In this document: in pieces, positions 1 to 64,000 of the stretch | Position numbering within the stretch: position 1 is the stretch's first letter | How the letters are laid out: the number at the start of each line of letters is the position of its first letter | From: Blastococcus sp. CT_GayMR16 | Lineage (GTDB): Bacteria > Actinomycetota > Actinomycetes > Mycobacteriales > Geodermatophilaceae | Reading direction: 5' to 3' | Length of the DNA stretch: 64,000 nucleotides | NCBI RefSeq assembly: GCF_004570875.1 | Contig: NZ_SPQK01000003.1 | Location: 1-64,000, forward strand | Program-made: the position numbers and the translations under genes | The notes under the pieces: generated by a model | What the model was told of the DNA's origin: nothing | Database searches by the model: none | Seen by the model: only the letters and a program-made list of their open reading frames with translations

Positions 1-1
1 T

Positions 2-922
2 GCGGTCGCCGACCTGACCCGGGGCGGGCTCCCCGGGGTCTCCTGGCCCGCCGCGGTCGGCCTGGCCGTTGTGGCGGCGCTCCTCCTTGTCGCCGCCGAC
101 CGCGGCCTCGGCCGCCTGGACGCGGGCTCGCTGCGGGCCTCCGGAGCCGCGGCCTCCTTCGCGTCGGCGTCGGTGTTCTCCCTGGACACCCGAGACCTCG
201 GGCGGGCGCTGTCGGCCGGACCGCGCCGGCCTCGAGGCCGCGGGCGCAGGCTCGCCCTCGTCCGACGGCCGTGGCAGGCCGTGGCGGCGGCCGACCTCCT
301 GCTGCTGGCCCGCAGTCCGTGGCAGTGCGGCCAGCTCGTCGTCGCCACGGCGGTACCCGTCCTGGCCGCCCGCACCGACGGGCTCGACCGGCTTCCCGCC
401 GCGGCCACCGTCGGCCTGCTACTCGGCTGGCTGGCCGCCGCCGTCACGGTCGGGCACCCCAGCCGCTTCGCGCACGCCGCCCCCGCCATCGACCGCCTCC
501 TGCCGCTGTCGTCGGGGCAGGTCGTCGCCGCGCGCTGCGTGGCGCCCGTCCTCGTGCTGACCGGCGTGTGCGGGCTCAGCGGGCTGCTCGTCGGGCTCGG
601 CAGCCCCGATCCCCTCGCCTGGGCAGCGCTCGCCCTGGGCGCCGTACCGGCGTGGACGGCGGCAGCCCTCCGCGGCGCCTACCGACCCGAGCTGGACTGG
701 TCGGGTCCGGTCGTCGCCACACCCATGGGCGTCCTCCCGGCCGGAATCGTCGCCACGCTCGTGCAGGGCGCCGACATCGGCCTCGTGGGCACGGTCCCGA
801 TCGTCGTGGTGCTGCTCACCGGCGTCGACCCGTCACCGGTGGCCATCGCCGTCCAGTTCGCCTGGGCGCTGGCTCTCGCAGCCGCCGCGCTGACCCACCT
901 CGGGCGGCGACGGTCCAGGTGA
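2..922 (+). CDS. Multi-pass membrane protein, 5'-truncated by window edge
   Basis: The reading frame is open from base 2, so the true start lies outside the window; a GTG at 71 is only an internal possibility. The visible product is about 306 residues. It is rich in Ala, Leu and Val with at least five hydrophobic segments (for example VVVLLTG near its end and a final Leu/Ala helix) and ends in a basic HLGRRRSR tail. I see no catalytic motif. It resembles the uncharacterised actinobacterial membrane proteins that sit beside ABC transporter ATPases (DUF6297-like), but that link rests only on overall character. Function is unknown. Confidence 0.6.
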   Translation, partial: AVADLTRGGLPGVSWPAAVGLAVVAALLLVAADRGLGRLDAGSLRASGAAASFASASVFSLDTRDLGRALSAGPRRPRGRGRRLALVRRPWQAVAAADLLLLARSPWQCGQLVVATAVPVLAARTDGLDRLPAAATVGLLLGWLAAAVTVGHPSRFAHAAPAIDRLLPLSSGQVVAARCVAPVLVLTGVCGLSGLLVGLGSPDPLAWAALALGAVPAWTAAALRGAYRPELDWSGPVVATPMGVLPAGIVATLVQGADIGLVGTVPIVVVLLTGVDPSPVAIAVQFAWALALAAAALTHLGRRRSR

Positions 923-950
923 CCTCCGTTTGACACCCTGACATCGGACG

Positions 951-1172
951 GTGTCACATGGGCGGGTGCCGGTCTCCTTCGATGTCACGGCCACCGACGG
1001 CCTGAAGGTCCTCGGGACCCTCGGCTTCTTCGTACCGGCCGCGATCCTCATCGCGCTGGTCGTCTTCGCGGTGGTCCGCGACCGCCGGCTCAATGCCCGC
1101 GAGGAGGCGGAGGAGGCGCAGCGCGCCGCGATGGAGCGGGAGGAGATCCCTACTCCTCCCCCAGCCGACTGA
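951..1172 (+). CDS. Small single-pass membrane protein
   Basis: This encodes a 73-residue protein with one hydrophobic helix (about residues 22-43, FFVPAAILIALVVFAVV) followed by a charged Arg/Glu-rich tail. The start is GTG 951; GTG 966 in the same frame is equally possible, since no clear ribosome binding site decides. Its last 23 bases overlap the 3' end of the convergent MerR gene. The topology suggests a short N-terminus outside and a cytoplasmic acidic/basic helix. No family is recognised. Confidence 0.5.
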   Translation: MSHGRVPVSFDVTATDGLKVLGTLGFFVPAAILIALVVFAVVRDRRLNAREEAEEAQRAAMEREEIPTPPPAD

Positions 1173-1926
1173 GCACCGACTCGATCGCCTGCTCGACCGC
1201 CGAGGCCATCTCCGTCCGGAAGGCCGCCAGCAGTGCCTGCGCCGCGGCCGGCTGGAGCCGGGAGACGGTGTCCTGGACCCGTTGCAGCTGATCGGGCGGG
1301 GCACCGGCGTCGACGAACGCCTGCAGACCGCTCCCGAGGAACATCCGCACGTAGGTCTGGGCGATCTCGCGCACGTGCTCGTTGACCCGCGTCTGGGCGT
1401 CGATCAGGTCGTCCGGCGGCACGCCCAACGCCACGACCTGCAGCCCGGCGGTGAGCAGTGCGGGATCCAGGACACGCAACTCCCCTTCGCCGAGGCGCTC
1501 GACCAGGCCGAGGCCGACGAGCCGGTCGACCAGGTCGGGGTCCTCCGGGACACCCGCGCGGGCGGCGAGCTCCGCGCCGGTCAGGTCCTCCGGCTCCGGC
1601 GGCAGCCAGGGCGCCAGCAGGGCCCGGTGCAGGGCGAGTGTCGCCGAACTGGCCGTCGGCGGCGCCGAAGCGAGCGTGCGCTCGATCATCGCCAGCGAGT
1701 ACCCCTCGGCGAGCATCTCGCGGACCAGGAGCAGCCGGGCGACGTGCTCCCGGCCGTAGTAGCCGGTCCGGCCCACCATGCGCGGCGCAGGCAGCAGCCC
1801 CCGCGCCGAGTAGGCGCGCACATTGCGCACGGTCACCCCGACCCGGGCGGCGAGTTCGTCGACCGTCAGCTCGCGATCGGCGTCCTCGCCGGGTAGCTCA
1901 GGCTCGGCCGACGTGGTCACCACCAC
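1150..1926 (-). CDS. MerR-family transcriptional regulator
   Basis: The 258-residue protein has a MerR-type winged helix at about residues 19-90: LTVDELAARVGVTVRNVRAY is the helix-turn-helix, and GYYGREHVARLLLVREM is the wing and second helix. The C-terminal 160 residues are helical without the cysteine metal loop of metal-sensing MerR proteins, so the effector is unknown. The start is GTG 1926. It is divergent from the membrane gene at 2003 with a 76-bp gap, so it may control that gene; this is inferred from position only. Confidence 0.8.
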   Translation of the reverse strand: MVVTTSAEPELPGEDADRELTVDELAARVGVTVRNVRAYSARGLLPAPRMVGRTGYYGREHVARLLLVREMLAEGYSLAMIERTLASAPPTASSATLALHRALLAPWLPPEPEDLTGAELAARAGVPEDPDLVDRLVGLGLVERLGEGELRVLDPALLTAGLQVVALGVPPDDLIDAQTRVNEHVREIAQTYVRMFLGSGLQAFVDAGAPPDQLQRVQDTVSRLQPAAAQALLAAFRTEMASAVEQAIESVLSRLGEE

Positions 1927-2002
1927 TCCCTAGGCATCGTGACCCCACGGTAAACCGCTCGTTCTATGTGTCAGTTGGCGATGTCACGGTGATGGGTGTT
2001 CC

Positions 2003-3868
2003 ATGTCCGGCATGGCCAGAGGGGGTTCCGTGCTGCTCGCTGCTGACACACGTCCTGCCGGAGGCGCCGCGATCGGCGAGGTGATCCTGGCGTCCGCGAT
2101 CGGCCTCGGCCTGACCGCGGTGCTGCTGGGCCTCGTCTTCCTGCACCGCACCCGCCGGTCCCAGCTCCTGACGCGGGTCGGCACCCGGCTCGGCAAGGCC
2201 ACCGGGGTGCCGCCCTGGGTCGCGCTCCCCACGGTGCTGACGACGCTCTCGCTGCTCGTCGCCCTGCTCGGGATGCTCTGGGACATCTCGCTGCACATCG
2301 GTGTCGGCCGGGACGAGGGGCCGCTGGCCAATCCCGCGCACTACCTGATCCTCTTCGGCCTCTTCGGGGTCTTCGCCGGCGGGATCTTCGCCTGCGCCAT
2401 GCCGCTGGACGAGAAGCCCGGCCCGGCCGCGATCCACTTCATCCGCGGCTGGGACGTGCCCGTCGGCGGCGTCCTGCTCACCGGCGCCGGCTTCTACGCA
2501 CTGCTGGGCTTCCCGCTCGACGACGTCTGGCACCGGCTCTTCGGCCAGGACGTCACCCTCTGGGGCCCGACGCACCTGATGCTCATCACCGGCGCCGGGC
2601 TGTCGATCATCGGCCTGCTGATCCTCGAGCAGGAAGGCCACGGCGGGCTGTCCACCGACGACGGAGACCGCAAGGTCGGCAGCATCACGCGCTTCGTCCG
2701 GCAGGCGTCGGCCATGGGCGGCCTGCTGCTCGGGCTGTCGGTGTTCCAGGGCGAGTACGACTTCGACGTCCCGCAGTTCCGGCTGGTCCTCGAGCCGTTC
2801 ATGATCGCTGCGGCCGCGGGCATGGCGCTGGTGGCTGCCCGGCTGTTCATCGGCCGCGGGGGCGCACTCGCCGCGACCGCATTCTTCCTGGTCATCCGCG
2901 GTGGCATCGCGCTGATCGTCGGCCCCGGCTTCGGTGAGATCGTGCCGATGTTCCCGCTCTATCTCGGCTCCGCGATCGTCGTGGAAGCGCTCGCGCTGGT
3001 GCTGCCGCTGGCACGTCGGCCGCTGGTGTTCGGGGCGGTCGCCGGGGTGGCGATCGGCACGGTCGGGCACGCGACCGAGTGGGGCTGGACGCATCTCACG
3101 CAGACCCTGTCGTGGGGCAGCGACATCCTGGTCGAGGGCACGCTCATGGCGATCGCGGGCGGCGTGGCGGGCGGGCTGCTCGGCTCCCTCCTCGCCACGG
3201 GGCTGCGCCGGCGGCTGCCGCGCCCCGCCGTCGCGCGCACCGTCCTCCTCGGCGCCCTGGTCGTGCTGACCGCCTGCGTCACCAACGGCCTGCTGGCCAC
3301 GGTGCCCGACGACGTCGAGGCCACCCTCGGCATCGAGGATGTCCAGGACGACCCGCGGACGGCGAACATCACCGTCCAGCTGGAGCCGGCGGACGCGCTC
3401 GACGACCCGTCCTGGGTGCAGATCACCTCCTGGCAGGGGCAGGGCCTGGTGGTCGACGCCCTCGAGCGGACGGGCGAGGGGCAGTACCGCACGACCCGGC
3501 CGATCCCGATCCACGACGACTGGAAGGCGCTGCTGCGCATCCACGACGGCCGGATGCTCAGCGCCGTCCCGATCTACCTGCCGGCCGACGAGGCCATCCC
3601 GGCGGAGGCGATGACGGCCGACGACGGCGTGACCCGCGCCGCCATCCCCGAGATCGAGATCCTGCAGCGGGAGCTGAAGTCCTCGGGCGGGGGCCTGTGG
3701 CTGCTGGCCAACCTCGTCGTCCTGGCCTGCACGCTGGCGCTGATCGCCGCGATCTCCTGGGGCGTGGCGCGCTACTCCCGGCGGGCCGCCGTCCGTGAGC
3801 CCTTCCCGGACGCGCCGGCCGACGAGCCGGACACGACCCGAGCGGACAGTGGGCTCGGCGCCCGCTGA
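2003..3868 (+). CDS. Polytopic membrane protein with large extracytoplasmic C-terminal domain
   Basis: The predicted 621-residue protein has about ten transmembrane helices in its first 430 residues. A hydrophilic segment of roughly 140 residues follows, then a final helix near residue 575 and a short acidic/basic tail. Paired polar residues lie in the membrane part (WDISLHIGVGRDEGP and GPTHLMLITGAG), leaving a metal or proton role open, but no known motif is complete. It is the first of three same-strand genes: a cupredoxin-like lipoprotein starts 33 bp later and another membrane protein follows directly. That context suggests metal or redox work at the cell surface. Function is not assigned. 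Confidence 0.7.
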   Translation: MSGMARGGSVLLAADTRPAGGAAIGEVILASAIGLGLTAVLLGLVFLHRTRRSQLLTRVGTRLGKATGVPPWVALPTVLTTLSLLVALLGMLWDISLHIGVGRDEGPLANPAHYLILFGLFGVFAGGIFACAMPLDEKPGPAAIHFIRGWDVPVGGVLLTGAGFYALLGFPLDDVWHRLFGQDVTLWGPTHLMLITGAGLSIIGLLILEQEGHGGLSTDDGDRKVGSITRFVRQASAMGGLLLGLSVFQGEYDFDVPQFRLVLEPFMIAAAAGMALVAARLFIGRGGALAATAFFLVIRGGIALIVGPGFGEIVPMFPLYLGSAIVVEALALVLPLARRPLVFGAVAGVAIGTVGHATEWGWTHLTQTLSWGSDILVEGTLMAIAGGVAGGLLGSLLATGLRRRLPRPAVARTVLLGALVVLTACVTNGLLATVPDDVEATLGIEDVQDDPRTANITVQLEPADALDDPSWVQITSWQGQGLVVDALERTGEGQYRTTRPIPIHDDWKALLRIHDGRMLSAVPIYLPADEAIPAEAMTADDGVTRAAIPEIEILQRELKSSGGGLWLLANLVVLACTLALIAAISWGVARYSRRAAVREPFPDAPADEPDTTRADSGLGAR

Positions 3869-3901
3869 CCCCGCACGCCCTCATCCCTGGAGTTCCCTCC
3901 C

Positions 3902-4330
3902 GTGACCGTTCGTCCCTCCCGGTTCCCTGCTGCCCTAGGCCTCGCTCTGGCTGTCGCGCTGACGGGCTGCGCCGGTACCGCCGCGCCGGACGAGGTCGGC
4001 AGTTCGTCGTCGGCGGCGGCGAGCACGTCCGCAGCGGCGTCGGCGTCCACCGCGGCCGCGACCCCGGCGGGGCAGCGGATCGAGGTGCAGGTGAGCGGCG
4101 GTGGGGCCAGCGGGGACACCGGCCGCGTGCCGGTCGCGGTGGGCGAGCACGTCACCCTGGTCATCACCAGCGACGCCGCCGACGAGGTGCACGTGCACGG
4201 CTACGACCTGGAGGCCGAGCTGTCTCCCGGGCAGCCGGCCGAGCTCGCGTTCGACGCGACCATCCGCGGGGTCTTCGAGGTGGAGCTGCACGAGGCGGGC
4301 ACGCTGCTGCTCTCCCTCCAGGTCGGGTAG
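3902..4330 (+). CDS. Cupredoxin-like lipoprotein
   Basis: The 142-residue protein has a lipobox signal peptide (LAVALTGCAG, lipidated Cys about residue 24) and a Ser/Ala-rich linker of about 35 residues. A beta-rich domain follows, with VHVHGYDLE at about residues 96-104 and FEVELHEAG near the end. This layout matches the cupredoxin-like domains of EfeO-type and related actinobacterial lipoproteins, where histidines bind copper or iron. A complete type 1 copper set (Cys-His-His-Met) is not visible, so the metal is uncertain. It starts with GTG 3902, and the next gene begins directly after its stop, implying co-translation. Confidence 0.75.
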   Translation: MTVRPSRFPAALGLALAVALTGCAGTAAPDEVGSSSSAAASTSAAASASTAAATPAGQRIEVQVSGGGASGDTGRVPVAVGEHVTLVITSDAADEVHVHGYDLEAELSPGQPAELAFDATIRGVFEVELHEAGTLLLSLQVG

Positions 4331-5635
4331 GTGGAGCTCCTCGCCCACGGGGTCGGGTCCCGCACGGACCTCCCCATCCCGCTCGGGCTGGCGCTCTACG
4401 GCGCCGGTGCCGCGATCCTGCTCAGCTTCGTGGTGCTGCTGCTCTTCTGGCGGCAACCCAAGCTGGACCGGCCCTCGTCGGGGCTCCCCGTCCCGGCCGC
4501 GATGCAGCGGCTCCTGGACAGCACCGCGGTGCGCCGGGGTCTGCAGGCGGCCGCGCTGGCGGTCACCGTCCTCCTCACCGCCGTGGCCGTCGCCGGACCG
4601 GCCGAGACGGCCCGCAATCTCGCGCCGTGGGTGCTGTACGTGACGTTCTGGGTGGGCCTGGTGCCGGCCAGCCTGCTGCTCGGGCCGGTCTGGCGGGTGA
4701 TCAATCCCCTGCGGTTGGTGCACCGCGGGCTACGCGTCGTGCTCCCGGCCGCACCGGGCGCGGGGCGCCTCCCGGAACTCGGGCTCTGGCCCGCGACGGC
4801 GTCCCTGCTGGTCTTCCTGTGGCTCGAGCTCGTCTACCCCGACCGCGCCGAGCCCAGCACGGTCGCGGTCTTCCTCATCGGCTACGCCGTCGTGCACGTG
4901 GGGCTGGCCCTGTGGTTCGGCGAGGACTGGTTCGCCGCCGGAGACGGGTTCGAGGTCTACTCCACGGTGATCGCCCGGCTCTCGCCGTGGGGACGGCGGG
5001 ACGACGGGCGCCTGGTGCTGCGCAACCCGCTGGTCAACGCGACGCTGGCCCCGGTCGACCGCGGACTGGCTGCCGTCGTCGTCGTCCTGCTCGGCTCGAC
5101 GGCCTTCGACGGACTCTCCCGGACCGTGTTCTGGCAGACCGGGCCCGGGGCGGCGAACGACAGCCTGTCCGGCACCGTGGGCCTGTTGGTGATGATCGGG
5201 GTGGTGGCCGGGCTCTACGTGCTCGGCGCCCGGCTGTCGGGGCGGCTGGCCGGTCAACCCGAGGGCATCCAGCCCCGGCGCTATGCGGGCACGGTCATCC
5301 CGATCGCGCTCGGCTACACCGTCGCGCACTACTTCAGCCTGTTCCTGCTCGACGGGCAGACCACCTGGATCCTGGCGAGCAACCCGTTCGGCCTGGTCGC
5401 CGTCGACCTGTTCGGCACCTACGGCAACGTCGTCGACCTGACGGCGGTCGGCTCCGACGCGATCGCGCTCGTGCAGGTCGGCGCGATCGTCACCGGCCAC
5501 GTCGTGGGCGTCACCCTCGCGCACGAGCGCGCGCTGCTGTCGGCCCGGCGTGCCCGCGCCTCCGACCAGCTGCCGCTGGTGATCGTCATGGTGCTGTTCA
5601 CCGTCGGCGGGCTCGGTCTGCTCTTCGGTTTCTGA
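4331..5635 (+). CDS. Polytopic membrane protein, FedA/fenitrothion-hydrolase-like annotation group
   Basis: The 434-residue protein has about ten to eleven hydrophobic helices and a short cytoplasmic loop. The GTG start abuts the TAG stop of the cupredoxin lipoprotein. Conserved-looking polar patches include the WRVINPLRLVHRGLR loop and HYFSLFLLDGQ inside a helix. Proteins of this appearance are often labelled fenitrothion hydrolase-like in actinobacterial genomes; I recall that label and cannot confirm it here. The neighbouring cupredoxin suggests a metal-linked membrane role. The true reaction is unknown. Confidence 0.65.
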   Translation: MELLAHGVGSRTDLPIPLGLALYGAGAAILLSFVVLLLFWRQPKLDRPSSGLPVPAAMQRLLDSTAVRRGLQAAALAVTVLLTAVAVAGPAETARNLAPWVLYVTFWVGLVPASLLLGPVWRVINPLRLVHRGLRVVLPAAPGAGRLPELGLWPATASLLVFLWLELVYPDRAEPSTVAVFLIGYAVVHVGLALWFGEDWFAAGDGFEVYSTVIARLSPWGRRDDGRLVLRNPLVNATLAPVDRGLAAVVVVLLGSTAFDGLSRTVFWQTGPGAANDSLSGTVGLLVMIGVVAGLYVLGARLSGRLAGQPEGIQPRRYAGTVIPIALGYTVAHYFSLFLLDGQTTWILASNPFGLVAVDLFGTYGNVVDLTAVGSDAIALVQVGAIVTGHVVGVTLAHERALLSARRARASDQLPLVIVMVLFTVGGLGLLFGF

Positions 5636-5779
5636 CCGCTCACCTGCGCAGATCTCCCCCCGCACGGGTGACGCGCCCCGCATTCGGCTACAGGTCGGGA
5701 CGCCGGAGGCCGATGGGGAGGGAGCCCTCACCGGCGCCATCGGGGTCCGCTACCCCGCCCGAGCGGAAGGACCGCTCCC

Positions 5780-6100
5780 ATGATCGCTGTGACCTGCCGC
5801 AACGGTGAGCACTTCACGGTCGACCCCCTGCAGATCGAGCGGGTGGAGACCGATCCCGACACCGTCGTCCACCTCGTCGACGGCACCAAGTACGTGGTCG
5901 ACCAGACCTTCGACGACCTGCTGCGCACCATCTCCGACCACCGGGCGACCGTGCTCGTCGCGCAGAAGCAGCTCGCCGGCGGGACAGCGGAGATCGCCGA
6001 CCACGCCGCTCGTGCCGCGCTCTTCGTCGAACGACGGGCACGCAGCCGCGACACCGAGTCCTCCCCCGTCCCGGCCACCGCGGGCGACGACGAGGACTGA
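5780..6100 (+). CDS. flbD: FlbD-family flagellar protein
   Basis: The first 55 residues match the small FlbD family: MIAVTCRNGEHFTVDPLQIE, then a TPDT-like DPDTVVHLVDGTKYVVDQTFDD segment. Family members are usually 60-80 residues; this one has an extra acidic/basic tail of about 45 residues. A GGAAGGA ribosome binding site lies about 9 bases before the ATG. It is followed after 3 bp by motA, the usual order in actinobacterial flagellar operons. The family's exact role in flagella is not established. Confidence 0.85.
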   Translation: MIAVTCRNGEHFTVDPLQIERVETDPDTVVHLVDGTKYVVDQTFDDLLRTISDHRATVLVAQKQLAGGTAEIADHAARAALFVERRARSRDTESSPVPATAGDDED

Positions 6101-6103
6101 CCG

Positions 6104-6874
6104 GTGATACCGGCAACGTTCGTCGGCATGGCCCTGGCCCTGGGGTCGCTGATCGCGATGATGCTGCTGGAGGGCTCCAGCCCCCTGGCCGTCGTCCTGC
6201 TGCCGCCGCTGGTGCTCGTCTTCGGCGCCACCTTCGGCGCCGCGGTGGCCGGATCGGCCATGGCCGACCTGCGCAAGCTGGGCTCGTGGTTCCGGATGGC
6301 CTTCGGCCCCGACGGCGGGTCGACGACCGGCTCGCTCATCGCCCAGCTCGTCGAGCTGGCAACGATGGCCCGCAAGGAGGGCATGCTCCCGCTGGAGAAC
6401 CGGGCCCGCACCGTCGAGGACCCGTTCCTGCGCCGCGGTCTGCAGCTGGCGATCGACGCCGTCCCCATGGAGCAGGTCCGGCACGTGCTGGAACGCGAGA
6501 TCGAGGCCACCCGGTCCGATGACCTCGTGGCGGCACGCTTCTTCGCCAAGATGGGCGGCTACGCGCCGACCATCGGCATCATCGGGACCGTCGTGGGCCT
6601 GGTGCAGGTGCTCAAGAGCCTCCAGGACCCGACCGTGCTCGGCCCGCTCGTCGCCAGCGCCTTCGTCGCGACCCTGTGGGGCGTGCTGTCGGCCAACTTC
6701 ATCTGGCTGCCGATCAGCGTGAAGATCCGCCGGAACGCCGATCTCCGCGCGGCCGAGATGGAGCTCGTGCTCGAGGGGGTCTGCGAGATCCTCGCCGGCA
6801 CCAACCCGCGCGCCCTGCGGCAGAAGCTGCAGGCCATGCTGCCGCCGAGCGAGGCCCAGCTCTCCGCCGCCTGA
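6104..6874 (+). CDS. motA: Flagellar motor stator protein MotA
   Basis: The 256-residue protein has the MotA layout: two N-terminal helices, a large cytoplasmic loop containing the LENRARTVEDPFLRRGLQ region, and two C-terminal helices (TIGIIGTVVGLVQVL and FVATLWGVLSANFIWLPI). The GTG start follows flbD by 3 bp and uses a GAGGA inside the end of flbD. MotA pairs with MotB to form the ion-driven stator. Here motB does not follow; the next gene is a convergent aquaporin, so the stator partner must lie elsewhere or be lost. Confidence 0.9.
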   Translation: MIPATFVGMALALGSLIAMMLLEGSSPLAVVLLPPLVLVFGATFGAAVAGSAMADLRKLGSWFRMAFGPDGGSTTGSLIAQLVELATMARKEGMLPLENRARTVEDPFLRRGLQLAIDAVPMEQVRHVLEREIEATRSDDLVAARFFAKMGGYAPTIGIIGTVVGLVQVLKSLQDPTVLGPLVASAFVATLWGVLSANFIWLPISVKIRRNADLRAAEMELVLEGVCEILAGTNPRALRQKLQAMLPPSEAQLSAA

Positions 6875-6890
6875 CGGATGGGTGTGCCGG

Positions 6891-7640
6891 CTACTCCGGC
6901 GGCTCTGCCGCGGACAGGACCCGGTCGTAGAGCAGCGCGGCAAGGATGCCGCCGAGCGTCGGCGCCACCAGGTAGAGCCAGAGCGGAGCCAGCTCACCGG
7001 CCAGGATGTTCGGACCGAACGCGCGAGCCGGGTTGACCGCGCCGCCCGTCAGTGGTCCGGCCACGAAGATCGCCGCGGACAGGGCGAAGCCGACGGCGAT
7101 CGGCGCGACGCCCCCCACGGCCCGCTCGTCGGTGGCGACCGAGACGACCACGAGCACAAGCACGAACGTCACCAGGGCCTCCACGACGAACGCCTGCGCC
7201 ATGGAGACACCGGGCGCGGGGTGGGTGGCGCCGAGCGCCCCCTCGCTCCGCGCCCTCCCGCCGTAGCTGACCCAGGTGGCCAGCGCACCGACCAGCCCAC
7301 CGGCCAGCTGGGCCCCGACGTAGATCGCCGCCGCGGACCAGGGGAACCGGCGGGTCACGGCCAGGCCGATGGTCACGGCAGGGTTGAGATGGCAGCCCGA
7401 CACGTGTCCGAAGGCGGCCACCAGCGCGACGAGCGCCAGGCCGAAGGCCAGCACGATGGCGAGCGTGTCGTAGACCGTCTCGCCTCGGACGGCGCCGGCG
7501 ACGGCCGCGCTGGTGCCGACGTAGACGAGCACCGCGGTGCCGACCAGTTCGGCGACCGCCGCGCGGACCGGACGCCGCCCGACCTGGCTGCCGTACAGCC
7601 CCGCGGATGTGGAACCCCTGACCGAGCCGCGTGCATCCAT
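6891..7640 (-). CDS. Aquaporin / glycerol facilitator (MIP family)
   Basis: The 249-residue membrane protein has six helices and both family signature loops: LNPAVT in the first half (GCHLNPAVTIG) and VNPARA in the second (GGAVNPARAFGPN). The N-terminal 25 residues are a hydrophilic extension. The residue after the second NPA motif is Arg, as needed for the selectivity filter. The FGPN sequence after it favours a water channel over a glycerol facilitator, but this is not decisive. It is monocistronic and convergent with motA. Confidence 0.88.
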   Translation of the reverse strand: MDARGSVRGSTSAGLYGSQVGRRPVRAAVAELVGTAVLVYVGTSAAVAGAVRGETVYDTLAIVLAFGLALVALVAAFGHVSGCHLNPAVTIGLAVTRRFPWSAAAIYVGAQLAGGLVGALATWVSYGGRARSEGALGATHPAPGVSMAQAFVVEALVTFVLVLVVVSVATDERAVGGVAPIAVGFALSAAIFVAGPLTGGAVNPARAFGPNILAGELAPLWLYLVAPTLGGILAALLYDRVLSAAEPPE

Positions 7641-7741
7641 CCCGTACAGCCCCCCGTGACCGCGCCGCGGGGCCCGTGACCCACGTGCGCCCGCCCATAC
7701 CCAGGGGACGGCCGGCCACTCCGACTCTTCGTCGGACGGAT

Positions 7742-9193
7742 TCAGTCGTCCTCGTCGTCCTTGTTGTTGCCGTTGCCGTTCCCGTTGTTGCCGTTGCCGT
7801 TGCCGTTGCCGTTGTTGCCGTTGCCGTTGTTGCCGTTGCCCCCGGTGCCGGCGCCCGTGCCGGTGTCCACCGGGGCCGGGATCACGACGGGCGGGACGGC
7901 GTAGGACACGGTGACGACGGTCCCCGGCGCGAGCTCCCCCTCGGGGCCGACGGCCGTGACCAGTCCGGCGGCGACGTCGCCCGTGTCCACCGGCGCGAGC
8001 TGGACCTGCAGGCCCCGGCCGACGAGCTCGGCCTGCACCTCCGCGACCGGCCGTCCGATGAAGCCGCCCGCCGCCACCGGGATCGTGGGCGGCGGCGCCG
8101 GGGCCGACGTCGTCGTCCCGGGAGCTGTCGTGCCCGACGGCGATCCGGCCTCCGACGGCGTCCTGGATCCCGTCTGCAGGAGGGCGACGACCACCGCCAG
8201 CACCACCAGGGCGGCGAGAGCCCCGAGCAGCACCGGCGACGGCCGGCGGAACCGCCGAGCCGGGGACGACGCCGGCGTGCGCCCGAGCGGCACCGGCGGG
8301 AGCGGCAGGACCGCGGTGCCGTGCGTGCCGGTCCGGCCGATCGGTGCGGTGCCACCGGTGAGGGTCACGGCGTCCGCCGCCGCCCGGAGGGCGGCGCCGT
8401 CGGGATAGCGCGCGGCCGGGTCCTTGGCCATGGCCCGGTGGACCAGTTCGCGCATCGCCGCGGGGACGCCCGACGGCAACGGCTCGGGTTCCTCACGGAT
8501 CTGCTTGAGCGCGATCTGGACGGAGTTCTCGCCCTCGAAGGCCCGCCGTCCGGCCAGGCACTCGTAGGCCACCGTCCCGAGGGCATACACGTCGCTGGCC
8601 GGGGTCGCCTTGCCGCCCTCGGCCTGCTCCGGGGACAGGTAGTGCGCGGTGCCGATCACTTGACCGGTTCCGGTCAGCGGCACGCTGGACGCCGACCAGG
8701 CGATCCCGAAGTCGGTGATCTTGACGACGCCGTCGGTGCCCATGAGCACGTTGCCCGGCTTGACGTCGCGGTGGACCACACCGGCGGCGTGTGCGGCGCC
8801 CAGGGCGGCGGAGGTCTGCCGCACGATGTCGAGCGTCCGCGCGGCGTCGAGCGCCCCCACGCGCTCCAGCAGGGCGGAGAGCGCTTCGCCCTCGACCAGC
8901 TCCATGACGAGGTAGGCGAGCTGCTCGCCGTCCTCCACGAGCTCGCCGTAGTCGAAGACCGAGGCGATGTTGGGATGGTGCAGCGCGGCGGTGTGCTGGG
9001 CCTCGGCGCGGAACCGGGCCCGGAACGTGGCGTCGCCGGTGAACTCGCTGCGCAGGACCTTCACCGCGACCGGACGCTCGAGCAGCGTGTCGCGGGCGCG
9101 CCAGACGCGGCCCATCCCCCCGCTGGCCAGCACGACGAGCAGCTCGTACCGGTTGCCGAGCAGGCCACCTCGCGCTTCCACCCGGCCCCCCAT
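7742..9193 (-). CDS. PknB-type serine/threonine protein kinase with PASTA-like domain and Gly-Asn tail
   Basis: The 483-residue protein has a complete kinase domain (about residues 15-275): glycine loop LASGGMGRV, catalytic Lys in VAVKVL (about 45), HRDVKPGN (about 141-148) and DFG (about 161-163), with a GTAHYLSPEQ activation-segment end. One transmembrane helix follows at about 305-325, then a Pro/Thr/Ser linker and one PASTA-like repeat with VAEVQAELVGRGLQV. The end is a Gly-Asn run of about 30 residues and an acidic tip. The frame is open far upstream, but ATG 9193 is chosen because kinase homology begins just after it. PASTA kinases sense cell-wall material; a single repeat and the tail are unusual. 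Confidence 0.9.
   Translation of the reverse strand: MGGRVEARGGLLGNRYELLVVLASGGMGRVWRARDTLLERPVAVKVLRSEFTGDATFRARFRAEAQHTAALHHPNIASVFDYGELVEDGEQLAYLVMELVEGEALSALLERVGALDAARTLDIVRQTSAALGAAHAAGVVHRDVKPGNVLMGTDGVVKITDFGIAWSASSVPLTGTGQVIGTAHYLSPEQAEGGKATPASDVYALGTVAYECLAGRRAFEGENSVQIALKQIREEPEPLPSGVPAAMRELVHRAMAKDPAARYPDGAALRAAADAVTLTGGTAPIGRTGTHGTAVLPLPPVPLGRTPASSPARRFRRPSPVLLGALAALVVLAVVVALLQTGSRTPSEAGSPSGTTAPGTTTSAPAPPPTIPVAAGGFIGRPVAEVQAELVGRGLQVQLAPVDTGDVAAGLVTAVGPEGELAPGTVVTVSYAVPPVVIPAPVDTGTGAGTGGNGNNGNGNNGNGNGNGNNGNGNGNNKDDEDD
7757..7849 (-). repeat. Low-complexity hexanucleotide tract encoding a Gly-Asn tail
   Basis: Repeats of GTTGCC (plus strand) with occasional GTTGTT units encode alternating Gly and Asn at the C-terminus of the kinase. 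A very similar tract encodes the tail of the PhoX-like phosphatase at 23937-24006. Such tracts can vary in length by slippage. Confidence 0.85.
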
Positions 9194-9300
9194 CAGCAAC
9201 AGCTGCCCTCGCCCGTGCGGGGCCGACCTGTCCAGGTTGCCAGGTCGGGACGGTCGTAACCCCCGATGGCCGTCCGGCAGCCCCGTTCGGGTGAGTGGCG

Positions 9301-10767
9301 CTAGACGACGACCGAGAGCGCCAGGACCGACAATAGGCCGACGACGGAGATGATCGTCTCCATCACCGACCAGCTCTTGATCGTCTGGCCGACGGTCATC
9401 CCGAAGTACTCCTTGACCAGCCAGAAACCGGCGTCGTTCACGTGGGAGAAGAACAGCGACCCGGAGCCGATGGCCAGGGCGAGCAGCGCGACGGTGTTCG
9501 CGTCGAGACCGCCCGCGAGCGGCGCCACGATGCCCGCGGCCGTGATGGTGGCGACGGTGGCCGACCCGGTGGCCAGCCGGATGCCGACGGCGACCAACCA
9601 GCCCAGGACCAGCGCGTTGAGGTTGAGGTCCTCCGCGGCGCGGCCCACGAGGTCGCCGACCCCGGCGTCGATCAGCACCTGCTTGAAGCCGCCGCCGGCC
9701 GCGACGATCAGCAGGATGCCGGCGATGGCCGGCAGCGAGCCGCCGACGGTCGAGGAGATCTTCTCCCGGCCGAAGCCGACGGCCGTGCCGAGGGTGAACA
9801 TCGCCAGGATGACGCCGGCCAGCAGCGCGATCACCGGGGTGCCGATCAGGTCGAGCGTGGACCGCAGCCCGCTGTCCTCGTCGAGAGTCAGCTCGCCGAT
9901 GGCGCGCAGCAGCATCAGCAGGACCGGCAGCAGGATCGTGAAGATCGTCGCGCCGAGGTTCGGGAGCCGACGCGGGGGCGCCTCGACGGAGGTGGCGGTG
10001 GCGGTCGCCGAGGCGCGCTGCTCGGTCTCGGTGGGGGTGCCGAGATCGGTGCCGGTGCGCGCCGTCCCGCCGTCCGGGCCGTCGGCCGGGCCGGCTCCCC
10101 CCAGGCGTGCGGGGATCGGCAGGTCCAGCCGGCGGCTGATCCAGGAGCCGAACACCGGTCCGGCGAGGACGACGCACGGGATCGCGGCGATCAGGCCGAA
10201 GAGGAGGGTGCGGCCCAGGTCCGCGCCCAGGGCGTCGATGGCGACCAGCGGACCGGGATGCGGCGGCACGAGACCGTGCAGGACCGACAGGCCGGCCAGT
10301 GCGGGGATGCCGACGGCGAGCACCGGCAGTTGCGTGCGCCGGGCGACGAGCAGGACGATCGGGACGAGCAGGACGACGCCCACCTCGAAGAACAGCGGGA
10401 TGCCGATCAGGGCGGCGACCCCGGCCATCGCCCACGGGAGCCGCCGGGTCGACACGTGGTCGACGAAGGCGGTGACCACCCGGTCCGCGCCGCCGGACTC
10501 GGCCAGCAGGCCACCGATCATGGCGCCGAGCGCGATCAGCAGCCCCACGCTGCCGACGGTCGCGCCGACCCCGGTGGTGAAGCTGGTGATCGTGTCCGAC
10601 ACCCCCAGGCCGGCGACGGCACCCAGCAACAGCGAGCCGAGGATGAGCGCCAGGAACGGGTGCACCTTCAGCCACGTGATCAGCAGGACGACGGCGGCGA
10701 TGCCCAGCACCGCGGCGAGCACCAGCCGGAAGTCGCTGGCCCCCTCGGCGGCGGCGAGAACGGTCAT
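9301..10767 (-). CDS. gntP: Gluconate permease, GntP family
   Basis: The 488-residue membrane protein has 12-14 helices and typical GntP sequences such as KVHPFLALILGSLLLG near the start, FFEVGVVLLVPIV, GLVPPHPGPLVA, and FFSHVNDAGFWLVKEYF near the end. It carries a longer than usual hydrophilic central loop (about residues 225-270, rich in Gly, Thr and Ala). The ATG at 10767 overlaps the stop of gluconokinase by 4 bp (ATGA), so the two are translationally coupled. It imports gluconate for phosphorylation by the upstream kinase. Confidence 0.92.
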   Translation of the reverse strand: MTVLAAAEGASDFRLVLAAVLGIAAVVLLITWLKVHPFLALILGSLLLGAVAGLGVSDTITSFTTGVGATVGSVGLLIALGAMIGGLLAESGGADRVVTAFVDHVSTRRLPWAMAGVAALIGIPLFFEVGVVLLVPIVLLVARRTQLPVLAVGIPALAGLSVLHGLVPPHPGPLVAIDALGADLGRTLLFGLIAAIPCVVLAGPVFGSWISRRLDLPIPARLGGAGPADGPDGGTARTGTDLGTPTETEQRASATATATSVEAPPRRLPNLGATIFTILLPVLLMLLRAIGELTLDEDSGLRSTLDLIGTPVIALLAGVILAMFTLGTAVGFGREKISSTVGGSLPAIAGILLIVAAGGGFKQVLIDAGVGDLVGRAAEDLNLNALVLGWLVAVGIRLATGSATVATITAAGIVAPLAGGLDANTVALLALAIGSGSLFFSHVNDAGFWLVKEYFGMTVGQTIKSWSVMETIISVVGLLSVLALSVVV

Positions 10768-11321
10768 GACGAGGCCTCCTGGGCACTGAGGTGGAGGCCG
10801 CGTTCGTCGTCGAGCGCGGCGAGGAGTTCGGTGGCCACGGACGGCGGTGACCCGGCGCCGGAGATCGCCGCCCCCGGTTCGTCGTCCGCCAGTGGCTCGA
10901 GGGTGGCCAGCTGGCTGTCGAGCAGCGACGGCGGCATGTAGTGCCCGGTGCGGTGCTCGACCCGCTCGCGGATCAGCTCCGGATCGGCCGTCACGTGCGC
11001 GAACCACACCGACGGGTGGCCGTCGCGGAGCAGGTCGCGGTAGCTGCGCTTGAGCGCCGAGCAGGTGACGACGACGGAGCGGCCCGCGCGCTCGTGCGAC
11101 CCGATCCAGTCGGCCAGGCTCCGGAGCCACGGCCAGCGGTCCTCGTCGTCCAGCGGGTGCCCGGCCCGCATCTTCTCGACGTTGGCGGGCGGGTGGAAGT
11201 CGTCGCCCTCGGCGAACTCCCAGCCGAGGCGGTCGACGAGGGTCGCAGCGACGGTCGACTTGCCCGAGCCGGAGACCCCCATGACGACGATGGTCGTGGT
11301 CGGAGGGCCGTCGGCAGCCAT
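10764..11321 (-). CDS. gntK: Gluconokinase
   Basis: The 185-residue P-loop kinase has MGVSGSGKST (Walker A, about residues 14-23), the substrate segment EGDDFHPPANVEKMRAGHPL, and the lid region CSALKRSYRDLLR, all diagnostic of GntK. The frame stays open upstream, but ATG 11321 places the P-loop at the normal distance. It makes 6-phosphogluconate from gluconate and ATP, feeding the pentose-phosphate route. It is the first gene of a two-gene gluconate operon with the permease; no dedicated regulator is adjacent. Confidence 0.92.
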   Translation of the reverse strand: MAADGPPTTTIVVMGVSGSGKSTVAATLVDRLGWEFAEGDDFHPPANVEKMRAGHPLDDEDRWPWLRSLADWIGSHERAGRSVVVTCSALKRSYRDLLRDGHPSVWFAHVTADPELIRERVEHRTGHYMPPSLLDSQLATLEPLADDEPGAAISGAGSPPSVATELLAALDDERGLHLSAQEASS

Positions 11322-11468
11322 GCGTCGGACCGTACGTCCGGCCGCTGACCGGCACAAACCGGTGCGGCTGCCTGCGATCTGCGCAACAACCGGGGCGAAG
11401 CGTGTCCACGCCGGGGGGATGGGCCCCACAATGGCGGACAAGACCCGGCACACCCACGAGGAGTTGCC

Positions 11469-11915
11469 ATGTCCGAGAGCCAGTCCGCCGCCGACGGCGC
11501 CCCTGCGGGCTCGCTCGGGGAGCCCACCGTCGGCTCCCTGATGCGAGCCCCCACGACGACGGTGGAACCGGACTCCCACGTCGCCTCGGCCGCCTACCTG
11601 ATGAAGCGCTCGCACGACAGCGCGCTGGTGGTCACCGCCGATCTCGACGGGCGACTCCCGATCGCCGTCATCACCGATGCCGATGTCAGCCAGGCGGTGG
11701 CCGACGGACGCGACCTGAACGACACCCGCATCAACCAGCTGCACCTGGGCCGCCCGACCGTCATCCACCCGGGCATGTCGGTGGCCGAGGCAGCCGAACG
11801 GATGCTGGAGCAGTCGGTCATGCACCTACCGGTCGTCGACGACGGGCGGCTGGTCGGCCTCGTCGACATGGCGGCGGTCTGCCGGGCCCTGCTCAGGAAG
11901 GACTGGGCGGCCTAG
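11469..11915 (+). CDS. Two-CBS-domain protein
   Basis: The 148-residue protein consists of two tandem CBS motifs (about residues 20-80 and 88-145), each ending in the usual pattern: AVITDADVSQAV in the first, and HLPVVDDGRLVGLVDMAAV in the second. Such stand-alone pairs bind adenine nucleotides and act as energy sensors. A GAGGAG ribosome binding site precedes the ATG. No catalytic domain is attached, and the partner is unknown. Confidence 0.85.
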   Translation: MSESQSAADGAPAGSLGEPTVGSLMRAPTTTVEPDSHVASAAYLMKRSHDSALVVTADLDGRLPIAVITDADVSQAVADGRDLNDTRINQLHLGRPTVIHPGMSVAEAAERMLEQSVMHLPVVDDGRLVGLVDMAAVCRALLRKDWAA

Positions 11916-11945
11916 TCCCGCGGGGCGCGCGCCCGTCCTGGTGGT

Positions 11946-12013
11946 CTCTTGCGCGATTGCACACCCTCGTGCGCCGATGCAACAGCGCGAGAGCAGGGGA
12001 AACAGCGCAAGAG
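11946..12013. repeat. Palindromic intergenic repeat, possible bidirectional hairpin
   Basis: Between two convergent genes, CTCTTGCGC (11946-11954) is the inverse of GCGCAAGAG (12005-12013), and a variant GCGCGAGAG lies at 11985-11993. The 11946-11993 stretch is itself an imperfect palindrome (about 14 of 17 arm positions pair). It may be a REP-like element or a terminator for both genes; there is no T-tract. Confidence 0.5.
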
Positions 12014-12029
12014 CGGAGGGCTCAACCGT

Positions 12030-13376
12030 TCACCGGTGCCGGGGCAGGACGACGCGCGCACGCGTGACGCCGTCCTCGGAGGTGAGCGTGAGGCTGCCCT
12101 TGTGCCGCTGGGCGACCACCGCGAGCGACGTCGCGAGGCCGAGGCCCGTGCCCTGACCGATCGGTTTCGTCGTGTAGAAGGCGTCGAACGCCTTCGCCAG
12201 CACCTCGGGGGGCACCGTCGGGCCGGTGTTCTCGACGTCCACCGTGACGGCGTCGGGCTCGCCCCGGGTCCGCACGGTGACCTCGCCGTCGGAACCGGCT
12301 GCGGCCAGCGCGTTGTCCAGCAGGTTGGTCCAGACCATGGCCAGGTCCGCGGGCCAGCCCTCGACGACCTGTGGCCGGGGGTCGAAGTCGCGGACGACCC
12401 GCACGCCGGGCGGCACCTTGTGCCGCACCAGGACGAGCGCCTGCTCGAGGCCGGCATGGACGTCGACGGCGCTCAGCGACTGGTCGGCGGCGTAGGCGAG
12501 CGGGCGGACCCCGGACACGATCTTCGACAGGTAGTCCGCGCCGGCGGACACCTCCTCCAGGAGCGCCCGGATCTCCTGGGAGCGGACCAGGTCGCGCACG
12601 ACCTGGCCGGGCTCACCGGCGTACAGGCCGGCCAGCGTCCGGACCAGGTCGTCGGGATCGACGCCGAGACGGACGAGCCCGGGCGCCACGCTCCAGCCGC
12701 CGTCGACGCCGGCGTCGGCCAGCGCCCGCGCGACGGCGGCTTCGGCGTCCGCCCGGGCGAGCGGGTCGTCCGGTACCGGCACCTGTCCCACCAGCGGCTG
12801 GAGCGGGCTGACCGGGCCGTCGTCCTCGGCGAGCAGGACTCGCAGCCGCGCGGCGCCACGCTGCACGGCCGACGCCGGGTTGTTCACCTCGTGCAGCAGG
12901 CCGGCGGCGAGCGCACCCAGGGCGGCCATCCGCTCCTGCTGGCGGAGCAGGCCCTCCTCCCGGTCCAGCCGGCGGGACGTCGCGGTGAGCAGTGCCCGCG
13001 CCGACGGGGGGTGGGCGAGCAGCCGGTCCAGGGCCTCCGCCCCGATGCGCTGCACCCGGGCCGGGCCGCGGGCCCGCACGGTGGCCGACCGCGGGCGGCC
13101 GTGGGCGACGCCGAGCTCACCGATCAGGTCACCGGGGCCGCACACGTTGAGCAGCAGGTCGGCGCCGACGGCGTGCCGGCTGATCTCCAGCTCGCCCTCG
13201 GTGACGACGTACATGGCGTCCGGCGGCGAACCCTCGCTCATCAGCACCTCGCCCGGCGCGAGTGCCACGCTTCTGCTGTGGGCGGCGAGCGCGGCGACGT
13301 CGGCTTGAGGGAGTTCGGCGAACAGCCGCGACCCGCGCAGCGCGGCTGCGACATCCAGGTCCGGCGCCGCCGTCAC
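12030..13376 (-). CDS. Sensor histidine kinase with N-terminal cyclic-nucleotide-binding domain
   Basis: The 448-residue soluble protein begins with a cNMP-binding-type barrel (about residues 12-125, including LAPGEVLMSEGSPPDAMYVV and GDLIGELGVAHGRPRSATV). A coiled helix follows, then an H-box GLLHEVNNPASAV (His about 170) and an HATPase domain with N-box TNLLDNAL, VENTGPTVP (G1) and GTGLGLATS (G2). There is no transmembrane segment. Its start overlaps the stop of the receiver-flavoprotein gene by 4 bp, so the receiver there is a likely phosphorylation partner. The pairing is inferred from position. Confidence 0.88.
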   Translation of the reverse strand: MTAAPDLDVAAALRGSRLFAELPQADVAALAAHSRSVALAPGEVLMSEGSPPDAMYVVTEGELEISRHAVGADLLLNVCGPGDLIGELGVAHGRPRSATVRARGPARVQRIGAEALDRLLAHPPSARALLTATSRRLDREEGLLRQQERMAALGALAAGLLHEVNNPASAVQRGAARLRVLLAEDDGPVSPLQPLVGQVPVPDDPLARADAEAAVARALADAGVDGGWSVAPGLVRLGVDPDDLVRTLAGLYAGEPGQVVRDLVRSQEIRALLEEVSAGADYLSKIVSGVRPLAYAADQSLSAVDVHAGLEQALVLVRHKVPPGVRVVRDFDPRPQVVEGWPADLAMVWTNLLDNALAAAGSDGEVTVRTRGEPDAVTVDVENTGPTVPPEVLAKAFDAFYTTKPIGQGTGLGLATSLAVVAQRHKGSLTLTSEDGVTRARVVLPRHR

Positions 13377-15016
13377 CGACCAGCCAGCCGCTCGTGGGCG
13401 AAGCGCACCGCCATCGCGCCCTCCCCCACGGCGGACGCGATGCGCTTCACCGAACCGTGCCGGACGTCGCCCGCGGCGAACACACCGGGCACGGAGGTCT
13501 CCAGCGGCAGCGGCGGCACCGTCAGCGGCCAGTCCGGCGGCGGCAGGCCGAGGTCGCCGCCGGTCAGGACGAAGCCCTTGTCGTCACGGCGGACGACGCC
13601 CTCGAGCCAGCTCGTGCGGGGCGCCTGCCCGACGAACACGAACAGCGCGTCGGCGGCGACCTCCTGCTCGTCGGTGCCGTTCGAGCGCAGCCGCAGGCCC
13701 TCCAGCCGACGGGCACCGAGGGCGCCGGCGACCTCGGTCCGGTACTCGACGGAGATCTTCTCCGAGGCCTCGATCCGGTCGATCAGGTAGCTCGACATGG
13801 TGCTCGTCAGGTCGGGTCCGCGGACCAGCACCGTCACCGACGCGGCGAACTGCGACATGAAGATGGCGGCCTGTCCGGCCGAGTTGCCGCCGCCGACGAC
13901 GAAGACCCGGCCGCCGGCGTGGTCGACACCCTCCGCGCGGCTGGCCGCGTAGTAGACCCCCATCCCGGTGAGCGGGGCGGCCCCGGGCACGTCGAGCGTC
14001 CGGTAGTTGACGCCCGAGGCGATCAGCAGCGTCGAGGCGCTCACCTCGCTGCCATCGGACAGCCGGATCACCGTGTACGGGTCCTCCCGGCGCAGTCCCG
14101 CCACCTCCGTCGGCACGAGGATCTCCGCCCCGAACCGGATCGCCTGCTCGCGGGCCCGCAGCGTCAGGTCCGCGCCGGAGAGCCCGACCGGGAAGCCGAG
14201 GTAGTTCTCGATCTTGCTCGTCGTGCCCGCCTGCCCGCCTGGTGCGTTGCACTCCAGGACCAGGGTGGCCAGGCCCTCCGAGGCCCCGTAGACCCCGGCC
14301 GCCAGGCCCGCCGGGCCGGCACCGACCACCACCAGGTCGTAGGCCGACCGCACGGCGCGCACCTGCAGCCCGATCCGCTCCGCGACCGTGTGCAGGTCGG
14401 GGTCGACGAGCACCTCGCCGTCGTCGGTCACCAGGACCGGCAGGGTCCCGGCGTCGGTCCCGGCGGCATCGAGCAGGACGCGGGCCTGCGGATCGGCCTC
14501 GACGTCGAGCCACTTGTAGGGCACCAGGTTGCGGGCCAGGAACTCGCGGACCGCGTGGCTGCTGGGCGACCAGCGGTCGCCGACGACGCGGAGGTTCGCC
14601 GTTGGCGCGGGACGCCGCCAGGTCTCGAGCAGGTCGTCGAGCACCGGGTAGAGCCGCTCGTCCGGCGGGTCCCAGGGCTTGAGCAGGTAGTGATGGACGT
14701 CGGCGTCGTTGATCGCCCGGATCGCGGCGTCGGTGTCGGCGTAGGCGGTCAGCAGCACCCGCTTGGCGTCGGGATACAGCTCACGGGAGGCCGCCAGGAA
14801 CTCGGTGCCGCTCATGCCGGGCATCCGCTGGTCGACCAGCAGGAGGGCGACGGTGTCCTCGCGCAGCCGCAGCCGGCGGAGGAGGTCGAGCGCCTGGTCC
14901 CCCGAGGACGCGGTGATGACCTGGTAGTGCTCGGCGTATCGATCCCGCAGATCGCGCTCCACGGCGGCCAGCACCGGTGCGTCGTCGTCCACGGCCATCA
15001 GGACCGGTCGGCTCAT
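13373..15016 (-). CDS. Receiver domain fused to thioredoxin-reductase-like FAD oxidoreductase
   Basis: The 547-residue protein has an N-terminal response-regulator receiver (about 1-125; DDD acidic pocket, phospho-Asp in LLVDQRMPGMSG, conserved Lys in LLKPWD). A thioredoxin-fold linker (about 150-215) comes next, then a pyridine-nucleotide/FAD oxidoreductase with VVVGAGPAGLAAGVYGASEG (FAD), VFVVGGGNSAGQAA (NAD(P)H) and GVFAAGDV. The position that holds CxxC in thioredoxin reductases reads VYYAASRAEG, so the redox cysteines are missing and it cannot act as a classical thioredoxin reductase. It is coupled to the cNMP-binding histidine kinase. Confidence 0.88.
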   Translation of the reverse strand: MSRPVLMAVDDDAPVLAAVERDLRDRYAEHYQVITASSGDQALDLLRRLRLREDTVALLLVDQRMPGMSGTEFLAASRELYPDAKRVLLTAYADTDAAIRAINDADVHHYLLKPWDPPDERLYPVLDDLLETWRRPAPTANLRVVGDRWSPSSHAVREFLARNLVPYKWLDVEADPQARVLLDAAGTDAGTLPVLVTDDGEVLVDPDLHTVAERIGLQVRAVRSAYDLVVVGAGPAGLAAGVYGASEGLATLVLECNAPGGQAGTTSKIENYLGFPVGLSGADLTLRAREQAIRFGAEILVPTEVAGLRREDPYTVIRLSDGSEVSASTLLIASGVNYRTLDVPGAAPLTGMGVYYAASRAEGVDHAGGRVFVVGGGNSAGQAAIFMSQFAASVTVLVRGPDLTSTMSSYLIDRIEASEKISVEYRTEVAGALGARRLEGLRLRSNGTDEQEVAADALFVFVGQAPRTSWLEGVVRRDDKGFVLTGGDLGLPPPDWPLTVPPLPLETSVPGVFAAGDVRHGSVKRIASAVGEGAMAVRFAHERLAGR

Positions 15017-15115
15017 CGCTCTCCCCAGGATGCCGTCGCCGGCGGAAACGAGACAGGCCGGAACGTACTGCGTGGAGGCCGACCCGAGTAGCCGCCCGGG
15101 TGCCCCCCGCGGTGG

Positions 15116-17149
15116 TCAGCCATGCCGCGAGATGACGGCGCGGGCGTCCTGCCGCGCTTCCAGGGCCGACCGGAGGACCGCCCTGGCCAGGGACGCGGCG
15201 GCCGGGCCGTCGGCCGACGCGGTCTGCAGCAGGGCGAGGATCGCGGCGTCCCGGGGGACCTTCCCCCCGGGCTGCACCGCCTCGACGATGTCGGCGACGG
15301 CGGTGAGCGCCTCGGCCAGGGGCTCGGACGGCTCCGGCAGCCCGAGGTCCCGCCGCCACGGGGTGCCCGGGCGGGCGTCGTCGACCAGCGCGTCCACCTG
15401 TTCGGGCGCGTGCTCCAGGGCTTCGGCGACCGCGTCCGACCACGCGGTCACGATCGTCAGGTCCGGCGCATCCAGGGCCGCGCCGGTCACCGTGCGCTCG
15501 CCGCCGGCGTGCGGCACCACCTCCTGCGCGGGCGCGACGGGGAAGACCCCGGCGACCATCAGTCCCGTCGCGTTGTCGACCGGCGTCCGCCCGTCGGCGA
15601 CCCGACGCCGCGCCCGGGTGGCCGCGAGGCTGATGAGAACGCCGGTGGCCCCCGGCTCCAGGGAGATCTCGCGCAGGCCGCGCGTCGGGTCCTTCCACAG
15701 GGCCACGACGGTGGACGGCGGCATCCCCGTGGGCCGGCTGCGCTCGACCATCCCGTGTGCCGTGAGGGTCAACACGGCCGTGCCCGGGTCGTCGGCGAGG
15801 ACGCCGGCGTACCGCGCCGTCCAGCGGGTGGCGAGCTGTGGCCCGTCGAGCAGGACGGTCACGACGAGGGTCGGGCCGACGTCCCGGATCAGTTCGGCGA
15901 CCTCGTCCATGCGGGCCAGGTCCTCGCAGACGACGGTCACGAGGGTCAGCCCCTCGCTGAGCTCCAGGAATTGCAGCGAGCGGCGGGGCACCTCCATGGC
16001 CTCCCACCAGCGCACGGACGGGTGCAGCGCACCGGCCAGGTGGTACTGGTTGATCTGGCTCTCGTCGAGGAACCAGCGGTGGTGCTTGTTCTGCCGGTAG
16101 TGCGCCCAGCAGCCGCCGACGTGCACGCCTTGGTGCAGCCAGTTCGCGGGCAGCCGCCCGGGGGTGGTGGTGGTCTCGCGCGCGCCGGCCAGCAGCACCG
16201 TGACCCCGTAGTGGGCCAGCAGCGCCTCCAGTGGCTCGATGTCGCCGACGGGCACGCAGCTCTCCGGGAAGATCACCGCGTCCACACCGTCGACCTCGTC
16301 GAGCGCTCCCCGCAGCGTGCGCTCCACGAGGTCGAGGTCGAAGCCCTCGGTCGGGGCGAACTCGAAGACCCCGAACGGCTCGTTCTCGGCGCGGTGGACC
16401 GATCCGGGCAGTGGCCGGAAGTCACGCTGGCGGACCCGCAACGGCCACGGCATCAGGAGGACGTTGGCCTGTTGCTGGCCCAGCCCCGAGCGTCGCGCGG
16501 GCACCTTGTGCCAGGCGACGTCCACGGAGGGACCGCGGATGCACAGGTACCGCGACAGCGACCTGAAGGAGATGCCGCCGGGCGGCGTGCGCACCTTGGG
16601 CAGCACTCGGAGCCGGTGCGTGGGGAGCAGGGACAGCGAACCGGTCCGCGACAGCAGCTCGTCGGCGCGGGCGCGGAACCGGTAGCCGGACTCCCGCACG
16701 GGGTCGAGCGCGGCGGCAACCCCCGCGCACGTCTCGTCGCTCGCGGCGAGCAGGGTCAGGAGCGCCTCGCAGACCGCCCAGTTCCTGCCGTCGGCGATGT
16801 CGTCCAGCGTGGCCGACGCCCCGTCGCGCAGGACGGCCCAGGCATCGGCCACCAGGGCCGGCGGCGGGCCCTCGGGGGCTTCGGCCCACGCCGCCCAGCT
16901 CTCCGCCGCGCCGCAGACGGTGCTGTTCCAGCTGGCGGCACCGCCCGGGGGCCAGTGCAGGCCCGCCGGCGGGGACACCGCGAACCGGTAGGCGTGCGTG
17001 CGCCCGAGCACGCTGCCGACCAGCGCGAAGACGTCGGCCGGCCACTCCAGGGTGGCGTCGGTCATCTCGTCGCCGCTCACCTCGGCCCAGAGCGAGGCGA
17101 TCGTCGGCGGCGGGCTCACGGTCCGCGTCGGCCGCGGGACGACGTCCAT
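15116..17149 (-). CDS. Carbon-nitrogen hydrolase (nitrilase)-fold protein with unknown N-terminal domain
   Basis: The 677-residue protein has a nitrilase-superfamily-like core at about residues 225-480. The three catalytic positions are visible: Glu in DAVIFPESCVP (about 296), Lys in YRQNKHHRWF (about 355) and Cys in LVTVVCEDLAR (about 408). The spacing is usual for the family, although the total length is about twice that of a simple amidase. The N-terminal 220 residues are not recognised; the C-terminal 150 are Ala-rich and helical. Substrate is unknown. It lies 121 bp downstream of the cyclase/ATPase gene on the same strand, hinting at a shared signalling role. Confidence 0.7.
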   Translation of the reverse strand: MDVVPRPTRTVSPPPTIASLWAEVSGDEMTDATLEWPADVFALVGSVLGRTHAYRFAVSPPAGLHWPPGGAASWNSTVCGAAESWAAWAEAPEGPPPALVADAWAVLRDGASATLDDIADGRNWAVCEALLTLLAASDETCAGVAAALDPVRESGYRFRARADELLSRTGSLSLLPTHRLRVLPKVRTPPGGISFRSLSRYLCIRGPSVDVAWHKVPARRSGLGQQQANVLLMPWPLRVRQRDFRPLPGSVHRAENEPFGVFEFAPTEGFDLDLVERTLRGALDEVDGVDAVIFPESCVPVGDIEPLEALLAHYGVTVLLAGARETTTTPGRLPANWLHQGVHVGGCWAHYRQNKHHRWFLDESQINQYHLAGALHPSVRWWEAMEVPRRSLQFLELSEGLTLVTVVCEDLARMDEVAELIRDVGPTLVVTVLLDGPQLATRWTARYAGVLADDPGTAVLTLTAHGMVERSRPTGMPPSTVVALWKDPTRGLREISLEPGATGVLISLAATRARRRVADGRTPVDNATGLMVAGVFPVAPAQEVVPHAGGERTVTGAALDAPDLTIVTAWSDAVAEALEHAPEQVDALVDDARPGTPWRRDLGLPEPSEPLAEALTAVADIVEAVQPGGKVPRDAAILALLQTASADGPAAASLARAVLRSALEARQDARAVISRHG

Positions 17150-17270
17150 CAGCGGCTCCCCCTCGTCGTCGACACGTCCGGCGCGGGGACGCTCCAGCTC
17201 CTGCGCCGGAGGGTAGCGACGACGCGGCGCTCCGTGGAGGGAAATCTGCGCAGCTCGTCCACCTTCCCGG

Positions 17271-20200
17271 TCAGGCCCCGACAGACGTCGCGATCTTCGC
17301 GAGCCGCAGGTTCACCGGCGCGGCCAGGAACCGGGCGCGGAGGTCCTCGTCGTGGATCTGCTCGGCCTGCTCGCGCAGATAGTCCGCCGCCCGCCGCGCG
17401 ACGTCGTCCGCCCGGGGGTCCCCGGCGGCGACCAGGACCCGGTGGACGTCGGCCAGGACCCGCCCGGGCTGGACCATGCCCGGCGTCGCCCCCCGCTCGA
17501 GCGCGGGCAGGATCACCTCGACGACCTCCATCGCGCCGGCGTCGTCCCCGGCGTCCTCCAGGGCGAGGGCCAGCACGGACAGGCTCTCCAGGTGGTCGGC
17601 CTCCATCCCGAGCTCGGCGTGCCGCCGCACGGCCGCCCGCAGCGGCTCGACCGCCGAGGCGTCGCCGGCGTCCTGCAGGGCCATCCCGGCCAGCAGGTCG
17701 GCGCGCGCCTGCGCGTGCGGGACGTCGTCGGCCGACGCTGCGGCCTGCGCCTCGGCCGCGTGGGTGACGGCCTCGGCGAGACGGCCGTCGGCGAGGTCGA
17801 CCGCGGCCAGCGAGGCGTACAGGAGGGAGGTGAAGTACGGCAGCTCGTGCCGCCGCCCCTCGTCCAGCCCCCGCTCCAGGTGTTCCCGAGCGAGCTGGTG
17901 GTTGCCGGCGAGCCGGTGTCCGTCGCCCAGACTGTGCAGCGAGGCCACCACACCCTCGGCGTCGTCGATCTCCTCGGTCAGGTGCAGCGCCCGCCGCCCG
18001 CCGTCCAGGGCGGCGTCCAGGCGGCCCTGCTCCATGGCGATCCGGGCGAGGTTGGTGAGCATCACGCCCTCGCGGTAGCGGTGCCCGGTCTCCACGAAGA
18101 CCTCGAGCGCCTCCTCCGAGGCAATCCGGGCCTCCTCCAGGCGGCCCACCTGCATCAGCAGCGCGCCGCGCTGGCCGGTGACCATCGCCCCGCCCTCGCG
18201 GTCGTTGATCTGCCGGTGCTCCTCGCCGGCGGCGTCCAGGAGAGTCAGGCCCTCGTCGTTCCAGCCGCGGTTGGTGGCGACGACGGCGAGCAGGCGGAGC
18301 ACCTCCCCCGCCCGCTTGTGGTCACCGAGCTCCTGGGCGGTCGTGAGCGAGCGGTTCAGCAGCACCCGCGCCGCGTCGTGCTCGTTCAGGTAGGCCAGGC
18401 TCCGGCCGCCCTGCATCAGCGCGTCGGACTCCAGGTCCGCCCGGTTCGCCCGCCGGGCCAGGTCGGCGGCCTCCTCGGCGACCGGGGGCACGGCCGGGTA
18501 CTCGCCGCGGAAGAACAGCCAGCGGCCCTCGGCGAGCCGGGCCAGGGCGCGCCGTCCGGGATCGAGCTTGTCCGCGGTGGCCAGCTCGTCCAGCGTGGCC
18601 CGCTGGTCCTCGCGCCGTCCCATGCGGTCGAGCACCGCCTCCTGGGCGAGCAGCACGTCGGCCCACAGCTCCTGCTCGCCCTTCGGGACGAGGGCCCGCG
18701 CGCGGGCGAACAACCGCAGGGCCTCCTCGACCGCGAAGCTGCGCGCCGCGTGCTGGCCGGCGCGCAGGTACCAGCGGGCGGCGGCCGCCTTGTGCCCCGC
18801 CTCCTCGTGGTGGTGCGCCACCGCCGCCGCGTGCTCGTCGGGGCGCTGGCTCAGGTCGACGGCCTCCTCCAGCCACTGGGCGGCCAGGGCGTGGTGCGCC
18901 CGGCGCACCGATCGCAGCACGCCCTCGTAGGCGACGTCGCGCATGAGCGCGTGCCGGAAGGAGAACTCGCGGCTCCCGGAGACGGTCGACTTGGACCGCC
19001 GGAAGATCACCTCGCGTTCGGTGAGCCCCTCGAGCGCGCCCGCCCGGGTCGGCTCGGGGAGCGCCGTGGCCAGCCGGGCCACGGCCTGGTCCCAGAAGAT
19101 CCGGCCGACGACCGCCGCCCCGCCGATGACCGTGCGCTCGGCTACCGCGAGGGAGTCCAGGCGGGCCTGCAGCAGGCCGCGCAGGGTGGTGGGCACGCGC
19201 ACCGTGCGGACCGCCCGCGCGGCCACGCGCCAGCGGTCGGCGCTGGTGTCGACGACCCCCTCCTCGACGAGCCACTTGACCAGTTCCTCGACGTAGTACG
19301 GATTGCCGTCGGCGGTGCGGACGACGAGGTCCACCAGGGACGGCGGCACGTCGTCGGCCCGTTGCAGGATCTCCGCGACGAGCCCCCGGGCGTCGTCCTC
19401 GGTCAGTGGGTCGAGCTGCAGCCGGGTGTGCACGTTGCCGGTCCGTCCCCACGTCGGACGCTGTTCCAGCAGCGTGGGCCGGGTCGTCGCGAGCACCAGC
19501 AGCGGACCGCCGCCCGGCGCCTGGGCCAGGCCCTCCAGCGACTCCAGGCTCGCGGAGTCGGCCCAGTGCAGGTCCTCGAGCAGCACGAACACCGGGGCGC
19601 GCTCGGCGAGCCGGTCGAGCAGCCGCAGTGCCAGCGCGCTGCCCCGCCGCCGCAGTGACTCCGGATCGGTCGTGCCGATGGCCGCCAGGCCCTCGGCGCC
19701 GATGGCGAACCCGAGCCACGCAGCGACCGTCTCGGGAGCGCCGTCGGTGGGCGCCTCCGTGCCGAGCAGGTGGGCCCAGCCCTCGGTCCAGCGACTGCGC
19801 ACCTTGTCGGGAGAGTCGGTGGACCGGATGCCGAGCCGCTCGGCGAACACGCTGCGCAACAGCGCGTTCGGCACGTTCTCGGTGGACGGCGACGCGCGCC
19901 CGCGCAGCACCCAGACCTCCGTCGGCAGTCGCGCCAGCCACGTGTCGACGTCGTGCACCAGCCTGGACTTGCCAACGCCGGCCTCCCCCACGACGGTGAC
20001 GACCCGCCGGGCACGCTCGCTCTGGACGGCGGCGAAGGCGTCCTGGAGCTGGCGGAGCTCCGGCCCGCGGCCGATCGTGCGGGTGACGACGCCCTCCACG
20101 CCGCGGGTCTCGGGCCAGAAACCCTCCCGGTCGCCGGCGACCACGACGTAGGCGTCGACCGGGCCGTCGATGCCCTTGAGTTGCAGCCCGCGGATCCGGC

Positions 20201-20849
20201 GCAGCCCGAACTCGCCCCGGACCTGTCGCGTCGTGTCCGCCGACAGCAGGACCGTGCCCGGGGCGGCGGCCGTCTGCAGGCGGGCGGCGCGGTTGGCGGT
20301 CTCGCCGACCACGAGGAACTCCCCGGAGGCCCGCTCGGCCATCCCGGTCACGACCATCTCGCCGGTGTCGATGCCGACCCGCATCTGCAGGCGCACCCCG
20401 TTGGAGGCCTCGAGCTGGACGTTGAGCTGTTCCAGCGCCGCGAGCATGGCCAGCCCGGCCCGCACCGCGCGGGCGGCGTCGTCCTCCCGTGCGCGGTAGA
20501 GCCCGAAGACCGCCATCGCCGCATCGCCGATGAACTTCTCGACGGACCCGCCCTCGGCCTCGACCGCCGCGCGCACCGCCGCGAAGTAGCGGCTCATGAC
20601 CTGCTGCAGGTCCTCCGCGTCCAGCCGTTGCGCCAGGGGCGTGGAGTCGACGAGGTCGGCGAAGAGCACCGTGACCAGCTTGCGCTGCTCCCCGACCGAG
20701 GCGGCGAGCAGACGGTCCCGCTTGTCGACCAGCGGCGCCAGCGCCGTCTCGACCACCTGGTCGCCCAGGACGGCGCGCTGTCCCTCCAGCGCGGCGATGG
20801 CCTGCTCGAGGGCCGTCAGCTCACCTGTCGGGGCGGCGAGATCGCTCAT
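17271..20849 (-). CDS. Class III adenylate/guanylate cyclase - AAA ATPase - TPR protein
   Basis: The 1192-residue protein has an N-terminal coiled region and a class III nucleotide cyclase domain at about 55-235 (VTVLFADLVDSTPLAQRL, FIGDAAMAVFG, RVGIDTGEMV, VVGETANRAARLQ). A STAND-type ATPase follows (Walker A GEAGVGKSRLVHD near 290, Walker B FVLLEDLHWADS), then a long helical TPR-like C-terminus. The layout matches the large actinobacterial cyclase/ATPase regulators. Both metal-binding Asp residues of the cyclase are present, so it may be active. The neighbouring cNMP-binding kinase is a possible reader of its product. Confidence 0.88.
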   Translation of the reverse strand: MSDLAAPTGELTALEQAIAALEGQRAVLGDQVVETALAPLVDKRDRLLAASVGEQRKLVTVLFADLVDSTPLAQRLDAEDLQQVMSRYFAAVRAAVEAEGGSVEKFIGDAAMAVFGLYRAREDDAARAVRAGLAMLAALEQLNVQLEASNGVRLQMRVGIDTGEMVVTGMAERASGEFLVVGETANRAARLQTAAAPGTVLLSADTTRQVRGEFGLRRIRGLQLKGIDGPVDAYVVVAGDREGFWPETRGVEGVVTRTIGRGPELRQLQDAFAAVQSERARRVVTVVGEAGVGKSRLVHDVDTWLARLPTEVWVLRGRASPSTENVPNALLRSVFAERLGIRSTDSPDKVRSRWTEGWAHLLGTEAPTDGAPETVAAWLGFAIGAEGLAAIGTTDPESLRRRGSALALRLLDRLAERAPVFVLLEDLHWADSASLESLEGLAQAPGGGPLLVLATTRPTLLEQRPTWGRTGNVHTRLQLDPLTEDDARGLVAEILQRADDVPPSLVDLVVRTADGNPYYVEELVKWLVEEGVVDTSADRWRVAARAVRTVRVPTTLRGLLQARLDSLAVAERTVIGGAAVVGRIFWDQAVARLATALPEPTRAGALEGLTEREVIFRRSKSTVSGSREFSFRHALMRDVAYEGVLRSVRRAHHALAAQWLEEAVDLSQRPDEHAAAVAHHHEEAGHKAAAARWYLRAGQHAARSFAVEEALRLFARARALVPKGEQELWADVLLAQEAVLDRMGRREDQRATLDELATADKLDPGRRALARLAEGRWLFFRGEYPAVPPVAEEAADLARRANRADLESDALMQGGRSLAYLNEHDAARVLLNRSLTTAQELGDHKRAGEVLRLLAVVATNRGWNDEGLTLLDAAGEEHRQINDREGGAMVTGQRGALLMQVGRLEEARIASEEALEVFVETGHRYREGVMLTNLARIAMEQGRLDAALDGGRRALHLTEEIDDAEGVVASLHSLGDGHRLAGNHQLAREHLERGLDEGRRHELPYFTSLLYASLAAVDLADGRLAEAVTHAAEAQAAASADDVPHAQARADLLAGMALQDAGDASAVEPLRAAVRRHAELGMEADHLESLSVLALALEDAGDDAGAMEVVEVILPALERGATPGMVQPGRVLADVHRVLVAAGDPRADDVARRAADYLREQAEQIHDEDLRARFLAAPVNLRLAKIATSVGA

Positions 20850-20992
20850 CGCCCCAGCTGACCGGTCCGGTCGACCATCGCCCGCCCTCTCTCACGTCCG
20901 ACAGTCGGACGTTACCGCCGCCGCCCCGGTAAGAGGAGCCCGTCAGGGGCGGCCGTTGCAGGGCCGGACCCCGCTCTGGTGGAGTCCCGAGG

Positions 20993-21874
20993 GTGACCAC
21001 CATGCCCAGCGCCTACCCCGACCGGCGGATCGCCGACCTCTCGACGCCGCCGATCGGGTTCGGGGTGATGCGCCTGGCGATGGAGGGCCGGCCCGACGAG
21101 GCGGAGGCCCTGCGCACGGTGCACGCCGCCCTCGGCGCCGGGGTGCGGCTGCTCGACACCGCGGTGAACTACGGCTCCGACGCGGCCGAGCTCGGCTACA
21201 GCGAGGCGCTCGTCGCGCGGGCGCTCGCGTCGTGGAACGGCGATGCGGACGACGTGCTGGTGGTCTGCAAGGGCGGCAACCTGCGGACGGACGAGCTGAC
21301 CTTCGTGCAGGACGCCAGCCCGGAGAACCTGCGGTGGTCGTGCGAGACCAGCCTGCGGGCGCTGGGGGTGGACTCGATCGGCCTCTACCTGCTGCACGCC
21401 GTCGACCCGAAGGTCCCGCTGACCGAGTCGATGGGTGCCCTGGCCGACCTGCGGGACGAGGGCAAGATCCAGCGCGTGGGCATCAGCAACGCTGGGCGTC
21501 GCCAGCTCGCCGAGGCGCAGACCGTCGTCGACGTCGTCGCGGTGGAGAACCAGCTCTCGCCGTGGTCGCTCGGCGCCCTGCCGGTGCTGCAGCAGTGCGA
21601 GGCACAGGGGATCGCGTTCCTCTCCTGGAGCCCCCTGGGTGGCAGCGCACGGGCCGCCGACCTCGGCCGGGAACTCCCGGAGTTCGCTGCGGTCGCGCGC
21701 GAGCGCGGGGTCTCGCCGCAGCAGGTCGCCCTCGCGTGGGCCCTGGACCTCTCGCCGGTCGTGCTGCCCATCCCCGCGGCCCGCCGTCCCGAGACGATCC
21801 TCGACAGCCTCGACGCCGCCCGGCTCCAGCTCACCGACGACGAGCGACGCCGGCTGCGAGGCGCCGTCTCCTGA
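20993..21874 (+). CDS. Aldo/keto reductase
   Basis: The 293-residue (beta/alpha)8 oxidoreductase has the AKR tetrad visible as LLDTAVNYG (Asp and Tyr), VVCKGGN (Lys) and LYLLHAVDP (His). The C-terminal NADPH-binding part reads VLPIPAARRPETI. The start is GTG 20993; ATG 21002 in the same frame is as likely. It would reduce aldehydes or ketones with NADPH; the substrate cannot be told. It stands alone, divergent from the cyclase gene. Confidence 0.88.
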   Translation: MTTMPSAYPDRRIADLSTPPIGFGVMRLAMEGRPDEAEALRTVHAALGAGVRLLDTAVNYGSDAAELGYSEALVARALASWNGDADDVLVVCKGGNLRTDELTFVQDASPENLRWSCETSLRALGVDSIGLYLLHAVDPKVPLTESMGALADLRDEGKIQRVGISNAGRRQLAEAQTVVDVVAVENQLSPWSLGALPVLQQCEAQGIAFLSWSPLGGSARAADLGRELPEFAAVARERGVSPQQVALAWALDLSPVVLPIPAARRPETILDSLDAARLQLTDDERRRLRGAVS

Positions 21875-21881
21875 GGGTGCC

Positions 21882-23063
<1,182 letters not shown>

Positions 23064-23131
23064 TCAAGCAGGGCCGCCTCCGTGCCGATGGATCGAAGGA
23101 GTCGTGGACCTCGCCGCGGAAGGAGCATCAG

Positions 23132-23467
23132 GTGATCGTGAGCTGCAGGACGTCCAGGCCCGCCCCGGACCTGGAGGTCGCCGCCGAGGTCTCGCACGTC
23201 CTGGAGCGCCGCGGCGCCATGAAGCACCCGCCGGTGAGCATCGCCGTGTCCGACTCGGTCGCCCTCGGGATCGCCGGCATCTTCCGCAGCGAGACCATCT
23301 CCGGCCGCGTGCTGGGCCGCTTCTTCCGGAACGGCTCCATCGACAGCGCCGAACTCCTCGAGGCGGCACGCACCGAGCAGGGGTTCGCCTCCGCCGAGGG
23401 GCATGCCGCCCTGTACTGCCTCATCGGGTGGATCCACAGCCGCGTCCACCACACGCGGGAGCAGTAG
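23132..23467 (+). CDS. Small conserved-looking hypothetical protein
   Basis: The 111-residue product begins at GTG 23132, six bases after a strong AAGGAG. It is soluble and mixed alpha/beta (VSIAVSDSVALGIAGIF, GRVLGRFFRNGSIDSAELLEAA, LYCLIGWIHSRVHHTREQ). The His-rich end could bind metal, but no family is recognised. The ribosome binding site and normal codon bias support it as real. Confidence 0.55.
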   Translation: MIVSCRTSRPAPDLEVAAEVSHVLERRGAMKHPPVSIAVSDSVALGIAGIFRSETISGRVLGRFFRNGSIDSAELLEAARTEQGFASAEGHAALYCLIGWIHSRVHHTREQ

Positions 23468-23479
23468 CCGACTCAGGCC

Positions 23480-23836
23480 TCAGGTGGCCTCGTCGTCGTG
23501 AGGTGACCGCTGTCCGTCGGCGACCCGTGCTCGTCCGGCCGCCAGGTGGGCGACGGTTCCCGTGTCCCGACCGGATGGGTCGTCGTCCTCGTCGATCAGG
23601 GCACGGCGGAGCATCGACCTCGGGTGGTACTGACGCAGGTCGACGTCCTTGAGGTGGTCGAAGTCCGGGCCGAGGACGTCGTGCAACTGACCGCGGGCAC
23701 CGGTCATCGCGCCTCGGGCGCGCTTGAGCCCGGCCGCGGCGTCCCTGGCGAGATGCGGGAGCCGCTCGGGACCGAAGATGAACAGGGCCGCCAGCCCGAG
23801 GACGACGATCTCGCCCCAGCCGATCGAGCTGAACAC
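23480..23836 (-). CDS. tatB: Twin-arginine translocase subunit TatB
   Basis: The 118-residue protein starts with the TatA/B signature: a short N-terminal helix (SSIGWGEIVVLGLAALFIFGP) with a Glu at position 8, the FGPERLPHLARD hinge, and an amphipathic helix. The Glu and the longer acidic tail (residues 60-118) favour TatB over TatA. The start is GTG 23836. It is the last of four same-strand genes (tatA, tatC, phoX, tatB), so the Tat system surrounds a Tat substrate. Confidence 0.9.
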   Translation of the reverse strand: MFSSIGWGEIVVLGLAALFIFGPERLPHLARDAAAGLKRARGAMTGARGQLHDVLGPDFDHLKDVDLRQYHPRSMLRRALIDEDDDPSGRDTGTVAHLAAGRARVADGQRSPHDDEAT

Positions 23837-23923
23837 CGTTCCCTCACCTCCTGCTCTGCGCCGTTGGCCGGGCAGACCGGTGCCGATCCCTGGCGAGGGA
23901 CCGGCACCGGAACGCTCGAGACG

Positions 23924-25402
<1,479 letters not shown>

Positions 25403-25515
25403 AGTGGAACTCCCTGTCTCGGGGTGGGGGCCCGCTCACCCGACGCCGACGAGGAGAAGCAGCAGCGCCTCGGCGCTGACGACCGGATGAACGGTGGTGG
25501 AACAGCACCGCCCGG

Positions 25516-26412
25516 CTAGCGGGGCCGGACCTCGGGCAGCTCGGACGGCGACGCGTCCAGCGGTGAGGCCTCACCGTCAGCGATGTCGTGGAACGACTCG
25601 ATCGCGGCCCGGCGTGCGCGCCGGCGGTCGACGATGCGCGCGATCTGGATCGCTCCCTCGAACAGCACGACCATGGGTCCGGCCATCGCCAGCATGGTGA
25701 ACGGGTCCTGCGTCGGCGTCACGAACGCGGCGAAGACGATGGTGAGGAAGAAGATCCACCGGCGGGCCTGGGACAGCGCCGCGTAGGAGAGCACCCCGAC
25801 CAGGTTCAGGACGACGGCGATCAGCGGCAGCTCGAAGGAGACGCCGAAGGCCAGGAGCAGGGAGATGACGAAGCCGATGTAGTCCTGCGCGGTGAGCGCG
25901 ACGATGACGCCGTCGCCGGCGAGCCCCAGCAGCAGACGGAGACCCGCCGCCAGCGAGACGTAGGCGAGCGCGGCGCCCAGGGCGAAGAGTGCCGAGGACG
26001 CCGCGACGAACAGCAGCCCGTTGCGCTTCTCGTTGGCCTTCAGGCCCGGCGTGATGAACCGCCACAGCTGGAAGAGCCAGCAGGGTGCCGAGAGGACGAC
26101 CCCGGCGATGAAGCTGATCTTCAGGCGGATGAGCGCGCCCCCGAAGACGTCGGTGATCAGCAGCCCGCAGTCTCCCTCTGCGTCGTTGTAGCGCAGGTCG
26201 GCCGGCAGGTCGCAGTACGGCGCGCGGATGAACTCCCCGAGCCCGTGCTCGTACCACCAGAACGCGACGGCGGTGCCGACGAGGACGAAGAGCAGCGCGA
26301 TCGCTACCCGTCGGCGCAGCTCGACGAGATGGGCGATGAGCGTCATCGTCGCCGTGCTGTCCCGCGGAGCACGGCGACGGCGGAGACGCCGTCCACGGCC
26401 CTCGGTCGTCAC
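25516..26412 (-). CDS. tatC: Twin-arginine translocase subunit TatC
   Basis: The 298-residue protein has six helices and TatC signatures: MTLIAHLVELRRRV (the HLxELRxR motif, about residues 23-36), FQLWRFITPGL, and AFVTPTQDPFTMLAMAGPM. A basic 22-residue extension precedes the family start; ATG 26346 is an alternative that gives the standard N-terminus. TatC recognises twin-arginine signals together with TatB. It starts 17 bp after the tatA stop. Confidence 0.93.
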   Translation of the reverse strand: MTTEGRGRRLRRRRAPRDSTATMTLIAHLVELRRRVAIALLFVLVGTAVAFWWYEHGLGEFIRAPYCDLPADLRYNDAEGDCGLLITDVFGGALIRLKISFIAGVVLSAPCWLFQLWRFITPGLKANEKRNGLLFVAASSALFALGAALAYVSLAAGLRLLLGLAGDGVIVALTAQDYIGFVISLLLAFGVSFELPLIAVVLNLVGVLSYAALSQARRWIFFLTIVFAAFVTPTQDPFTMLAMAGPMVVLFEGAIQIARIVDRRRARRAAIESFHDIADGEASPLDASPSELPEVRPR

Positions 26413-26429
26413 GGCGGGTCCGGACGCCG

Positions 26430-26690
26430 TCAGCGGGCGCTGTTGGGCGCTGGGTCCTCACCGCCCCGGAGCGCGGCGGCCCGCGCCTCACGGTCGAGGA
26501 CCGTGGACGGCGGCAGGATCTGCGCCGGCACCTGAGGGGTCGCGTCGTCGTCCTTCATGCCCTTCATCTCGCCTTTGAAGATGCGCAGCGAGCGTCCCAG
26601 CGAGCGGGAGGCGTCGGGGAGCTTCTTGTATCCGAAGAGCAGCAGGATGGCCAGGAGAATGAGGCCGATCTCCAGCGGTCCGAGGTTCAT
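26430..26690 (-). CDS. tatA: Twin-arginine translocase subunit TatA
   Basis: The 86-residue protein has a single N-terminal helix (LGPLEIGLILLAILLLFGYKK), the hinge LLFGYKKLPD and an amphipathic helix RSLGRSLRIFKGEMKGM. It forms the export pore of the Tat system with TatC and TatB. It is the first gene of the tatA-tatC-phoX-tatB group and the last clearly chromosomal gene before the island block. Confidence 0.93.
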   Translation of the reverse strand: MNLGPLEIGLILLAILLLFGYKKLPDASRSLGRSLRIFKGEMKGMKDDDATPQVPAQILPPSTVLDREARAAALRGGEDPAPNSAR

Positions 26691-26869
26691 CGGGTCCCCT
26701 TCATCGTGTTTGCGTCCTGCGGAGCCAACGCGGGGTGCGGGACCAACTTGTGACCGCGATGTGGAGACCGGGCATCACAGCAGTGAACGCTCGGGTGCCT
26801 CGGGATGCTCGACTGAGCGGCGAACGGAAGAACCGCCGACCGCTGCCCGGTCAGGGTCCTGGAGAGGGC

Positions 26870-26910
26870 GGTGGAGTTGAGGGAGTCGAACCCTGATCCC
26901 CCACTGCCAG
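26870..26910 (-). other. Degenerate attachment-site copy of the tRNA-Ala(GGC) 3' end (att1)
   Basis: The stretch from GGTGGAG to ACTGCCAG matches the 3' part of the intact tRNA-Ala at 53715-53787, with a few substitutions and three short deletions. No 5' tRNA half follows. It marks the outermost (oldest) left boundary of the islands stacked at this tRNA. Confidence 0.75.
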
Positions 26911-27025
26911 GCCGCCATGATCGCGTTCAGGGCCTTCCGCTGCATTCCGTGGGTTCCCGAGCAGCCCCACTGCCCAAGGCGTTAGGCGCAGATCTGACGC
27001 CTGCCCGCCGTTACGATCGCCGGCC

Positions 27026-27412
27026 ATGACGACTCTTCCCGGAAGTGACCTCAGCGTTGATCTCCAAGCCGGAGAGCGCGTCCTGTCCTCCGTGCCGGCG
27101 GATGGGTACTTCGCGAGCCAGCACGCCGCATCTGCGCCAAAGCCGCACGTCGTCATCACCGGCCGGCGATTTATCGTCCTTACGCGTCGCGGCATGATGA
27201 AGCAACGTCTCGACGAGGTCGCCAGTTGGCCGCTGAGCAGCTTCACCGAGCGCATCAACACGAGTGAGGGTTCGGCGCTCGGCTCGTTCATGCATGTGCT
27301 GACGCTATTCGCGAATGACGGCGAGACCGTTTCAACGGGTTTCACATCGCAGCGAGCATGCGACGAGTTCAAGCACGAGGTCGTCGACGCACTGGGGCCG
27401 ATCCTCGGCTAG
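27026..27412 (+). CDS. PH-like domain hypothetical protein
   Basis: The 128-residue soluble protein has a pattern typical of small bacterial PH-like domains: GERVLSSVPADGYFAS, then HVVITGRRFIVLTRRG, then strands and a final helix ACDEFKHEVVDAL. It is a likely single-domain protein of unknown role. It lies just inside the outermost att copy, with slightly lower GC than neighbours. Confidence 0.6.
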   Translation: MTTLPGSDLSVDLQAGERVLSSVPADGYFASQHAASAPKPHVVITGRRFIVLTRRGMMKQRLDEVASWPLSSFTERINTSEGSALGSFMHVLTLFANDGETVSTGFTSQRACDEFKHEVVDALGPILG

Positions 27413-27646
27413 CCGGTCGAACCCTGAGCAACTGGGCGGGGCTGCCTCCCGTCGCCTACACGACGGCCACCCCGCAGCTCAGGCGTCACGTTGACAGGAC
27501 CGCCCTCGCTCGGCGTCCGGGGCCAGCTCATGACCCGGACGTGGACCGATCACTCCGGCTTGCACGTGCTCGGGCTGCACCGAGGACTCAGCGCGCGTCG
27601 CGGTTCAGCCGCAGCCACGTGCACAACCAGCCGCCGCTGGGATACG

Positions 27647-28306
27647 TCAGCGACGGCCGAGGAGGTTGTCTGCGACGTTGTCCAGGTGGGTGCGCATGGT
27701 CTTTTCGGCCCCGTCGGGGTCGCGGTCGCACAGCGCTTCGACGATCGCGGTGTGTTCGGCGTGGTAGCAGCGGCGCCGTTCAGGGGTGGACGTGCGGCGC
27801 TTGAGGCTGCCCCAGACCGGCAGTGACCGGGCGGTGTTCATGACGTCGAACATGTTCATCAGCAGGCCGTTGTGGGCCGCCTCGGCGATCGCCCGGTGCA
27901 GCTTCGCGTCCCAGGACTCGAACGCCTCGAACTCGTCGCTAGCGCCGCCGCTGTCGAGGCAGATGGTGATCCGATCAAGGTCCGCCTGGGTGGCGACGCG
28001 GGCGGCGAGTGCGGCCACCGGCGGCTCGATCACCAACCGGACCTGCATGATCTCGGCGGGGCTGGTGTCGGCCGGCGCGTCGGCCCGTCGTTGCGCCAGT
28101 TCGCTGAGAAACGTGCCCCGCCCGACCTGGCGGATGACCAGCCCCTCCTCCTCCAACACGTCGAGCGCGCGACGGATCGCGCTGCGCGGCGCGGACAGCC
28201 GCTGCACGAGCTCCCGTTCGGTTGGCAGCTTCGCGCCGGGGACGAGGGAACCCTTCGCCGTCCCCTCGTCGAGGAGGGCGCGTAGTGACTGCTCGGCGTT
28301 CAGCAT
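27647..28306 (-). CDS. GntR-family (FadR/FCD type) repressor
   Basis: The 219-residue protein has a winged helix at about 1-70 (GAKLPTERELVQRLSAPRSA and GLVIRQVGRGTF) and an FCD effector domain. The latter includes MQVRLVIEPPVAALAA, the metal/effector residues in WDAKLHRAIAEAAHN, and the final HTAIVEALCDRDPDGA segment. It is divergent from the FAH-family gene. The repeats in the shared 144-bp gap are its probable operators. It likely senses an intermediate of the adjacent catabolic cluster. Confidence 0.9.
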   Translation of the reverse strand: MLNAEQSLRALLDEGTAKGSLVPGAKLPTERELVQRLSAPRSAIRRALDVLEEEGLVIRQVGRGTFLSELAQRRADAPADTSPAEIMQVRLVIEPPVAALAARVATQADLDRITICLDSGGASDEFEAFESWDAKLHRAIAEAAHNGLLMNMFDVMNTARSLPVWGSLKRRTSTPERRRCYHAEHTAIVEALCDRDPDGAEKTMRTHLDNVADNLLGRR

Positions 28307-28324
28307 GCAGCCACCCTACCGCAC

Positions 28325-28448
28325 ATGAACCAATCGAGACCAATGTAGTGACCGAAAATAGGCGCAAATCACCCCTCGACATGGCGTGCGTCACCCCGTA
28401 GCGTCCCTTTCAGCCGAACATTGGTCACAATGGTTCAGATTGGTTCAT
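28325..28448. promoter_or_regulatory. Divergent operator region with inverted ATGAACCAATC repeats
   Basis: ATGAACCAATC (28325-28335) and its exact reverse complement GATTGGTTCAT (28438-28448) flank the gap between the GntR gene and the FAH-family gene. GTGACC (28348) and GGTCAC (28423) form a second inverted pair. On the right side TTGGT/TGGTT units recur about every 10 bp, and CCAAT recurs on the left. The left copy is 19 bp before the GntR start and the right copy ends 2 bp before the hydrolase start, fitting autorepression and repression of the operon. Confidence 0.7.
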
Positions 28449-28450
28449 AC

Positions 28451-29335
28451 ATGAAGCTCGTGACGTACTCCACCGGTACGGACCAGCGGGTGGGCGTCGT
28501 GGCCGTCGAGCGCGGCGTGGTCCACGACGTCACCACCGTCCTCCCCGACGGCACCGGCATCCTGCAGCTGATCGAGGGATGGGCCGAGTTCGGCCCGCGC
28601 CTGCAGCAGCAGGCCGCCGGGCAGCCGGAGCACTCGCTGGACGCGGTGCGCCTGCTGGCGCCGATCCCGGCGCCGCGGCGGAGCATCTTCTGCGTCGGCA
28701 AGAACTACCGGGACCACGTCCTGGAGTTCGGGCGCAGCGGCTACGACAGCCCGGACCGCTCGCAGGAGATGCCCGAGGCGCCCGTGGTGTTCTCGAAGGC
28801 GACCACCTCGGTCACTGGTCCCTTCGATGACATCGACCCGCACCACGGGGTCACCGGCGAGTTGGACTACGAGGCCGAGCTCGGCGTCATCATCGGCCGC
28901 GGCGGACGCGGGATCAGCCGAGAGCAGGCCTTCGATCACGTGTGGGGCTACACGATCATCGACGACTTCACCGCCCGCGATCTGCAGCGCACACACAAGC
29001 AGTGGCTGATCGGGAAGTCGCTGGACACGCACTGCCCGATGGGCCCCTACGCCGTCTCCGCCGACGAGGTTCCCGACGTGACCGCGTTGGTGGTGGAGAG
29101 CTCCGTGAACGGCGAGCTCCGCCAGAACGCGTCGGTCAAGGACCTCATCTTCGACATCCCGGAGCTCATCGCCACCATCTCCGCCGGCATCACGCTGCTG
29201 CCCGGCGACATCATCGCCACCGGCACCCCGGCCGGGGTCGGCATCGGCTTCGACCCGCCCAAGTTCATGACCAGCGGCGACGTCATCGAAATCTCGATCA
29301 CCGGGCTCGGCGCGCAGCGCAACCGGATCGCCTGA
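28451..29335 (+). CDS. Fumarylacetoacetate hydrolase family protein
   Basis: The 294-residue protein belongs to the FAH superfamily: IFCVGKNYRDHVLEFG, PVVFSKATTSVTGP, the metal ligands in LDYEAELGVIIG, IDDFTARDLQ, and GDIIATGTPAGVG. Members hydrolyse or decarboxylate beta-diketo acids and ring-cleavage products with a divalent metal. ATG 28451 is chosen; earlier starts (28421, 28430) fall inside the operator repeats. No ribosome binding site is visible, so the message may be leaderless. It opens a four-gene catabolic operon. Confidence 0.9.
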   Translation: MKLVTYSTGTDQRVGVVAVERGVVHDVTTVLPDGTGILQLIEGWAEFGPRLQQQAAGQPEHSLDAVRLLAPIPAPRRSIFCVGKNYRDHVLEFGRSGYDSPDRSQEMPEAPVVFSKATTSVTGPFDDIDPHHGVTGELDYEAELGVIIGRGGRGISREQAFDHVWGYTIIDDFTARDLQRTHKQWLIGKSLDTHCPMGPYAVSADEVPDVTALVVESSVNGELRQNASVKDLIFDIPELIATISAGITLLPGDIIATGTPAGVGIGFDPPKFMTSGDVIEISITGLGAQRNRIA

Positions 29336-29357
29336 GCCGGCCGGAGGGAGGGACGAC

Positions 29358-30119
29358 GTGAACATCAACGGCAAGGAACTCGCGGTCGAGATCGACGGCC
29401 GGGGCCCGGCGGTGCTGCTGGTGCACGGCCTGGGCGGCACGACCAACTTCTATCAGGTGCAGGCCGACGCCCTGGCCGACCGGTTCCAGGTGATCCGGGT
29501 CGACTCGGCCGGCGCCGGCCGATCCCCGGTCGCCGACGGGATCAGCATCGCCTCGCACGCCGACGACCTCGCGGCCTTGCTCGAGGAGCTCGGGGTCGCC
29601 GGCGCCGCCGTCGTCGGCCACTCGATGGGCACCCTGGTCGTACGGGATCTCGCGGCCCGCTACCCGGACAAGGTGTCCGCGCTGGCGCTGCTGGGTGCCG
29701 TCCGGGAGCCGGCCGAGGCGGGCCGGCAGGCCCAACGCGACCGGGCCGCCCTGCTGCGCGAGAAGGGCACCGCCGCGGTCGCCCCGGCCGTGGTCGCCAA
29801 CGCCTTGTCGGAGACCACCCGGCGGGACAAGCCCGAGGTCGCCGCCTTCGTCCGGGAGCTGATCATGCGCCAGGACCCGGAGGGCTACGCCCGCAACTGT
29901 GAGGCACTCGCCGCCGCGACCGATCCCGGACCCATCGATCCGAGCCTGCCGCTGCTGCTGGTCACCGGCAGCGACGACAAGGTCGGCCCGCCCGAGGCCA
30001 GCCAGGAACTCGCCGCCGCCCACGGCAGCGCCACGGTCGAGATCCTTCCCGGAGTCGGCCACTGGACCGCCCTCGAGGCCGCACGCCCGGTCGCCGACCA
30101 GCTGCTGAAGTTCCTCTGA
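29358..30119 (+). CDS. Alpha/beta hydrolase (enol-lactonase-like)
   Basis: The 253-residue protein has oxyanion motif LLVHGLGGTTNFY, nucleophile GHSMG (Ser about 94), acid in VTGSDDKVGPP and catalytic His in GVGHWTALE. The size and helical lid resemble 3-oxoadipate enol-lactonase-type hydrolases. A very strong GGAGGGAGG precedes the GTG start. It lies between an FAH hydrolase and an amidohydrolase, so it probably opens an ester or lactone in the same pathway. Confidence 0.88.
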   Translation: MNINGKELAVEIDGRGPAVLLVHGLGGTTNFYQVQADALADRFQVIRVDSAGAGRSPVADGISIASHADDLAALLEELGVAGAAVVGHSMGTLVVRDLAARYPDKVSALALLGAVREPAEAGRQAQRDRAALLREKGTAAVAPAVVANALSETTRRDKPEVAAFVRELIMRQDPEGYARNCEALAAATDPGPIDPSLPLLLVTGSDDKVGPPEASQELAAAHGSATVEILPGVGHWTALEAARPVADQLLKFL

Positions 30120-30236
30120 ACCGCCGCTCCACTCCAGCAGTACCGCACCCCAGCACCGTTGATTGGCGCCCGTCGGGCGCGCCCAAGGGCGCCGGCGAAC
30201 CGTTCGGCGTTCCCCTCACGCAAAGGAGATGCAACC

Positions 30237-31547
30237 GTGCCCGTCCCCATCGACAAGACGCTGTTCCGCAACGTCAGCATCCTCGACTCCACCGGCGCCG
30301 ACCCCTACCCCGGCGATGTCCTGGTCGAGAACGACCGCATCGCCGTCGTCGGCACCGTCGAAGCCTCCCGCGCCGAAGGTGCCCGCGTGATCCAGGGCCG
30401 CGGCCGCACCCTGATGTCCGGGCTGTGCGACGCGCACACCCACTTCACCTGGAACAACAGCGCCGACCTCGACGGCCTGGGCACCATGCCGGTCGAGGAG
30501 CACCTGCTGTTCGCCCTGGAGTCCGCCCGCACCTACATCGACTCCGGCTACACCATGTGCCTGGGTGCGGCGTCGGCGAAGGACCGCCTGGACGTCGTCT
30601 GCCGCGACGCCATCAACGCCGGACGCTTCCCCGGACCCCGCTACCTGGCCAACGGCCCGGAAATCGCGGTCACCGGCGGCGCGCTGATCAAGAGCATCAC
30701 CAAGTTCGCCGACGGCCCCGAGGGCATGCGCAAGGCCGTCCGCGAACTCATCGAACTCGGCGTCGACCAGATCAAGCTGTCCATGACCGGCGAGGAGATC
30801 ACCGGCACCCAGCGCGCCGAGGACACGTACTTCTCCGACGAGGAGACCGCCGCCGCCGTCACCGAAGCCCACCGCCGCGGCAAGCGGGTCTGCGCCCACG
30901 CCCGCAGCGCCGAGAGCGTGAAAATGTGCGTCCGGAACAAGGTCGACATCATCTATCACGCCAGCTTCACCGATGCCGAGGGCATGGACATGCTCGAGGC
31001 CAACAAGGACTGGGTGTTCGTCGCCCCCGGCCTGAACTGGCTCATCGCGACCCTCTACGAGGCCGAGGCGTTCGGCTTCCCGCAGGAGGCTGCTGAGGCC
31101 GTCGGCTACAAGAAGGAGCTGGACACGGCCGTCAAGGGGCTGCGCGAAATGCACCAGCGTGGGATCCGGGTCCTGCCCGGCGGCGACTACGGCTTCGCCT
31201 GGACCCCGCACGGCACCTACGCCCGCGACCTGGAGCACTTCGTCGAACTGCTCGGCTTCACCCCCATGGAGGCGATCATCTCGGCCACCGCGTGGGGCGG
31301 CGAGATCATGCTGCGCCCCGACGAGCTCGGCAAGGTCCAGCCCGGCTACCTCGCCGACCTGATCCTGGTCGACGGCGACCCGCTGGCCGACATCACCGTT
31401 CTGCAGGACCACTCGAAGATCAACTACGTCATGAAGGACGGCCGGTTCCACAAGGAGCACGCCGGAGACGACCACACCCCGGCGCCGCCGCGGCCGACCG
31501 ACCTGGTGCACGACATGGCCGAGTCCGTCGTGACGCACCGGCCCTGA
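30237..31547 (+). CDS. Amidohydrolase-superfamily enzyme
   Basis: The 436-residue protein is a metal-dependent amidohydrolase of the imidazolonepropionase-like group. It has CDAHTHFTWN (HxH), a Lys/Ser stretch DQIKLSMTG that may bridge metals, RVCAHARS and IIYHASF (His ligands), and GGDYGFAWTPHGTY with the catalytic Asp. GTG 30237 is chosen because AAAGGAG lies 8 bases upstream, although the frame opens earlier. It should cleave a cyclic or linear amide. The substrate is unknown; the neighbours suggest breakdown of a natural product or xenobiotic. Confidence 0.88.
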   Translation: MPVPIDKTLFRNVSILDSTGADPYPGDVLVENDRIAVVGTVEASRAEGARVIQGRGRTLMSGLCDAHTHFTWNNSADLDGLGTMPVEEHLLFALESARTYIDSGYTMCLGAASAKDRLDVVCRDAINAGRFPGPRYLANGPEIAVTGGALIKSITKFADGPEGMRKAVRELIELGVDQIKLSMTGEEITGTQRAEDTYFSDEETAAAVTEAHRRGKRVCAHARSAESVKMCVRNKVDIIYHASFTDAEGMDMLEANKDWVFVAPGLNWLIATLYEAEAFGFPQEAAEAVGYKKELDTAVKGLREMHQRGIRVLPGGDYGFAWTPHGTYARDLEHFVELLGFTPMEAIISATAWGGEIMLRPDELGKVQPGYLADLILVDGDPLADITVLQDHSKINYVMKDGRFHKEHAGDDHTPAPPRPTDLVHDMAESVVTHRP

Positions 31548-31613
31548 TGTCGATCGAGGTGCCGGCGACCAGCTCACCCTGATCGCCGGCACCCCTCTAA
31601 CCGGAGCCCGCCG

Positions 31614-32057
31614 ATGACCCTGCTGATCTGCCGCACCTGCCCCCGCTACGACCCCCGCGCCACTGGCGAGTTCGGCCGCCGGCTGACTGCCGCGATTGCC
31701 CGGGTCGCCGACAACGAGCCCGAAACCACCGTCGCCGTCCGCAACGTCCAATGCTTGGGCGGCTGCCCGGACGAGGGCGTGGTCGCCGTCGACGGACCGC
31801 AGAAGGCCCGCGTCCGCTTCACCGGGCTCGACGAGTCCGACGCGAAAGCGGTCTTCGCCGCCGCGGTGGCCCACGAAGCCTGCCTCACCGGCGCACCCGA
31901 GGACTGGGAGATCCCCGCCGAGCTCGCCGACCGGATCAGCTCGGTCACCCTCAAGCGGTCCGCTCCCTCGCCGGCCGGTCACAGCCGCGGGCCTCTGCCG
32001 CACCCGCTGCCCGGACAGGCAGCCAGACGGTGGGACCTCGAGCCGCATCGGCGATGA
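31614..32057 (+). CDS. DUF1636 metal-binding protein
   Basis: The 147-residue protein matches DUF1636: LLICRTCPRYDPRATG supplies CxxC, and NVQCLGGCPDEG supplies CxxxC, together a ferredoxin-like cluster site. The conserved AHEACLTGAPEDWEIP lies near residue 95. The family is predicted to bind a metal or Fe-S cluster; its biochemical role is not established. The last 30 residues are Pro/Arg-rich and may be altered by the adjacent island junction. It follows the amidohydrolase by 66 bp. Confidence 0.8.
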   Translation: MTLLICRTCPRYDPRATGEFGRRLTAAIARVADNEPETTVAVRNVQCLGGCPDEGVVAVDGPQKARVRFTGLDESDAKAVFAAAVAHEACLTGAPEDWEIPAELADRISSVTLKRSAPSPAGHSRGPLPHPLPGQAARRWDLEPHRR

Positions 32058-32148
32058 ACCGGCGCCTCCCGGCTTCAGCTACCCGGCGTCGGCAGACGCA
32101 GAGTCGCGGCATTGGTGGTGGCACGGGGCACTTGTTGGCCAGCGCTCT

Positions 32149-32262
32149 GGCCCGCGAGAGGCGGACCGCATGAGCGCTCTCCTGCTGGCAAGTAAGGGCG
32201 GGCAAACTGCAACCACGCAGTTGGTTGAACGCCGGCGAAACAACGAATGCCCTGCTCAGATG
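32149..32262 (+). pseudogene. Remnant 3' end of a lost tyrosine integrase
   Basis: The frame reading READRMSALLLASKGGQT, then TTQLVERRRNNECPAQ, aligns with the last residues of the intact integrase before its att core (READ/AADRMGALLL, KGRQTAT, TTELVESGQDEESPAQ). All upstream integrase sequence is missing. One arm-type CTGCAACCA is retained at 32208-32216. It shows that island 1 once carried its own related integrase at this end. Confidence 0.75.
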
Positions 32263-32306
32263 GGTGGAGCTGAGGGGACTCGAACCCCTGACCCCCACAC
32301 TGCCAG
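32263..32306 (-). other. Attachment-site copy of the tRNA-Ala(GGC) 3' end (att2)
   Basis: The core is identical to 53713-53756 of the intact tRNA locus; identity extends left to 32249, giving 58 exact bases. It ends abruptly after GCCAG, and the tRNA 5' half is absent. It is the junction between island 1 and island 2. Confidence 0.88.
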
Positions 32307-32713
32307 CTCGGCTGGTGGGGGTCCGGGAACGTTCGTCGAAGTACATCCTCGCAAGTCAGAGACGGGCATGGCCATCAGCAGATTTCGACGAACGACCATG
32401 AAGGCTGGCCCGTGGCCACCGTCCTGGCACCATCCTGTGGCCGCCTAACCGCGTCGACCCGGACGCGCGCGCCTACCCCAGCTTTCCCGTTGGGCCGATC
32501 TTGCCGACGTCGGGCCAGCCCTTTTCGTCGCGGAACCGCCCGCCTCCGGCCTTCCAGCCCGAGGTGCCACCACGAGTCCTTCCCGACCGCGCTGGGCGAG
32601 GGCCGCCCAGACTCGCGCTCCCCGGATTCAGCCCCGCCCGATGCGGTCGATCACGAGTGGCGCAGGTCGGGCGCGGTCCTCGACGCGGCCGCCCCGATGG
32701 CACGCACCGCTCG
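32307..32713. other. Intergenic stretch at left end of island 2
   Basis: No convincing gene is seen. It contains an 11-bp inverted repeat: CGTTCGTCGAA at 32330-32340 and TTCGACGAACG at 32384-32394. This could be a regulator or recombinase site near the element end. The remainder shows only overlapping chance frames. Confidence 0.5.
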
Positions 32714-34207
32714 CTAGCGGAGGTCGAACCGCGCTCGTAGCTCGTCGCCGTCGCGGAAGCGCAGCACCAGGTCGTGGCACCCCGACGCCCGCCGAGGGGT
32801 GGCCCACAGCAGCAGGTACTGACCGCGGCCGACGGGGATCGGTGCGAGCACCGACGCACCGACCGCGACCGGCGTGCCGGCGCAGGTGATCAGCTTCGGG
32901 TAACCCGCGGCCAGCACGTCGGAGCCGCGGGCGCCCGAGAGGCCGAAGCGCACGGGCACGATCGATCCCGGCTTGACCCGGTTGGGCTGCGGATAGGCCC
33001 GCAGCGGAGCGAACGGCCCCGATGCCGTGTACTCCAGCCGGCCGACCTCCCAGGTGGAGAACCGGCTCGTCCGCACGGTGAGGACGGCGTCGCCGTCGGC
33101 GGTGACGCTGCGGTTGGAGACGCAGGGGTCGGGAGTCGCCCCCGTCCCCGTGCAGTCGGCCACCGCCGCCCCGTTCCGGAACACCTGCACGTCCTGCGGG
33201 GCGATGCCGTCCAGCAGTGTCGCGTCGACGGCGAAGGTCATGACGTACGGGTCGGCGGTGGTCGCGTTCGGGCCCTCGATCGCCAGTGCTGAGTCGACAC
33301 CGTCCGCCGCGAACAGGGCGTAGCCGGCGGGCGCCGGACCGCCGCTCGGCTGCCGCGTGGCGCTCACGTGCCCTGTCATCCCGTCCGGCGGGTCGATGGT
33401 CAGCACCACGGGCAGGTCGGGGGTCGCCTCGTCGCCCGTGCTGAACGGCGCACCCGAGCCGTCGAGCTCGACGTCGACGCTGCCCACTGCAATCGGAGTC
33501 GTGGTCAGGGCGCGATAGAAGAGCTCGAAGAATTCACCCGCCACAAAGGGTCCCACGGAGGAATCCTGCACGTGCTGCTGGTTGACCTGCATGAAGGAGT
33601 CGCCGGTGACCTGCGACTTTCCACCAGGCCCGGTAATGGTCGCGTCGTACGCCACGTAGGCCAGCGCCAGGTTGAGGGTTCCGCTGGCACCGGTGACCTG
33701 GCTCAGCGTGTGATCAGCGAAACTACTGCATGCCCCGGAATTGATCGGCCCGCCCGACGTGGAGAAATCGGCTGGTACGTCGGCCTTCAGGGTCGTGGTG
33801 CCCCTGATGGTCCCCGCCGGCGAGTCGATGCTGAAGGTCTCGTCGAAAGACAGCAATGGCCCGACGGCCAATTCGTTGGATGAGCTGCCGCCCGGCATGA
33901 CCTGCGGGCCGATCTGATACGAGCCGGACGCGGTGAAAGGACCCGAGTAGGTCCCCGTAGCGGTTCCCGAGGCAGTGAAGGACACGGTCGAGATTCCACC
34001 GGGGTCACAGAGCTCGTCGGTGTCGACCGAATCGGTGTCGATCATGATTTGCGTCGAGATGCTTGGGGGTGCGGCCGCGGACGCGACATGGACGCCGGAC
34101 AGCACAGTCATGACGACCGGGATCACTGTGCCGAGACGCGCCGTCAGACGATGGTGTTTCCGTTGGATGCGGCGTGGCCTGGCGCGGCCGCCGCCATCAC
34201 CGCGCAT
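32714..34207 (-). CDS. Secreted protein with C-terminal PxKF-like domain
   Basis: The 497-residue protein has a basic n-region, then a signal peptide (VIPVVMTVLSGVHVASAAA). A Thr/Ser/Gly-rich beta region follows (about 40-400). The C-terminal 90 residues resemble the PxKF module of exported actinobacterial proteins (NRVKPGSIVPVRFGLSG, then GRGQYLLLWATP and CHDLVLRFRDGDELRARF). ATG 34207 is preferred although the frame is open to 34453. No enzyme motif is seen; it may be a surface or adhesion protein. It is the only gene of island 2. Confidence 0.72.
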   Translation of the reverse strand: MRGDGGGRARPRRIQRKHHRLTARLGTVIPVVMTVLSGVHVASAAAPPSISTQIMIDTDSVDTDELCDPGGISTVSFTASGTATGTYSGPFTASGSYQIGPQVMPGGSSSNELAVGPLLSFDETFSIDSPAGTIRGTTTLKADVPADFSTSGGPINSGACSSFADHTLSQVTGASGTLNLALAYVAYDATITGPGGKSQVTGDSFMQVNQQHVQDSSVGPFVAGEFFELFYRALTTTPIAVGSVDVELDGSGAPFSTGDEATPDLPVVLTIDPPDGMTGHVSATRQPSGGPAPAGYALFAADGVDSALAIEGPNATTADPYVMTFAVDATLLDGIAPQDVQVFRNGAAVADCTGTGATPDPCVSNRSVTADGDAVLTVRTSRFSTWEVGRLEYTASGPFAPLRAYPQPNRVKPGSIVPVRFGLSGARGSDVLAAGYPKLITCAGTPVAVGASVLAPIPVGRGQYLLLWATPRRASGCHDLVLRFRDGDELRARFDLR

Positions 34208-34606
34208 CCCTCCCGGCCGGGCACTTCCATCAGAACGCGTGGCATCAGGCACCGGGAACCCCCGTGAAACTTCCGGCCAGAGGAGCCGGTAGGTAGACCT
34301 GCTGCAAAGTAGGCCTGCTGCGACGACCGCGTCAACGGCGGCCGACGAAGAGGTCGTCATCGTGCAGGGCGGCCGGCTCACGGTCACCGCCAACGGCCAG
34401 GAGTACGTGCTCAGGAGGGCGACTCGCTCCTCCTGGAGCCACGCTTGCCGCACAAATACCGGAACGGCGGCGACGTCCCGGCCCGCTCGCTGTGGGTCAT
34501 GAGCCCGCCGATGGACTGAGGTGGCGGTCCCAGCTCACGCGGAGCTCTCTGCTGTGCCAGAGACGCCTCGGGCAGCCCCCTCGAAGGAGAACGGCGTGAT
34601 CGTAGC

Positions 34607-34650
34607 GGTGGAGCTGAGGGGACTAGAACCCCTGACCCCCACACTGCCAG
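34607..34650 (-). other. Attachment-site copy of the tRNA-Ala(GGC) 3' end (att3, attL of island 3)
   Basis: Forty-four bases match the tRNA 3' end with one mismatch (ACTAGAAC for ACTCGAAC). Arm-type repeats lie 117 bp to the right. Together with 53713-53756 it bounds a 19-kb element that still has an integrase. Confidence 0.88.
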
Positions 34651-35541
34651 GCCGACCTGACGGCGTTCGCCGATGCCCGCCGAAGTCCGAAAAGGCCTGG
34701 TGAGCAGGCGGTTCGGCGCTTCGCCGGACGACGGCGAACGAGCGTGAACCAAGATCGAAGTGGGCCAACTGCAACCAGAACTGCAACCAAGAATGCCTCT
34801 TGTTAACTTGGCTCATTAGCGCTCGGCAGGACAGGCGCCCATCGCGGCTCCCCGGGTGGAAGCACCGGCCGGGCTAGTGCTGGACGTGCTCCTGGCGGCC
34901 GGCAAAGCGATGTCTCTGGACAGTCCGGCGCCCCGGCTCGTGTCGGCGGGGAGCAGCGACCAGCCGGTGACGGCGTCGGACGCCGGGTGCTGTTCTTGGA
35001 CGAAAAGCCTGCCTTCGAGCTGAGCTGGTGGTGCTGCACCTGCCAGTTCTTCTTCCGGCGCCTTGAGGGCCGCCAACGACACCTCTCGATCCCTGGCCTG
35101 CGCCAACCCCTCACCGGTCGACTCGGTGGCCTGGAGCGGGTCATCAGCCGCTTCGCCGCCCTCCTCCCCCGCGGCAGCTACCTCCCGCTTGCTGCTGAGC
35201 ATCACGCCGCGGGTGATCCACCCGGTTCGGGACGCCGACAACTTCACCGAGGAGCAGGTCGCCGTCCGGGGCGTCGACTCGTTCTGGGGCCTGCCGGAGC
35301 ACCCGCGCACTGCCTGCTACCGCAGCTTCAACTCCCCGGTAGACCACAACAGCCACGGCCACGGCCACCCCACCCGCCCCGACCTCGGCCGACGGCGAGC
35401 GGCGGAGAGCGGCGGAGAGCGGGAGAGGTCCAGCCGCAGCGCCGCCAACGATGCCCCCGCCAACCAGTAGTCTCCATCTTTGGCAATAGTCTTAGTCATC
35501 GGTGCCGCAAAACAGGAACATCGCGCAGGAATGAGAAAGCC
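34651..35541. other. Non-coding left end of island 3 with arm-type repeats
   Basis: At 34767-34789 two copies of CTGCAACCA separated by GAA reproduce exactly the pair at 53643-53665 near the integrase 3' end, so both are probably integrase arm sites. TGA 34658-34660 is in the integrase frame once the element circularises. The rest (34.8-35.5 kb) has open frames on both strands but none has a ribosome binding site or recognisable family. Confidence 0.65.
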
Positions 35542-38343
35542 TTGAGAGCCAGTCGAGCCGAAAGAACTGGGGCAGTCGGGGTCAGTGACGTTCAGGGCAA
35601 CCTTCAGCGCATCGGCTGGGGCCCAGTTGAGAACCCGAACCATGACCTCGGTACCGATCTTTTTGTTCAGATTCGGGACGAACGACGATTTGATCTAGGA
35701 ACCCTCATCGGTGTTCAGGTTAAATCTGGCCCGAGCTGGTTCGAACAACCCACGTACGACCAGAATGGCGACATCGACGGTTGGTGGTTCTACGAAGAGA
35801 CACCCCGACATTTCGACTATTGGACGGAGCACAGCCTCCCCCACATCCTCGCCCTGAACGACGAGGTTACCCGCACAACATATTGGGCACAGGTCACAGC
35901 GGAAGCCCTGGTGCCAACAGGCCAAGGCGCTAAGGTACGTGTGCCTCGAACTCAGGTGATTGAACCGTCTCAACTTCCCGCTCTACTGGCAGTTGCAACC
36001 CCGGCTGTAGGCAACGATTATCAGGGATCAGTATGGTCCGGCAGTGCCCGAACTATTGGCTTGGACAGGCGACTCCGGTATGCGCTGCTGGCGCCACGCC
36101 TGATCGCCCCGCATCGCAACGCCGGGCTCAGCATCGAACTGGAGCCCGAGGAGGCCCTAGCGCTTGTTATGCAGGGTCGTCTCCGCGATCTGAATTCGAT
36201 CAGCCAGCAAGTGGAACGCGTACCAGCGCCCGAGGAGGCCCTGACTCACAGGACGTGGCGATGGAGACTAGTAGGCGCGGCCTGGCGTGCAGCTACAGGA
36301 GAAGATGATGCCATCCCCCTCCTAAGGGTCATGCATGATTCTGCACGCCCCGGGAGTACCGACTCGGCGGCAGCATGCGCGCTTCTTATCTGCGCGTATC
36401 TGAACGAGGAACGTTGGCAAGACGCCCTCCAGCTTGCGCGCTCAATGTTCGAGTCCGACAACTTGGAGCCTGCTGACCACGCCTGGATAACAGCACATAG
36501 GATATCACTCGAGAGCGAGGTCGGAGACTATGCCGAAGCAATAAAGGCTGCGACCGAACTCCTGCAAGGAATACGAACATCCCATGCAGACTTGACCACC
36601 ATTGCAATGCAGTCCGTAGCCGCCTGGGCCGTATTCCACAATGCCAACGCCGGGCTCCGAGGCCCGGAGCTGGGGGTGCTCTTGTCGGCATCAGACAACT
36701 ACCTCTCCTGGTGGCGGCAGAACTCTGCCAGCTACGGCCTCGCAGAGGCGCAAGTCGCTTCGTTTCGGGCGCAGTTCAGAGACACTACGACGCGATGGTC
36801 ATTTGAGGATGTAGCCGCATCCAGAATATGGAGTGCTGCGACCACCGCACAATTGTGCGGGGACTACGCAACGTGCCGCAGCCACCTTCGACAGCTTGCA
36901 ATGTACGAATTGACACAGAGCACCCTCGAGGGCAAACCCCAACATGTCACCAAAGCGCTGGACACGTTGCGTCAATCTACCGACACGGACCTACTTAAGA
37001 TAGTCACTCAGTATCTAGAGCGGAACGGCCCATTGTCCGCTCTTGCAGCGACGGGCCCTGCGACCATACCCGCACGGTGGGCGCATTCGACAAGCAGAAG
37101 CACACTTGAGGTATGGACTCGTTGCGGGGATTTCATCGCCGAAGAGCTGGCGGATCAGGCGGTAAAGGACCTGTTGCGCATCCTCAGGGATCCGTCGCAA
37201 TTTCTCGAGGACGTGAGACCCTCGTTTTCTGTCCGCGAGCACGTTGTCGACGCGTTGCGTGGCCTGACCCGGGCATGCTCGAAGGAGGTTCGCGCAGAGA
37301 TTGTCCTGGCTCTGGTCTCTCTGCAGGACGTTGGAGATTCCGTCCTTGCAGCAAACTGGAGCAGTCTCGTTGCGCGGCTGCTGCCGTACGTCGAGGCGGA
37401 GAGGGATGACTGGCCCGAGGGCCTGGCTGACGCTGGAAGACGACAGTCCGATACGGGCCTTTCAGCGGCACTTCTTGAACTCGCCGCCGACAGCGAGTTG
37501 CGCGAAGAACTCGAAAGTCGAGCGGCTACGGGGGATGATGACGCCTTAGGGGCGCTCGGAGATGTGCGGCAGCTCGCCCCAGAAGTCGTGTCGGCTCTCA
37601 TCGGCAAGCATGTTGACGCTCTTGCAAACATCAGACAGTCCGCAGCGGGAAGCAGCTGGGGCTTTGGTGGGCACGACTCAGCTCACATTGTCGCGTTGCT
37701 CAGCCTCCACTGGCCGTCGCTCGCAAGATGGGACGAGTTGCTCGCGCTACTACTAGACCCAAGGGTGGGGGCGCACGACAAGAACGAGTCATGCCGCCTC
37801 CTAGCGGAGGAGTTTGAGTCTCTACCGCCAGATGTGCAGGAGGAAATCCGAGCCGAAGCGCACACGTTGGTCTCGATGCCAGAGCTCACGGGCGACTTCG
37901 GCCGACCAATTCCTAGCGGCACAATGCGTCTGGCGATGGCGAGCGGCGGGCTCGCGCAAGATGAAGTAGCAGCGGTGATCTCTACAGCTCTACTGAACCC
38001 CGTCAACCGAGCAGAAGCGGCCCGCCTTTTGCACTTCTCCCGCCTTGCGGGGTCGGCCATTGGCTGGCTTGTGCTGCTTACGGACCCAGACCCTGCGATA
38101 CGCAGCGGCGCAGCCGCATGCCTGATCGAACGCCTTGATCAAGATCCAATCGACCAAATCGCAGAGGAGGGAGTCCGCCGAGCACTTCAAGACGGCGGGA
38201 TCATCGTGCCGCTCACGTTAGCAATTCGTCTGCACGCCTACGAGGCCGACGGGAAGACTTGGGCTAAGCCGTTCCTTGCTCAACTATTGACACACGCGTC
38301 GGCGGCCGTGCGCTTGGCGGCGAGCGTTGGACGAACGGTCTGA
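35542..38343 (+). CDS. DUF4365 nuclease-like protein with large helical C-terminus
   Basis: The 933-residue product starts with a DUF4365-type domain (about 8-160): NLQRIGWGPVENPNHDLGTD, then LGTLIGVQVKSG. This Asp...QVK pattern is that of restriction-like PD-(D/E)xK folds. The remaining roughly 770 residues are helical and HEAT/TPR-like (LLKIVTQYLERN, CLIERLDQDPIDQIAEEG). There is no ATG at the family start; TTG 35542 after AGGAATGAGAAAG is chosen. Codon use is clearly more A+T-rich than the host. DUF4365 proteins are frequent in defence islands, so an antiviral role is inferred. Confidence 0.75.
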   Translation: MRASRAERTGAVGVSDVQGNLQRIGWGPVENPNHDLGTDLFVQIRDERRFDLGTLIGVQVKSGPSWFEQPTYDQNGDIDGWWFYEETPRHFDYWTEHSLPHILALNDEVTRTTYWAQVTAEALVPTGQGAKVRVPRTQVIEPSQLPALLAVATPAVGNDYQGSVWSGSARTIGLDRRLRYALLAPRLIAPHRNAGLSIELEPEEALALVMQGRLRDLNSISQQVERVPAPEEALTHRTWRWRLVGAAWRAATGEDDAIPLLRVMHDSARPGSTDSAAACALLICAYLNEERWQDALQLARSMFESDNLEPADHAWITAHRISLESEVGDYAEAIKAATELLQGIRTSHADLTTIAMQSVAAWAVFHNANAGLRGPELGVLLSASDNYLSWWRQNSASYGLAEAQVASFRAQFRDTTTRWSFEDVAASRIWSAATTAQLCGDYATCRSHLRQLAMYELTQSTLEGKPQHVTKALDTLRQSTDTDLLKIVTQYLERNGPLSALAATGPATIPARWAHSTSRSTLEVWTRCGDFIAEELADQAVKDLLRILRDPSQFLEDVRPSFSVREHVVDALRGLTRACSKEVRAEIVLALVSLQDVGDSVLAANWSSLVARLLPYVEAERDDWPEGLADAGRRQSDTGLSAALLELAADSELREELESRAATGDDDALGALGDVRQLAPEVVSALIGKHVDALANIRQSAAGSSWGFGGHDSAHIVALLSLHWPSLARWDELLALLLDPRVGAHDKNESCRLLAEEFESLPPDVQEEIRAEAHTLVSMPELTGDFGRPIPSGTMRLAMASGGLAQDEVAAVISTALLNPVNRAEAARLLHFSRLAGSAIGWLVLLTDPDPAIRSGAAACLIERLDQDPIDQIAEEGVRRALQDGGIIVPLTLAIRLHAYEADGKTWAKPFLAQLLTHASAAVRLAASVGRTV

Positions 38344-38393
38344 CACGCGTGGCGCCTCTTTGGATGGCGACGGCCTGGCCCGATCGTCGCGCC

Positions 38394-38755
38394 TCAGTCG
38401 AGGACAGCAACCTCGTCGATCGAGTCGTTGAAGGCGTCTGGGCGAACCTGACGAGCGATCTCCTCGGCGATCTCTTCGACGGTGTACTCCGCGGTGTTGC
38501 GGGCGATCTTCTCGGCCCACGACGCACTCTGGGCCATCACCTCGGCCTTGGTGAGCTTGTGCCAGAAGGGTAGGAGGCTCTGCTCGCCGGCGACGGCGCG
38601 GGTCACGATGCCGTCGAGTTCGTACTGAGTCCAGCCCTTGGCGAAGAGGGAGCTGGACAGCACGACGACGCCGAAACTGCTGTGGGCCGGCCGTAGTCGA
38701 TCTTGCGACGCAATCTGTCGCCGATTCCCAGCTCGAAGGCGTCGAACCAACCTTG
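38394..38755 (-). pseudogene. Truncated, frameshifted TIR-domain gene
   Basis: Two overlapping frames together encode the C-terminal two thirds of a bacterial TIR domain. GWFDAFELGIGDRLRRKIDYG is in one frame; SSFGVVVLSSSLFAKGWTQ, then YELDGIVTRAVAG and LLPFWHKLT, are in the next. The break is at about 38685, where GGCCGGCCCACAGC reads as GGCCTGGCCCACAGC missing one T. The usual first strand (FISHAS-type) is absent upstream. The catalytic-type Glu in the YEL segment is retained. TIR proteins degrade NAD in antiviral defence, so this is probably a dead defence gene. Confidence 0.8.
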
Positions 38756-38893
38756 ACCACGCTGACGATCATGAGCTGAGTGTCGAACTTGTCCGTTAGC
38801 ATAGTGGGCCCCGTTCAGGGACAGCGCGGCGGCCCTAAGGTCCAGCACTGGACCGGGCCAGGAACGTCGGAGGCACGCAATACCTTCCCTGCC

Positions 38894-39169
38894 ATGCGCT
38901 TCCACATCACCGCCGAGTTCGACCTCGAGGTCAAGGACTGGGCCGCCGCCCGCGAGTTGGCCGACGCGTACTTCCTGGAACAGGGCAGGAGGATGCAGGT
39001 CAACGTGGCCGGCACGGAGGACGTCCCTGCCGACGAGCACGCGGCCCGCGCCCAGAACACCAACGTGGCCGGCACGCTCGCCAGTTGGGTCCTGGCCGCC
39101 GGAGCCGTCACGCGGCCCGACGTGGTCGAGTTGTACGACGGGCACATCTCGGTCCGGGACAACGGGTAG
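38894..39169 (+). CDS. Small hypothetical protein
   Basis: The 91-residue protein starts MRFHITAEFDLEVKDWAAARE and ends VVELYDGHISVRDNG. It is acidic and probably a compact alpha/beta domain. No family is recognised. ATG 38894 is chosen over an upstream in-frame start because the extra residues are unlike protein. It is divergent from the broken TIR gene. Confidence 0.5.
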   Translation: MRFHITAEFDLEVKDWAAARELADAYFLEQGRRMQVNVAGTEDVPADEHAARAQNTNVAGTLASWVLAAGAVTRPDVVELYDGHISVRDNG

Positions 39170-39209
39170 GCGCGGCCGGCCTTCCACCGGCTGCTGTCGG
39201 TTCGGCCGG

Positions 39210-39467
39210 TCAGACGCTGGCTGCCCAGCTACCCCCGGACTGAGGCTTCGGTCGGGTGAGCCAGTAGACGCCGGTCCGAGCGCGGTTGTCGGACATGTCC
39301 GCGCTCACCAGCCGCCAGCCCTGCTCGCCGAGCTGGTTCAGCAGCGCAACGGTGGTGTCGTAGTTCGGTGCGACCATGGTCGCGAGGTTGGGCTGCGACG
39401 GAAGCAGCACGAACTGCGGGTTGTGGCCGGCCTCGGCGCGGACGAGCAGGGTCTCCCAGGGCTCCAT
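39210..39467 (-). CDS. Small DUF4177-like hypothetical protein
   Basis: The 85-residue product (MEPWETLLVRAEAG, then VALLNQLGEQGWRLVSADMS, then TGVYWLTRPKPQ) has the beta-alpha-beta pattern of small proteins with an LNxLGxxGWxLV core, as in DUF4177. ATG 39467 gives a natural start; the frame runs further upstream into unlikely sequence. Function is unknown. Confidence 0.6.
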   Translation of the reverse strand: MEPWETLLVRAEAGHNPQFVLLPSQPNLATMVAPNYDTTVALLNQLGEQGWRLVSADMSDNRARTGVYWLTRPKPQSGGSWAASV

Positions 39468-39729
39468 GTTCTGACCGTAGGGATTGCTGCCCCGCCCACG
39501 GAAGTGGGCGCCCGGTGAAGTGGCGCGTCGGAGCTGGCGAAGCTCGAGGTCGCTACCTCGCGCCACGCTCATGCGATGTGACAGATCAGCGACTCCCTCG
39601 GCGGCAGCCCTACCGGACGGACTATCACGCTGCGTAAGAAGTTGTGAAACTTGTGAATACTGAGCGTTACGACACGGCGGTTCATCGCATTGAGGGATTA
39701 CAAGGGACGTACACACCATTAGCGTTGTA

Positions 39730-39834
39730 GATGCGAGGCGGCCAGGAGGCCGCGGGGATCACGCCAGGTCTGCTGCCAGACCCTTCCGGCTCAAGCCGGT
39801 TGAGGCGCCCCGGGCTTCCTGGCCGCCTCGCGTC
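39730..39834. other. Long structured inverted repeat, possible ncRNA or recombination site
   Basis: GCGAGGCGGCCAGGA (39733-39747) pairs perfectly with TCCTGGCCGCCTCGC (39817-39831), extended by flanking bases. Inside, CGGGG (39753-39757) pairs with CCCCG (39808-39812), and GGCC at 39748-39751 continues the stem around one bulge. Two short hairpins sit in the centre: GGTCTG/CAGACC (39767-39782) and CCGGC/GCCGG (39786-39799). The whole 105 nt folds as a long stem ending in two hairpins. It lies 2 bp beyond the DUF3800 stop codon. There is no T-tract on either strand, so a simple terminator is unlikely. Confidence 0.65.
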
Positions 39835-39836
39835 GT

Positions 39837-40604
39837 CTAAAGGCCACCGGCCGGCCACCACGGGTACGACTGCAGGGTGGCCGGTCCCACCATGGCCTTG
39901 AAGCCAAAACCCTCGCACTTCCCCTGCGGGTTCCGTCGGATTCGGTGACGGATGGCTAGCAGGTGGTGCTCCTCATAGCCGCCGTACGGATCGGCCACCA
40001 TCGCGGCACTCAGCATGCCGGCGTACTGATCCGCCGCCTGCAACCCGTCGAGGCTTCCCATACCGAGGAACTTGGGCTGCCCGTGAAGACGAGCCCACGG
40101 AACCCAAGCGGGATCCTGCTGCTCCTTGAGGTTGAAGTACTTCTGTGTCTCCTGGTGGTTGAAGCCTCGAACATGACCAAAGTTCACGATGACGTCTCGT
40201 GGGCCACCGGCCCAGTACTTGGCAGTGAGCAAGATCCTCTCCATGAGCATCCCAGCCGCGTAGTTGTAGAAGCGACTCTGGTCGGTCAACAGAACCGCCC
40301 CCGTCGGTATCGACGCCTTCTCGAAGATGACGATGTTCACGAGCGCCGGAACAGGGACCAGCAACGACGTCATGGCCTGACGTCGGGCGAACGTCTTCAC
40401 GTGATCCGCCCAGTGCAGAGGCTTCGTGGAGGGAACTCCGAACAGTTGCCGAGCAGTCTGGACGGCGCTCCGGAGGAGGTGGTCATCTTCATCGGCGATG
40501 GTCACTCCGACCATCGCGAAGAAGCGAGAACTCTTCCCGGAGCGCCCCCGGTCCCCCGTCTCGTCGACGTATGTCCGGAGCAGGGGAGGCGTACTGCTGG
40601 TCAC
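39837..40604 (-). CDS. DUF3800 domain protein
   Basis: The 255-residue protein has the DUF3800 hallmarks: LRTYVDETGDRG at the start (paired Asp-Glu), DVIVNFGHVRG in the middle and SLDGLQAADQYAGML near the end. Together these form the acidic site of an RNase H-like fold. GTG 40604 is the probable start. DUF3800 proteins are common in phages and defence islands and are suspected nucleases, but no biochemical role is established. The structured repeat lies directly downstream. Confidence 0.8.
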   Translation of the reverse strand: MTSSTPPLLRTYVDETGDRGRSGKSSRFFAMVGVTIADEDDHLLRSAVQTARQLFGVPSTKPLHWADHVKTFARRQAMTSLLVPVPALVNIVIFEKASIPTGAVLLTDQSRFYNYAAGMLMERILLTAKYWAGGPRDVIVNFGHVRGFNHQETQKYFNLKEQQDPAWVPWARLHGQPKFLGMGSLDGLQAADQYAGMLSAAMVADPYGGYEEHHLLAIRHRIRRNPQGKCEGFGFKAMVGPATLQSYPWWPAGGL

Positions 40605-40889
40605 TCGGGGACCGTAACCCCGCGAGATGCGACACTTTGAGTGGTTAAGCTGCGTGTCGATCTGCACAGAACCTGCGTGACCTGCGCCTGAAGCGCCGAG
40701 GTCGCCGCGAGGGGCCTCTCGGTGGTGACCTGTGCACTGCTGGCCTCTACCGTCGCTGTTCGCTTGCCTGAACATCGGGCTAGCCAGGGGCAATGCCGAT
40801 GACGAACTGCAGGCCTGCGGCCCAACGTGCACCGGAGTTCTCTGCGACGAGGAACGTCCAGTCTGGTGGATGGCCGGGCGTCGCCGTCA

Positions 40890-42512
40890 CTACGACAGGA
40901 CCAACTGCATCAGGAACGCCTCGACGGTCACCAACAGCATCTGGGCCTGCATCACCGTCGCCGCGCCGGGGGTGTGCTTGATCCCCTGGGCCTGGTCGAG
41001 CATCCGACCCACCAGGCTGCCGAGGGCCTGCTCCTGGCTCTGGACGAGGCGTCGGTCCCCGGTCCGGTCGCGCAACACGTAGGCCACCTTCGCGGGCCGG
41101 GTGGGGTTGCCTTTCTGGTCCAGCTCCGCCTTCGTGGGCTTCCGTCCGTCCCTATGCAGCCAAGCGTGCACCGCCTCGTGCGGGGCGAGGGCTCGCAGAG
41201 TGTGGTCGACGGCCTCCACGACGCAGTGCGCGATCTTCGACGGCGCGGCCGAGCCGCTCCGCTGTACGTCGTCCCAACCGCCTTCGATGAAGGCAACGAT
41301 GTTCGCGTCGATGGCGCGCAGGGCCGCGAAGAGCTCGACGCGAGCACCGGCCGGGCCGGTCTGCCAGGGCTCGACGAGCCGCTGCTCGACCTCCTCGGCC
41401 ACCTCCTCCACGTCGACGTCGTCTGGTCGCAGCAGCAGGTCGCCACCGATGAGGCCGCCGACCGTCGTCCCAGCGACGGTGGACATCTGCAACCGGTGCG
41501 CGGTCGGGTTCAGCGCGATGTACCGGCCCCACGCGCGCGTGGTGGTGGTCGTCGCCGCCGTCAGGGCCCCCGCCGGCGCCACGGTGGCCAGCCGCTCAGC
41601 AAGGTTCGCGGCCAGGCTGGTGCGGGCGCCGAGCTGTTCGAGCAGTCCCGGGACACTCTCTGGCAGCCGCACACCCGCGAGGCGCGCGGCGTCGGCTTCG
41701 GCGAGCAGGGACAGCCGCCAGGTCTCCAGCCCGGAGTTCGGGAATGCACTGCGGGCCAGTTCCGCTGTCGCGGCGAGCTCCATCCGTTGCAGGGGCGACG
41801 GGGTGAGTTCGTCGACCACCTTCAGTTGCTCGGCGAACAGCCGGGTCGTGTCCGGCATTGCGCTGCGGGACAGCTCGGCGGCCCACTCGCTCACCCGGCT
41901 GAACTCCGTGGTCAACGACGCGGCTGGGAGATTGTCGACCAGGTCAGCGAACAGTCGCGGCATCTCCGGCATCGCGCTTCGCGACAGCTCCGCGGCAAGC
42001 CCACCGATTCGGCTGAACTCGGCAATCCAGGGCGGCTCGGGGAGCTTCGTTCGTGTCAGCTCCGCGGCCAGCTCACCGATCCGACTCATCTCGGCGGACC
42101 ACGGCGGCTCGGGCAGCTGCCTCCGCGTCAGCTCCGCGGCCAGGTCACCGATCCGACTGAACTCAGCATGGAGCGGATGAGGCGGCAGATCGGGGAACAG
42201 CTTTGGCATCTTCGGCATCGCGCTGCGCGGCAGTTCGGCGAACTGCTCGCTGAGTGTGGTCGCCTCCGCAGCCACTGAGGTCGTGGGGAAGGCGCCGGCA
42301 ACAGCGGCGAGCGTCCGGTCGAGTTCTCCGGCCAGCTGGAAGCCCCGGCCCTGACCGGCAGCCGCCTGCGTGTCCTCGGCCGAGTCCCTGGCGTCGCCGA
42401 CGGCGTCCGGATCCGCCTCACTCAGGTGCTCGGAAGCAGCCTCCGGGTTCGGCTCGTCCGCGCCGGTGTCGTCGCCGATGCTCACCAGGTCCAGCTTGCT
42501 GAACAGCCGCAC
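40890..42512 (-). CDS. Helical repeat protein with unknown C-terminal domain
   Basis: The 540-residue product starts at GTG 42512, close after GGAGG. Residues about 85-240 contain at least four imperfect copies of a 22-30-residue unit (FSRIGDLAAELTRRQLPEPP, MSRIGELAAELTRTKLPEPP, FSRIGGLAAELSRSAMPEMP, FSRVSEWAAELSRSAMPDT). A Gly-rich hydrophobic stretch (STVAGTTVGGLIGGDLLL) and a conserved-looking domain of about 150 residues follow (WDDVQRSGSAAPSKIAHCVV, then HTLRALAPHEAVHAWLH). The last part resembles the predicted pPIWI-associated nuclease-like family from memory; this is unconfirmed. Confidence 0.6.
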   Translation of the reverse strand: MRLFSKLDLVSIGDDTGADEPNPEAASEHLSEADPDAVGDARDSAEDTQAAAGQGRGFQLAGELDRTLAAVAGAFPTTSVAAEATTLSEQFAELPRSAMPKMPKLFPDLPPHPLHAEFSRIGDLAAELTRRQLPEPPWSAEMSRIGELAAELTRTKLPEPPWIAEFSRIGGLAAELSRSAMPEMPRLFADLVDNLPAASLTTEFSRVSEWAAELSRSAMPDTTRLFAEQLKVVDELTPSPLQRMELAATAELARSAFPNSGLETWRLSLLAEADAARLAGVRLPESVPGLLEQLGARTSLAANLAERLATVAPAGALTAATTTTTRAWGRYIALNPTAHRLQMSTVAGTTVGGLIGGDLLLRPDDVDVEEVAEEVEQRLVEPWQTGPAGARVELFAALRAIDANIVAFIEGGWDDVQRSGSAAPSKIAHCVVEAVDHTLRALAPHEAVHAWLHRDGRKPTKAELDQKGNPTRPAKVAYVLRDRTGDRRLVQSQEQALGSLVGRMLDQAQGIKHTPGAATVMQAQMLLVTVEAFLMQLVLS

Positions 42513-42654
42513 TTGCCTCCGAACACTTGACCTCCGCCGCTCCGGACCCGATCTGCCGCACAACCGTAGGCGGTGACACTGACACGGGAACTACCAAGCG
42601 GCTCTACTCAAGCCTTCAAGATCACGGGCCATCACAGACCCGTGAATAGGTGGG

Positions 42655-44110
42655 TTGCAGGCGCGCGTCAGCGCGGGCGGGCGAAGCCCGTCCTCCAGTT
42701 CCTCTGCAGTTGGGTCAGGCGGCCGGGTCGAGGACCACGGTGTGGCCGAGGCGTTCGAGTTGGGCGACCAGCCGGCGAGCGTGGGCCTCGTCGTTGCGGC
42801 GGGCCAGCCAGTCCGCGCCGAGGTCTCGGTAGGGCTCGTCGCGGGTGAGCATCCAGTAGGCCGAGACGAGGATGGAGTGGGCGACTGCGACCTGGGCGCG
42901 GCCCATCCCGCGGCGAGCGGTCAAGCGGGCGTGCTGGGCGGAGAGGTAGTTCTTGCCCTTCATGCGCCCGGCTGAGCCGGCGGCCTCGACCAGCATCGAG
43001 GTGAGCCATTTGTTGCCGTGCTGGGCCTCGGGCTGGTGGCGCTTACCGGCGGACTCGAAGATGCCCGGCGCCAGACCGGCCCAGGAGGCCAGGTGCGCCG
43101 CGGAGGGGAAGCGGGACATGTCCCCACCGGTCTCGGCGAGGATCACCTGGGCCACCTTCGGCCCGACTCCGGGAATGGTCTTGCAGCAGCTCGAGCTGGT
43201 GCGCCCAGGGCCGGCACGCCTCGGCGATCACCGCGTCGAGCTCGGCGAGGGCATGCTCGACCAGCTCGAGGCGGTGCAGCATGGTGCGCGCCAGCTGCGC
43301 GTGCTGGGCGTTGAAGTGCCCGGTCAGCGCCTCGACCAGCTGCGGGATCTTGATCCGCATCTTGCCCTTGGCCATCTCCGCCAGCACCTGCGGATCGCGC
43401 TCCCCGGCGATCATCGCGGTCAGCATCGCCCGGGCCGAGACGCTGGTCAGGCTGGCCGCCACCGAGGACAGCTTGATGCTGGCGTCCTCCAGCATCAGCT
43501 CCAGCCGGGTCACCTCCCGGGTGCGGTCGCCCATCAGCTGCACCCGGTAGCGGGTCAGCATCCGCAGCCGGCGGATCTCCGGCGGAGGCACGAACGACGG
43601 GCGGATCAGCCCGTGCTCGAGCAGCTGGGCGATCCACTCGGCGTCCTTGACGTCGGTCTTGGGTCGCTGCACCGCCTTGATGTGCGCGGCGTTGCACAAC
43701 CAGACCTCCAGCACCTCCTCCAGGCAGTAGAACGCCGGCTTCCAGTACGTCGAGGTCGACTCCATCGCCGCGATCGTCACGCCGCGCTCCAGCAGCCAGT
43801 CGCGCATGACCTCCAGCGCTCGGGTGGTCGTGGGAAACGTCCGCGTCTCACTGCTGCGCCGGCCTCGCGGGCCCGGCGTCCGCACGCACACGGTCAGCGT
43901 CGCCTTGCCGATATCCAGCCCGGCGACCCGCTCATGCATGACCTCCATCGGATTCCTCCTTCGCATCGACACCGATGGGGTGTCGTCCGGAGGGCCCTCT
44001 GCCAGGACACAGACCCACGCGCTCACGGCAGCAATCAAGGGGCACCCGAGGGCCCCGCGCCATACACATCTACGGGCTCACCCGCACCACTGTGCAACGA
44101 CGTCGCCGGA
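42655..44110 (-). mobile_element. IS110-family insertion sequence (ends approximate)
   Basis: The transposase is flanked by non-coding DNA on both sides. Upstream (43949-44110) there are compact palindromes, GACACCGATGGGGTGTC at 43968-43984 and AGGGCCCT at 43991-43998, in the place where IS110 elements encode their bridge RNA. Downstream there is a CGGGC-TTC-GCCCG hairpin at about 42679-42691. IS110 elements lack terminal inverted repeats, so exact ends cannot be fixed by eye. Confidence 0.6.
42715..43948 (-). pseudogene. IS110-family transposase, frameshifted
   Basis: The N-terminal frame (ATG 43948, with AGGAGG upstream) encodes the DEDD RuvC-like domain: VAGLDIGKATLTV, AAMESTSTYWKPAF and KTDVKDAEWIAQLL. 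The C-terminal frame encodes Transposase_20 with TIPGVGPKVAQVILAETGG and SAAHLASWAGLAP (catalytic Ser). They are separated by a one-base insertion near 43180 (CAAGACC in place of CAGACC). Joined, they give about 411 residues, full family length. The copy should be inactive unless frameshifting restores it. Confidence 0.88.
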
Positions 44111-44466
44111 CCCCGACAGCATTCTCATCCGCAAGGGCAGCGATCAAGATCGCAACCGTTACACGTCTTGCATCTGAGGTAGAGGGACTCGTTGTGACGG
44201 ATCGGCAAGCAACCGCTGCAACCAGTTCACGCCGCACCTCGTCCGCTCCTCCCCCGTCGCCGCGCTCCTGTCCAGCAAGCTGCCGGCGACCGTGACGCCG
44301 AGATCGCCATGGCCATCGTCGCAATGCTTAGCGCGGCCACGAGTCACCCACCGACGAACTGGAACCCTTGAGTGACAGCTGTAGGACGCGATAGGGCACG
44401 TACGACAAGAGGACCTCCACTGAGCGAATAGGCGACTGACCAGTAAAGTCGAATTGACCGATCCGA

Positions 44467-44511
44467 CCTTCCAAGCTGGCCATGCCGGTTCGATCCCGGT
44501 CACCCGCTCCA
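44467..44511 (+). other. 3' fragment of tRNA-Gly(TCC), probable attachment-site scar
   Basis: From the anticodon loop CTTCCAA through GCTGG, the T-arm CCGGTTCGATCCCGG and ACCCGCTCCA, the sequence reads as the 3' half of tRNA-Gly(TCC) with encoded CCA. The 5' half (acceptor strand and D-arm) is missing. It is best explained as an att core carried in by another element. Confidence 0.7.
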
Positions 44512-45236
44512 CGTAAAACCGCAGGTCAAATGGCCTGTTAGGCATACCGGAGGAGTCCCGCAGGACCCTCTGAAGGCCCCCGATTTGACCCTTAGAGACC
44601 CCTGTTTCCGATGGATAGGTCATGAATACGTCACGCCGCGAGCCCGGATACGCACAGGTCAAGGCGGCTGAACGTCTCGCTGCAGGGGCCACCGTGCCCA
44701 CGGATAGGTCACGCTGACGCCTCACCGGGCTGGTCACCGCAGTCCGGCGTCGTCCGAAGAATCAAGGTGATGCCGCGCGGCGATCCGCCGGCCGATCTTC
44801 TAAAGCGGAACGCCGAGGAGTTCGGCTGCTGCCCGGCTGCGGACGAAGCCGGCGTGCGCGGCGTACGGCCACGACGGTGTCTGCCAGCCGCCGTCCGTGA
44901 GGAGATCGGGGGGCAGGCCTCGTGGGGGCGGCGGAGTAGAGGGCGTACTGGCTGTTCCGGCGCTGAACCCTGCGTGGAACGGCGCGTCAGGCAGGCCGTG
45001 CCCCCGGTGTCCTTATTACTCGAGCGGCTCGGCACCTGAAGGACAAGCAGGAACCAGGCCCATGACGACGACCCCCAGCAGTGCGACCTGCTGCAAGAAC
45101 TGCCCCAACAACTTGGCCGGGACCTTAGGGCCGCGTCGGGTAAGCCCAACAAGTTGCGGCCAGCGCTCGCCGCGTCCATCAGGCCTGCGGCCCCCCGGCC
45201 ATATACATGGCGCACCGCATGGCAATAGGGTTGGGC
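44512..45236. other. Intergenic region, no supported gene
   Basis: About 700 bp hold only short chance frames. A GGATAGGTCA repeat occurs at about 44613 and 44702. GC falls toward the right as the A+T-richer module begins. Confidence 0.4.
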
Positions 45237-46088
45237 ATGCCGTACTACGAGAGCGGACACGTTCGCCTTGAGTATCGAACCCTTGGGCCGGATCATGCGG
45301 AAATCGTCGTTCATCTTCACGGGTTCCCGCAGCCTTCTGACGTCTGGATGCCAATCGCCGACCGATTGCAACAGGAGGGGTTTCGCAGCCTCATCCTTAA
45401 TCAGCGGGGTTACCCTGACACTCAAGTACCCAGGGGGGTAAGGAATTACCGATTGCGCCTATTGGTGGACGATGTGATCGGGTTGCTAGAATCGATTGGG
45501 AGCACGTCGGCACATATTGTTGGACACGACTGGGGCGGGTCGGTGGCCTGGTCGTTAGCCCATAGGCGACCGGATTTAGTGAAATCCTTAACGGTAATCT
45601 CGATGCCACACCCTCAGGCGCTAGCGCGATCCCTTCTTGTCAGTTCTCAAGCACTGCGAAGCTGGTACGTGATTCCCCTCATGATTCCCAGCCTCGTGGA
45701 GCAGGTCGCAAGATTCTTCCCGCGCCTGGCGCAGGCATGGCTAGCCAGCACAGGGTTGGACGACAAGACTGCCGAAGCACACCTTGAGCGAATGCAAGAA
45801 GGTCCACACGGATTGACCGGTCCACTCAACTGGTACAGGGCAATTCCGCTAAACATAATGCAAGAGCCTTGGAATCTCCCAATCACACCAAGAACGCTGT
45901 ACATATGGTCCCGGGGGGATCAAGTCGTCACGGTCGCGGCGGCGAAGCTAACCCGGCGGTACGTGGCTGGACCATTTGACTTCGAGGAGATTGACGGCTC
46001 TCACTGGCTTCCAGAGGAGCATTCGACTGCCTTGGTAGAACTACTCTTGCAGCATTTCCGCGGAGGCCGCGCTCGAATCGCTCCATGA
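45237..46088 (+). CDS. Alpha/beta hydrolase, epoxide-hydrolase-like
   Basis: The 283-residue protein has HLHGFPQPSDVW (oxyanion HGxP), nucleophile GHDWGG (Asp in place of Ser, as in epoxide hydrolases and haloalkane dehalogenases), WSRGDQVV (acid) and DGSHWLPEE (His). ATG 45237 is chosen; an in-frame ATG lies 30 bases upstream. Base composition is well below the host. Its 3' end overlaps the convergent desaturase gene by 161 bp, suggesting one of the two was extended or cut by rearrangement. Confidence 0.85.
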   Translation: MPYYESGHVRLEYRTLGPDHAEIVVHLHGFPQPSDVWMPIADRLQQEGFRSLILNQRGYPDTQVPRGVRNYRLRLLVDDVIGLLESIGSTSAHIVGHDWGGSVAWSLAHRRPDLVKSLTVISMPHPQALARSLLVSSQALRSWYVIPLMIPSLVEQVARFFPRLAQAWLASTGLDDKTAEAHLERMQEGPHGLTGPLNWYRAIPLNIMQEPWNLPITPRTLYIWSRGDQVVTVAAAKLTRRYVAGPFDFEEIDGSHWLPEEHSTALVELLLQHFRGGRARIAP

Positions 46089-46854
46089 GCCTCATCGGTT
46101 CCCCAAGGAGCTCTGACGCGATGTGATCGACGTTTCGGATCATCGCTCCCGTTTCAGAATCAAGGACCGGTAAGAACACGTCAGCCCACGCGCGCTTGCC
46201 CAAAAGGTCCACTCCGGGCGGGCGCCACGTCCGTCGGGACACAGCTCGGACAAAGGCCTTGGTCTCGGGGAATGACTCGAAGACGGCTATAGCGCCCTGC
46301 CGGTAGAACCGCATGTGGCGACCCTCTTGCGCCGCAATACGTTTCAATACGGGCTCGATGACCTGAGGAGTTCGCGGGTCTCGGGCGATTGCGTTGTAGG
46401 CGCTCAGCGCCACATGCTCCTGAAGCGTGCCCAGGCACAGATACGCTGCAAGCATGCCAGCCTTATATACAGAGCCGGCCCGCAGCGCACCAGCCGCGAT
46501 GACCGCCCTCCGGTCGCGATGAAGCGTCGCGTGAGACGGTAAGTCAACATTAAAGCCGAGCCGGCTAGCCATTGCCATGAACGCCCGGGAATGCTCCGCT
46601 TCCTCCGCCAGCCAGACAACATTGAAGTCTTGTATCACAGTAGAGCGGTCGGCTCCCGACCAATGTAGCTTTACCCGCATATGACGCGAGTCGTCTTCCA
46701 CCCCAGCCAGAGCCCAGAATAGTCGGCCGAGACGGGGATCCGACTCATCCTTCATCGCCGAGACCTCATCCCGCCACGTGATCGGTCCCCAATTCTTGAG
46801 AAATCGATCGAGATTCGCCTCGAGTTGAGAGGTAACGCGAGACCACGGCCCCAT
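45928..46854 (-). CDS. Acyl-ACP desaturase-like diiron protein
   Basis: The 308-residue protein shows the two diiron signatures of soluble acyl-ACP desaturases: WLAEEAEHSRAFMAM (EExxH) and IAAQEGRHMRFY (ExxxH/EGRH), with LQEHVALSAYNAIA providing another ligand. It would introduce a double bond into an acyl chain using O2 and ferredoxin. The last 60 residues (RQSNAPLEASESRQSP onwards) are non-family-like and overlap the convergent hydrolase, so the C-terminus may be displaced. It starts 2 bp after the upstream membrane gene and they should be co-transcribed. Confidence 0.82.
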   Translation of the reverse strand: MGPWSRVTSQLEANLDRFLKNWGPITWRDEVSAMKDESDPRLGRLFWALAGVEDDSRHMRVKLHWSGADRSTVIQDFNVVWLAEEAEHSRAFMAMASRLGFNVDLPSHATLHRDRRAVIAAGALRAGSVYKAGMLAAYLCLGTLQEHVALSAYNAIARDPRTPQVIEPVLKRIAAQEGRHMRFYRQGAIAVFESFPETKAFVRAVSRRTWRPPGVDLLGKRAWADVFLPVLDSETGAMIRNVDHIASELLGEPMRLMERFERGLRGNAARVVLPRQSNAPLEASESRQSPRSQMVQPRTAGLASPPRP

Positions 46855-46856
46855 TG

Positions 46857-48137
46857 TCAGGTCCTTCCAGAGGCGTTGGATAGCAGGATGTACACGGCCG
46901 ATAGATCGGCAATGAGACTGATCGAGAAGACAAGGACGTCGCGCGGGCGGCGGAACGGAAGTGACGGGATGGAGCGGATTTGAGCGATTCGACCTGCGAA
47001 GAGGTTCTCTATCTCAATAACCCGCGCTGCCCCCTGGCCGAGCATCTCGGTAGCCATGCTCGCTTCTAAGCGGGCTTGTTCCACCTTCTTGTATGCGGAG
47101 ATTCTACGGCGTGCGAATATGAACGGGAACCCCAGATAGATCGGCAGGGTGATCGCCCATTGTCCAGCGACGAAGAGGAATGGTCCAAGTATGATGGCCG
47201 AGGGAAGCGAGATGGCGACGGCCGCAAGTGCCACACCATGAATGGCGATTTCGATATACGTCGCAGTCAGCACGCGCCTTACCGGTAGCCAACCATAGAA
47301 CTCGTCCCGATTTACCGGGTCCGCCCCGAATGAAACGTGGTGTCTCGATGCCAAGTAGGCCCAGATGACATTGAGGCCCACAAGATTCTGCAAAGTGATG
47401 ATGTAGACGCCGTAGGACCCCAGGAGAAGATAGCCCGAGAATCCAAAGAAGTTGACTCGCGGATTCGCCCACAAGCTTTGATGTGCAGCTTCAAGCCACG
47501 CGCCGCGTGCCGGTCCGTCGGGCGCGAGCGCCTCATAGGGGCCGTCAGACGTCTGCGTGTTGAGCGTCCAGACTACAATCAAGGCGAAGAGGAATATCAG
47601 CCAGCTAACCTTTGCAATTACGCGAAAGTTGCGATTGGCAGCGTCGATCCTGGCGTCGAATACGGCTGCAGAGGCGGGTGTTCGGAACGTCAGCGCGCCG
47701 CAATTTGTCATTTGCCCATGGAGATCGCGGTAGCCGCGCCACTGATGGTTGATCAGGGCAGGCGTGATCGCCAGGATGACGAGCGTCCCGATAGAGAGGA
47801 GGTCGCGGGATAGCGGAAAGAACGGGCGGACAAGCTGGTCGGTGCAATAGTTTGGCAGCGGCACAAATGGAATGGCATGACTGAGTAATGTGCAGCTCTC
47901 CTGCCACCATACACTTGCAGGACCAGGCTCCCGAGCCAGAAACTCGACTGCAATGAAAAGGAGTGTGAGGACCAGGGGGATAGCTAGGATCGCCTGCGGT
48001 CGTGAGGAACCGAATGCCCGGCGCAATAGGGTGGGTTCTGCGCACTCTGGTTCAAACTTGTTCAAGTAATGTCCGAATAGCGTCGCCGCAATTGACAAGC
48101 GCGTTCGCGCACCGCAAATGTTGCCTTCTCTGCGCAC
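46857..48137 (-). CDS. Multi-pass membrane protein partnered with desaturase
   Basis: The 426-residue protein has seven or eight predicted helices (AILAIPLVLTLLFIAVEFL, LLSIGTLVILAITPALI, WLIFLFALIVVW, FLFVAGQWAITLPIYLGF and others) and a large soluble loop. The family is unrecognised. It lies directly before the desaturase-like gene in the same A+T-richer segment, so a role in lipid modification at the membrane is a guess from context. The start is uncertain. Confidence 0.65.
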   Translation of the reverse strand: MRREGNICGARTRLSIAATLFGHYLNKFEPECAEPTLLRRAFGSSRPQAILAIPLVLTLLFIAVEFLAREPGPASVWWQESCTLLSHAIPFVPLPNYCTDQLVRPFFPLSRDLLSIGTLVILAITPALINHQWRGYRDLHGQMTNCGALTFRTPASAAVFDARIDAANRNFRVIAKVSWLIFLFALIVVWTLNTQTSDGPYEALAPDGPARGAWLEAAHQSLWANPRVNFFGFSGYLLLGSYGVYIITLQNLVGLNVIWAYLASRHHVSFGADPVNRDEFYGWLPVRRVLTATYIEIAIHGVALAAVAISLPSAIILGPFLFVAGQWAITLPIYLGFPFIFARRRISAYKKVEQARLEASMATEMLGQGAARVIEIENLFAGRIAQIRSIPSLPFRRPRDVLVFSISLIADLSAVYILLSNASGRT

Positions 48138-48455
48138 ACGAGAGCGTCGGCCAATCTCCCCGCCAACCCGCTTTGACGTGCGGACACTAGCGGCCGGGTT
48201 GGGGGGCGAGCAAGAGGAAACGGCCCACAGTCCCTCTCCGCCTAGACGCCCCCCAGCGACTCCGCGCCATAGGCGTCCCCTGTACGTCCCGCCGGCCGAA
48301 CTGGACGCCTCCCGCTCGGCACGCTCGATTTCTGGTGCACCCGGGTCCAGCGCTAGGAACGGCGAACTCCTGTTCCGGTCCCATCTTCCGCGGCCCCAAC
48401 GGGCCGGTCACACGCACCGTCCTCACATGTTGAGGTGGCATGCCCTGCGCATGCG
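48138..48455. other. Intergenic region, no supported gene
   Basis: The 318 bp separate the A+T-richer lipid module from the GC-richer ATPase gene. Only overlapping chance frames are visible, with no tRNA or terminator. Confidence 0.4.
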
Positions 48456-51083
48456 TCAGCCCCCGGCCTGGCCGTAGGCCTTTTGGGCCTCCTGAAGCTC
48501 CTGCCAGTGTGCCTCGAGGCCGGCGAGCGTCGGGCTCACGTTCTGCGAAGCGAGTGGCTGCGAGTGTCCGTCGATGTACCGACACGCGTCCTCGAAGATT
48601 CGCGTGACGGTTTCGATGGCGACCGGCAGAGCGGCTGCCTTGATTTGCGACAGGGTGGTCATGCGCACGTTGGGCTGATAGCGCTGGGTCACGCCTTGGA
48701 GCAGCGCACTTTCGGTGAACACCTCACACCACGACCGGATCCAGCCGTAGCCCGTCCGAACCAATGCCGCCCGAGCCTCACCACTCTCCTTCTGAGCCGC
48801 CTGGATCGTCTCGTTAATCTTCCTCTTCATGTTTCCGACCGTGTCCCAGCGGGGCCCGGTCGCGCGTGCAACCTCACCCTTCCCCGCTTCGTCGGTGATC
48901 TGGTAGTAGGTGCAGCGCTTGGACTTCTCGAACAAGCCCAGCAGGGTCGAGGCGAAAAAGATGTCGTGCGTGAAGACGATGACCTGGTTGTCTTCGGCAA
49001 GCATCGCGATTCGCGTGGCCACCTCGCGGATGCGGCGGTGATCAAGACTCGAGACCGGGTCATCGAAAACGACCGGCGCGTCGATGCCGGCCAGCCGAGC
49101 CTCTGCGAGGAAGTCCGCCATCGCTAAGACCTTCTGCTCGCCCTCGGACAGCACCTTCGACGGCTTCACCTTGCCGCCAATCATCTTCCGCCGCTGAGCC
49201 TTCCCCTGCCGCCCGAGGAACTCGATCCGTAGCTCCGGCGCTCGCAGTGCGGCGCACTCCTCCTGGAACAACGTGTCGAAGCTCTGGTTGATCAACTGAT
49301 CGCTGGCGGTCTTAGCCAAGGCCGTCAAGCTGCGGCTCAGGCCTGGCAGAGGCTTGCTCAGGATGCCTAGGCGGTCGGCTTCCTTCGCGTTGCGGACGTG
49401 CGAGTCGATCATGGGCCACGACTTGGCCAGCTCCGCGGCGGCAATCAGCTCGTCGCGCTCCTTCTTCTTCTGCGCCAGCGCTGTTGTGCGGTTGTCGGCC
49501 TGAGTCCGCAGCGAGACCAGCAGGGCTTCGGCGGCCGCATGCGCTTCGGCGAGGGTCTCCGAGAGTGGCGCGACCGTCGCGTGGAGGTCGGCCTCGGTTG
49601 CGGAGCCGACCGCCGTCATCTTCTGGACGCTCGTCAGGGTCGAGTGCAACTCCCTGAGCGCCGGATAGAAGGGCGGGGTCTCGCCGGCGTCCGCGTACTC
49701 GGCGACGAACGAGGCAATGTCGGTTGAGTCGATGCCGAGCACCGGGGCAACCGTGGCCTTTATGCTGGCATCGGTGGCGGCGATATCGTTGCTGATCTTG
49801 TCCGCCAAATAGTCGGCGTACTTGGCGAGGAGTTCTCGAGCTGGGTCGGCCAGTGGCTGCCGGCAGTACAGGCAGCGGGCGACATCATGTGAACCAATCT
49901 CTTCCAGGTGCCGCCGGTATCGCTCGCCGGCGGCAACGAACTCTCCCCAGGACTCCTCCGGTCCAGCAGGGAGGTCTGCGGCGCTGAACAGTTCGTCGCG
50001 AAACTTCTTGTAGTCCGCGTCCAGTGCAACTCGAGTAGCGAGAAGCGACCGATAGCCGAAGCTATCGAACGCGGTCAGGGTGGCCGCGACGGTGGTCGCC
50101 TGGGAGAGAACCCGCTCCACGCGGGTCAAGGTGATGATCTGCGTGCCGATGGTGTTCGCCTCGAGTGCTGCGACTGCTTGACGCAGGACGTCGATGCGTT
50201 CCTCGATGTTCGGGTCGGGATCGGACTTCGCCTTGAGCGCTTCGAGGTCGGTGGAGGCCCCGAGCGTCTCGATCAGCGGATGAACCGTGGCCTCCTTGGG
50301 AAACCGGCTCAGCAGGGTGGTCGCGCCCGAGGTGAGATGCTTGGCGGCGTCATCGATCTTCGCCTGGATCAATTTCAGGCCGGCGACGACGTGGTTAAAC
50401 AGCGCCAACGCCGCCGGTACGTATGTGTACTCAAGGTCGTCGTCAACGTGGAAGTTCACCGAGGGACTGTCGAAGATCGACATGCGGATGAACGGCGAGA
50501 CACCGCGCTCCCCGGTCCATGCAAGTGTCCTGGTGTCGCTGCCGAGCTTGTAGACGATGGTGGCCGACTGCGGGTCGTTGGAGGCGGCGGCGAGATTGCC
50601 GAGGATGACGTCCGCCGTCCGGCTCGCGGCGAGTGCCTTGAAGATTCGCGAGTATCCGGTCTTGCCCGTGCCGTTCTCCCCGAAGAGGATCGTGAGTCCC
50701 TCGTGGGGTTCGATGACAGCGCCGGCGACAAGCGCATTGACGCCGCTCACGTCGCACAACTTCTTAATGGTTAGGGGCTCGTCGGCCTCGTCAGCGCTGG
50801 CGGGGGTCGTTAGCGCTGGGACCTCCGGGGCGGTGCGTTTGTCGAACGCTTTCTCCTGCCGGAAGAGCTGGTACGCGTCCTCAGCGTCTTCAAGCGACAG
50901 AGGCCGGCCGGTGTCGAGGACTTGCCGGACTACGAATCGGACCCACTCGTCGCTGTCGTTTGCCCAAGCAGCCAGGATCGCCCGCGGATCGGTTCCAGGC
51001 ACAGCCGCGGCCGCGTCAGGCGCGGCAGCAGCCGCGCTTCCAGGGGAGACGGGGGCCTCGTCGCCAGCGTCCATGTCGGCCAC
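48456..51083 (-). CDS. SMC/RloC-like AAA ATPase with zinc-hook CxxC
   Basis: The 875-residue ABC-type ATPase has Walker A FGENGTGKTGYSRIF (about 134-148), a central coiled coil broken by CLYCRQPL (about 404-411, a zinc-hook-like CxxC), ABC signature KVLSEGEQK (about 643-651) and Walker B VVFDDPVSSLDH (about 671-682). This is the AAA_13 layout shared by RloC/PrrC-type and other antiphage ATPases. I do not see a clear anticodon-nuclease triad in the C-terminal 150 residues. No partner gene is attached. Defence function is inferred from family and island setting. Confidence 0.82.
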   Translation of the reverse strand: MADMDAGDEAPVSPGSAAAAAPDAAAAVPGTDPRAILAAWANDSDEWVRFVVRQVLDTGRPLSLEDAEDAYQLFRQEKAFDKRTAPEVPALTTPASADEADEPLTIKKLCDVSGVNALVAGAVIEPHEGLTILFGENGTGKTGYSRIFKALAASRTADVILGNLAAASNDPQSATIVYKLGSDTRTLAWTGERGVSPFIRMSIFDSPSVNFHVDDDLEYTYVPAALALFNHVVAGLKLIQAKIDDAAKHLTSGATTLLSRFPKEATVHPLIETLGASTDLEALKAKSDPDPNIEERIDVLRQAVAALEANTIGTQIITLTRVERVLSQATTVAATLTAFDSFGYRSLLATRVALDADYKKFRDELFSAADLPAGPEESWGEFVAAGERYRRHLEEIGSHDVARCLYCRQPLADPARELLAKYADYLADKISNDIAATDASIKATVAPVLGIDSTDIASFVAEYADAGETPPFYPALRELHSTLTSVQKMTAVGSATEADLHATVAPLSETLAEAHAAAEALLVSLRTQADNRTTALAQKKKERDELIAAAELAKSWPMIDSHVRNAKEADRLGILSKPLPGLSRSLTALAKTASDQLINQSFDTLFQEECAALRAPELRIEFLGRQGKAQRRKMIGGKVKPSKVLSEGEQKVLAMADFLAEARLAGIDAPVVFDDPVSSLDHRRIREVATRIAMLAEDNQVIVFTHDIFFASTLLGLFEKSKRCTYYQITDEAGKGEVARATGPRWDTVGNMKRKINETIQAAQKESGEARAALVRTGYGWIRSWCEVFTESALLQGVTQRYQPNVRMTTLSQIKAAALPVAIETVTRIFEDACRYIDGHSQPLASQNVSPTLAGLEAHWQELQEAQKAYGQAGG

Positions 51084-51584
51084 GACCTTCGCCCCCTGTT
51101 CCGATTTGCCGAAGCCTGGCGGCCGGCACGACGCCTCAGGCTGAAGACCTGCGATGTGGACACTTTGCTAGACCAAGGCGACACACCGCTACACCATTAC
51201 GCAGAACGCTCACATCACATTTGGGAGGTCGGCGCCCATGGCTCATCTGCGCCTTGGTGGAGTTGTCCTGTCCCGGCGCGGGTGGGTCGCCTCCCCGGGC
51301 GCGCGACAGTCCGCCATTGCCACGGTCGACCCCCGGCAGGTACCGCCAGCACAGACCTCGACCTTCGCACGCAGACGGTCCACGACTCCTGCGCCGACAT
51401 CGAGCCATGCCGGGCAGCAGTTCAAGATCCTTACCGTCACACTCATGCACCTCAGGGTCTGCCGATTCGTGCTGACGGATTTCTGGAGACTCATCCGGAG
51501 CCTTGGCGGCATGGGAACCAGAGGTAGCCCGAGTATCGAGCCCGACGGCGAGAGCGCGAGCGGCAACAGCGTCAGGACGCCCGG
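51084..51584. other. Intergenic region, no supported gene
   Basis: About 500 bp separate the ATPase from the recombination module. Frames are open on both strands, but none has a ribosome binding site or recognisable sequence. Confidence 0.4.
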
Positions 51585-51995
51585 TTGACGACCCCGAAGG
51601 CCACCTCGGGCCCAGCCGCTTCGGACGTGCACGGTCCGGAGCGGCGAGCCGCCGCGACGACCTGTGGGTGGTGCGGTGGGCCGATGACACCCGGGAGCCG
51701 GGGGTCGATCCCCAAGTGGTGTTCAGCCACGTGCCGGCACCGCGCCTGGGAGCAGGCCCGGGCGGCGGCCTCCGGTCTGTCCGCGGTGGAGGTCATCGAG
51801 CGGCGCGTCGAAGTCCAGGTACCTCTAGTGCCCACCCGCCGCGACTGGCCCAGACTGCTCAGCGACCTCGCAGCGCGGCTGAACGACGGGCGGGTCTACG
51901 ACCGCGACTTGCCCGCCCTGGCGCGGGCTCTGGAACCCGTACTGGAGAACTACCGGCGACGTGCGCACCTCACCGGCGCTCCCGACCTGGACTGA
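51585..51995 (+). CDS. Small zinc-ribbon protein of the recombination module
   Basis: The 136-residue protein has CGWCGGPM and WCSATCRHRAWEQ (two cysteine pairs for one zinc, about residues 27-54), then a helical region. It probably binds DNA. Start TTG 51585 is the only one in a reasonable place. It precedes the excisionase and integrase on the same strand, as accessory zinc proteins often do in actinobacterial integrative elements. Confidence 0.65.
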   Translation: MTTPKATSGPAASDVHGPERRAAATTCGWCGGPMTPGSRGSIPKWCSATCRHRAWEQARAAASGLSAVEVIERRVEVQVPLVPTRRDWPRLLSDLAARLNDGRVYDRDLPALARALEPVLENYRRRAHLTGAPDLD

Positions 51996-52171
51996 ACCCG
52001 AGCTCCAGTACTTCTGCAGTAGTAGGAAGCAGCGGCTCCGGTCTCCGAGTCGGCGACGGTCACCATGGGGATGGCCTGACTGGTGAGGCACTGGAGATGT
52101 TCGGCAGGCCACTCCCCCACCGTCGTGCGCAAGCCTCCACGTAGCACGCGACTGATCCGGGAGATGTCGAT

Positions 52172-52414
52172 ATGGATGATCCGCAGCCGCTTCGGGAAGT
52201 CATGGCCGCCGACCGTCTCCTCCTCACGCCCGAAGAGGCCGCGGAGGTCCTACGCATCGGTCGCACGACGGTGTACGCGCTCATGAAGAGCGGGGAGCTG
52301 CGCTCGGTACACATCGGCCGCAGCTGCCGAATATCCCAGGCAGAGGTCGAGCGCTACGTGCGCCGGCTCCAGGCTCTCCCATCTCGTCCACAGCCTTCGC
52401 CGGACGCCGCGTGA
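52172..52414 (+). CDS. Excisionase-family DNA-binding protein
   Basis: The 80-residue winged-helix protein has LLTPEEAAEVLRIGRTTVYA then GELRSVHIGRSCRISQAEVE, the standard excisionase/AlpA helix-turn-helix. It directs excision or regulates the integrase located 74 bp downstream. The start is ATG 52172, with ATG 52202 as alternative. Confidence 0.88.
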   Translation: MDDPQPLREVMAADRLLLTPEEAAEVLRIGRTTVYALMKSGELRSVHIGRSCRISQAEVERYVRRLQALPSRPQPSPDAA

Positions 52415-52488
52415 ATCCACAGCGAGCCTGCCCTTTACCTCAGCGCTCCAGGACACTCAGCCTCCAAGAGAGCTTCAAGGGGTAGCGG

Positions 52489-53997
52489 ATGGCGGGACGC
52501 GCGTCGAACGGAGAGTCGACGATCTACAAGGGCGCCGACGGGCGCTGGCACGGCTACGTCTCCGTCGGGTTCACGCTCGACGGCAAGCTCGACCGCCGGC
52601 ACGTCAGCAGCAAGAGCCGCGGCGTCGTGGTCGCGAAGGTCCGAGAGCTCGAACGCCGGCGCGACACCGGGACGGTCAGCGAGACGTCGACCCCGACCGT
52701 CGGCGGGTGGCTCGAGCACTGGCTGACCACCATCGCGCCGCGCCGGGTGCGCCAGCGGACGCTGGAAAGCTACGAGTCCGCCGTCCGCAAGCACCTGATC
52801 CCTGGCATCGGCCGCCACCGCCTCGACCGGCTGCGGCCCGAGCACCTCGACCAGCTCTACACCGCCCTGCTCGACGCCGGCTATTCCCCCGCTTCCGTTC
52901 TGCGGCACCACCGCATCCTGTCCCGGGCCCTGACCGTCGCGGTCCAGCGCGGCCACGTCCCGCGCAACGTCGCCTCGCTCGTCGACCCGCCGGCGCAGCG
53001 GCCGAGCGACCTGGCCACCGCCCTTGATCTCGACGAGGCCCGCGCCGTCCTGGAAGCGGCCGCCACCGTGCGCAACTCGGCCCGATGGACGGTCGCGCTG
53101 GCCCTGGGCCTGCGGCAGTCCGAGGCCCTCGCCCTCCAGTGGAAGGACATCGACCTGCTGGCCAACACCGTCACCGTCCGGCGCAGCATCCACCGCGTCC
53201 GCGGCGGCGGGCTGATCTACGAGGAGCCCAAGAGCAAGCGCAGCCAGCGCACCCTGGCGCTTCCGCTACCGCTCGTCGCCGAACTCCACCGGCACAAGGC
53301 CGCCCAGCTCGGCGAGCGGATGCTGGCCGGCTCCGAGTGGCACGACGAGGACCTGGTCTTTGCCCAGCCCAACGGCCGGCCGATCGACAAGAAGACCGAC
53401 TACGACGACTGGACCCGACTGCTCCAGCAGGCCGGCGTCCGCCACGTCCGGCTGCACGACGGCCGGCACACGGCCGCCACCCTGCTGCTGTCCGAGAACG
53501 TGCACCCGCGCGTGGTCATGGAGCTGCTCGGCCACAGCCAGATGCGCACGACGATGGACATCTACAGCCACGTCATGCCCGCGCTGGCCCGCGAGGCGGC
53601 GGACCGGATGGGCGCCCTGCTGCTGACAGGTAAGGGCAGGCAAACTGCAACCAGAACTGCAACCACGGAGTTGGTTGAAAGCGGGCAGGACGAAGAAAGC
53701 CCTGCTCAGATGGGTGGAGCTGAGGGGACTCGAACCCCTGACCCCCACACTGCCAGTGTGGTGCGCTACCAGCTGCGCCACAGCCCCTTGCCGACCCGGT
53801 CTGGTGTGTCCGAGCCGGTGGCAACAGTACAGGGCGCGACGCTCGATCCCGCGCAGGGGTGGCGACGCCCGTGGCGGCCGCCGCCACCCGCAGACCAGGT
53901 CAGCCCAGCTTCATCTGCGCGATGCGGATGTGGTTGCCGAAGGGGTCGCGGAGCCCGAAGTCGATGCCGTACGGCTGGTCGACCGGCTCCTCGGTGA
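52489..53997 (+). CDS. Tyrosine integrase reading through the tRNA-Ala gene
   Basis: The 502-residue product has an N-terminal arm-binding domain, a core-binding SAM-like domain (about 62-150) and the catalytic domain with ALGLRQSEALAL (Arg), LHDGRHTAATLLL (HxxR) and LLGHSQMRTTMDIYSHV (His, nucleophile Tyr). The catalytic domain ends near residue 385. From 53710 onward the frame runs antisense through tRNA-Ala and into chromosomal DNA. If the element is circularised through att3 the frame stops four codons beyond the core, giving 425 residues. It should catalyse integration at tRNA-Ala and appears intact. Confidence 0.9.
   Translation: MAGRASNGESTIYKGADGRWHGYVSVGFTLDGKLDRRHVSSKSRGVVVAKVRELERRRDTGTVSETSTPTVGGWLEHWLTTIAPRRVRQRTLESYESAVRKHLIPGIGRHRLDRLRPEHLDQLYTALLDAGYSPASVLRHHRILSRALTVAVQRGHVPRNVASLVDPPAQRPSDLATALDLDEARAVLEAAATVRNSARWTVALALGLRQSEALALQWKDIDLLANTVTVRRSIHRVRGGGLIYEEPKSKRSQRTLALPLPLVAELHRHKAAQLGERMLAGSEWHDEDLVFAQPNGRPIDKKTDYDDWTRLLQQAGVRHVRLHDGRHTAATLLLSENVHPRVVMELLGHSQMRTTMDIYSHVMPALAREAADRMGALLLTGKGRQTATRTATTELVESGQDEESPAQMGGAEGTRTPDPHTASVVRYQLRHSPLPTRSGVSEPVATVQGATLDPAQGWRRPWRPPPPADQVSPASSARCGCGCRRGRGARSRCRTAGRPAPR
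53643..53665 (+). promoter_or_regulatory. Arm-type integrase binding repeats
   Basis: Two copies of CTGCAACCA separated by GAA (preceded by AA) lie 48 bp left of the core within the integrase 3' end. The same 23 bases occur 117 bp right of att3, giving the two arms expected of an attP. Confidence 0.7.
53713..53756 (-). other. Right attachment core of island 3 within tRNA-Ala
   Basis: The 44 bases from the anticodon loop to just past the discriminator base of tRNA-Ala are those repeated at att1, att2 and att3. Integration here restores the tRNA 3' end. Confidence 0.85.
53715..53787 (-). tRNA. tRNA-Ala (anticodon GGC)
   Basis: The 73-nt cloverleaf reads (minus strand) acceptor GGGGCTG/CAGCTCC, D-arm GCGC...GCGC, anticodon arm CCACA-CTGGCAG-TGTGG with anticodon GGC, and T-arm AGGGGTTCGAGTCCCCT. 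Discriminator is A. CCA is not encoded (CCC follows). It is the only complete tRNA in the window and the integration target of the stacked islands. Confidence 0.95.
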
Positions 53998-54313
53998 TCT
54001 CCACGCCCTTCGCCTTGAGCTCGGCGTGGGTCTTGTAGGCGTCGTCGCACCGGAAGAACAGATGGCCGCCGGCGGCGCCCTTGGTGATCAGCTCGCGCAC
54101 CTGGGCGGCGGTCTCCTCGCTCATGGACGGCGGCCCCGGCTTCTCCAGCAGGAGAGCCCGGTCGGGCTGCCCCGGCAGGGCGACGGTCAGCCAGCGCATC
54201 GGGCCGAACTGCATGTCGTTGGTGACCTCGAAACCGAGCTTGCCGACGTAGAAGTCCAGCGCCTGGTCCTGGTCGGGCACGTAGATCTGGGTGATGGTGA
54301 TCGCGTTCAACAT
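53900..54313 (-). CDS. VOC (glyoxalase/bleomycin-resistance) family protein
   Basis: The 137-residue protein has the VOC fold: ITITQIYVPDQDQALDFYVG, LGFEVTNDMQFG, HLFFRCDDAYKTHAELKAKG and FGLRDPFGNHIRI with the metal-type Glu/His positions partly retained. ATG 54313 gives the standard start. It lies 20 bp after an AraC regulator, a common pairing. The substrate is unknown. Confidence 0.85.
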   Translation of the reverse strand: MLNAITITQIYVPDQDQALDFYVGKLGFEVTNDMQFGPMRWLTVALPGQPDRALLLEKPGPPSMSEETAAQVRELITKGAAGGHLFFRCDDAYKTHAELKAKGVEITEEPVDQPYGIDFGLRDPFGNHIRIAQMKLG

Positions 54314-54333
54314 GCAAGGAACGCTAGGGGCCG

Positions 54334-54747
54334 TCACTCCCCCGCTGCTTCTCCGAAACTGCTCGGTCGAAGCCACGCCATCGCGAAGCAGGACGGCACG
54401 GGCGGCAGCGGCCCACGACGGCGGTAGGCGCTCGGCGGCTCCCCCACGATGTCGCGGAACACCCGGCTGAACGTCCCCAACGACGAGAAGCCGACGTCCA
54501 TGCAGATGTCAGTGACGCTGCGCTCGCCCGTCCGCAGCAGGAACATCGCCCGCTCGACCCGCCGCCGCTGCAGGTAGCGGTTGGGGGTCTCCCCGAACGT
54601 GGCGCGGAACGTGCGGATGAAGTGCGCCTCAGAGACGTGCGCGATCCGCGCCAGGCCCGGGACGTCGAGCGGCTCGGCGTAGCGGCGGTCCATCGCGTCC
54701 CGTGCCCGCAGCAGCCGACGATTCGACTCCTCGACCGCGCGGCTCAC
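54334..54747 (-). CDS. AraC-family transcriptional regulator
   Basis: The 137-residue protein is almost only the AraC DNA-binding domain: two helix-turn-helix units, PLDVPGLARIAHVSEAHFIR and RSVTDICMDVGFSSLGTFSR, with the FRDIVGEPPSAYRRR end. There is no ligand domain, so it may respond by level or by partner. It probably controls the VOC gene downstream. Confidence 0.88.
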   Translation of the reverse strand: MSRAVEESNRRLLRARDAMDRRYAEPLDVPGLARIAHVSEAHFIRTFRATFGETPNRYLQRRRVERAMFLLRTGERSVTDICMDVGFSSLGTFSRVFRDIVGEPPSAYRRRGPLPPVPSCFAMAWLRPSSFGEAAGE

Positions 54748-54767
54748 CTGGCGATCAGATCACGCGG

Positions 54768-55544
54768 TCAGACGGCCGCGTCGGTGTCCACACCCCGCTC
54801 GCGAAGCCAGACCATGGGGTCGATCCGCTTGCCCTCCATGCCGCCCGACTGAATCTCGAAGTGCAGGTGCGGCCCGGTGGACTGGCCGCGGTTGCCGACG
54901 AGGGCCACTGTGTCGCCCGCGTCGACGTACTGGCCGGCTTCGACCGTGATTTTCTCCATGTGGCCGTAGACCATCACGTCGCCGTTGTCGGTGAGGATGT
55001 AGACGGCCAGCCCGAAACCGCTCGCCGAGCCAGCGCGGAGCACCACGCCGTCGACGGCGGCGTACTCCGGAGTGAGCATGGGTGCCGCGAGGTCGATACC
55101 CGTGTGCATCGTTCCCCAACGCGGTCCAAAGGTGCTGGTCAACCGGGCGCCATCAATGGGGAAGACGGCTCTCGGCCGGGCCGCCTCGACCGCGGCAGCC
55201 TCGGCCTCGGCGCGCGCGGCCCGCGAGGCAGCGACCTCCTGGAGGCGGGCCTGGGCCTCCGCGACGGTGATCGAGGCCTGCGGCAGCACCTCGGCACCCT
55301 CGTCGCCGGCCAGCAGCGCCTGCTGGGCGGCGAGGACGGAGGTCCCGTCGGCAGACGCCACCGTCGCGCCGTTCACACCGAAGACGGCAGCGGCGACGCC
55401 GCCGGCGAGGAGCGCGCTCAGCAGCAGGGCAGGACGGCGAGGGGCGGGACGACGGGGCCGGCCGGCGGCACCGTGGCGACGGGCGGACGAACCGCAGTCA
55501 GGAGCTCTGTCGAGGCCTCCTGGCCCATACGTGCGTCCATGCAC
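54768..55544 (-). CDS. Secreted M23-family metallopeptidase
   Basis: The 258-residue protein has a signal/anchor helix (LLLSALLAGGVAAAVFGV) and an Ala/Glu coiled coil (about 85-125). A LytM domain follows with MHTGIDLAAP (HxxxD), YGHMEKITVEAGQYV and GPHLHFEIQ (HxH). All zinc ligands are present, so it should be an active peptidoglycan endopeptidase. It starts with GTG 55544 and is monocistronic. Confidence 0.9.
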   Translation of the reverse strand: MHGRTYGPGGLDRAPDCGSSARRHGAAGRPRRPAPRRPALLLSALLAGGVAAAVFGVNGATVASADGTSVLAAQQALLAGDEGAEVLPQASITVAEAQARLQEVAASRAARAEAEAAAVEAARPRAVFPIDGARLTSTFGPRWGTMHTGIDLAAPMLTPEYAAVDGVVLRAGSASGFGLAVYILTDNGDVMVYGHMEKITVEAGQYVDAGDTVALVGNRGQSTGPHLHFEIQSGGMEGKRIDPMVWLRERGVDTDAAV

Positions 55545-56014
55545 CTGCCCGTCTGATGGAGGAGATCACCGGTTTGGCTGCGCGCTATACAAACATTCCG
55601 TGACGCTTCCGTGACCGGGCGTGCGGCGCGTCGTCCGGGACACGCCGTGCGACGTGCCTCACAGACCTCCCCAGTCCCACGCGTTACTCTCATCGATGTC
55701 ATTCGCACACGGCCGCGGGAGAGCGATCTGCCGGGGCTGTGAGGCCGCCCACGGTCGCCCGCACGGACGAGGGGCCGTGCACCCGGTCGAGTGGCCGAAT
55801 TGTTTCGCGCGCCCCGCGCCGGGGCATGCTCTACCTCCGGCGTGAAACCACCGCGCCCCTTCCGTGCCTATCGATCGCACAACGGACGGGCGCCACGGCG
55901 CCGGAACCATTGCGCGGAACCGCGCGACACACGTGTACTGCTGGTGAGCGTCGGCCCGGAACTGGGACGACCGCGATGAGCCGTGCCCACAGACGTTAGA
56001 GACGGAGGGATGCG
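55545..56014. other. Intergenic region upstream of the polyol operon
   Basis: The 470 bp contain no convincing gene. They separate divergent transcription units, and probably carry promoters for both the M23 peptidase and the polyol operon. A short TCCGTGACGCTTCCGTGACC direct repeat lies near 55597. Confidence 0.4.
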
Positions 56015-57631
56015 TTGACCCAGGCAGACATCTTCCGCCCCCTCCCCCTGGGCTCCGGACTCCCCAGCGCGGGAGCCATTCCCCCCGAGATCGGGCTGCC
56101 CGAGCTGCCGAACGTCGCCGCCTCCCACACCGGCATCCGCCCGCTCCGGGACGAGACGCTGGAGCACCACGGCCAGCAGTTGCTCGTACCGACCTACGAC
56201 CGGGCCGCGCTCACTCCGGCCGTCGTCCACTTCAGCGTGGGCGGCTTCCACCGCTCCCACCAGCTCCTGTACTTCGACGAGCTCGCCGAGCGACGGCTCA
56301 GCACCGGCTGGGGAGTCGTCGGCGTGGGGCTGCACAGCCGCACCATGAAGGACGCCCTCGCCCCCCAGGACCACCTCTACACCGTCGTCGAGCGCAGCCC
56401 CGACGGCGAACGGGCGCGCGTCGTGGGCGTGATGGTCGACTACCACTACGCACCCGATGAGCCCTCGACCGTGCTCAACGTCCTCACCGACGAGCGCACC
56501 CGCATGGTCTCGCTGACCATCACCGGCGGCGGGTACCGGCTGGACCCGCAGACCGACGCGTTCGACGCCGACGACATCGACGTCCGCTGGGACCTCGCGC
56601 ACCCGCACTCCCCGCGGACCGTCTTCGGCTTCGTCGTCGAGGCCCTGGACCGACGCCGCCGCGCCGGGCTGCCCGCCTTCACGGTCGTGTCCTGCGACAA
56701 CATGCATCGCAACGGCGACGCGGCGAGGGCCGCGATCGTGGGCTTCGCCCGGCTGCGCGACGAGGTGCTGGCCCGCTGGATCGCCGACCGCGTGGCCTTC
56801 CCGAGCAGCATGGTCGACCGGATCACGCCGCACACGACGCCCGACCAGCGCGAGGCCGTGGCACAGCGGTACGGCGTCGACGACCGGTGGCCGGTCATCA
56901 CCGAGCCCTTCTCCCAGTGGTTCATCGAGGACACCTTCTGCAACGGGCGCCCGCCGTTGGAGCACGTCGGTGTGCGCTTCGTGGACGACGTCGCCCGGTA
57001 CGAGCTGATGAAGACCCGGCTGCTCAACGCCAGCCACTGCGCGCTGGGGTACCTCGGCTCCCTCGCCGGCTACGCCAGCATCGACCGCGTCATGGCCGAC
57101 CCGGACCTGGCCGAGTACGTCACCCAGCTGATGGACGTCGAGGTGACGCCGCTGCTGCCGCCGCCGGACGGCATCGACCTCGTCGAGTACAAGCGAACCC
57201 TGCTCCAGCGGTTCGCCAACCCGGCCATCGCCGACCACCTCTCGCGGCTCTGCCGGCGCGGCTCGACCAAGATGCCCCACCACCTGCTGCCGTCGTTGCG
57301 GCAGGCGGTGGCCGAGGGCCGGCCGCACGGACTGCTCACGCTGGCCGTCGCCGCCTGGTTCCGCTACCTCCAGAGCACCGACGCCGCAGGTCGGCCGATT
57401 CCCGTCGACGACCCGCGCGCCGACGCCCTGCAGGCCCTGGCCCGATCCGGACGAACCGACCCGAGGCCGCTGCTCGCCGAGCGGTCGATCTTCGGCGACC
57501 TCGGCGACTGCCTCGGCTTCGTGGCCGAACTCCGCTCGGCGCTCGAGGGGCTGGAACGCGACGGCCTCCGGGAAACGCTCGCGGCAGCCGTCCTGCGCAC
57601 CCGGAGACTGCGCCAGGAGCCGACGCCGTGA
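56015..57631 (+). CDS. Mannitol/polyol dehydrogenase (long-chain MtlD family)
   Basis: The 538-residue protein has the long-chain mannitol dehydrogenase pattern: VHFSVGGFHRSHQLLYFDEL (nucleotide binding), VVSCDNMHRNGD, TEPFSQWFIED, and the catalytic KTRLLNASHCALGYLGSL (Lys, Asn, His). The start is TTG 56015, six bases after GGAGGG. It interconverts a polyol and a keto sugar with NAD(P). As first gene of a cell-wall-polymer-like operon it may make the polyol building block. Confidence 0.9.
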   Translation: MTQADIFRPLPLGSGLPSAGAIPPEIGLPELPNVAASHTGIRPLRDETLEHHGQQLLVPTYDRAALTPAVVHFSVGGFHRSHQLLYFDELAERRLSTGWGVVGVGLHSRTMKDALAPQDHLYTVVERSPDGERARVVGVMVDYHYAPDEPSTVLNVLTDERTRMVSLTITGGGYRLDPQTDAFDADDIDVRWDLAHPHSPRTVFGFVVEALDRRRRAGLPAFTVVSCDNMHRNGDAARAAIVGFARLRDEVLARWIADRVAFPSSMVDRITPHTTPDQREAVAQRYGVDDRWPVITEPFSQWFIEDTFCNGRPPLEHVGVRFVDDVARYELMKTRLLNASHCALGYLGSLAGYASIDRVMADPDLAEYVTQLMDVEVTPLLPPPDGIDLVEYKRTLLQRFANPAIADHLSRLCRRGSTKMPHHLLPSLRQAVAEGRPHGLLTLAVAAWFRYLQSTDAAGRPIPVDDPRADALQALARSGRTDPRPLLAERSIFGDLGDCLGFVAELRSALEGLERDGLRETLAAAVLRTRRLRQEPTP

Positions 57632-57660
57632 CCGACCCCGCACCGAGAGGAGCCCGACCC

Positions 57661-58446
57661 GTGCCGACCGACCCGACGCCGCTCCTCGAGCGGGTGCAGA
57701 TCCTGCTCTGCGACGCCGACGGCAACCTGTTCCCCTCCGAGGAGCCGGCCTTCGACGCCTCCGTCGAGGTGACCAACGCCTTCCTGGCCGAGATCGGCAG
57801 CGACCGTCGCTTCACCGCGGACGAGCTCCGCCATGAAGCGACGGGCATGAACTTCCGGACGACGGCCCTGCGCCTGACCGCCGCCGAGGGGGTCACCGAC
57901 ATCGACGTGGACCCCTGGGTCGCCGAGGAGAAGCGGGCGGTCACCGCCCACCTCGGGCACACGCTGCGGCCACATCTCCCCACGTCGGCGGCGTTGACCG
58001 ACCTCGCCGCCGTCCTGCCGCTCGCCGCCGTGAGCTCCAGCGCACTCGCGCGCCTGGCTGCGTGCTTCACGGCCACCGGCCTCGACGACCTGATCCCGCC
58101 CGCCCGCCGGTACAGCGCCGAGGACTCGCTGCCGACGCCCACGAGCAAGCCCGACCCGGCCGTCTATCTGCACGCCTGCGCCCAGCTCGGCATCGCACCC
58201 GAGGCGGGTCTGGCGGTCGAGGACGCCGTGGCCGGCGTGCGGTCCGCGGTCGCCGCAGGCTGCCCCACGATCGGCAACCTGCTCTTCGTGCTCCCCGACG
58301 AGCGTGCCGACCGCGCCGAGGCGCTCCGGGCCGCCGGTGCGCTCGCCGTCGTCAGCTCCTGGCAGGAACTGGCCGATCTGCTGCTGCCGGTGCTCGCCCG
58401 CCGCGGTTCGGCGGCCGACGACCTCGTGACCGGAGCGGCCCGATGA
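57661..58446 (+). CDS. HAD-superfamily phosphatase/phosphatase-like protein
   Basis: The 261-residue protein has motif I LLCDADGNLFPSE (DxD), motif II AAVSSSALARL, motif III PTSKPDPAVY (Lys) and motif IV LAVEDAVAGVRSAV. These are the features of the beta-phosphoglucomutase/phosphatase subfamily. GTG 57661 follows AGAGGAG; GTG 57628, overlapping the previous stop by 4 bp, is an alternative. It probably dephosphorylates a sugar or polyol phosphate in the same route. Confidence 0.87.
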   Translation: MPTDPTPLLERVQILLCDADGNLFPSEEPAFDASVEVTNAFLAEIGSDRRFTADELRHEATGMNFRTTALRLTAAEGVTDIDVDPWVAEEKRAVTAHLGHTLRPHLPTSAALTDLAAVLPLAAVSSSALARLAACFTATGLDDLIPPARRYSAEDSLPTPTSKPDPAVYLHACAQLGIAPEAGLAVEDAVAGVRSAVAAGCPTIGNLLFVLPDERADRAEALRAAGALAVVSSWQELADLLLPVLARRGSAADDLVTGAAR

Positions 58447-59558
58447 ACCTCGTCTTCACCGCGTTCCGCGGCCACTTCTCCGACAGCCCGCGGGCGATCT
58501 ACGAGGCCCTGCTCGAGCGGGGCCTCGACGCGGACGTCACCTGGCTGTCGGCACCGCACACCCAGGCGACGTTCCCCGACGGCGTCAGCACCGCGGAGTT
58601 CGGCACCCCCGCGTCCGTCGCCGCGCTCGAGGCCGCCGACGTCGTCGTCTCCAACGACCACATCCCGCTCGACTGGGAGAAGCGGCCCGGCGCGACCTAC
58701 CTGCAGACCTGGCACGGGACGCCGCTGAAGCGGATCCACAACGACGTCCTCTGGGCGCCCGAAGGCCGCTTGGCCTACCTGGAGCACGACATCGCGCGCT
58801 GGGATCTGGTGCTGTCCCCCAACGCCGCCAGCACCGAGCGGCTGCGCCGGGCGTTCGGGTTCAGCGGCCCGATCCACGAGACGGGACTCCCCCGCAACGA
58901 CCTGCTGAGCTCGCCGCGCGCGGGCGAGGTCCGGGCCGCCGTCCGCGCCGAGCTCGGTATCGGCGACGACCAGAAGGTCGTGCTCTACACGCCGACCTGG
59001 CGCGACGACCTGGTGTTCCAGAAGACCGGACCCCAGGACTTCGAGTTCCCGATCGACCTCGACGACTTCGCCGCGCGGCTGGGCGAGGACCACGTGCTGC
59101 TGCTCCGGCTGCACAACATGGTCATGGACCGGCTGGAGATTCCCGAGGGATCGCCGGTGCGCGACGTCTGCGGCTATCCGGACATCCGCGACCTCTACCT
59201 GGCTGCGGACCTGCTGGTCACCGACTACTCCTCGACGATGTTCGACTTCGCCATCACCGGCAAGCCGATCGTCTTCTTCACCTACGACCTGGACTACTTC
59301 CGGGACGAGTTGCGCGGCTTCTACTTCGACCTCGCCGAGGCCGCCCCGACGCCCCTGCTGCGCACCAGCAAGGAACTCGTCGACGCCATCACGGACATCG
59401 ATGCGATCGCCGCGGAAAGCGCGGAGGACTACGCCCGTTTCCGGGAGACTTTCACCCATCTCGAGGACGGCGCAGCCACCCAGCGCGTCCTCGACCTGCT
59501 CTTCCCCACCACCCCCACCGAAGACCCCGAGGGAGATGAGAACCATGCGGACCTCTGA
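58443..59558 (+). CDS. CDP-glycerol glycerophosphotransferase family (TagB/TagF-like)
   Basis: The 371-residue protein has TagF-type features: QTWHGTPLKRIHND, VLYTPTWRDD, LLLRLHNMV, and DLLVTDYSSTMFDFAITGKP with IVFFTYDLD. It transfers a polyol phosphate from a CDP donor to a growing cell-wall polymer. It lacks an N-terminal glycosyltransferase domain. The ATG overlaps the HAD gene stop (ATGA), so they are coupled. Confidence 0.9.
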   Translation: MNLVFTAFRGHFSDSPRAIYEALLERGLDADVTWLSAPHTQATFPDGVSTAEFGTPASVAALEAADVVVSNDHIPLDWEKRPGATYLQTWHGTPLKRIHNDVLWAPEGRLAYLEHDIARWDLVLSPNAASTERLRRAFGFSGPIHETGLPRNDLLSSPRAGEVRAAVRAELGIGDDQKVVLYTPTWRDDLVFQKTGPQDFEFPIDLDDFAARLGEDHVLLLRLHNMVMDRLEIPEGSPVRDVCGYPDIRDLYLAADLLVTDYSSTMFDFAITGKPIVFFTYDLDYFRDELRGFYFDLAEAAPTPLLRTSKELVDAITDIDAIAAESAEDYARFRETFTHLEDGAATQRVLDLLFPTTPTEDPEGDENHADL

Positions 59559-60375
59559 TCGAGTTCTGAACAACGTCCTGCGGGGTCGCTCCCCCTCCTC
59601 GGCCCACCCGCCGAGGCTCCGGACGGCGACCCCACCCATGGAGGTCGTCATCCTCGCTGCGGGCATGGGCACCCGGCTGGGTCGCGACCACCCCAAGCCG
59701 CTCACCCCGCTGAACGACGGGCAGAGCATCCTCCAGCGTCAGCTCGACGGCCTGCGGTCGGTGCTCGGGAACGACGTCCCGATCACCGTCGTCGTCGGCT
59801 TCCGCTGCGAGATGATCATGCAGGCCGCACCCGACCTGACGTTCGTCTACAACCCCGACTTCGCGACGACAAACACCTGCAAGAGCCTGTTGCGCGGGCT
59901 CCGGTCCTCTCGCGACGGCGGCGTCCTCTGGCTCAACGGGGACGTGGTGTTCGACCCGGCCGTCGTGGATCTCGCGCTGCCGCTCGTGCACGCAGACCAG
60001 AGCTTCGTCTGCGTCGACACGAACACGGTCGCCGACGAAGAGGTCAAGTACACCCTCGACCCCGACGGCTACGTCGCCGAGCTGTCCAAGACCGTGGTGG
60101 GCGGGCTGGGCGAGGCCGTCGGCATCAACTACGTCTCCGCCGCCGACAAGGCCACGCTGATCGACAACCTCGACGCCTGCGACGTCACCGACTACTTCGA
60201 GCGGGGCATGGAGACCGCCATCGAGCGGCAGGGACTGCGCTTCCGGCCGCTCGACATCTCCCAGTTCGCCGCCGTCGAGGTCGACTTCGAGACCGACCTC
60301 CACCGGGCGAACACGCTGCTGCCCGGCACCCGCGGACACGTCTCCGATCTGGCCGAGGTCGCCGAGGTCGGCTGA
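59545..60375 (+). CDS. Sugar/polyol-phosphate nucleotidyltransferase (LicC-like)
   Basis: The 276-residue protein has MEVVILAAGMGTRLGRDHPK (nucleotide binding), PLTPLNDGQSILQRQL, GGVLWLNGDVVFD (metal Asp) and VEVDFETDLHRAN near the end, matching MobA/LicC-type cytidylyl- or nucleotidyltransferases. ATG 59545 is chosen (GGGAG upstream); ATG 59638 would remove a 31-residue leader that has no homology. It overlaps the polymerase gene by 14 bp. It probably makes the CDP-activated polyol used by that polymerase. Confidence 0.87.
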   Translation: MRTSDRVLNNVLRGRSPSSAHPPRLRTATPPMEVVILAAGMGTRLGRDHPKPLTPLNDGQSILQRQLDGLRSVLGNDVPITVVVGFRCEMIMQAAPDLTFVYNPDFATTNTCKSLLRGLRSSRDGGVLWLNGDVVFDPAVVDLALPLVHADQSFVCVDTNTVADEEVKYTLDPDGYVAELSKTVVGGLGEAVGINYVSAADKATLIDNLDACDVTDYFERGMETAIERQGLRFRPLDISQFAAVEVDFETDLHRANTLLPGTRGHVSDLAEVAEVG

Positions 60376-60379
60376 CCCG

Positions 60380-61456
60380 TCAGGCGGCCGGAACGGGCCG
60401 GCCGGCGTCCGCCCCCTCGGGCGGCACGTCGGCCTCCCGGAACCGGCGGACGGCGGCGATCCCGGCGACCACGAACCCGGCGCCCAGCGCCAGCAGCAGC
60501 GCCACGGCCACCCGGCCGACCTCCGGCGGCCCGTTGGACAGCACGTTCGCCGACCACAGGACGTCGACGTCGGGCAGCCCCTGCACCAGCAGCAGCCAGC
60601 CCAGGACGACGGCGAACAGACCGGTCATCGCGCCGCGCCCGCGCCGGGACGCCCGGAAGCCCAGGACGGCCACGACCGCGGCGGTGAGCGCCGGCAGCAG
60701 GGCCGAGAGGATCGCCCCGGTGTGGGAGGAGATGCTGACGGCCGGAACCGGCGTCGCCCCGGCGTGCCACAGCGCCGCAGCCGCCCCGACGAGCAGCAGC
60801 GCCCCCAGCGGGCGGGCCGACCCGGCCAGCACGCCGGCCGCCGCCGCGATCAGCGCCAGCGCCGCATAGAGCGGCCACACCAGCCACGGCGACGGCGGCG
60901 GGGTCCAGGTGAGCACCCCGGCCACCTCGGCCGGGCTGTCTCCGTAGCGCAGCGGCACCGTCCACTCGAAGACGGTGTGGCTGCGGCTGGGATCGGCGGC
61001 CACCACCGGCGGCAGCTGGCCCTGGCTCATCCAGTGCGTCCGGTGGTCGTGCCAGACGTAGTGCGGCTCGGTGGACAGCTGCACCCAGTCCGGGTCGGCC
61101 CGGGGGTCGACGTCCCCGGGAAGCGGAACGCGGGCGTACCGGTCGAGGTTGATGTAGGTCGCCGGACTGCGGGCGTTGCGCCAGACGCCGTCCGGGCCGA
61201 TCCGCAGGTACGGCTCGTCCTCGTAGCCGGGCACCGTGACCTCGGTGTCACTCGAGTTGACCAGCTCGAACTCGTCCCCGAACTGCAGGATCCGGACCGT
61301 CACGCCGGGCAGGTCAGGGCTGACCGAGGTGACCCGGCCGTCGAAGTCGCTGCCTGCCGCCCCACCACCGACGTGCGCCGACGCCGGTCCGGCGAGCGCG
61401 ACGCTCGCGAGTGTGGCCAGCGCGACCACCAGCAGCCGCGCTGCCACCCGTCTCAC
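60380..61456 (-). CDS. Exported membrane protein of the copper operon
   Basis: The 358-residue protein starts with a signal peptide (LLVVALATLASVALAGPASA) ending at AHVGG. An extracytoplasmic beta domain follows (about 30-185, with VWHDHRTHWMSQGQ), and then five or six helices. The start is GTG 61456, overlapping the SCO stop by 4 bp. The His-rich HDHRTH stretch fits metal handling. The family is uncharacterised but commonly ends copC-ycnI-sco operons. Confidence 0.75.
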   Translation of the reverse strand: MRRVAARLLVVALATLASVALAGPASAHVGGGAAGSDFDGRVTSVSPDLPGVTVRILQFGDEFELVNSSDTEVTVPGYEDEPYLRIGPDGVWRNARSPATYINLDRYARVPLPGDVDPRADPDWVQLSTEPHYVWHDHRTHWMSQGQLPPVVAADPSRSHTVFEWTVPLRYGDSPAEVAGVLTWTPPPSPWLVWPLYAALALIAAAAGVLAGSARPLGALLLVGAAAALWHAGATPVPAVSISSHTGAILSALLPALTAAVVAVLGFRASRRGRGAMTGLFAVVLGWLLLVQGLPDVDVLWSANVLSNGPPEVGRVAVALLLALGAGFVVAGIAAVRRFREADVPPEGADAGRPVPAA

Positions 61457-62130
61457 GCCGCGCCCGCCACCAGGCGCAGGTCGTCGGCGATGTCTCGCGA
61501 GGTGTTGGCCGCGTCGAAGGCGACGTGGGCCTCGTCGTCCGTTCCGTACAGCAGCAGTAACGACGAGTGCAGCCGCCCCTCCTCCTCGGCCAGCGGCACA
61601 CCGGTCGACAGCTGCGCCTGGTCGATCGCCTCCTGGTCGCCGGTCAGTCCGATGAACCGCTGTGGGAGGTCCGCGTCGAAGCGGGCCAGGTACTCCCCGA
61701 GCACCCCGGGGCTGTCGGTCTTCGGGTCCGTTGTCACGAAGACGACCTGCAGCTGCTCGACCAGCGCCGCGTCCAGGCCGCGCAGGGCCACCGCGACGTC
61801 GGCCATCGTCGTCGGGCACACGTCCGGGCAGTTCGTGTAGCCGAAGAACAGCAGGGTCGGCCGGCCCGACGTGGCGGCCGTGAAGTCGAAGGACGCGCCG
61901 GCGGTGTCGGTGAGCGTGAAGGAGGGCCGGCGGTAGGGCTCGGCCAGGTCCAGGCCGGCATAGACGTCCTCCGGTCCCTCGACCGTGGCCGGCCCGGAGC
62001 TCGCGGAGTGGTCGTGGCCGGCGTCGGCCCCGGGGGTCGCCGTCCCGCAGGCCGACACAGCCAGGCCCGAGGCGAGCAGCAGCGCCGCCAGGGCCTGGCG
62101 CCTACGGCGGCTAAGGACGGCGGAGCTCAC
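61453..62130 (-). CDS. SCO1/SenC copper chaperone lipoprotein
   Basis: The 225-residue protein has a lipobox (GLAVSACGTA), a His-containing linker, and the thioredoxin-like SCO domain with FFGYTNCPDVCPTTM (CxxxC) and the distal His in GRLHSSLLLLYG. It delivers copper to cytochrome oxidase or serves as a thiol redox protein. It is coupled by 4-bp overlaps to ycnI upstream and the membrane protein downstream. Confidence 0.93.
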   Translation of the reverse strand: MSSAVLSRRRRQALAALLLASGLAVSACGTATPGADAGHDHSASSGPATVEGPEDVYAGLDLAEPYRRPSFTLTDTAGASFDFTAATSGRPTLLFFGYTNCPDVCPTTMADVAVALRGLDAALVEQLQVVFVTTDPKTDSPGVLGEYLARFDADLPQRFIGLTGDQEAIDQAQLSTGVPLAEEEGRLHSSLLLLYGTDDEAHVAFDAANTSRDIADDLRLVAGAA

Positions 62131-62867
62131 GAGGACACGGTACGTCGGCCCGCCCGCAACCCGAGGACGACGCCGCCGATCGCCGCGAGCAGCGCGAGGA
62201 TCGAGAGGAACAGCGCGAGGCCTGCGGGCGCGTTCGACACGTCGTCCCCGTGCGAGTGCACGGACGCCTCGTCCGTGGCGGCGGCGGTCGGGGTCGCGGC
62301 CGCGGGGTCGGCGGCGAGCGAGAGCACGGGGGCCGGGTGCTCCGGCTCCGCCTGGCCGTCGACGGTCGGCTCGATCCAGGCCGACTCGCTACCGTCGCTG
62401 TAGCTCTGCACCACGGGGAAGGCGAGCGAGTCGGCGTCCGGGAACGGGCCGCCGGACAGCGAGAACTCCTGGAACTCCCCCGGCCCGACCCCGCCGCCGG
62501 CGTCCGCGCTGAACTCCACCACCGAGATCGCCTCGGTGATCCGCTGACCGTCGTCGTCGGTGACCGGTGGGTCGAGCTCGCTGCGGGTGGTGGTGGCCGT
62601 CCAGCCGGGCACCGGCTGCGTCCGCAGTGACGCCAGCGGCGTGTCCGTGGGGAACTGGATCCGGATCGTGGTGGTGCTGGCCGTGTCGCTCTCGTTGGGC
62701 ACGCGGAAGGTCAGCTTGCCGAAGCCGCCGGCCGCGGCGTCCGGGGACGAGACGCTGACGTGGGCCGAGGCGAGCCCGTTGGAGGCCGCGACGGCCGTGG
62801 TTGCAGCGAGGACGACCACGGCGAGACGGGCGAGGGGGCGGGGCAAGGACACGGAACTCCTCTTCAT
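62127..62867 (-). CDS. YcnI family copper-binding protein (DUF1775)
   Basis: The 246-residue protein has a signal peptide ending ASAHVSVSS; the exposed His after cleavage is the copper-binding residue in this family. The DUF1775 beta domain follows (FGKLTFRVPNESDT, IQFPTDTPLAS, PVPGWTATT), then a His/Asp linker and a C-terminal anchor helix. ATG 62867 places the signal at the terminus. It overlaps the SCO gene by 4 bp. Confidence 0.92.
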   Translation of the reverse strand: MKRSSVSLPRPLARLAVVVLAATTAVAASNGLASAHVSVSSPDAAAGGFGKLTFRVPNESDTASTTTIRIQFPTDTPLASLRTQPVPGWTATTTRSELDPPVTDDDGQRITEAISVVEFSADAGGGVGPGEFQEFSLSGGPFPDADSLAFPVVQSYSDGSESAWIEPTVDGQAEPEHPAPVLSLAADPAAATPTAAATDEASVHSHGDDVSNAPAGLALFLSILALLAAIGGVVLGLRAGRRTVSS

Positions 62868-62887
62868 CGGGGTGGGACGTGTACCGG

Positions 62888-64000
62888 TCAGCGGACCGGG
62901 AAGTCGGTGCTGGCCGTGGTGGCGGTGAACTCGTCGAGCCGGACGCTGACGGCGAGGGTCCAGGTGCCGGCGCCGGGGATGTCCATCGCGTCGCTCACGT
63001 AGTGACCGGGCCCGGCCGGTGAGAGCTCGACGTCCAGCGGGCCGATCTGCTGACTCGCCTCGGTCAGGCTCACGGTGATGTCGGCCGGCTGCGTGAGCCG
63101 TCCGGTGTCGTCGAACAGGTAGACGTGCAGCGTGTTGCCGCCGGGCCGGGCGGGGTCCACCGACACCTGCACGCTGCCGGACGGGCCGGTGGCGCTCTGC
63201 AGCGGCAGCAGCGCGTCGACCGGCTGGGCGACGGCCGCCCGCGCCGGTGGAAGGCCGACCAGGGTCGCCGACAGCGCGAGGACGGCAGCGGCGACGGCGA
63301 GCTCCACGAGCACCGAACGGCGCAGCGCCGGCACGTGCTCGGCCGCGCTGTCCGACTGCGTCTGCCCCCGCACGTCCGCGGCAGTCTGCACGCTCCCGTT
63401 CGGGTCGGCCGTGGCGGCGAAGGCGTGGGCGGTGAGGCTGCGGCTCCCGCCACGGCGGGAGCGGCGCACCCCCAGCCGCTGCTGCACCCAGACCCGCGAG
63501 ATCCCGGCTGCCGCGAGCACCACGGCGACCAGGACCAGCTTGGCCACGAGCAACCAGCCGTAGGCGGTGACGAAGAGCGCGGTGGGCGACTCGACCTCCC
63601 GGACCGCCTGCACGGTGCCGCTGACGACGAGCGCCGCCACCGCCCCGAACGCGATCCGCGAGTAGCGGGGCACGACGGCGGCGACCTCGCCGGCCGGGAC
63701 CTCCGGCCGGAGCACGGCGAGGAACAGCCCCGCGAGGCCGCCGAGCCAGACGGCCATCGCCGCGACGTGCACCACGGTGACGGCGACGGCGAGCCAGGGC
63801 CACGGGCCGGCGACCGGATGGCCGATCGCGGCCGTGCTGATCACCAGCCCGGCGGCGAGGGCACCGCCGAGCACGACCCGGCCGGCGGACGGCGCAGTGC
63901 CTCGGCGCCAGACCGACAGCAGCACCCCGGCCAGGGCGAGCGCCAGGACGAAGCGGGCCAGGAGCGCCCAGCCGGCGCCCGCCGCTGCCGTGGCGCGCAG
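62888..64000 (-). CDS. CopC/CopD-type copper protein, 5'-truncated by window edge
   Basis: The frame is open to base 64000, so the start and probably a CopC domain lie outside; a GTG at 63925 is internal. The visible 370 residues contain CopD-like helices (HVAAMAVWLGGLAGLF, YSRIAFGAVAALVVSGTVQA, YGWLLVAKLVLVAVVLAAAG). The last part is an extracytoplasmic domain like FixH/YtkA (LHVYLFDDTGRLTQPADITV, YVSDAMDIPGAGTWTL). It is the first visible gene of the copper operon with ycnI 20 bp downstream. Confidence 0.85.
   Translation of the reverse strand: MRATAAAGAGWALLARFVLALALAGVLLSVWRRGTAPSAGRVVLGGALAAGLVISTAAIGHPVAGPWPWLAVAVTVVHVAAMAVWLGGLAGLFLAVLRPEVPAGEVAAVVPRYSRIAFGAVAALVVSGTVQAVREVESPTALFVTAYGWLLVAKLVLVAVVLAAAGISRVWVQQRLGVRRSRRGGSRSLTAHAFAATADPNGSVQTAADVRGQTQSDSAAEHVPALRRSVLVELAVAAAVLALSATLVGLPPARAAVAQPVDALLPLQSATGPSGSVQVSVDPARPGGNTLHVYLFDDTGRLTQPADITVSLTEASQQIGPLDVELSPAGPGHYVSDAMDIPGAGTWTLAVSVRLDEFTATTASTDFPVR

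Follow-up and report, generated by a model that had tools for sequence, protein, structure and literature searches.

A tRNA-Ala(GGC) gene as the apparent attachment site of three stacked integrative elements in a Blastococcus-like Geodermatophilaceae genome

The window analyzed here is a single stretch of 64,000 nucleotides, and it contains an intact tRNA-Ala(GGC) gene with three segments, A, B, and C, to its left (Table 1). An earlier note on this DNA placed the tRNA gene at 53715-53787; the gene is intact as described, but spans 53713-53787. The same note reported three partial copies of the tRNA 3′ end to the left of the gene, all stopping at GCCAG, and we recovered each of them with that end point. 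The repeated unit, or core, is 44 bp and runs from the anticodon loop to the 3′ end of the tRNA. In BLAST searches of the 64-kb window, the copy at 32263-32306 is the strongest (E 3.6e-42) and sits within a longer 82% match (32163-32306 against 53601-53756), followed by the copies at 34607-34650 (E 4.1e-16) and 26870-26910 (gapped, E 2.4e-6). No extra core copy emerged from a sensitive scan of the window: below the known copies the top score was 24, equal to the best on the opposite strand. Across the host genome, other matches to the tRNA are 75-86% identical, or cover 28 bases at 93%. Segments A, B, and C measure 5,393, 2,344, and 19,106 bp, which agrees with the lengths first proposed.

Table 1. 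Features at and around the tRNA-Ala(GGC) gene, with positions in the window.
Feature	Position	Strand	Remarks
Small P-loop kinase-like gene	10764-11825	-	Homologue is the nearest shared left gene in island-free G008
TatA/B-like, phoX, tatC, tatA block	23480-26690	-	Left of A; accessory, not the native neighbor of the tRNA
Degenerate att core (86%), then type I end (17/18)	26870-26928	+	A left boundary
A cargo: GntR/FCD regulator (-); FAA hydrolase, alpha/beta hydrolase, amidohydrolase, DUF1636 (+)	27647-32057		
Remnant of A integrase 3′ end and P arm	32143-32262	+	82% to 53580-53712
att core (44/44)	32263-32306	+	A right boundary, B left boundary
Type III element end	32307-32449	+	B left end; model match 32309-32449, E 3e-26 (model built from 12 sequences, B's own left end among them)
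579-aa PxKF-domain protein	32714-34453	-	Only large gene called in B
Degenerate tRNA hairpin copy	34560-34606	-	B right end; folding z +0.35, no better than shuffles
att core (43/44), then type II end	34607-34668	+	C left boundary, B right boundary
Two AACTGCAACCA repeats, period 12	34767-34789	+	Probable P′-arm sites, C left end
1118-aa DUF4365 protein	34987-38343	+	C cargo; PADLOC restriction-nuclease-type match, E 1.5e-12
DUF3800 protein	39837-40832	-	C cargo
557-aa protein	40890-42563	-	C cargo; weak pP_pnuc_1 match, below curated cut-off
IS110-family transposase	42715-44038	-	Within C; two overlapping frames
Alpha/beta hydrolase	45207-46088	+	C cargo
875-aa SMC/AAA_13-like ATPase	48456-51083	-	C cargo; candidate defense gene, PADLOC PDC-S06 E 1.7e-117
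HTH_17 protein, putative excisionase	52172-52414	+	PHROG excisionase/regulator
Tyrosine integrase of C	52489-53700	+	Phage_integrase, Phage_int_SAM_3
Two 11-bp repeats AACTGCAACCA, period 12	53643-53665	+	Probable P-arm integrase sites of C
Hairpin directly 3′ of tRNA	53670-53712	-	Supplied by C; -11.6 kcal/mol, z -2.4
Intact tRNA-Ala(GGC)	53713-53787	-	53713-53756 is the att core (attL of C)
Conserved right flank: glyoxalase, AraC, M23 peptidase	53900-55544	-	

A recognized element end adjoins every copy (type I at 26870, type III at 32263, type II at 34607), and all three classes recur in relatives. An integrase, or the tail of one, lies left of the cores at 32263 and 53713. A search allowing one mismatch returned five occurrences of AACTGCAACCA in the window, each of them exact and located at an element end, against 0.008 exact ones expected from base composition. 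The remnant in A keeps one repeat, at 32205, and shows a 12-bp gap equal to one repeat unit, while an arm-like TGGCCACCGTCCTGGCACCA is found at 32413-32432 within the left end of B. Eight sister elements with type I/II ends were read, and each has a AACTGCAACCA pair at its left end, at a distance of 147-173 nt from the core; in three of them one unit is mismatched. The left boundary of A is weak, with no native hairpin sequence or arm repeats left at 26870. No integrase or integrase end is recognizable in B, whose group was read from one end only. Folding of the hairpin is strong behind the intact tRNA in two relatives, G012 and the island-free G008 (native hairpin, -30.8 kcal/mol, z -4.4), modest in the window, and shuffle-like at the buried 34607 junction.

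Use of the site was surveyed in 66 family genomes by scanning for the 44-mer core with up to three mismatches. The core is present in 64 of them, with an extra copy in 31, and the reversed pattern, used as a control, gave zero matches in all 66. Five relatives (G008, G017, G018, G021, and G027) carry the tRNA as an empty site, with neither fragment nor integrase in the stretch read. Of 79 loci fetched for relatives of the integrase, 56 were examined, and in 49 of these the tRNA-Ala core lies no more than about 200 bp away (the whole tRNA in 37, the core only in 12). The locus is a widely used integration hot spot of the Geodermatophilaceae, now with exact ends.

We conclude, with a probability of about 0.93, that a family of integrative elements uses the 3′ end of tRNA-Ala(GGC) as its attachment site, and that A, B, and C were stacked there by repeated integration, the three copies being their att sites. 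The stacking put forward in the earlier note is thereby upheld, and is also backed by the main tested cargo genes, which are absent or distant in relatives. Elements of the family would carry a tyrosine integrase and an HTH_17 excisionase. With each integration, the incoming element would replace the 3′ half of the tRNA (44 bp) by an identical one, bring a new hairpin to lie just behind it, and displace the old half to its own far end; C indeed has the intact tRNA at one end and a fragment at the other. A would have arrived at the tRNA first, then B, then C. The earlier argument, that divergence makes the leftmost element the oldest, holds for the degenerate copy at 26870, but the middle copy matches the tRNA at every base, and it is the copy at 34607, nearer to the gene, that has a mismatch; the order is therefore drawn from the geometry and the decay of the ends, not from core divergence. 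A and B, flanked by att cores and with recombinase and transfer genes gone (in A, the left arm repeats too), would be remnants that lost their integrases, like streptococcal CIMEs (cis-mobilizable elements). Only C has an integrase beside its att site, and it alone of the three layers looks still able to move. C appears intact, and recombination between 34607-34650 and 53713-53756 would be expected to release it as a circle of ∼19.1 kb.

Arrays of this kind, built by tandem accretion at a tRNA gene over decayed lower layers, are already known. Pavlovic 2004 is reportedly the work cited for CIMEs and tandem accretion in ICESt1-related elements. The sections of PMC5704250 on these elements describe CIMEs and tandem accretion at a shared att site, with decayed, recombinase-less elements between att sites and a functional-looking element at the target gene, as here; in contrast, no conjugation module was found in our top element, and the target is tRNA-Ala in Geodermatophilaceae. 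AICEs (actinomycete integrative and conjugative elements) in tandem are reported, in PMC3218068, from Frankia (Fean5518/Fean5534 at tRNA-Lys) and S. avermitilis (Sav3708/Sav3728 at tRNA-Arg). They share with our locus an actinobacterial tyrosine integrase with excisionase, a tRNA target, a tandem array, and related or unrelated integrases at one site, but no Rep or FtsK/TraB-type gene was found in C, and the lower layers here are decayed. The tRNA-gene islands catalogued in Islander (PMC4383910) likewise restore the tRNA and leave a displaced fragment to mark the island end, whereas here three fragments and two integrase groups with differing arm repeats occur at one core.

The earlier note had expected tatA beside the tRNA in a strain lacking islands. 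This was not borne out, as phoX, tatC, and tatA had no match in 20 relative loci read for up to 20 kb (one of them, in G005, with nothing left of the tRNA), nor in 48-58 kb left of the tRNA in ten of these. The genome encodes a second TatC besides the one in the window. In G008, which has no fragment, a homologue of the kinase-like gene lies 1.75 kb from the tRNA. The island map is corrected accordingly: the backbone neighbor is not tatA, and the variable stretch extends further left than first thought. It is possible, at somewhat less than even odds, that further layers were once present, part of 11.9-26.9 kb having also come in at this tRNA and its att copies having since vanished. This would fit the position of the G008 homologue next to the tRNA, and a block (12030-20849) that, of the genomes read, G009 alone has at this place, and that lies elsewhere in G012 and partly on another contig of G004. 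Against it, no further core copy rises above noise, and the window gene at 23132-23467 adjoins an att core in G012 too, so that some of this stretch seems to predate the islands.

Acquisition of the whole 27 kb as one composite island, stacked beforehand in a donor, is unlikely. PMC5704250 describes the transfer of stacked elements as composites, and the left flank at 26870 is not native, but later rearrangement would explain the loss of the native flank equally well. Moreover, the left end of A is far more decayed than that of C, and none of the 20 relative tRNA loci read has the same array.

Slightly less probable still is the reading of C as a decayed prophage, phage satellite, or AICE. Phages carry integrases of its type (best 44.7%), as do 14-kb plasmids (Saccharopolyspora 39.9%, Streptomyces 37.3%), and one viral-collection contig carries a 73% relative. 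However, in C we recognized no gene for conjugation, replication, or phage structure: its called genes gave no match to phage structural proteins, RepSA/primase, or FtsK/TraB in Pfam, PHROGs, NCBIfam, or PADLOC, and among these called genes neither the replication initiator nor the FtsK/TraB-type protein of an AICE was found. A PHROGs scan of ten C proteins returned integration/excision, DNA-binding, and weak ATPase matches only, with no structural, packaging, or replication genes. Nor were such families seen among the 25 Pfam families listed, of 41 in all, for 85 proteins from ten sister loci.

That the segments are conserved backbone, with repeats from gene conversion or chance, is refuted by the relatives and hardly credible, in spite of the host-like codon-position GC of A: beside the tRNA of 19 relatives, A-C cargo gave weak matches (29-42%) and one close one, an 82% relative of C's IS110 transposase in the G011 island, and in 60 other genomes the C ATPase has one 28% match, the B PxKF protein one partial match, and the A amidohydrolase one match at 90% and one at 68%, the rest being ≤42% (E up to 1e-30). 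The genes of A have host-like third-position GC, and in G014 the same genes adjoin tRNA-His; this cargo may therefore have another history. Elements at the hot spot carry varied cargo, including some known or candidate anti-phage genes. Defense islands as a rule for all sister elements are only partly borne out: 2 of 10 large cargo proteins from nine sister loci match PADLOC models at 1e-5, compared with 2 of 10 control proteins from elsewhere in the window (seven from the left of A and three from the right of the tRNA), both of which match weakly and through cyclase/TIR-type models.

Judged by repeats and ends, A and C fall into one integrase group, with AACTGCAACCA as arm repeat and ends I/II; the left end of B is of the type of a second, which has TGGCYACCA as arm repeat, end III, and the same core. 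Two groups with distinct arm repeats use one core. Among 40 extra cores read (7 unclassed), the first repeat is on 17 of 20 type I/II ends and the second on 9 of 13 type III ends, and none of the 40 has both. Where the P arm was readable, 9 of 11 stacked junctions are mixed-group. Relative to the 21:10 found in top layers this excess has p = 0.012, but p is 0.11 when the margins are fixed, both values being uncorrected for relatedness; a preference for mixed stacks is suggested and no more. We tentatively propose, while holding it to be doubtful, that two arm-code lineages share one core and a similar hairpin, and that stacks tend to alternate because a same-group junction would recreate a complete attP in the chromosome and be unstable, whereas at a mixed junction neither integrase would find a complete site. 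Mixed stacking would then preserve, at the tRNA, a layered record of cargo, anti-phage systems included. One core, two arm codes, and a carried hairpin make stack stability and cis-mobilization testable in a soil/stone actinomycete.

Integrase identity is not a strict sole marker of arm code: L117 (63% identical) has AACTGCAACCA once, L112 (73%) carries neither repeat, and L046/L108 (same genome, 89%) and one L155 row (82%) have neither exactly. Between groups, the N-terminal domain is 50% identical, compared with 66-68% in the other two domains (three group-2 sequences), but it varies faster within group 1 too, which makes this test weak as evidence. A non-autonomous type III family, comprising B and some type III segments without integrase, is ruled out by G002, G016, G079, and G091, in which a group-2 P arm at the tRNA accompanies a type III far end. 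The open frame of the C integrase continues through the att core to 53997, and a switch in which integration alters the C-terminal tail was considered and rejected as functional. At eight type III junctions with a shared stop position, changes are nearly equal across codon positions (440, 441, 505), so DNA rather than peptide is conserved there. In five group-2 integrases with a core, read by eye, the stop precedes the core. In group 1, the 108 nt leading up to the core are constant in length at 41 loci (34 distinct), with a mixed codon signal.

The array left of tRNA-Ala in the window is a well-preserved further case of known tRNA-island stacking, here with a corrected map. The three partial copies of the tRNA-Ala 3' 44 bases (the att core) claimed in the earlier note were borne out by ARAGORN, BLAST and a sensitive local scan of the window, the last of which detected no further window copy above opposite-strand noise. 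Other matches in the same genome span 28 bases at 93% or lie at 75-86%, the latter presumably being other tRNA genes. Whenever an element displaces the 3' fragment, its own left end must come after that fragment. In other genomes the sequences right of cores fall mostly into three classes: I (GCCGTCATGATCGCGTTC), II (GCCGACCTGACGGCGTTC) and III (about 144 nt, starting GGCGGCTGG). A different class follows each window copy (see table), and the copies are thus true att sites, each belonging to a different element, confirming the proposed stack of segments bounded by tRNA copies (A, B and C, with C adjoining the tRNA).

Features of the tRNA-Ala array and its left flank in the window
Feature	Position	Detail
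tRNA-Ala(GGC)	53713-53787	minus strand (ARAGORN)
Core copy	26870-26910	86% with gaps; class I end at 26911 (17/18)
Core copy	32263-32306	identical; match extends left to 32163 at 82%; class III end from 32307
Class III model match	32309-32449	E 3e-26; window sequence among the model's 12 building sequences
Core copy	34607-34650	one mismatch; class II end from 34651
AACTGCAACCA	53643, 53655	beside C integrase
AACTGCAACCA	34767, 34779	left end of C
AACTGCAACCA	32205	integrase remnant of A
Class III motif	32413	
Integrase remnant	32143-32262	3' end of a second integrase gene; 12-bp gap equal to one repeat unit
C integrase frame	52489-53997	open through antisense tRNA
tatA/B-phoX-tatC-tatA	23480-26690	first gene TatA/B-like
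Gene adjoining a core in G012 (as homologue)	23132-23467	
Kinase-like gene	10764-11825	P-loop
Gene block	12030-20849	cNMP-binding/HATPase, response regulator-reductase, adenylate cyclase-AAA-TPR genes

Displaced fragments at tRNA islands have been catalogued (PMC4383910), remnant CIMEs and accretion are on record (PMC5704250), and in Frankia tandem AICEs at a tRNA gene excise singly and jointly (PMC3218068), as far as the parts consulted describe them. AICEs are defined by Rep and transfer genes, neither of which is among the called genes of C, and C is therefore not classed as an AICE. Blastococcus is named in connection with diDNases and islands in PMC11706625, in the consulted part of which the tRNA-Ala site was not seen; a search of titles and abstract openings found no literature on this Geodermatophilaceae site.

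The ends are also marked by repeats that are probable arm sites. Allowing one mismatch on both strands, AACTGCAACCA occurred five times in the 64 kb, each time exactly and at an element end, while 0.008 exact matches are expected from base composition. In all eight sister elements of types I/II that were read, the same pair lies at the left end, 147-173 nt from the core (one unit with one mismatch in three of them); in the relative G002 a fragment at 46770, itself of another end type, has it at 117-129. Class III ends carry TGGCYACC..TGGCACCA in place of AACTGCAACCA. Close integrase relatives come mainly from Blastococcus, Geodermatophilus and Modestobacter records. Among integrases of at least 82%, AACTGCAACCA preceded the core in 49 and the class III motif in none of 52 rows, several genomes being entered twice; of six rows at 63-68% that had a core nearby, five showed the class III motif without AACTGCAACCA, and the sixth (L117) had AACTGCAACCA.

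Across 66 surveyed family genomes, 40 extra cores with at most three mismatches were present in 31, nine of which had at least two; the mismatch limit leaves out more degenerate cores such as window 26870 and those of G009 and G022. The sequence to the right was unclassed for seven of these 40 cores, of which a few may not mark element ends. At the 11 stack junctions with a readable P arm (the integrase-side end), group 1 integrases (arm repeat AACTGCAACCA, ends I/II) were followed by III seven times and by I twice (one, in G007, ambiguous, its integrase piece being only 65%), and group 2 (TGGCYACCA, end III) by I/II twice and by III never. Stacks were thus mixed in 9/11 (Fisher with fixed margins, p = 0.11; against top layers numbering 21 for group 1 and 10 for group 2, p = 0.012; kinship ignored in both), and mixed stacking is a testable but unproven idea. 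Type III ends also occur far from tRNA-Ala (G009:C1:849219 and 2538902; L163:6852-7029), one behind a degenerate Ala core and that at 2.54 Mb in G009 beside what by eye appears to be a different tRNA's 3' end. Elements with other targets may thus share this arm sequence. A second, weaker type III end lies about 880 bp on in the same direction in L168:3788-4832, G075:C51 and G079:C7, possibly delimiting very short elements. Two cores with integrase remnants at G062:C1:464961-468537, about 327 kb from tRNA-Ala on the same contig, suggest a relocated array.

In most of the 20 relative loci read, glyoxalase, AraC and M23 peptidase genes lie to the right of the tRNA; the left side varied. An HTH_17 gene and a near-complete integrase were at the tRNA in 12, among them G024, with the integrase in two pieces, and G016, with it 1.2 kb away. 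G010 had an integrase tail alone, G002 had fragments without integrase, and the G005 sequence stops at the tRNA. Island signs were absent from the stretch read in G008, G017, G018, G021 and G027. The earlier note had expected tatA beside tRNA-Ala in an island-free strain; this adjacency was not found, and G008 has instead, 1.75 kb from the tRNA, a homologue of the kinase-like gene, whose product resembles gluconokinase. TatC was present in 56 of 61 genomes searched, for example 228 kb (G012) and 1.2 Mb (G009) from tRNA-Ala, and contig C29 of the window's own genome has a second tatC. In the window's tat-phoX set a phosphatase is accompanied by Tat export genes of its own; PhoX had any match, many short, in 17 of 37 sampled genomes including its own, the best (67%, one stop) in a different family of the order. 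Colinearity of the window with G009 largely holds from 924 to 20823 and again from 51468; comparison with G008, G009 and G012 thus gives a variable stretch of about 42 kb, 27 kb of it explained by att copies. The 12030-20849 block is in the same place in G009 and elsewhere in G012.

As cargo, element A carries a GntR/FCD regulator, FAA hydrolase, alpha/beta hydrolase, amidohydrolase and DUF1636; the amidohydrolase matches one same-genus genome (G014) at 90%, one genome of another family at 68% and others at 42% or less, and another species has the catabolic genes, at 87%, next to tRNA-His (G014:C289 = L238:1-3955). B encodes one PxKF-domain protein (60 other genomes gave one partial match), and C a DUF4365 protein, DUF3800, a weak pP_pnuc_1, IS110, a hydrolase and a PDC-S06-type ATPase (one match, 28%, in 60 genomes). 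The region beside the tRNA in 19 relatives yielded no more than weak relatives of A-C genes (29-42%), plus an 82% IS110 transposase in G011. Sister cargo at this tRNA (85 proteins, 10 loci, first 25 families of each tally) included CBASS cyclase, Cap15-type effector, CapP, RmrA/RmrT, Tmn, SIR2 and others; known defence genes were in some sister loci, not all, and 2/10 control proteins also gave defence matches.

A GC-rich hairpin sequence recurs, by eye, behind the tRNA in several island-free relatives. Folding gave -30.8 kcal/mol (z -4.4) for the native copy in G008, -36.1 (z -8.3) for an element-borne copy in G012, -11.6 (z -2.4) for C, -14.4 (z +0.35) for the copy buried at 34607 and -20.3 (z -1.3) for the stretch left of 26870, which fits relaxed constraint after a layer is separated from the tRNA. 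A consensus scan gave no canonical terminator at the window tRNA, so that 'terminator' for the hairpin is our inference.

The C integrase frame runs far into the host flank, as in most group 1 loci read, and host-encoded tails may be present on database proteins of this type. L084 (SPQJ01000001.1), a record titled Bacillus sp. AZ43 (UNVERIFIED_ORG), has an island of the kind described here; its organism label looks wrong.
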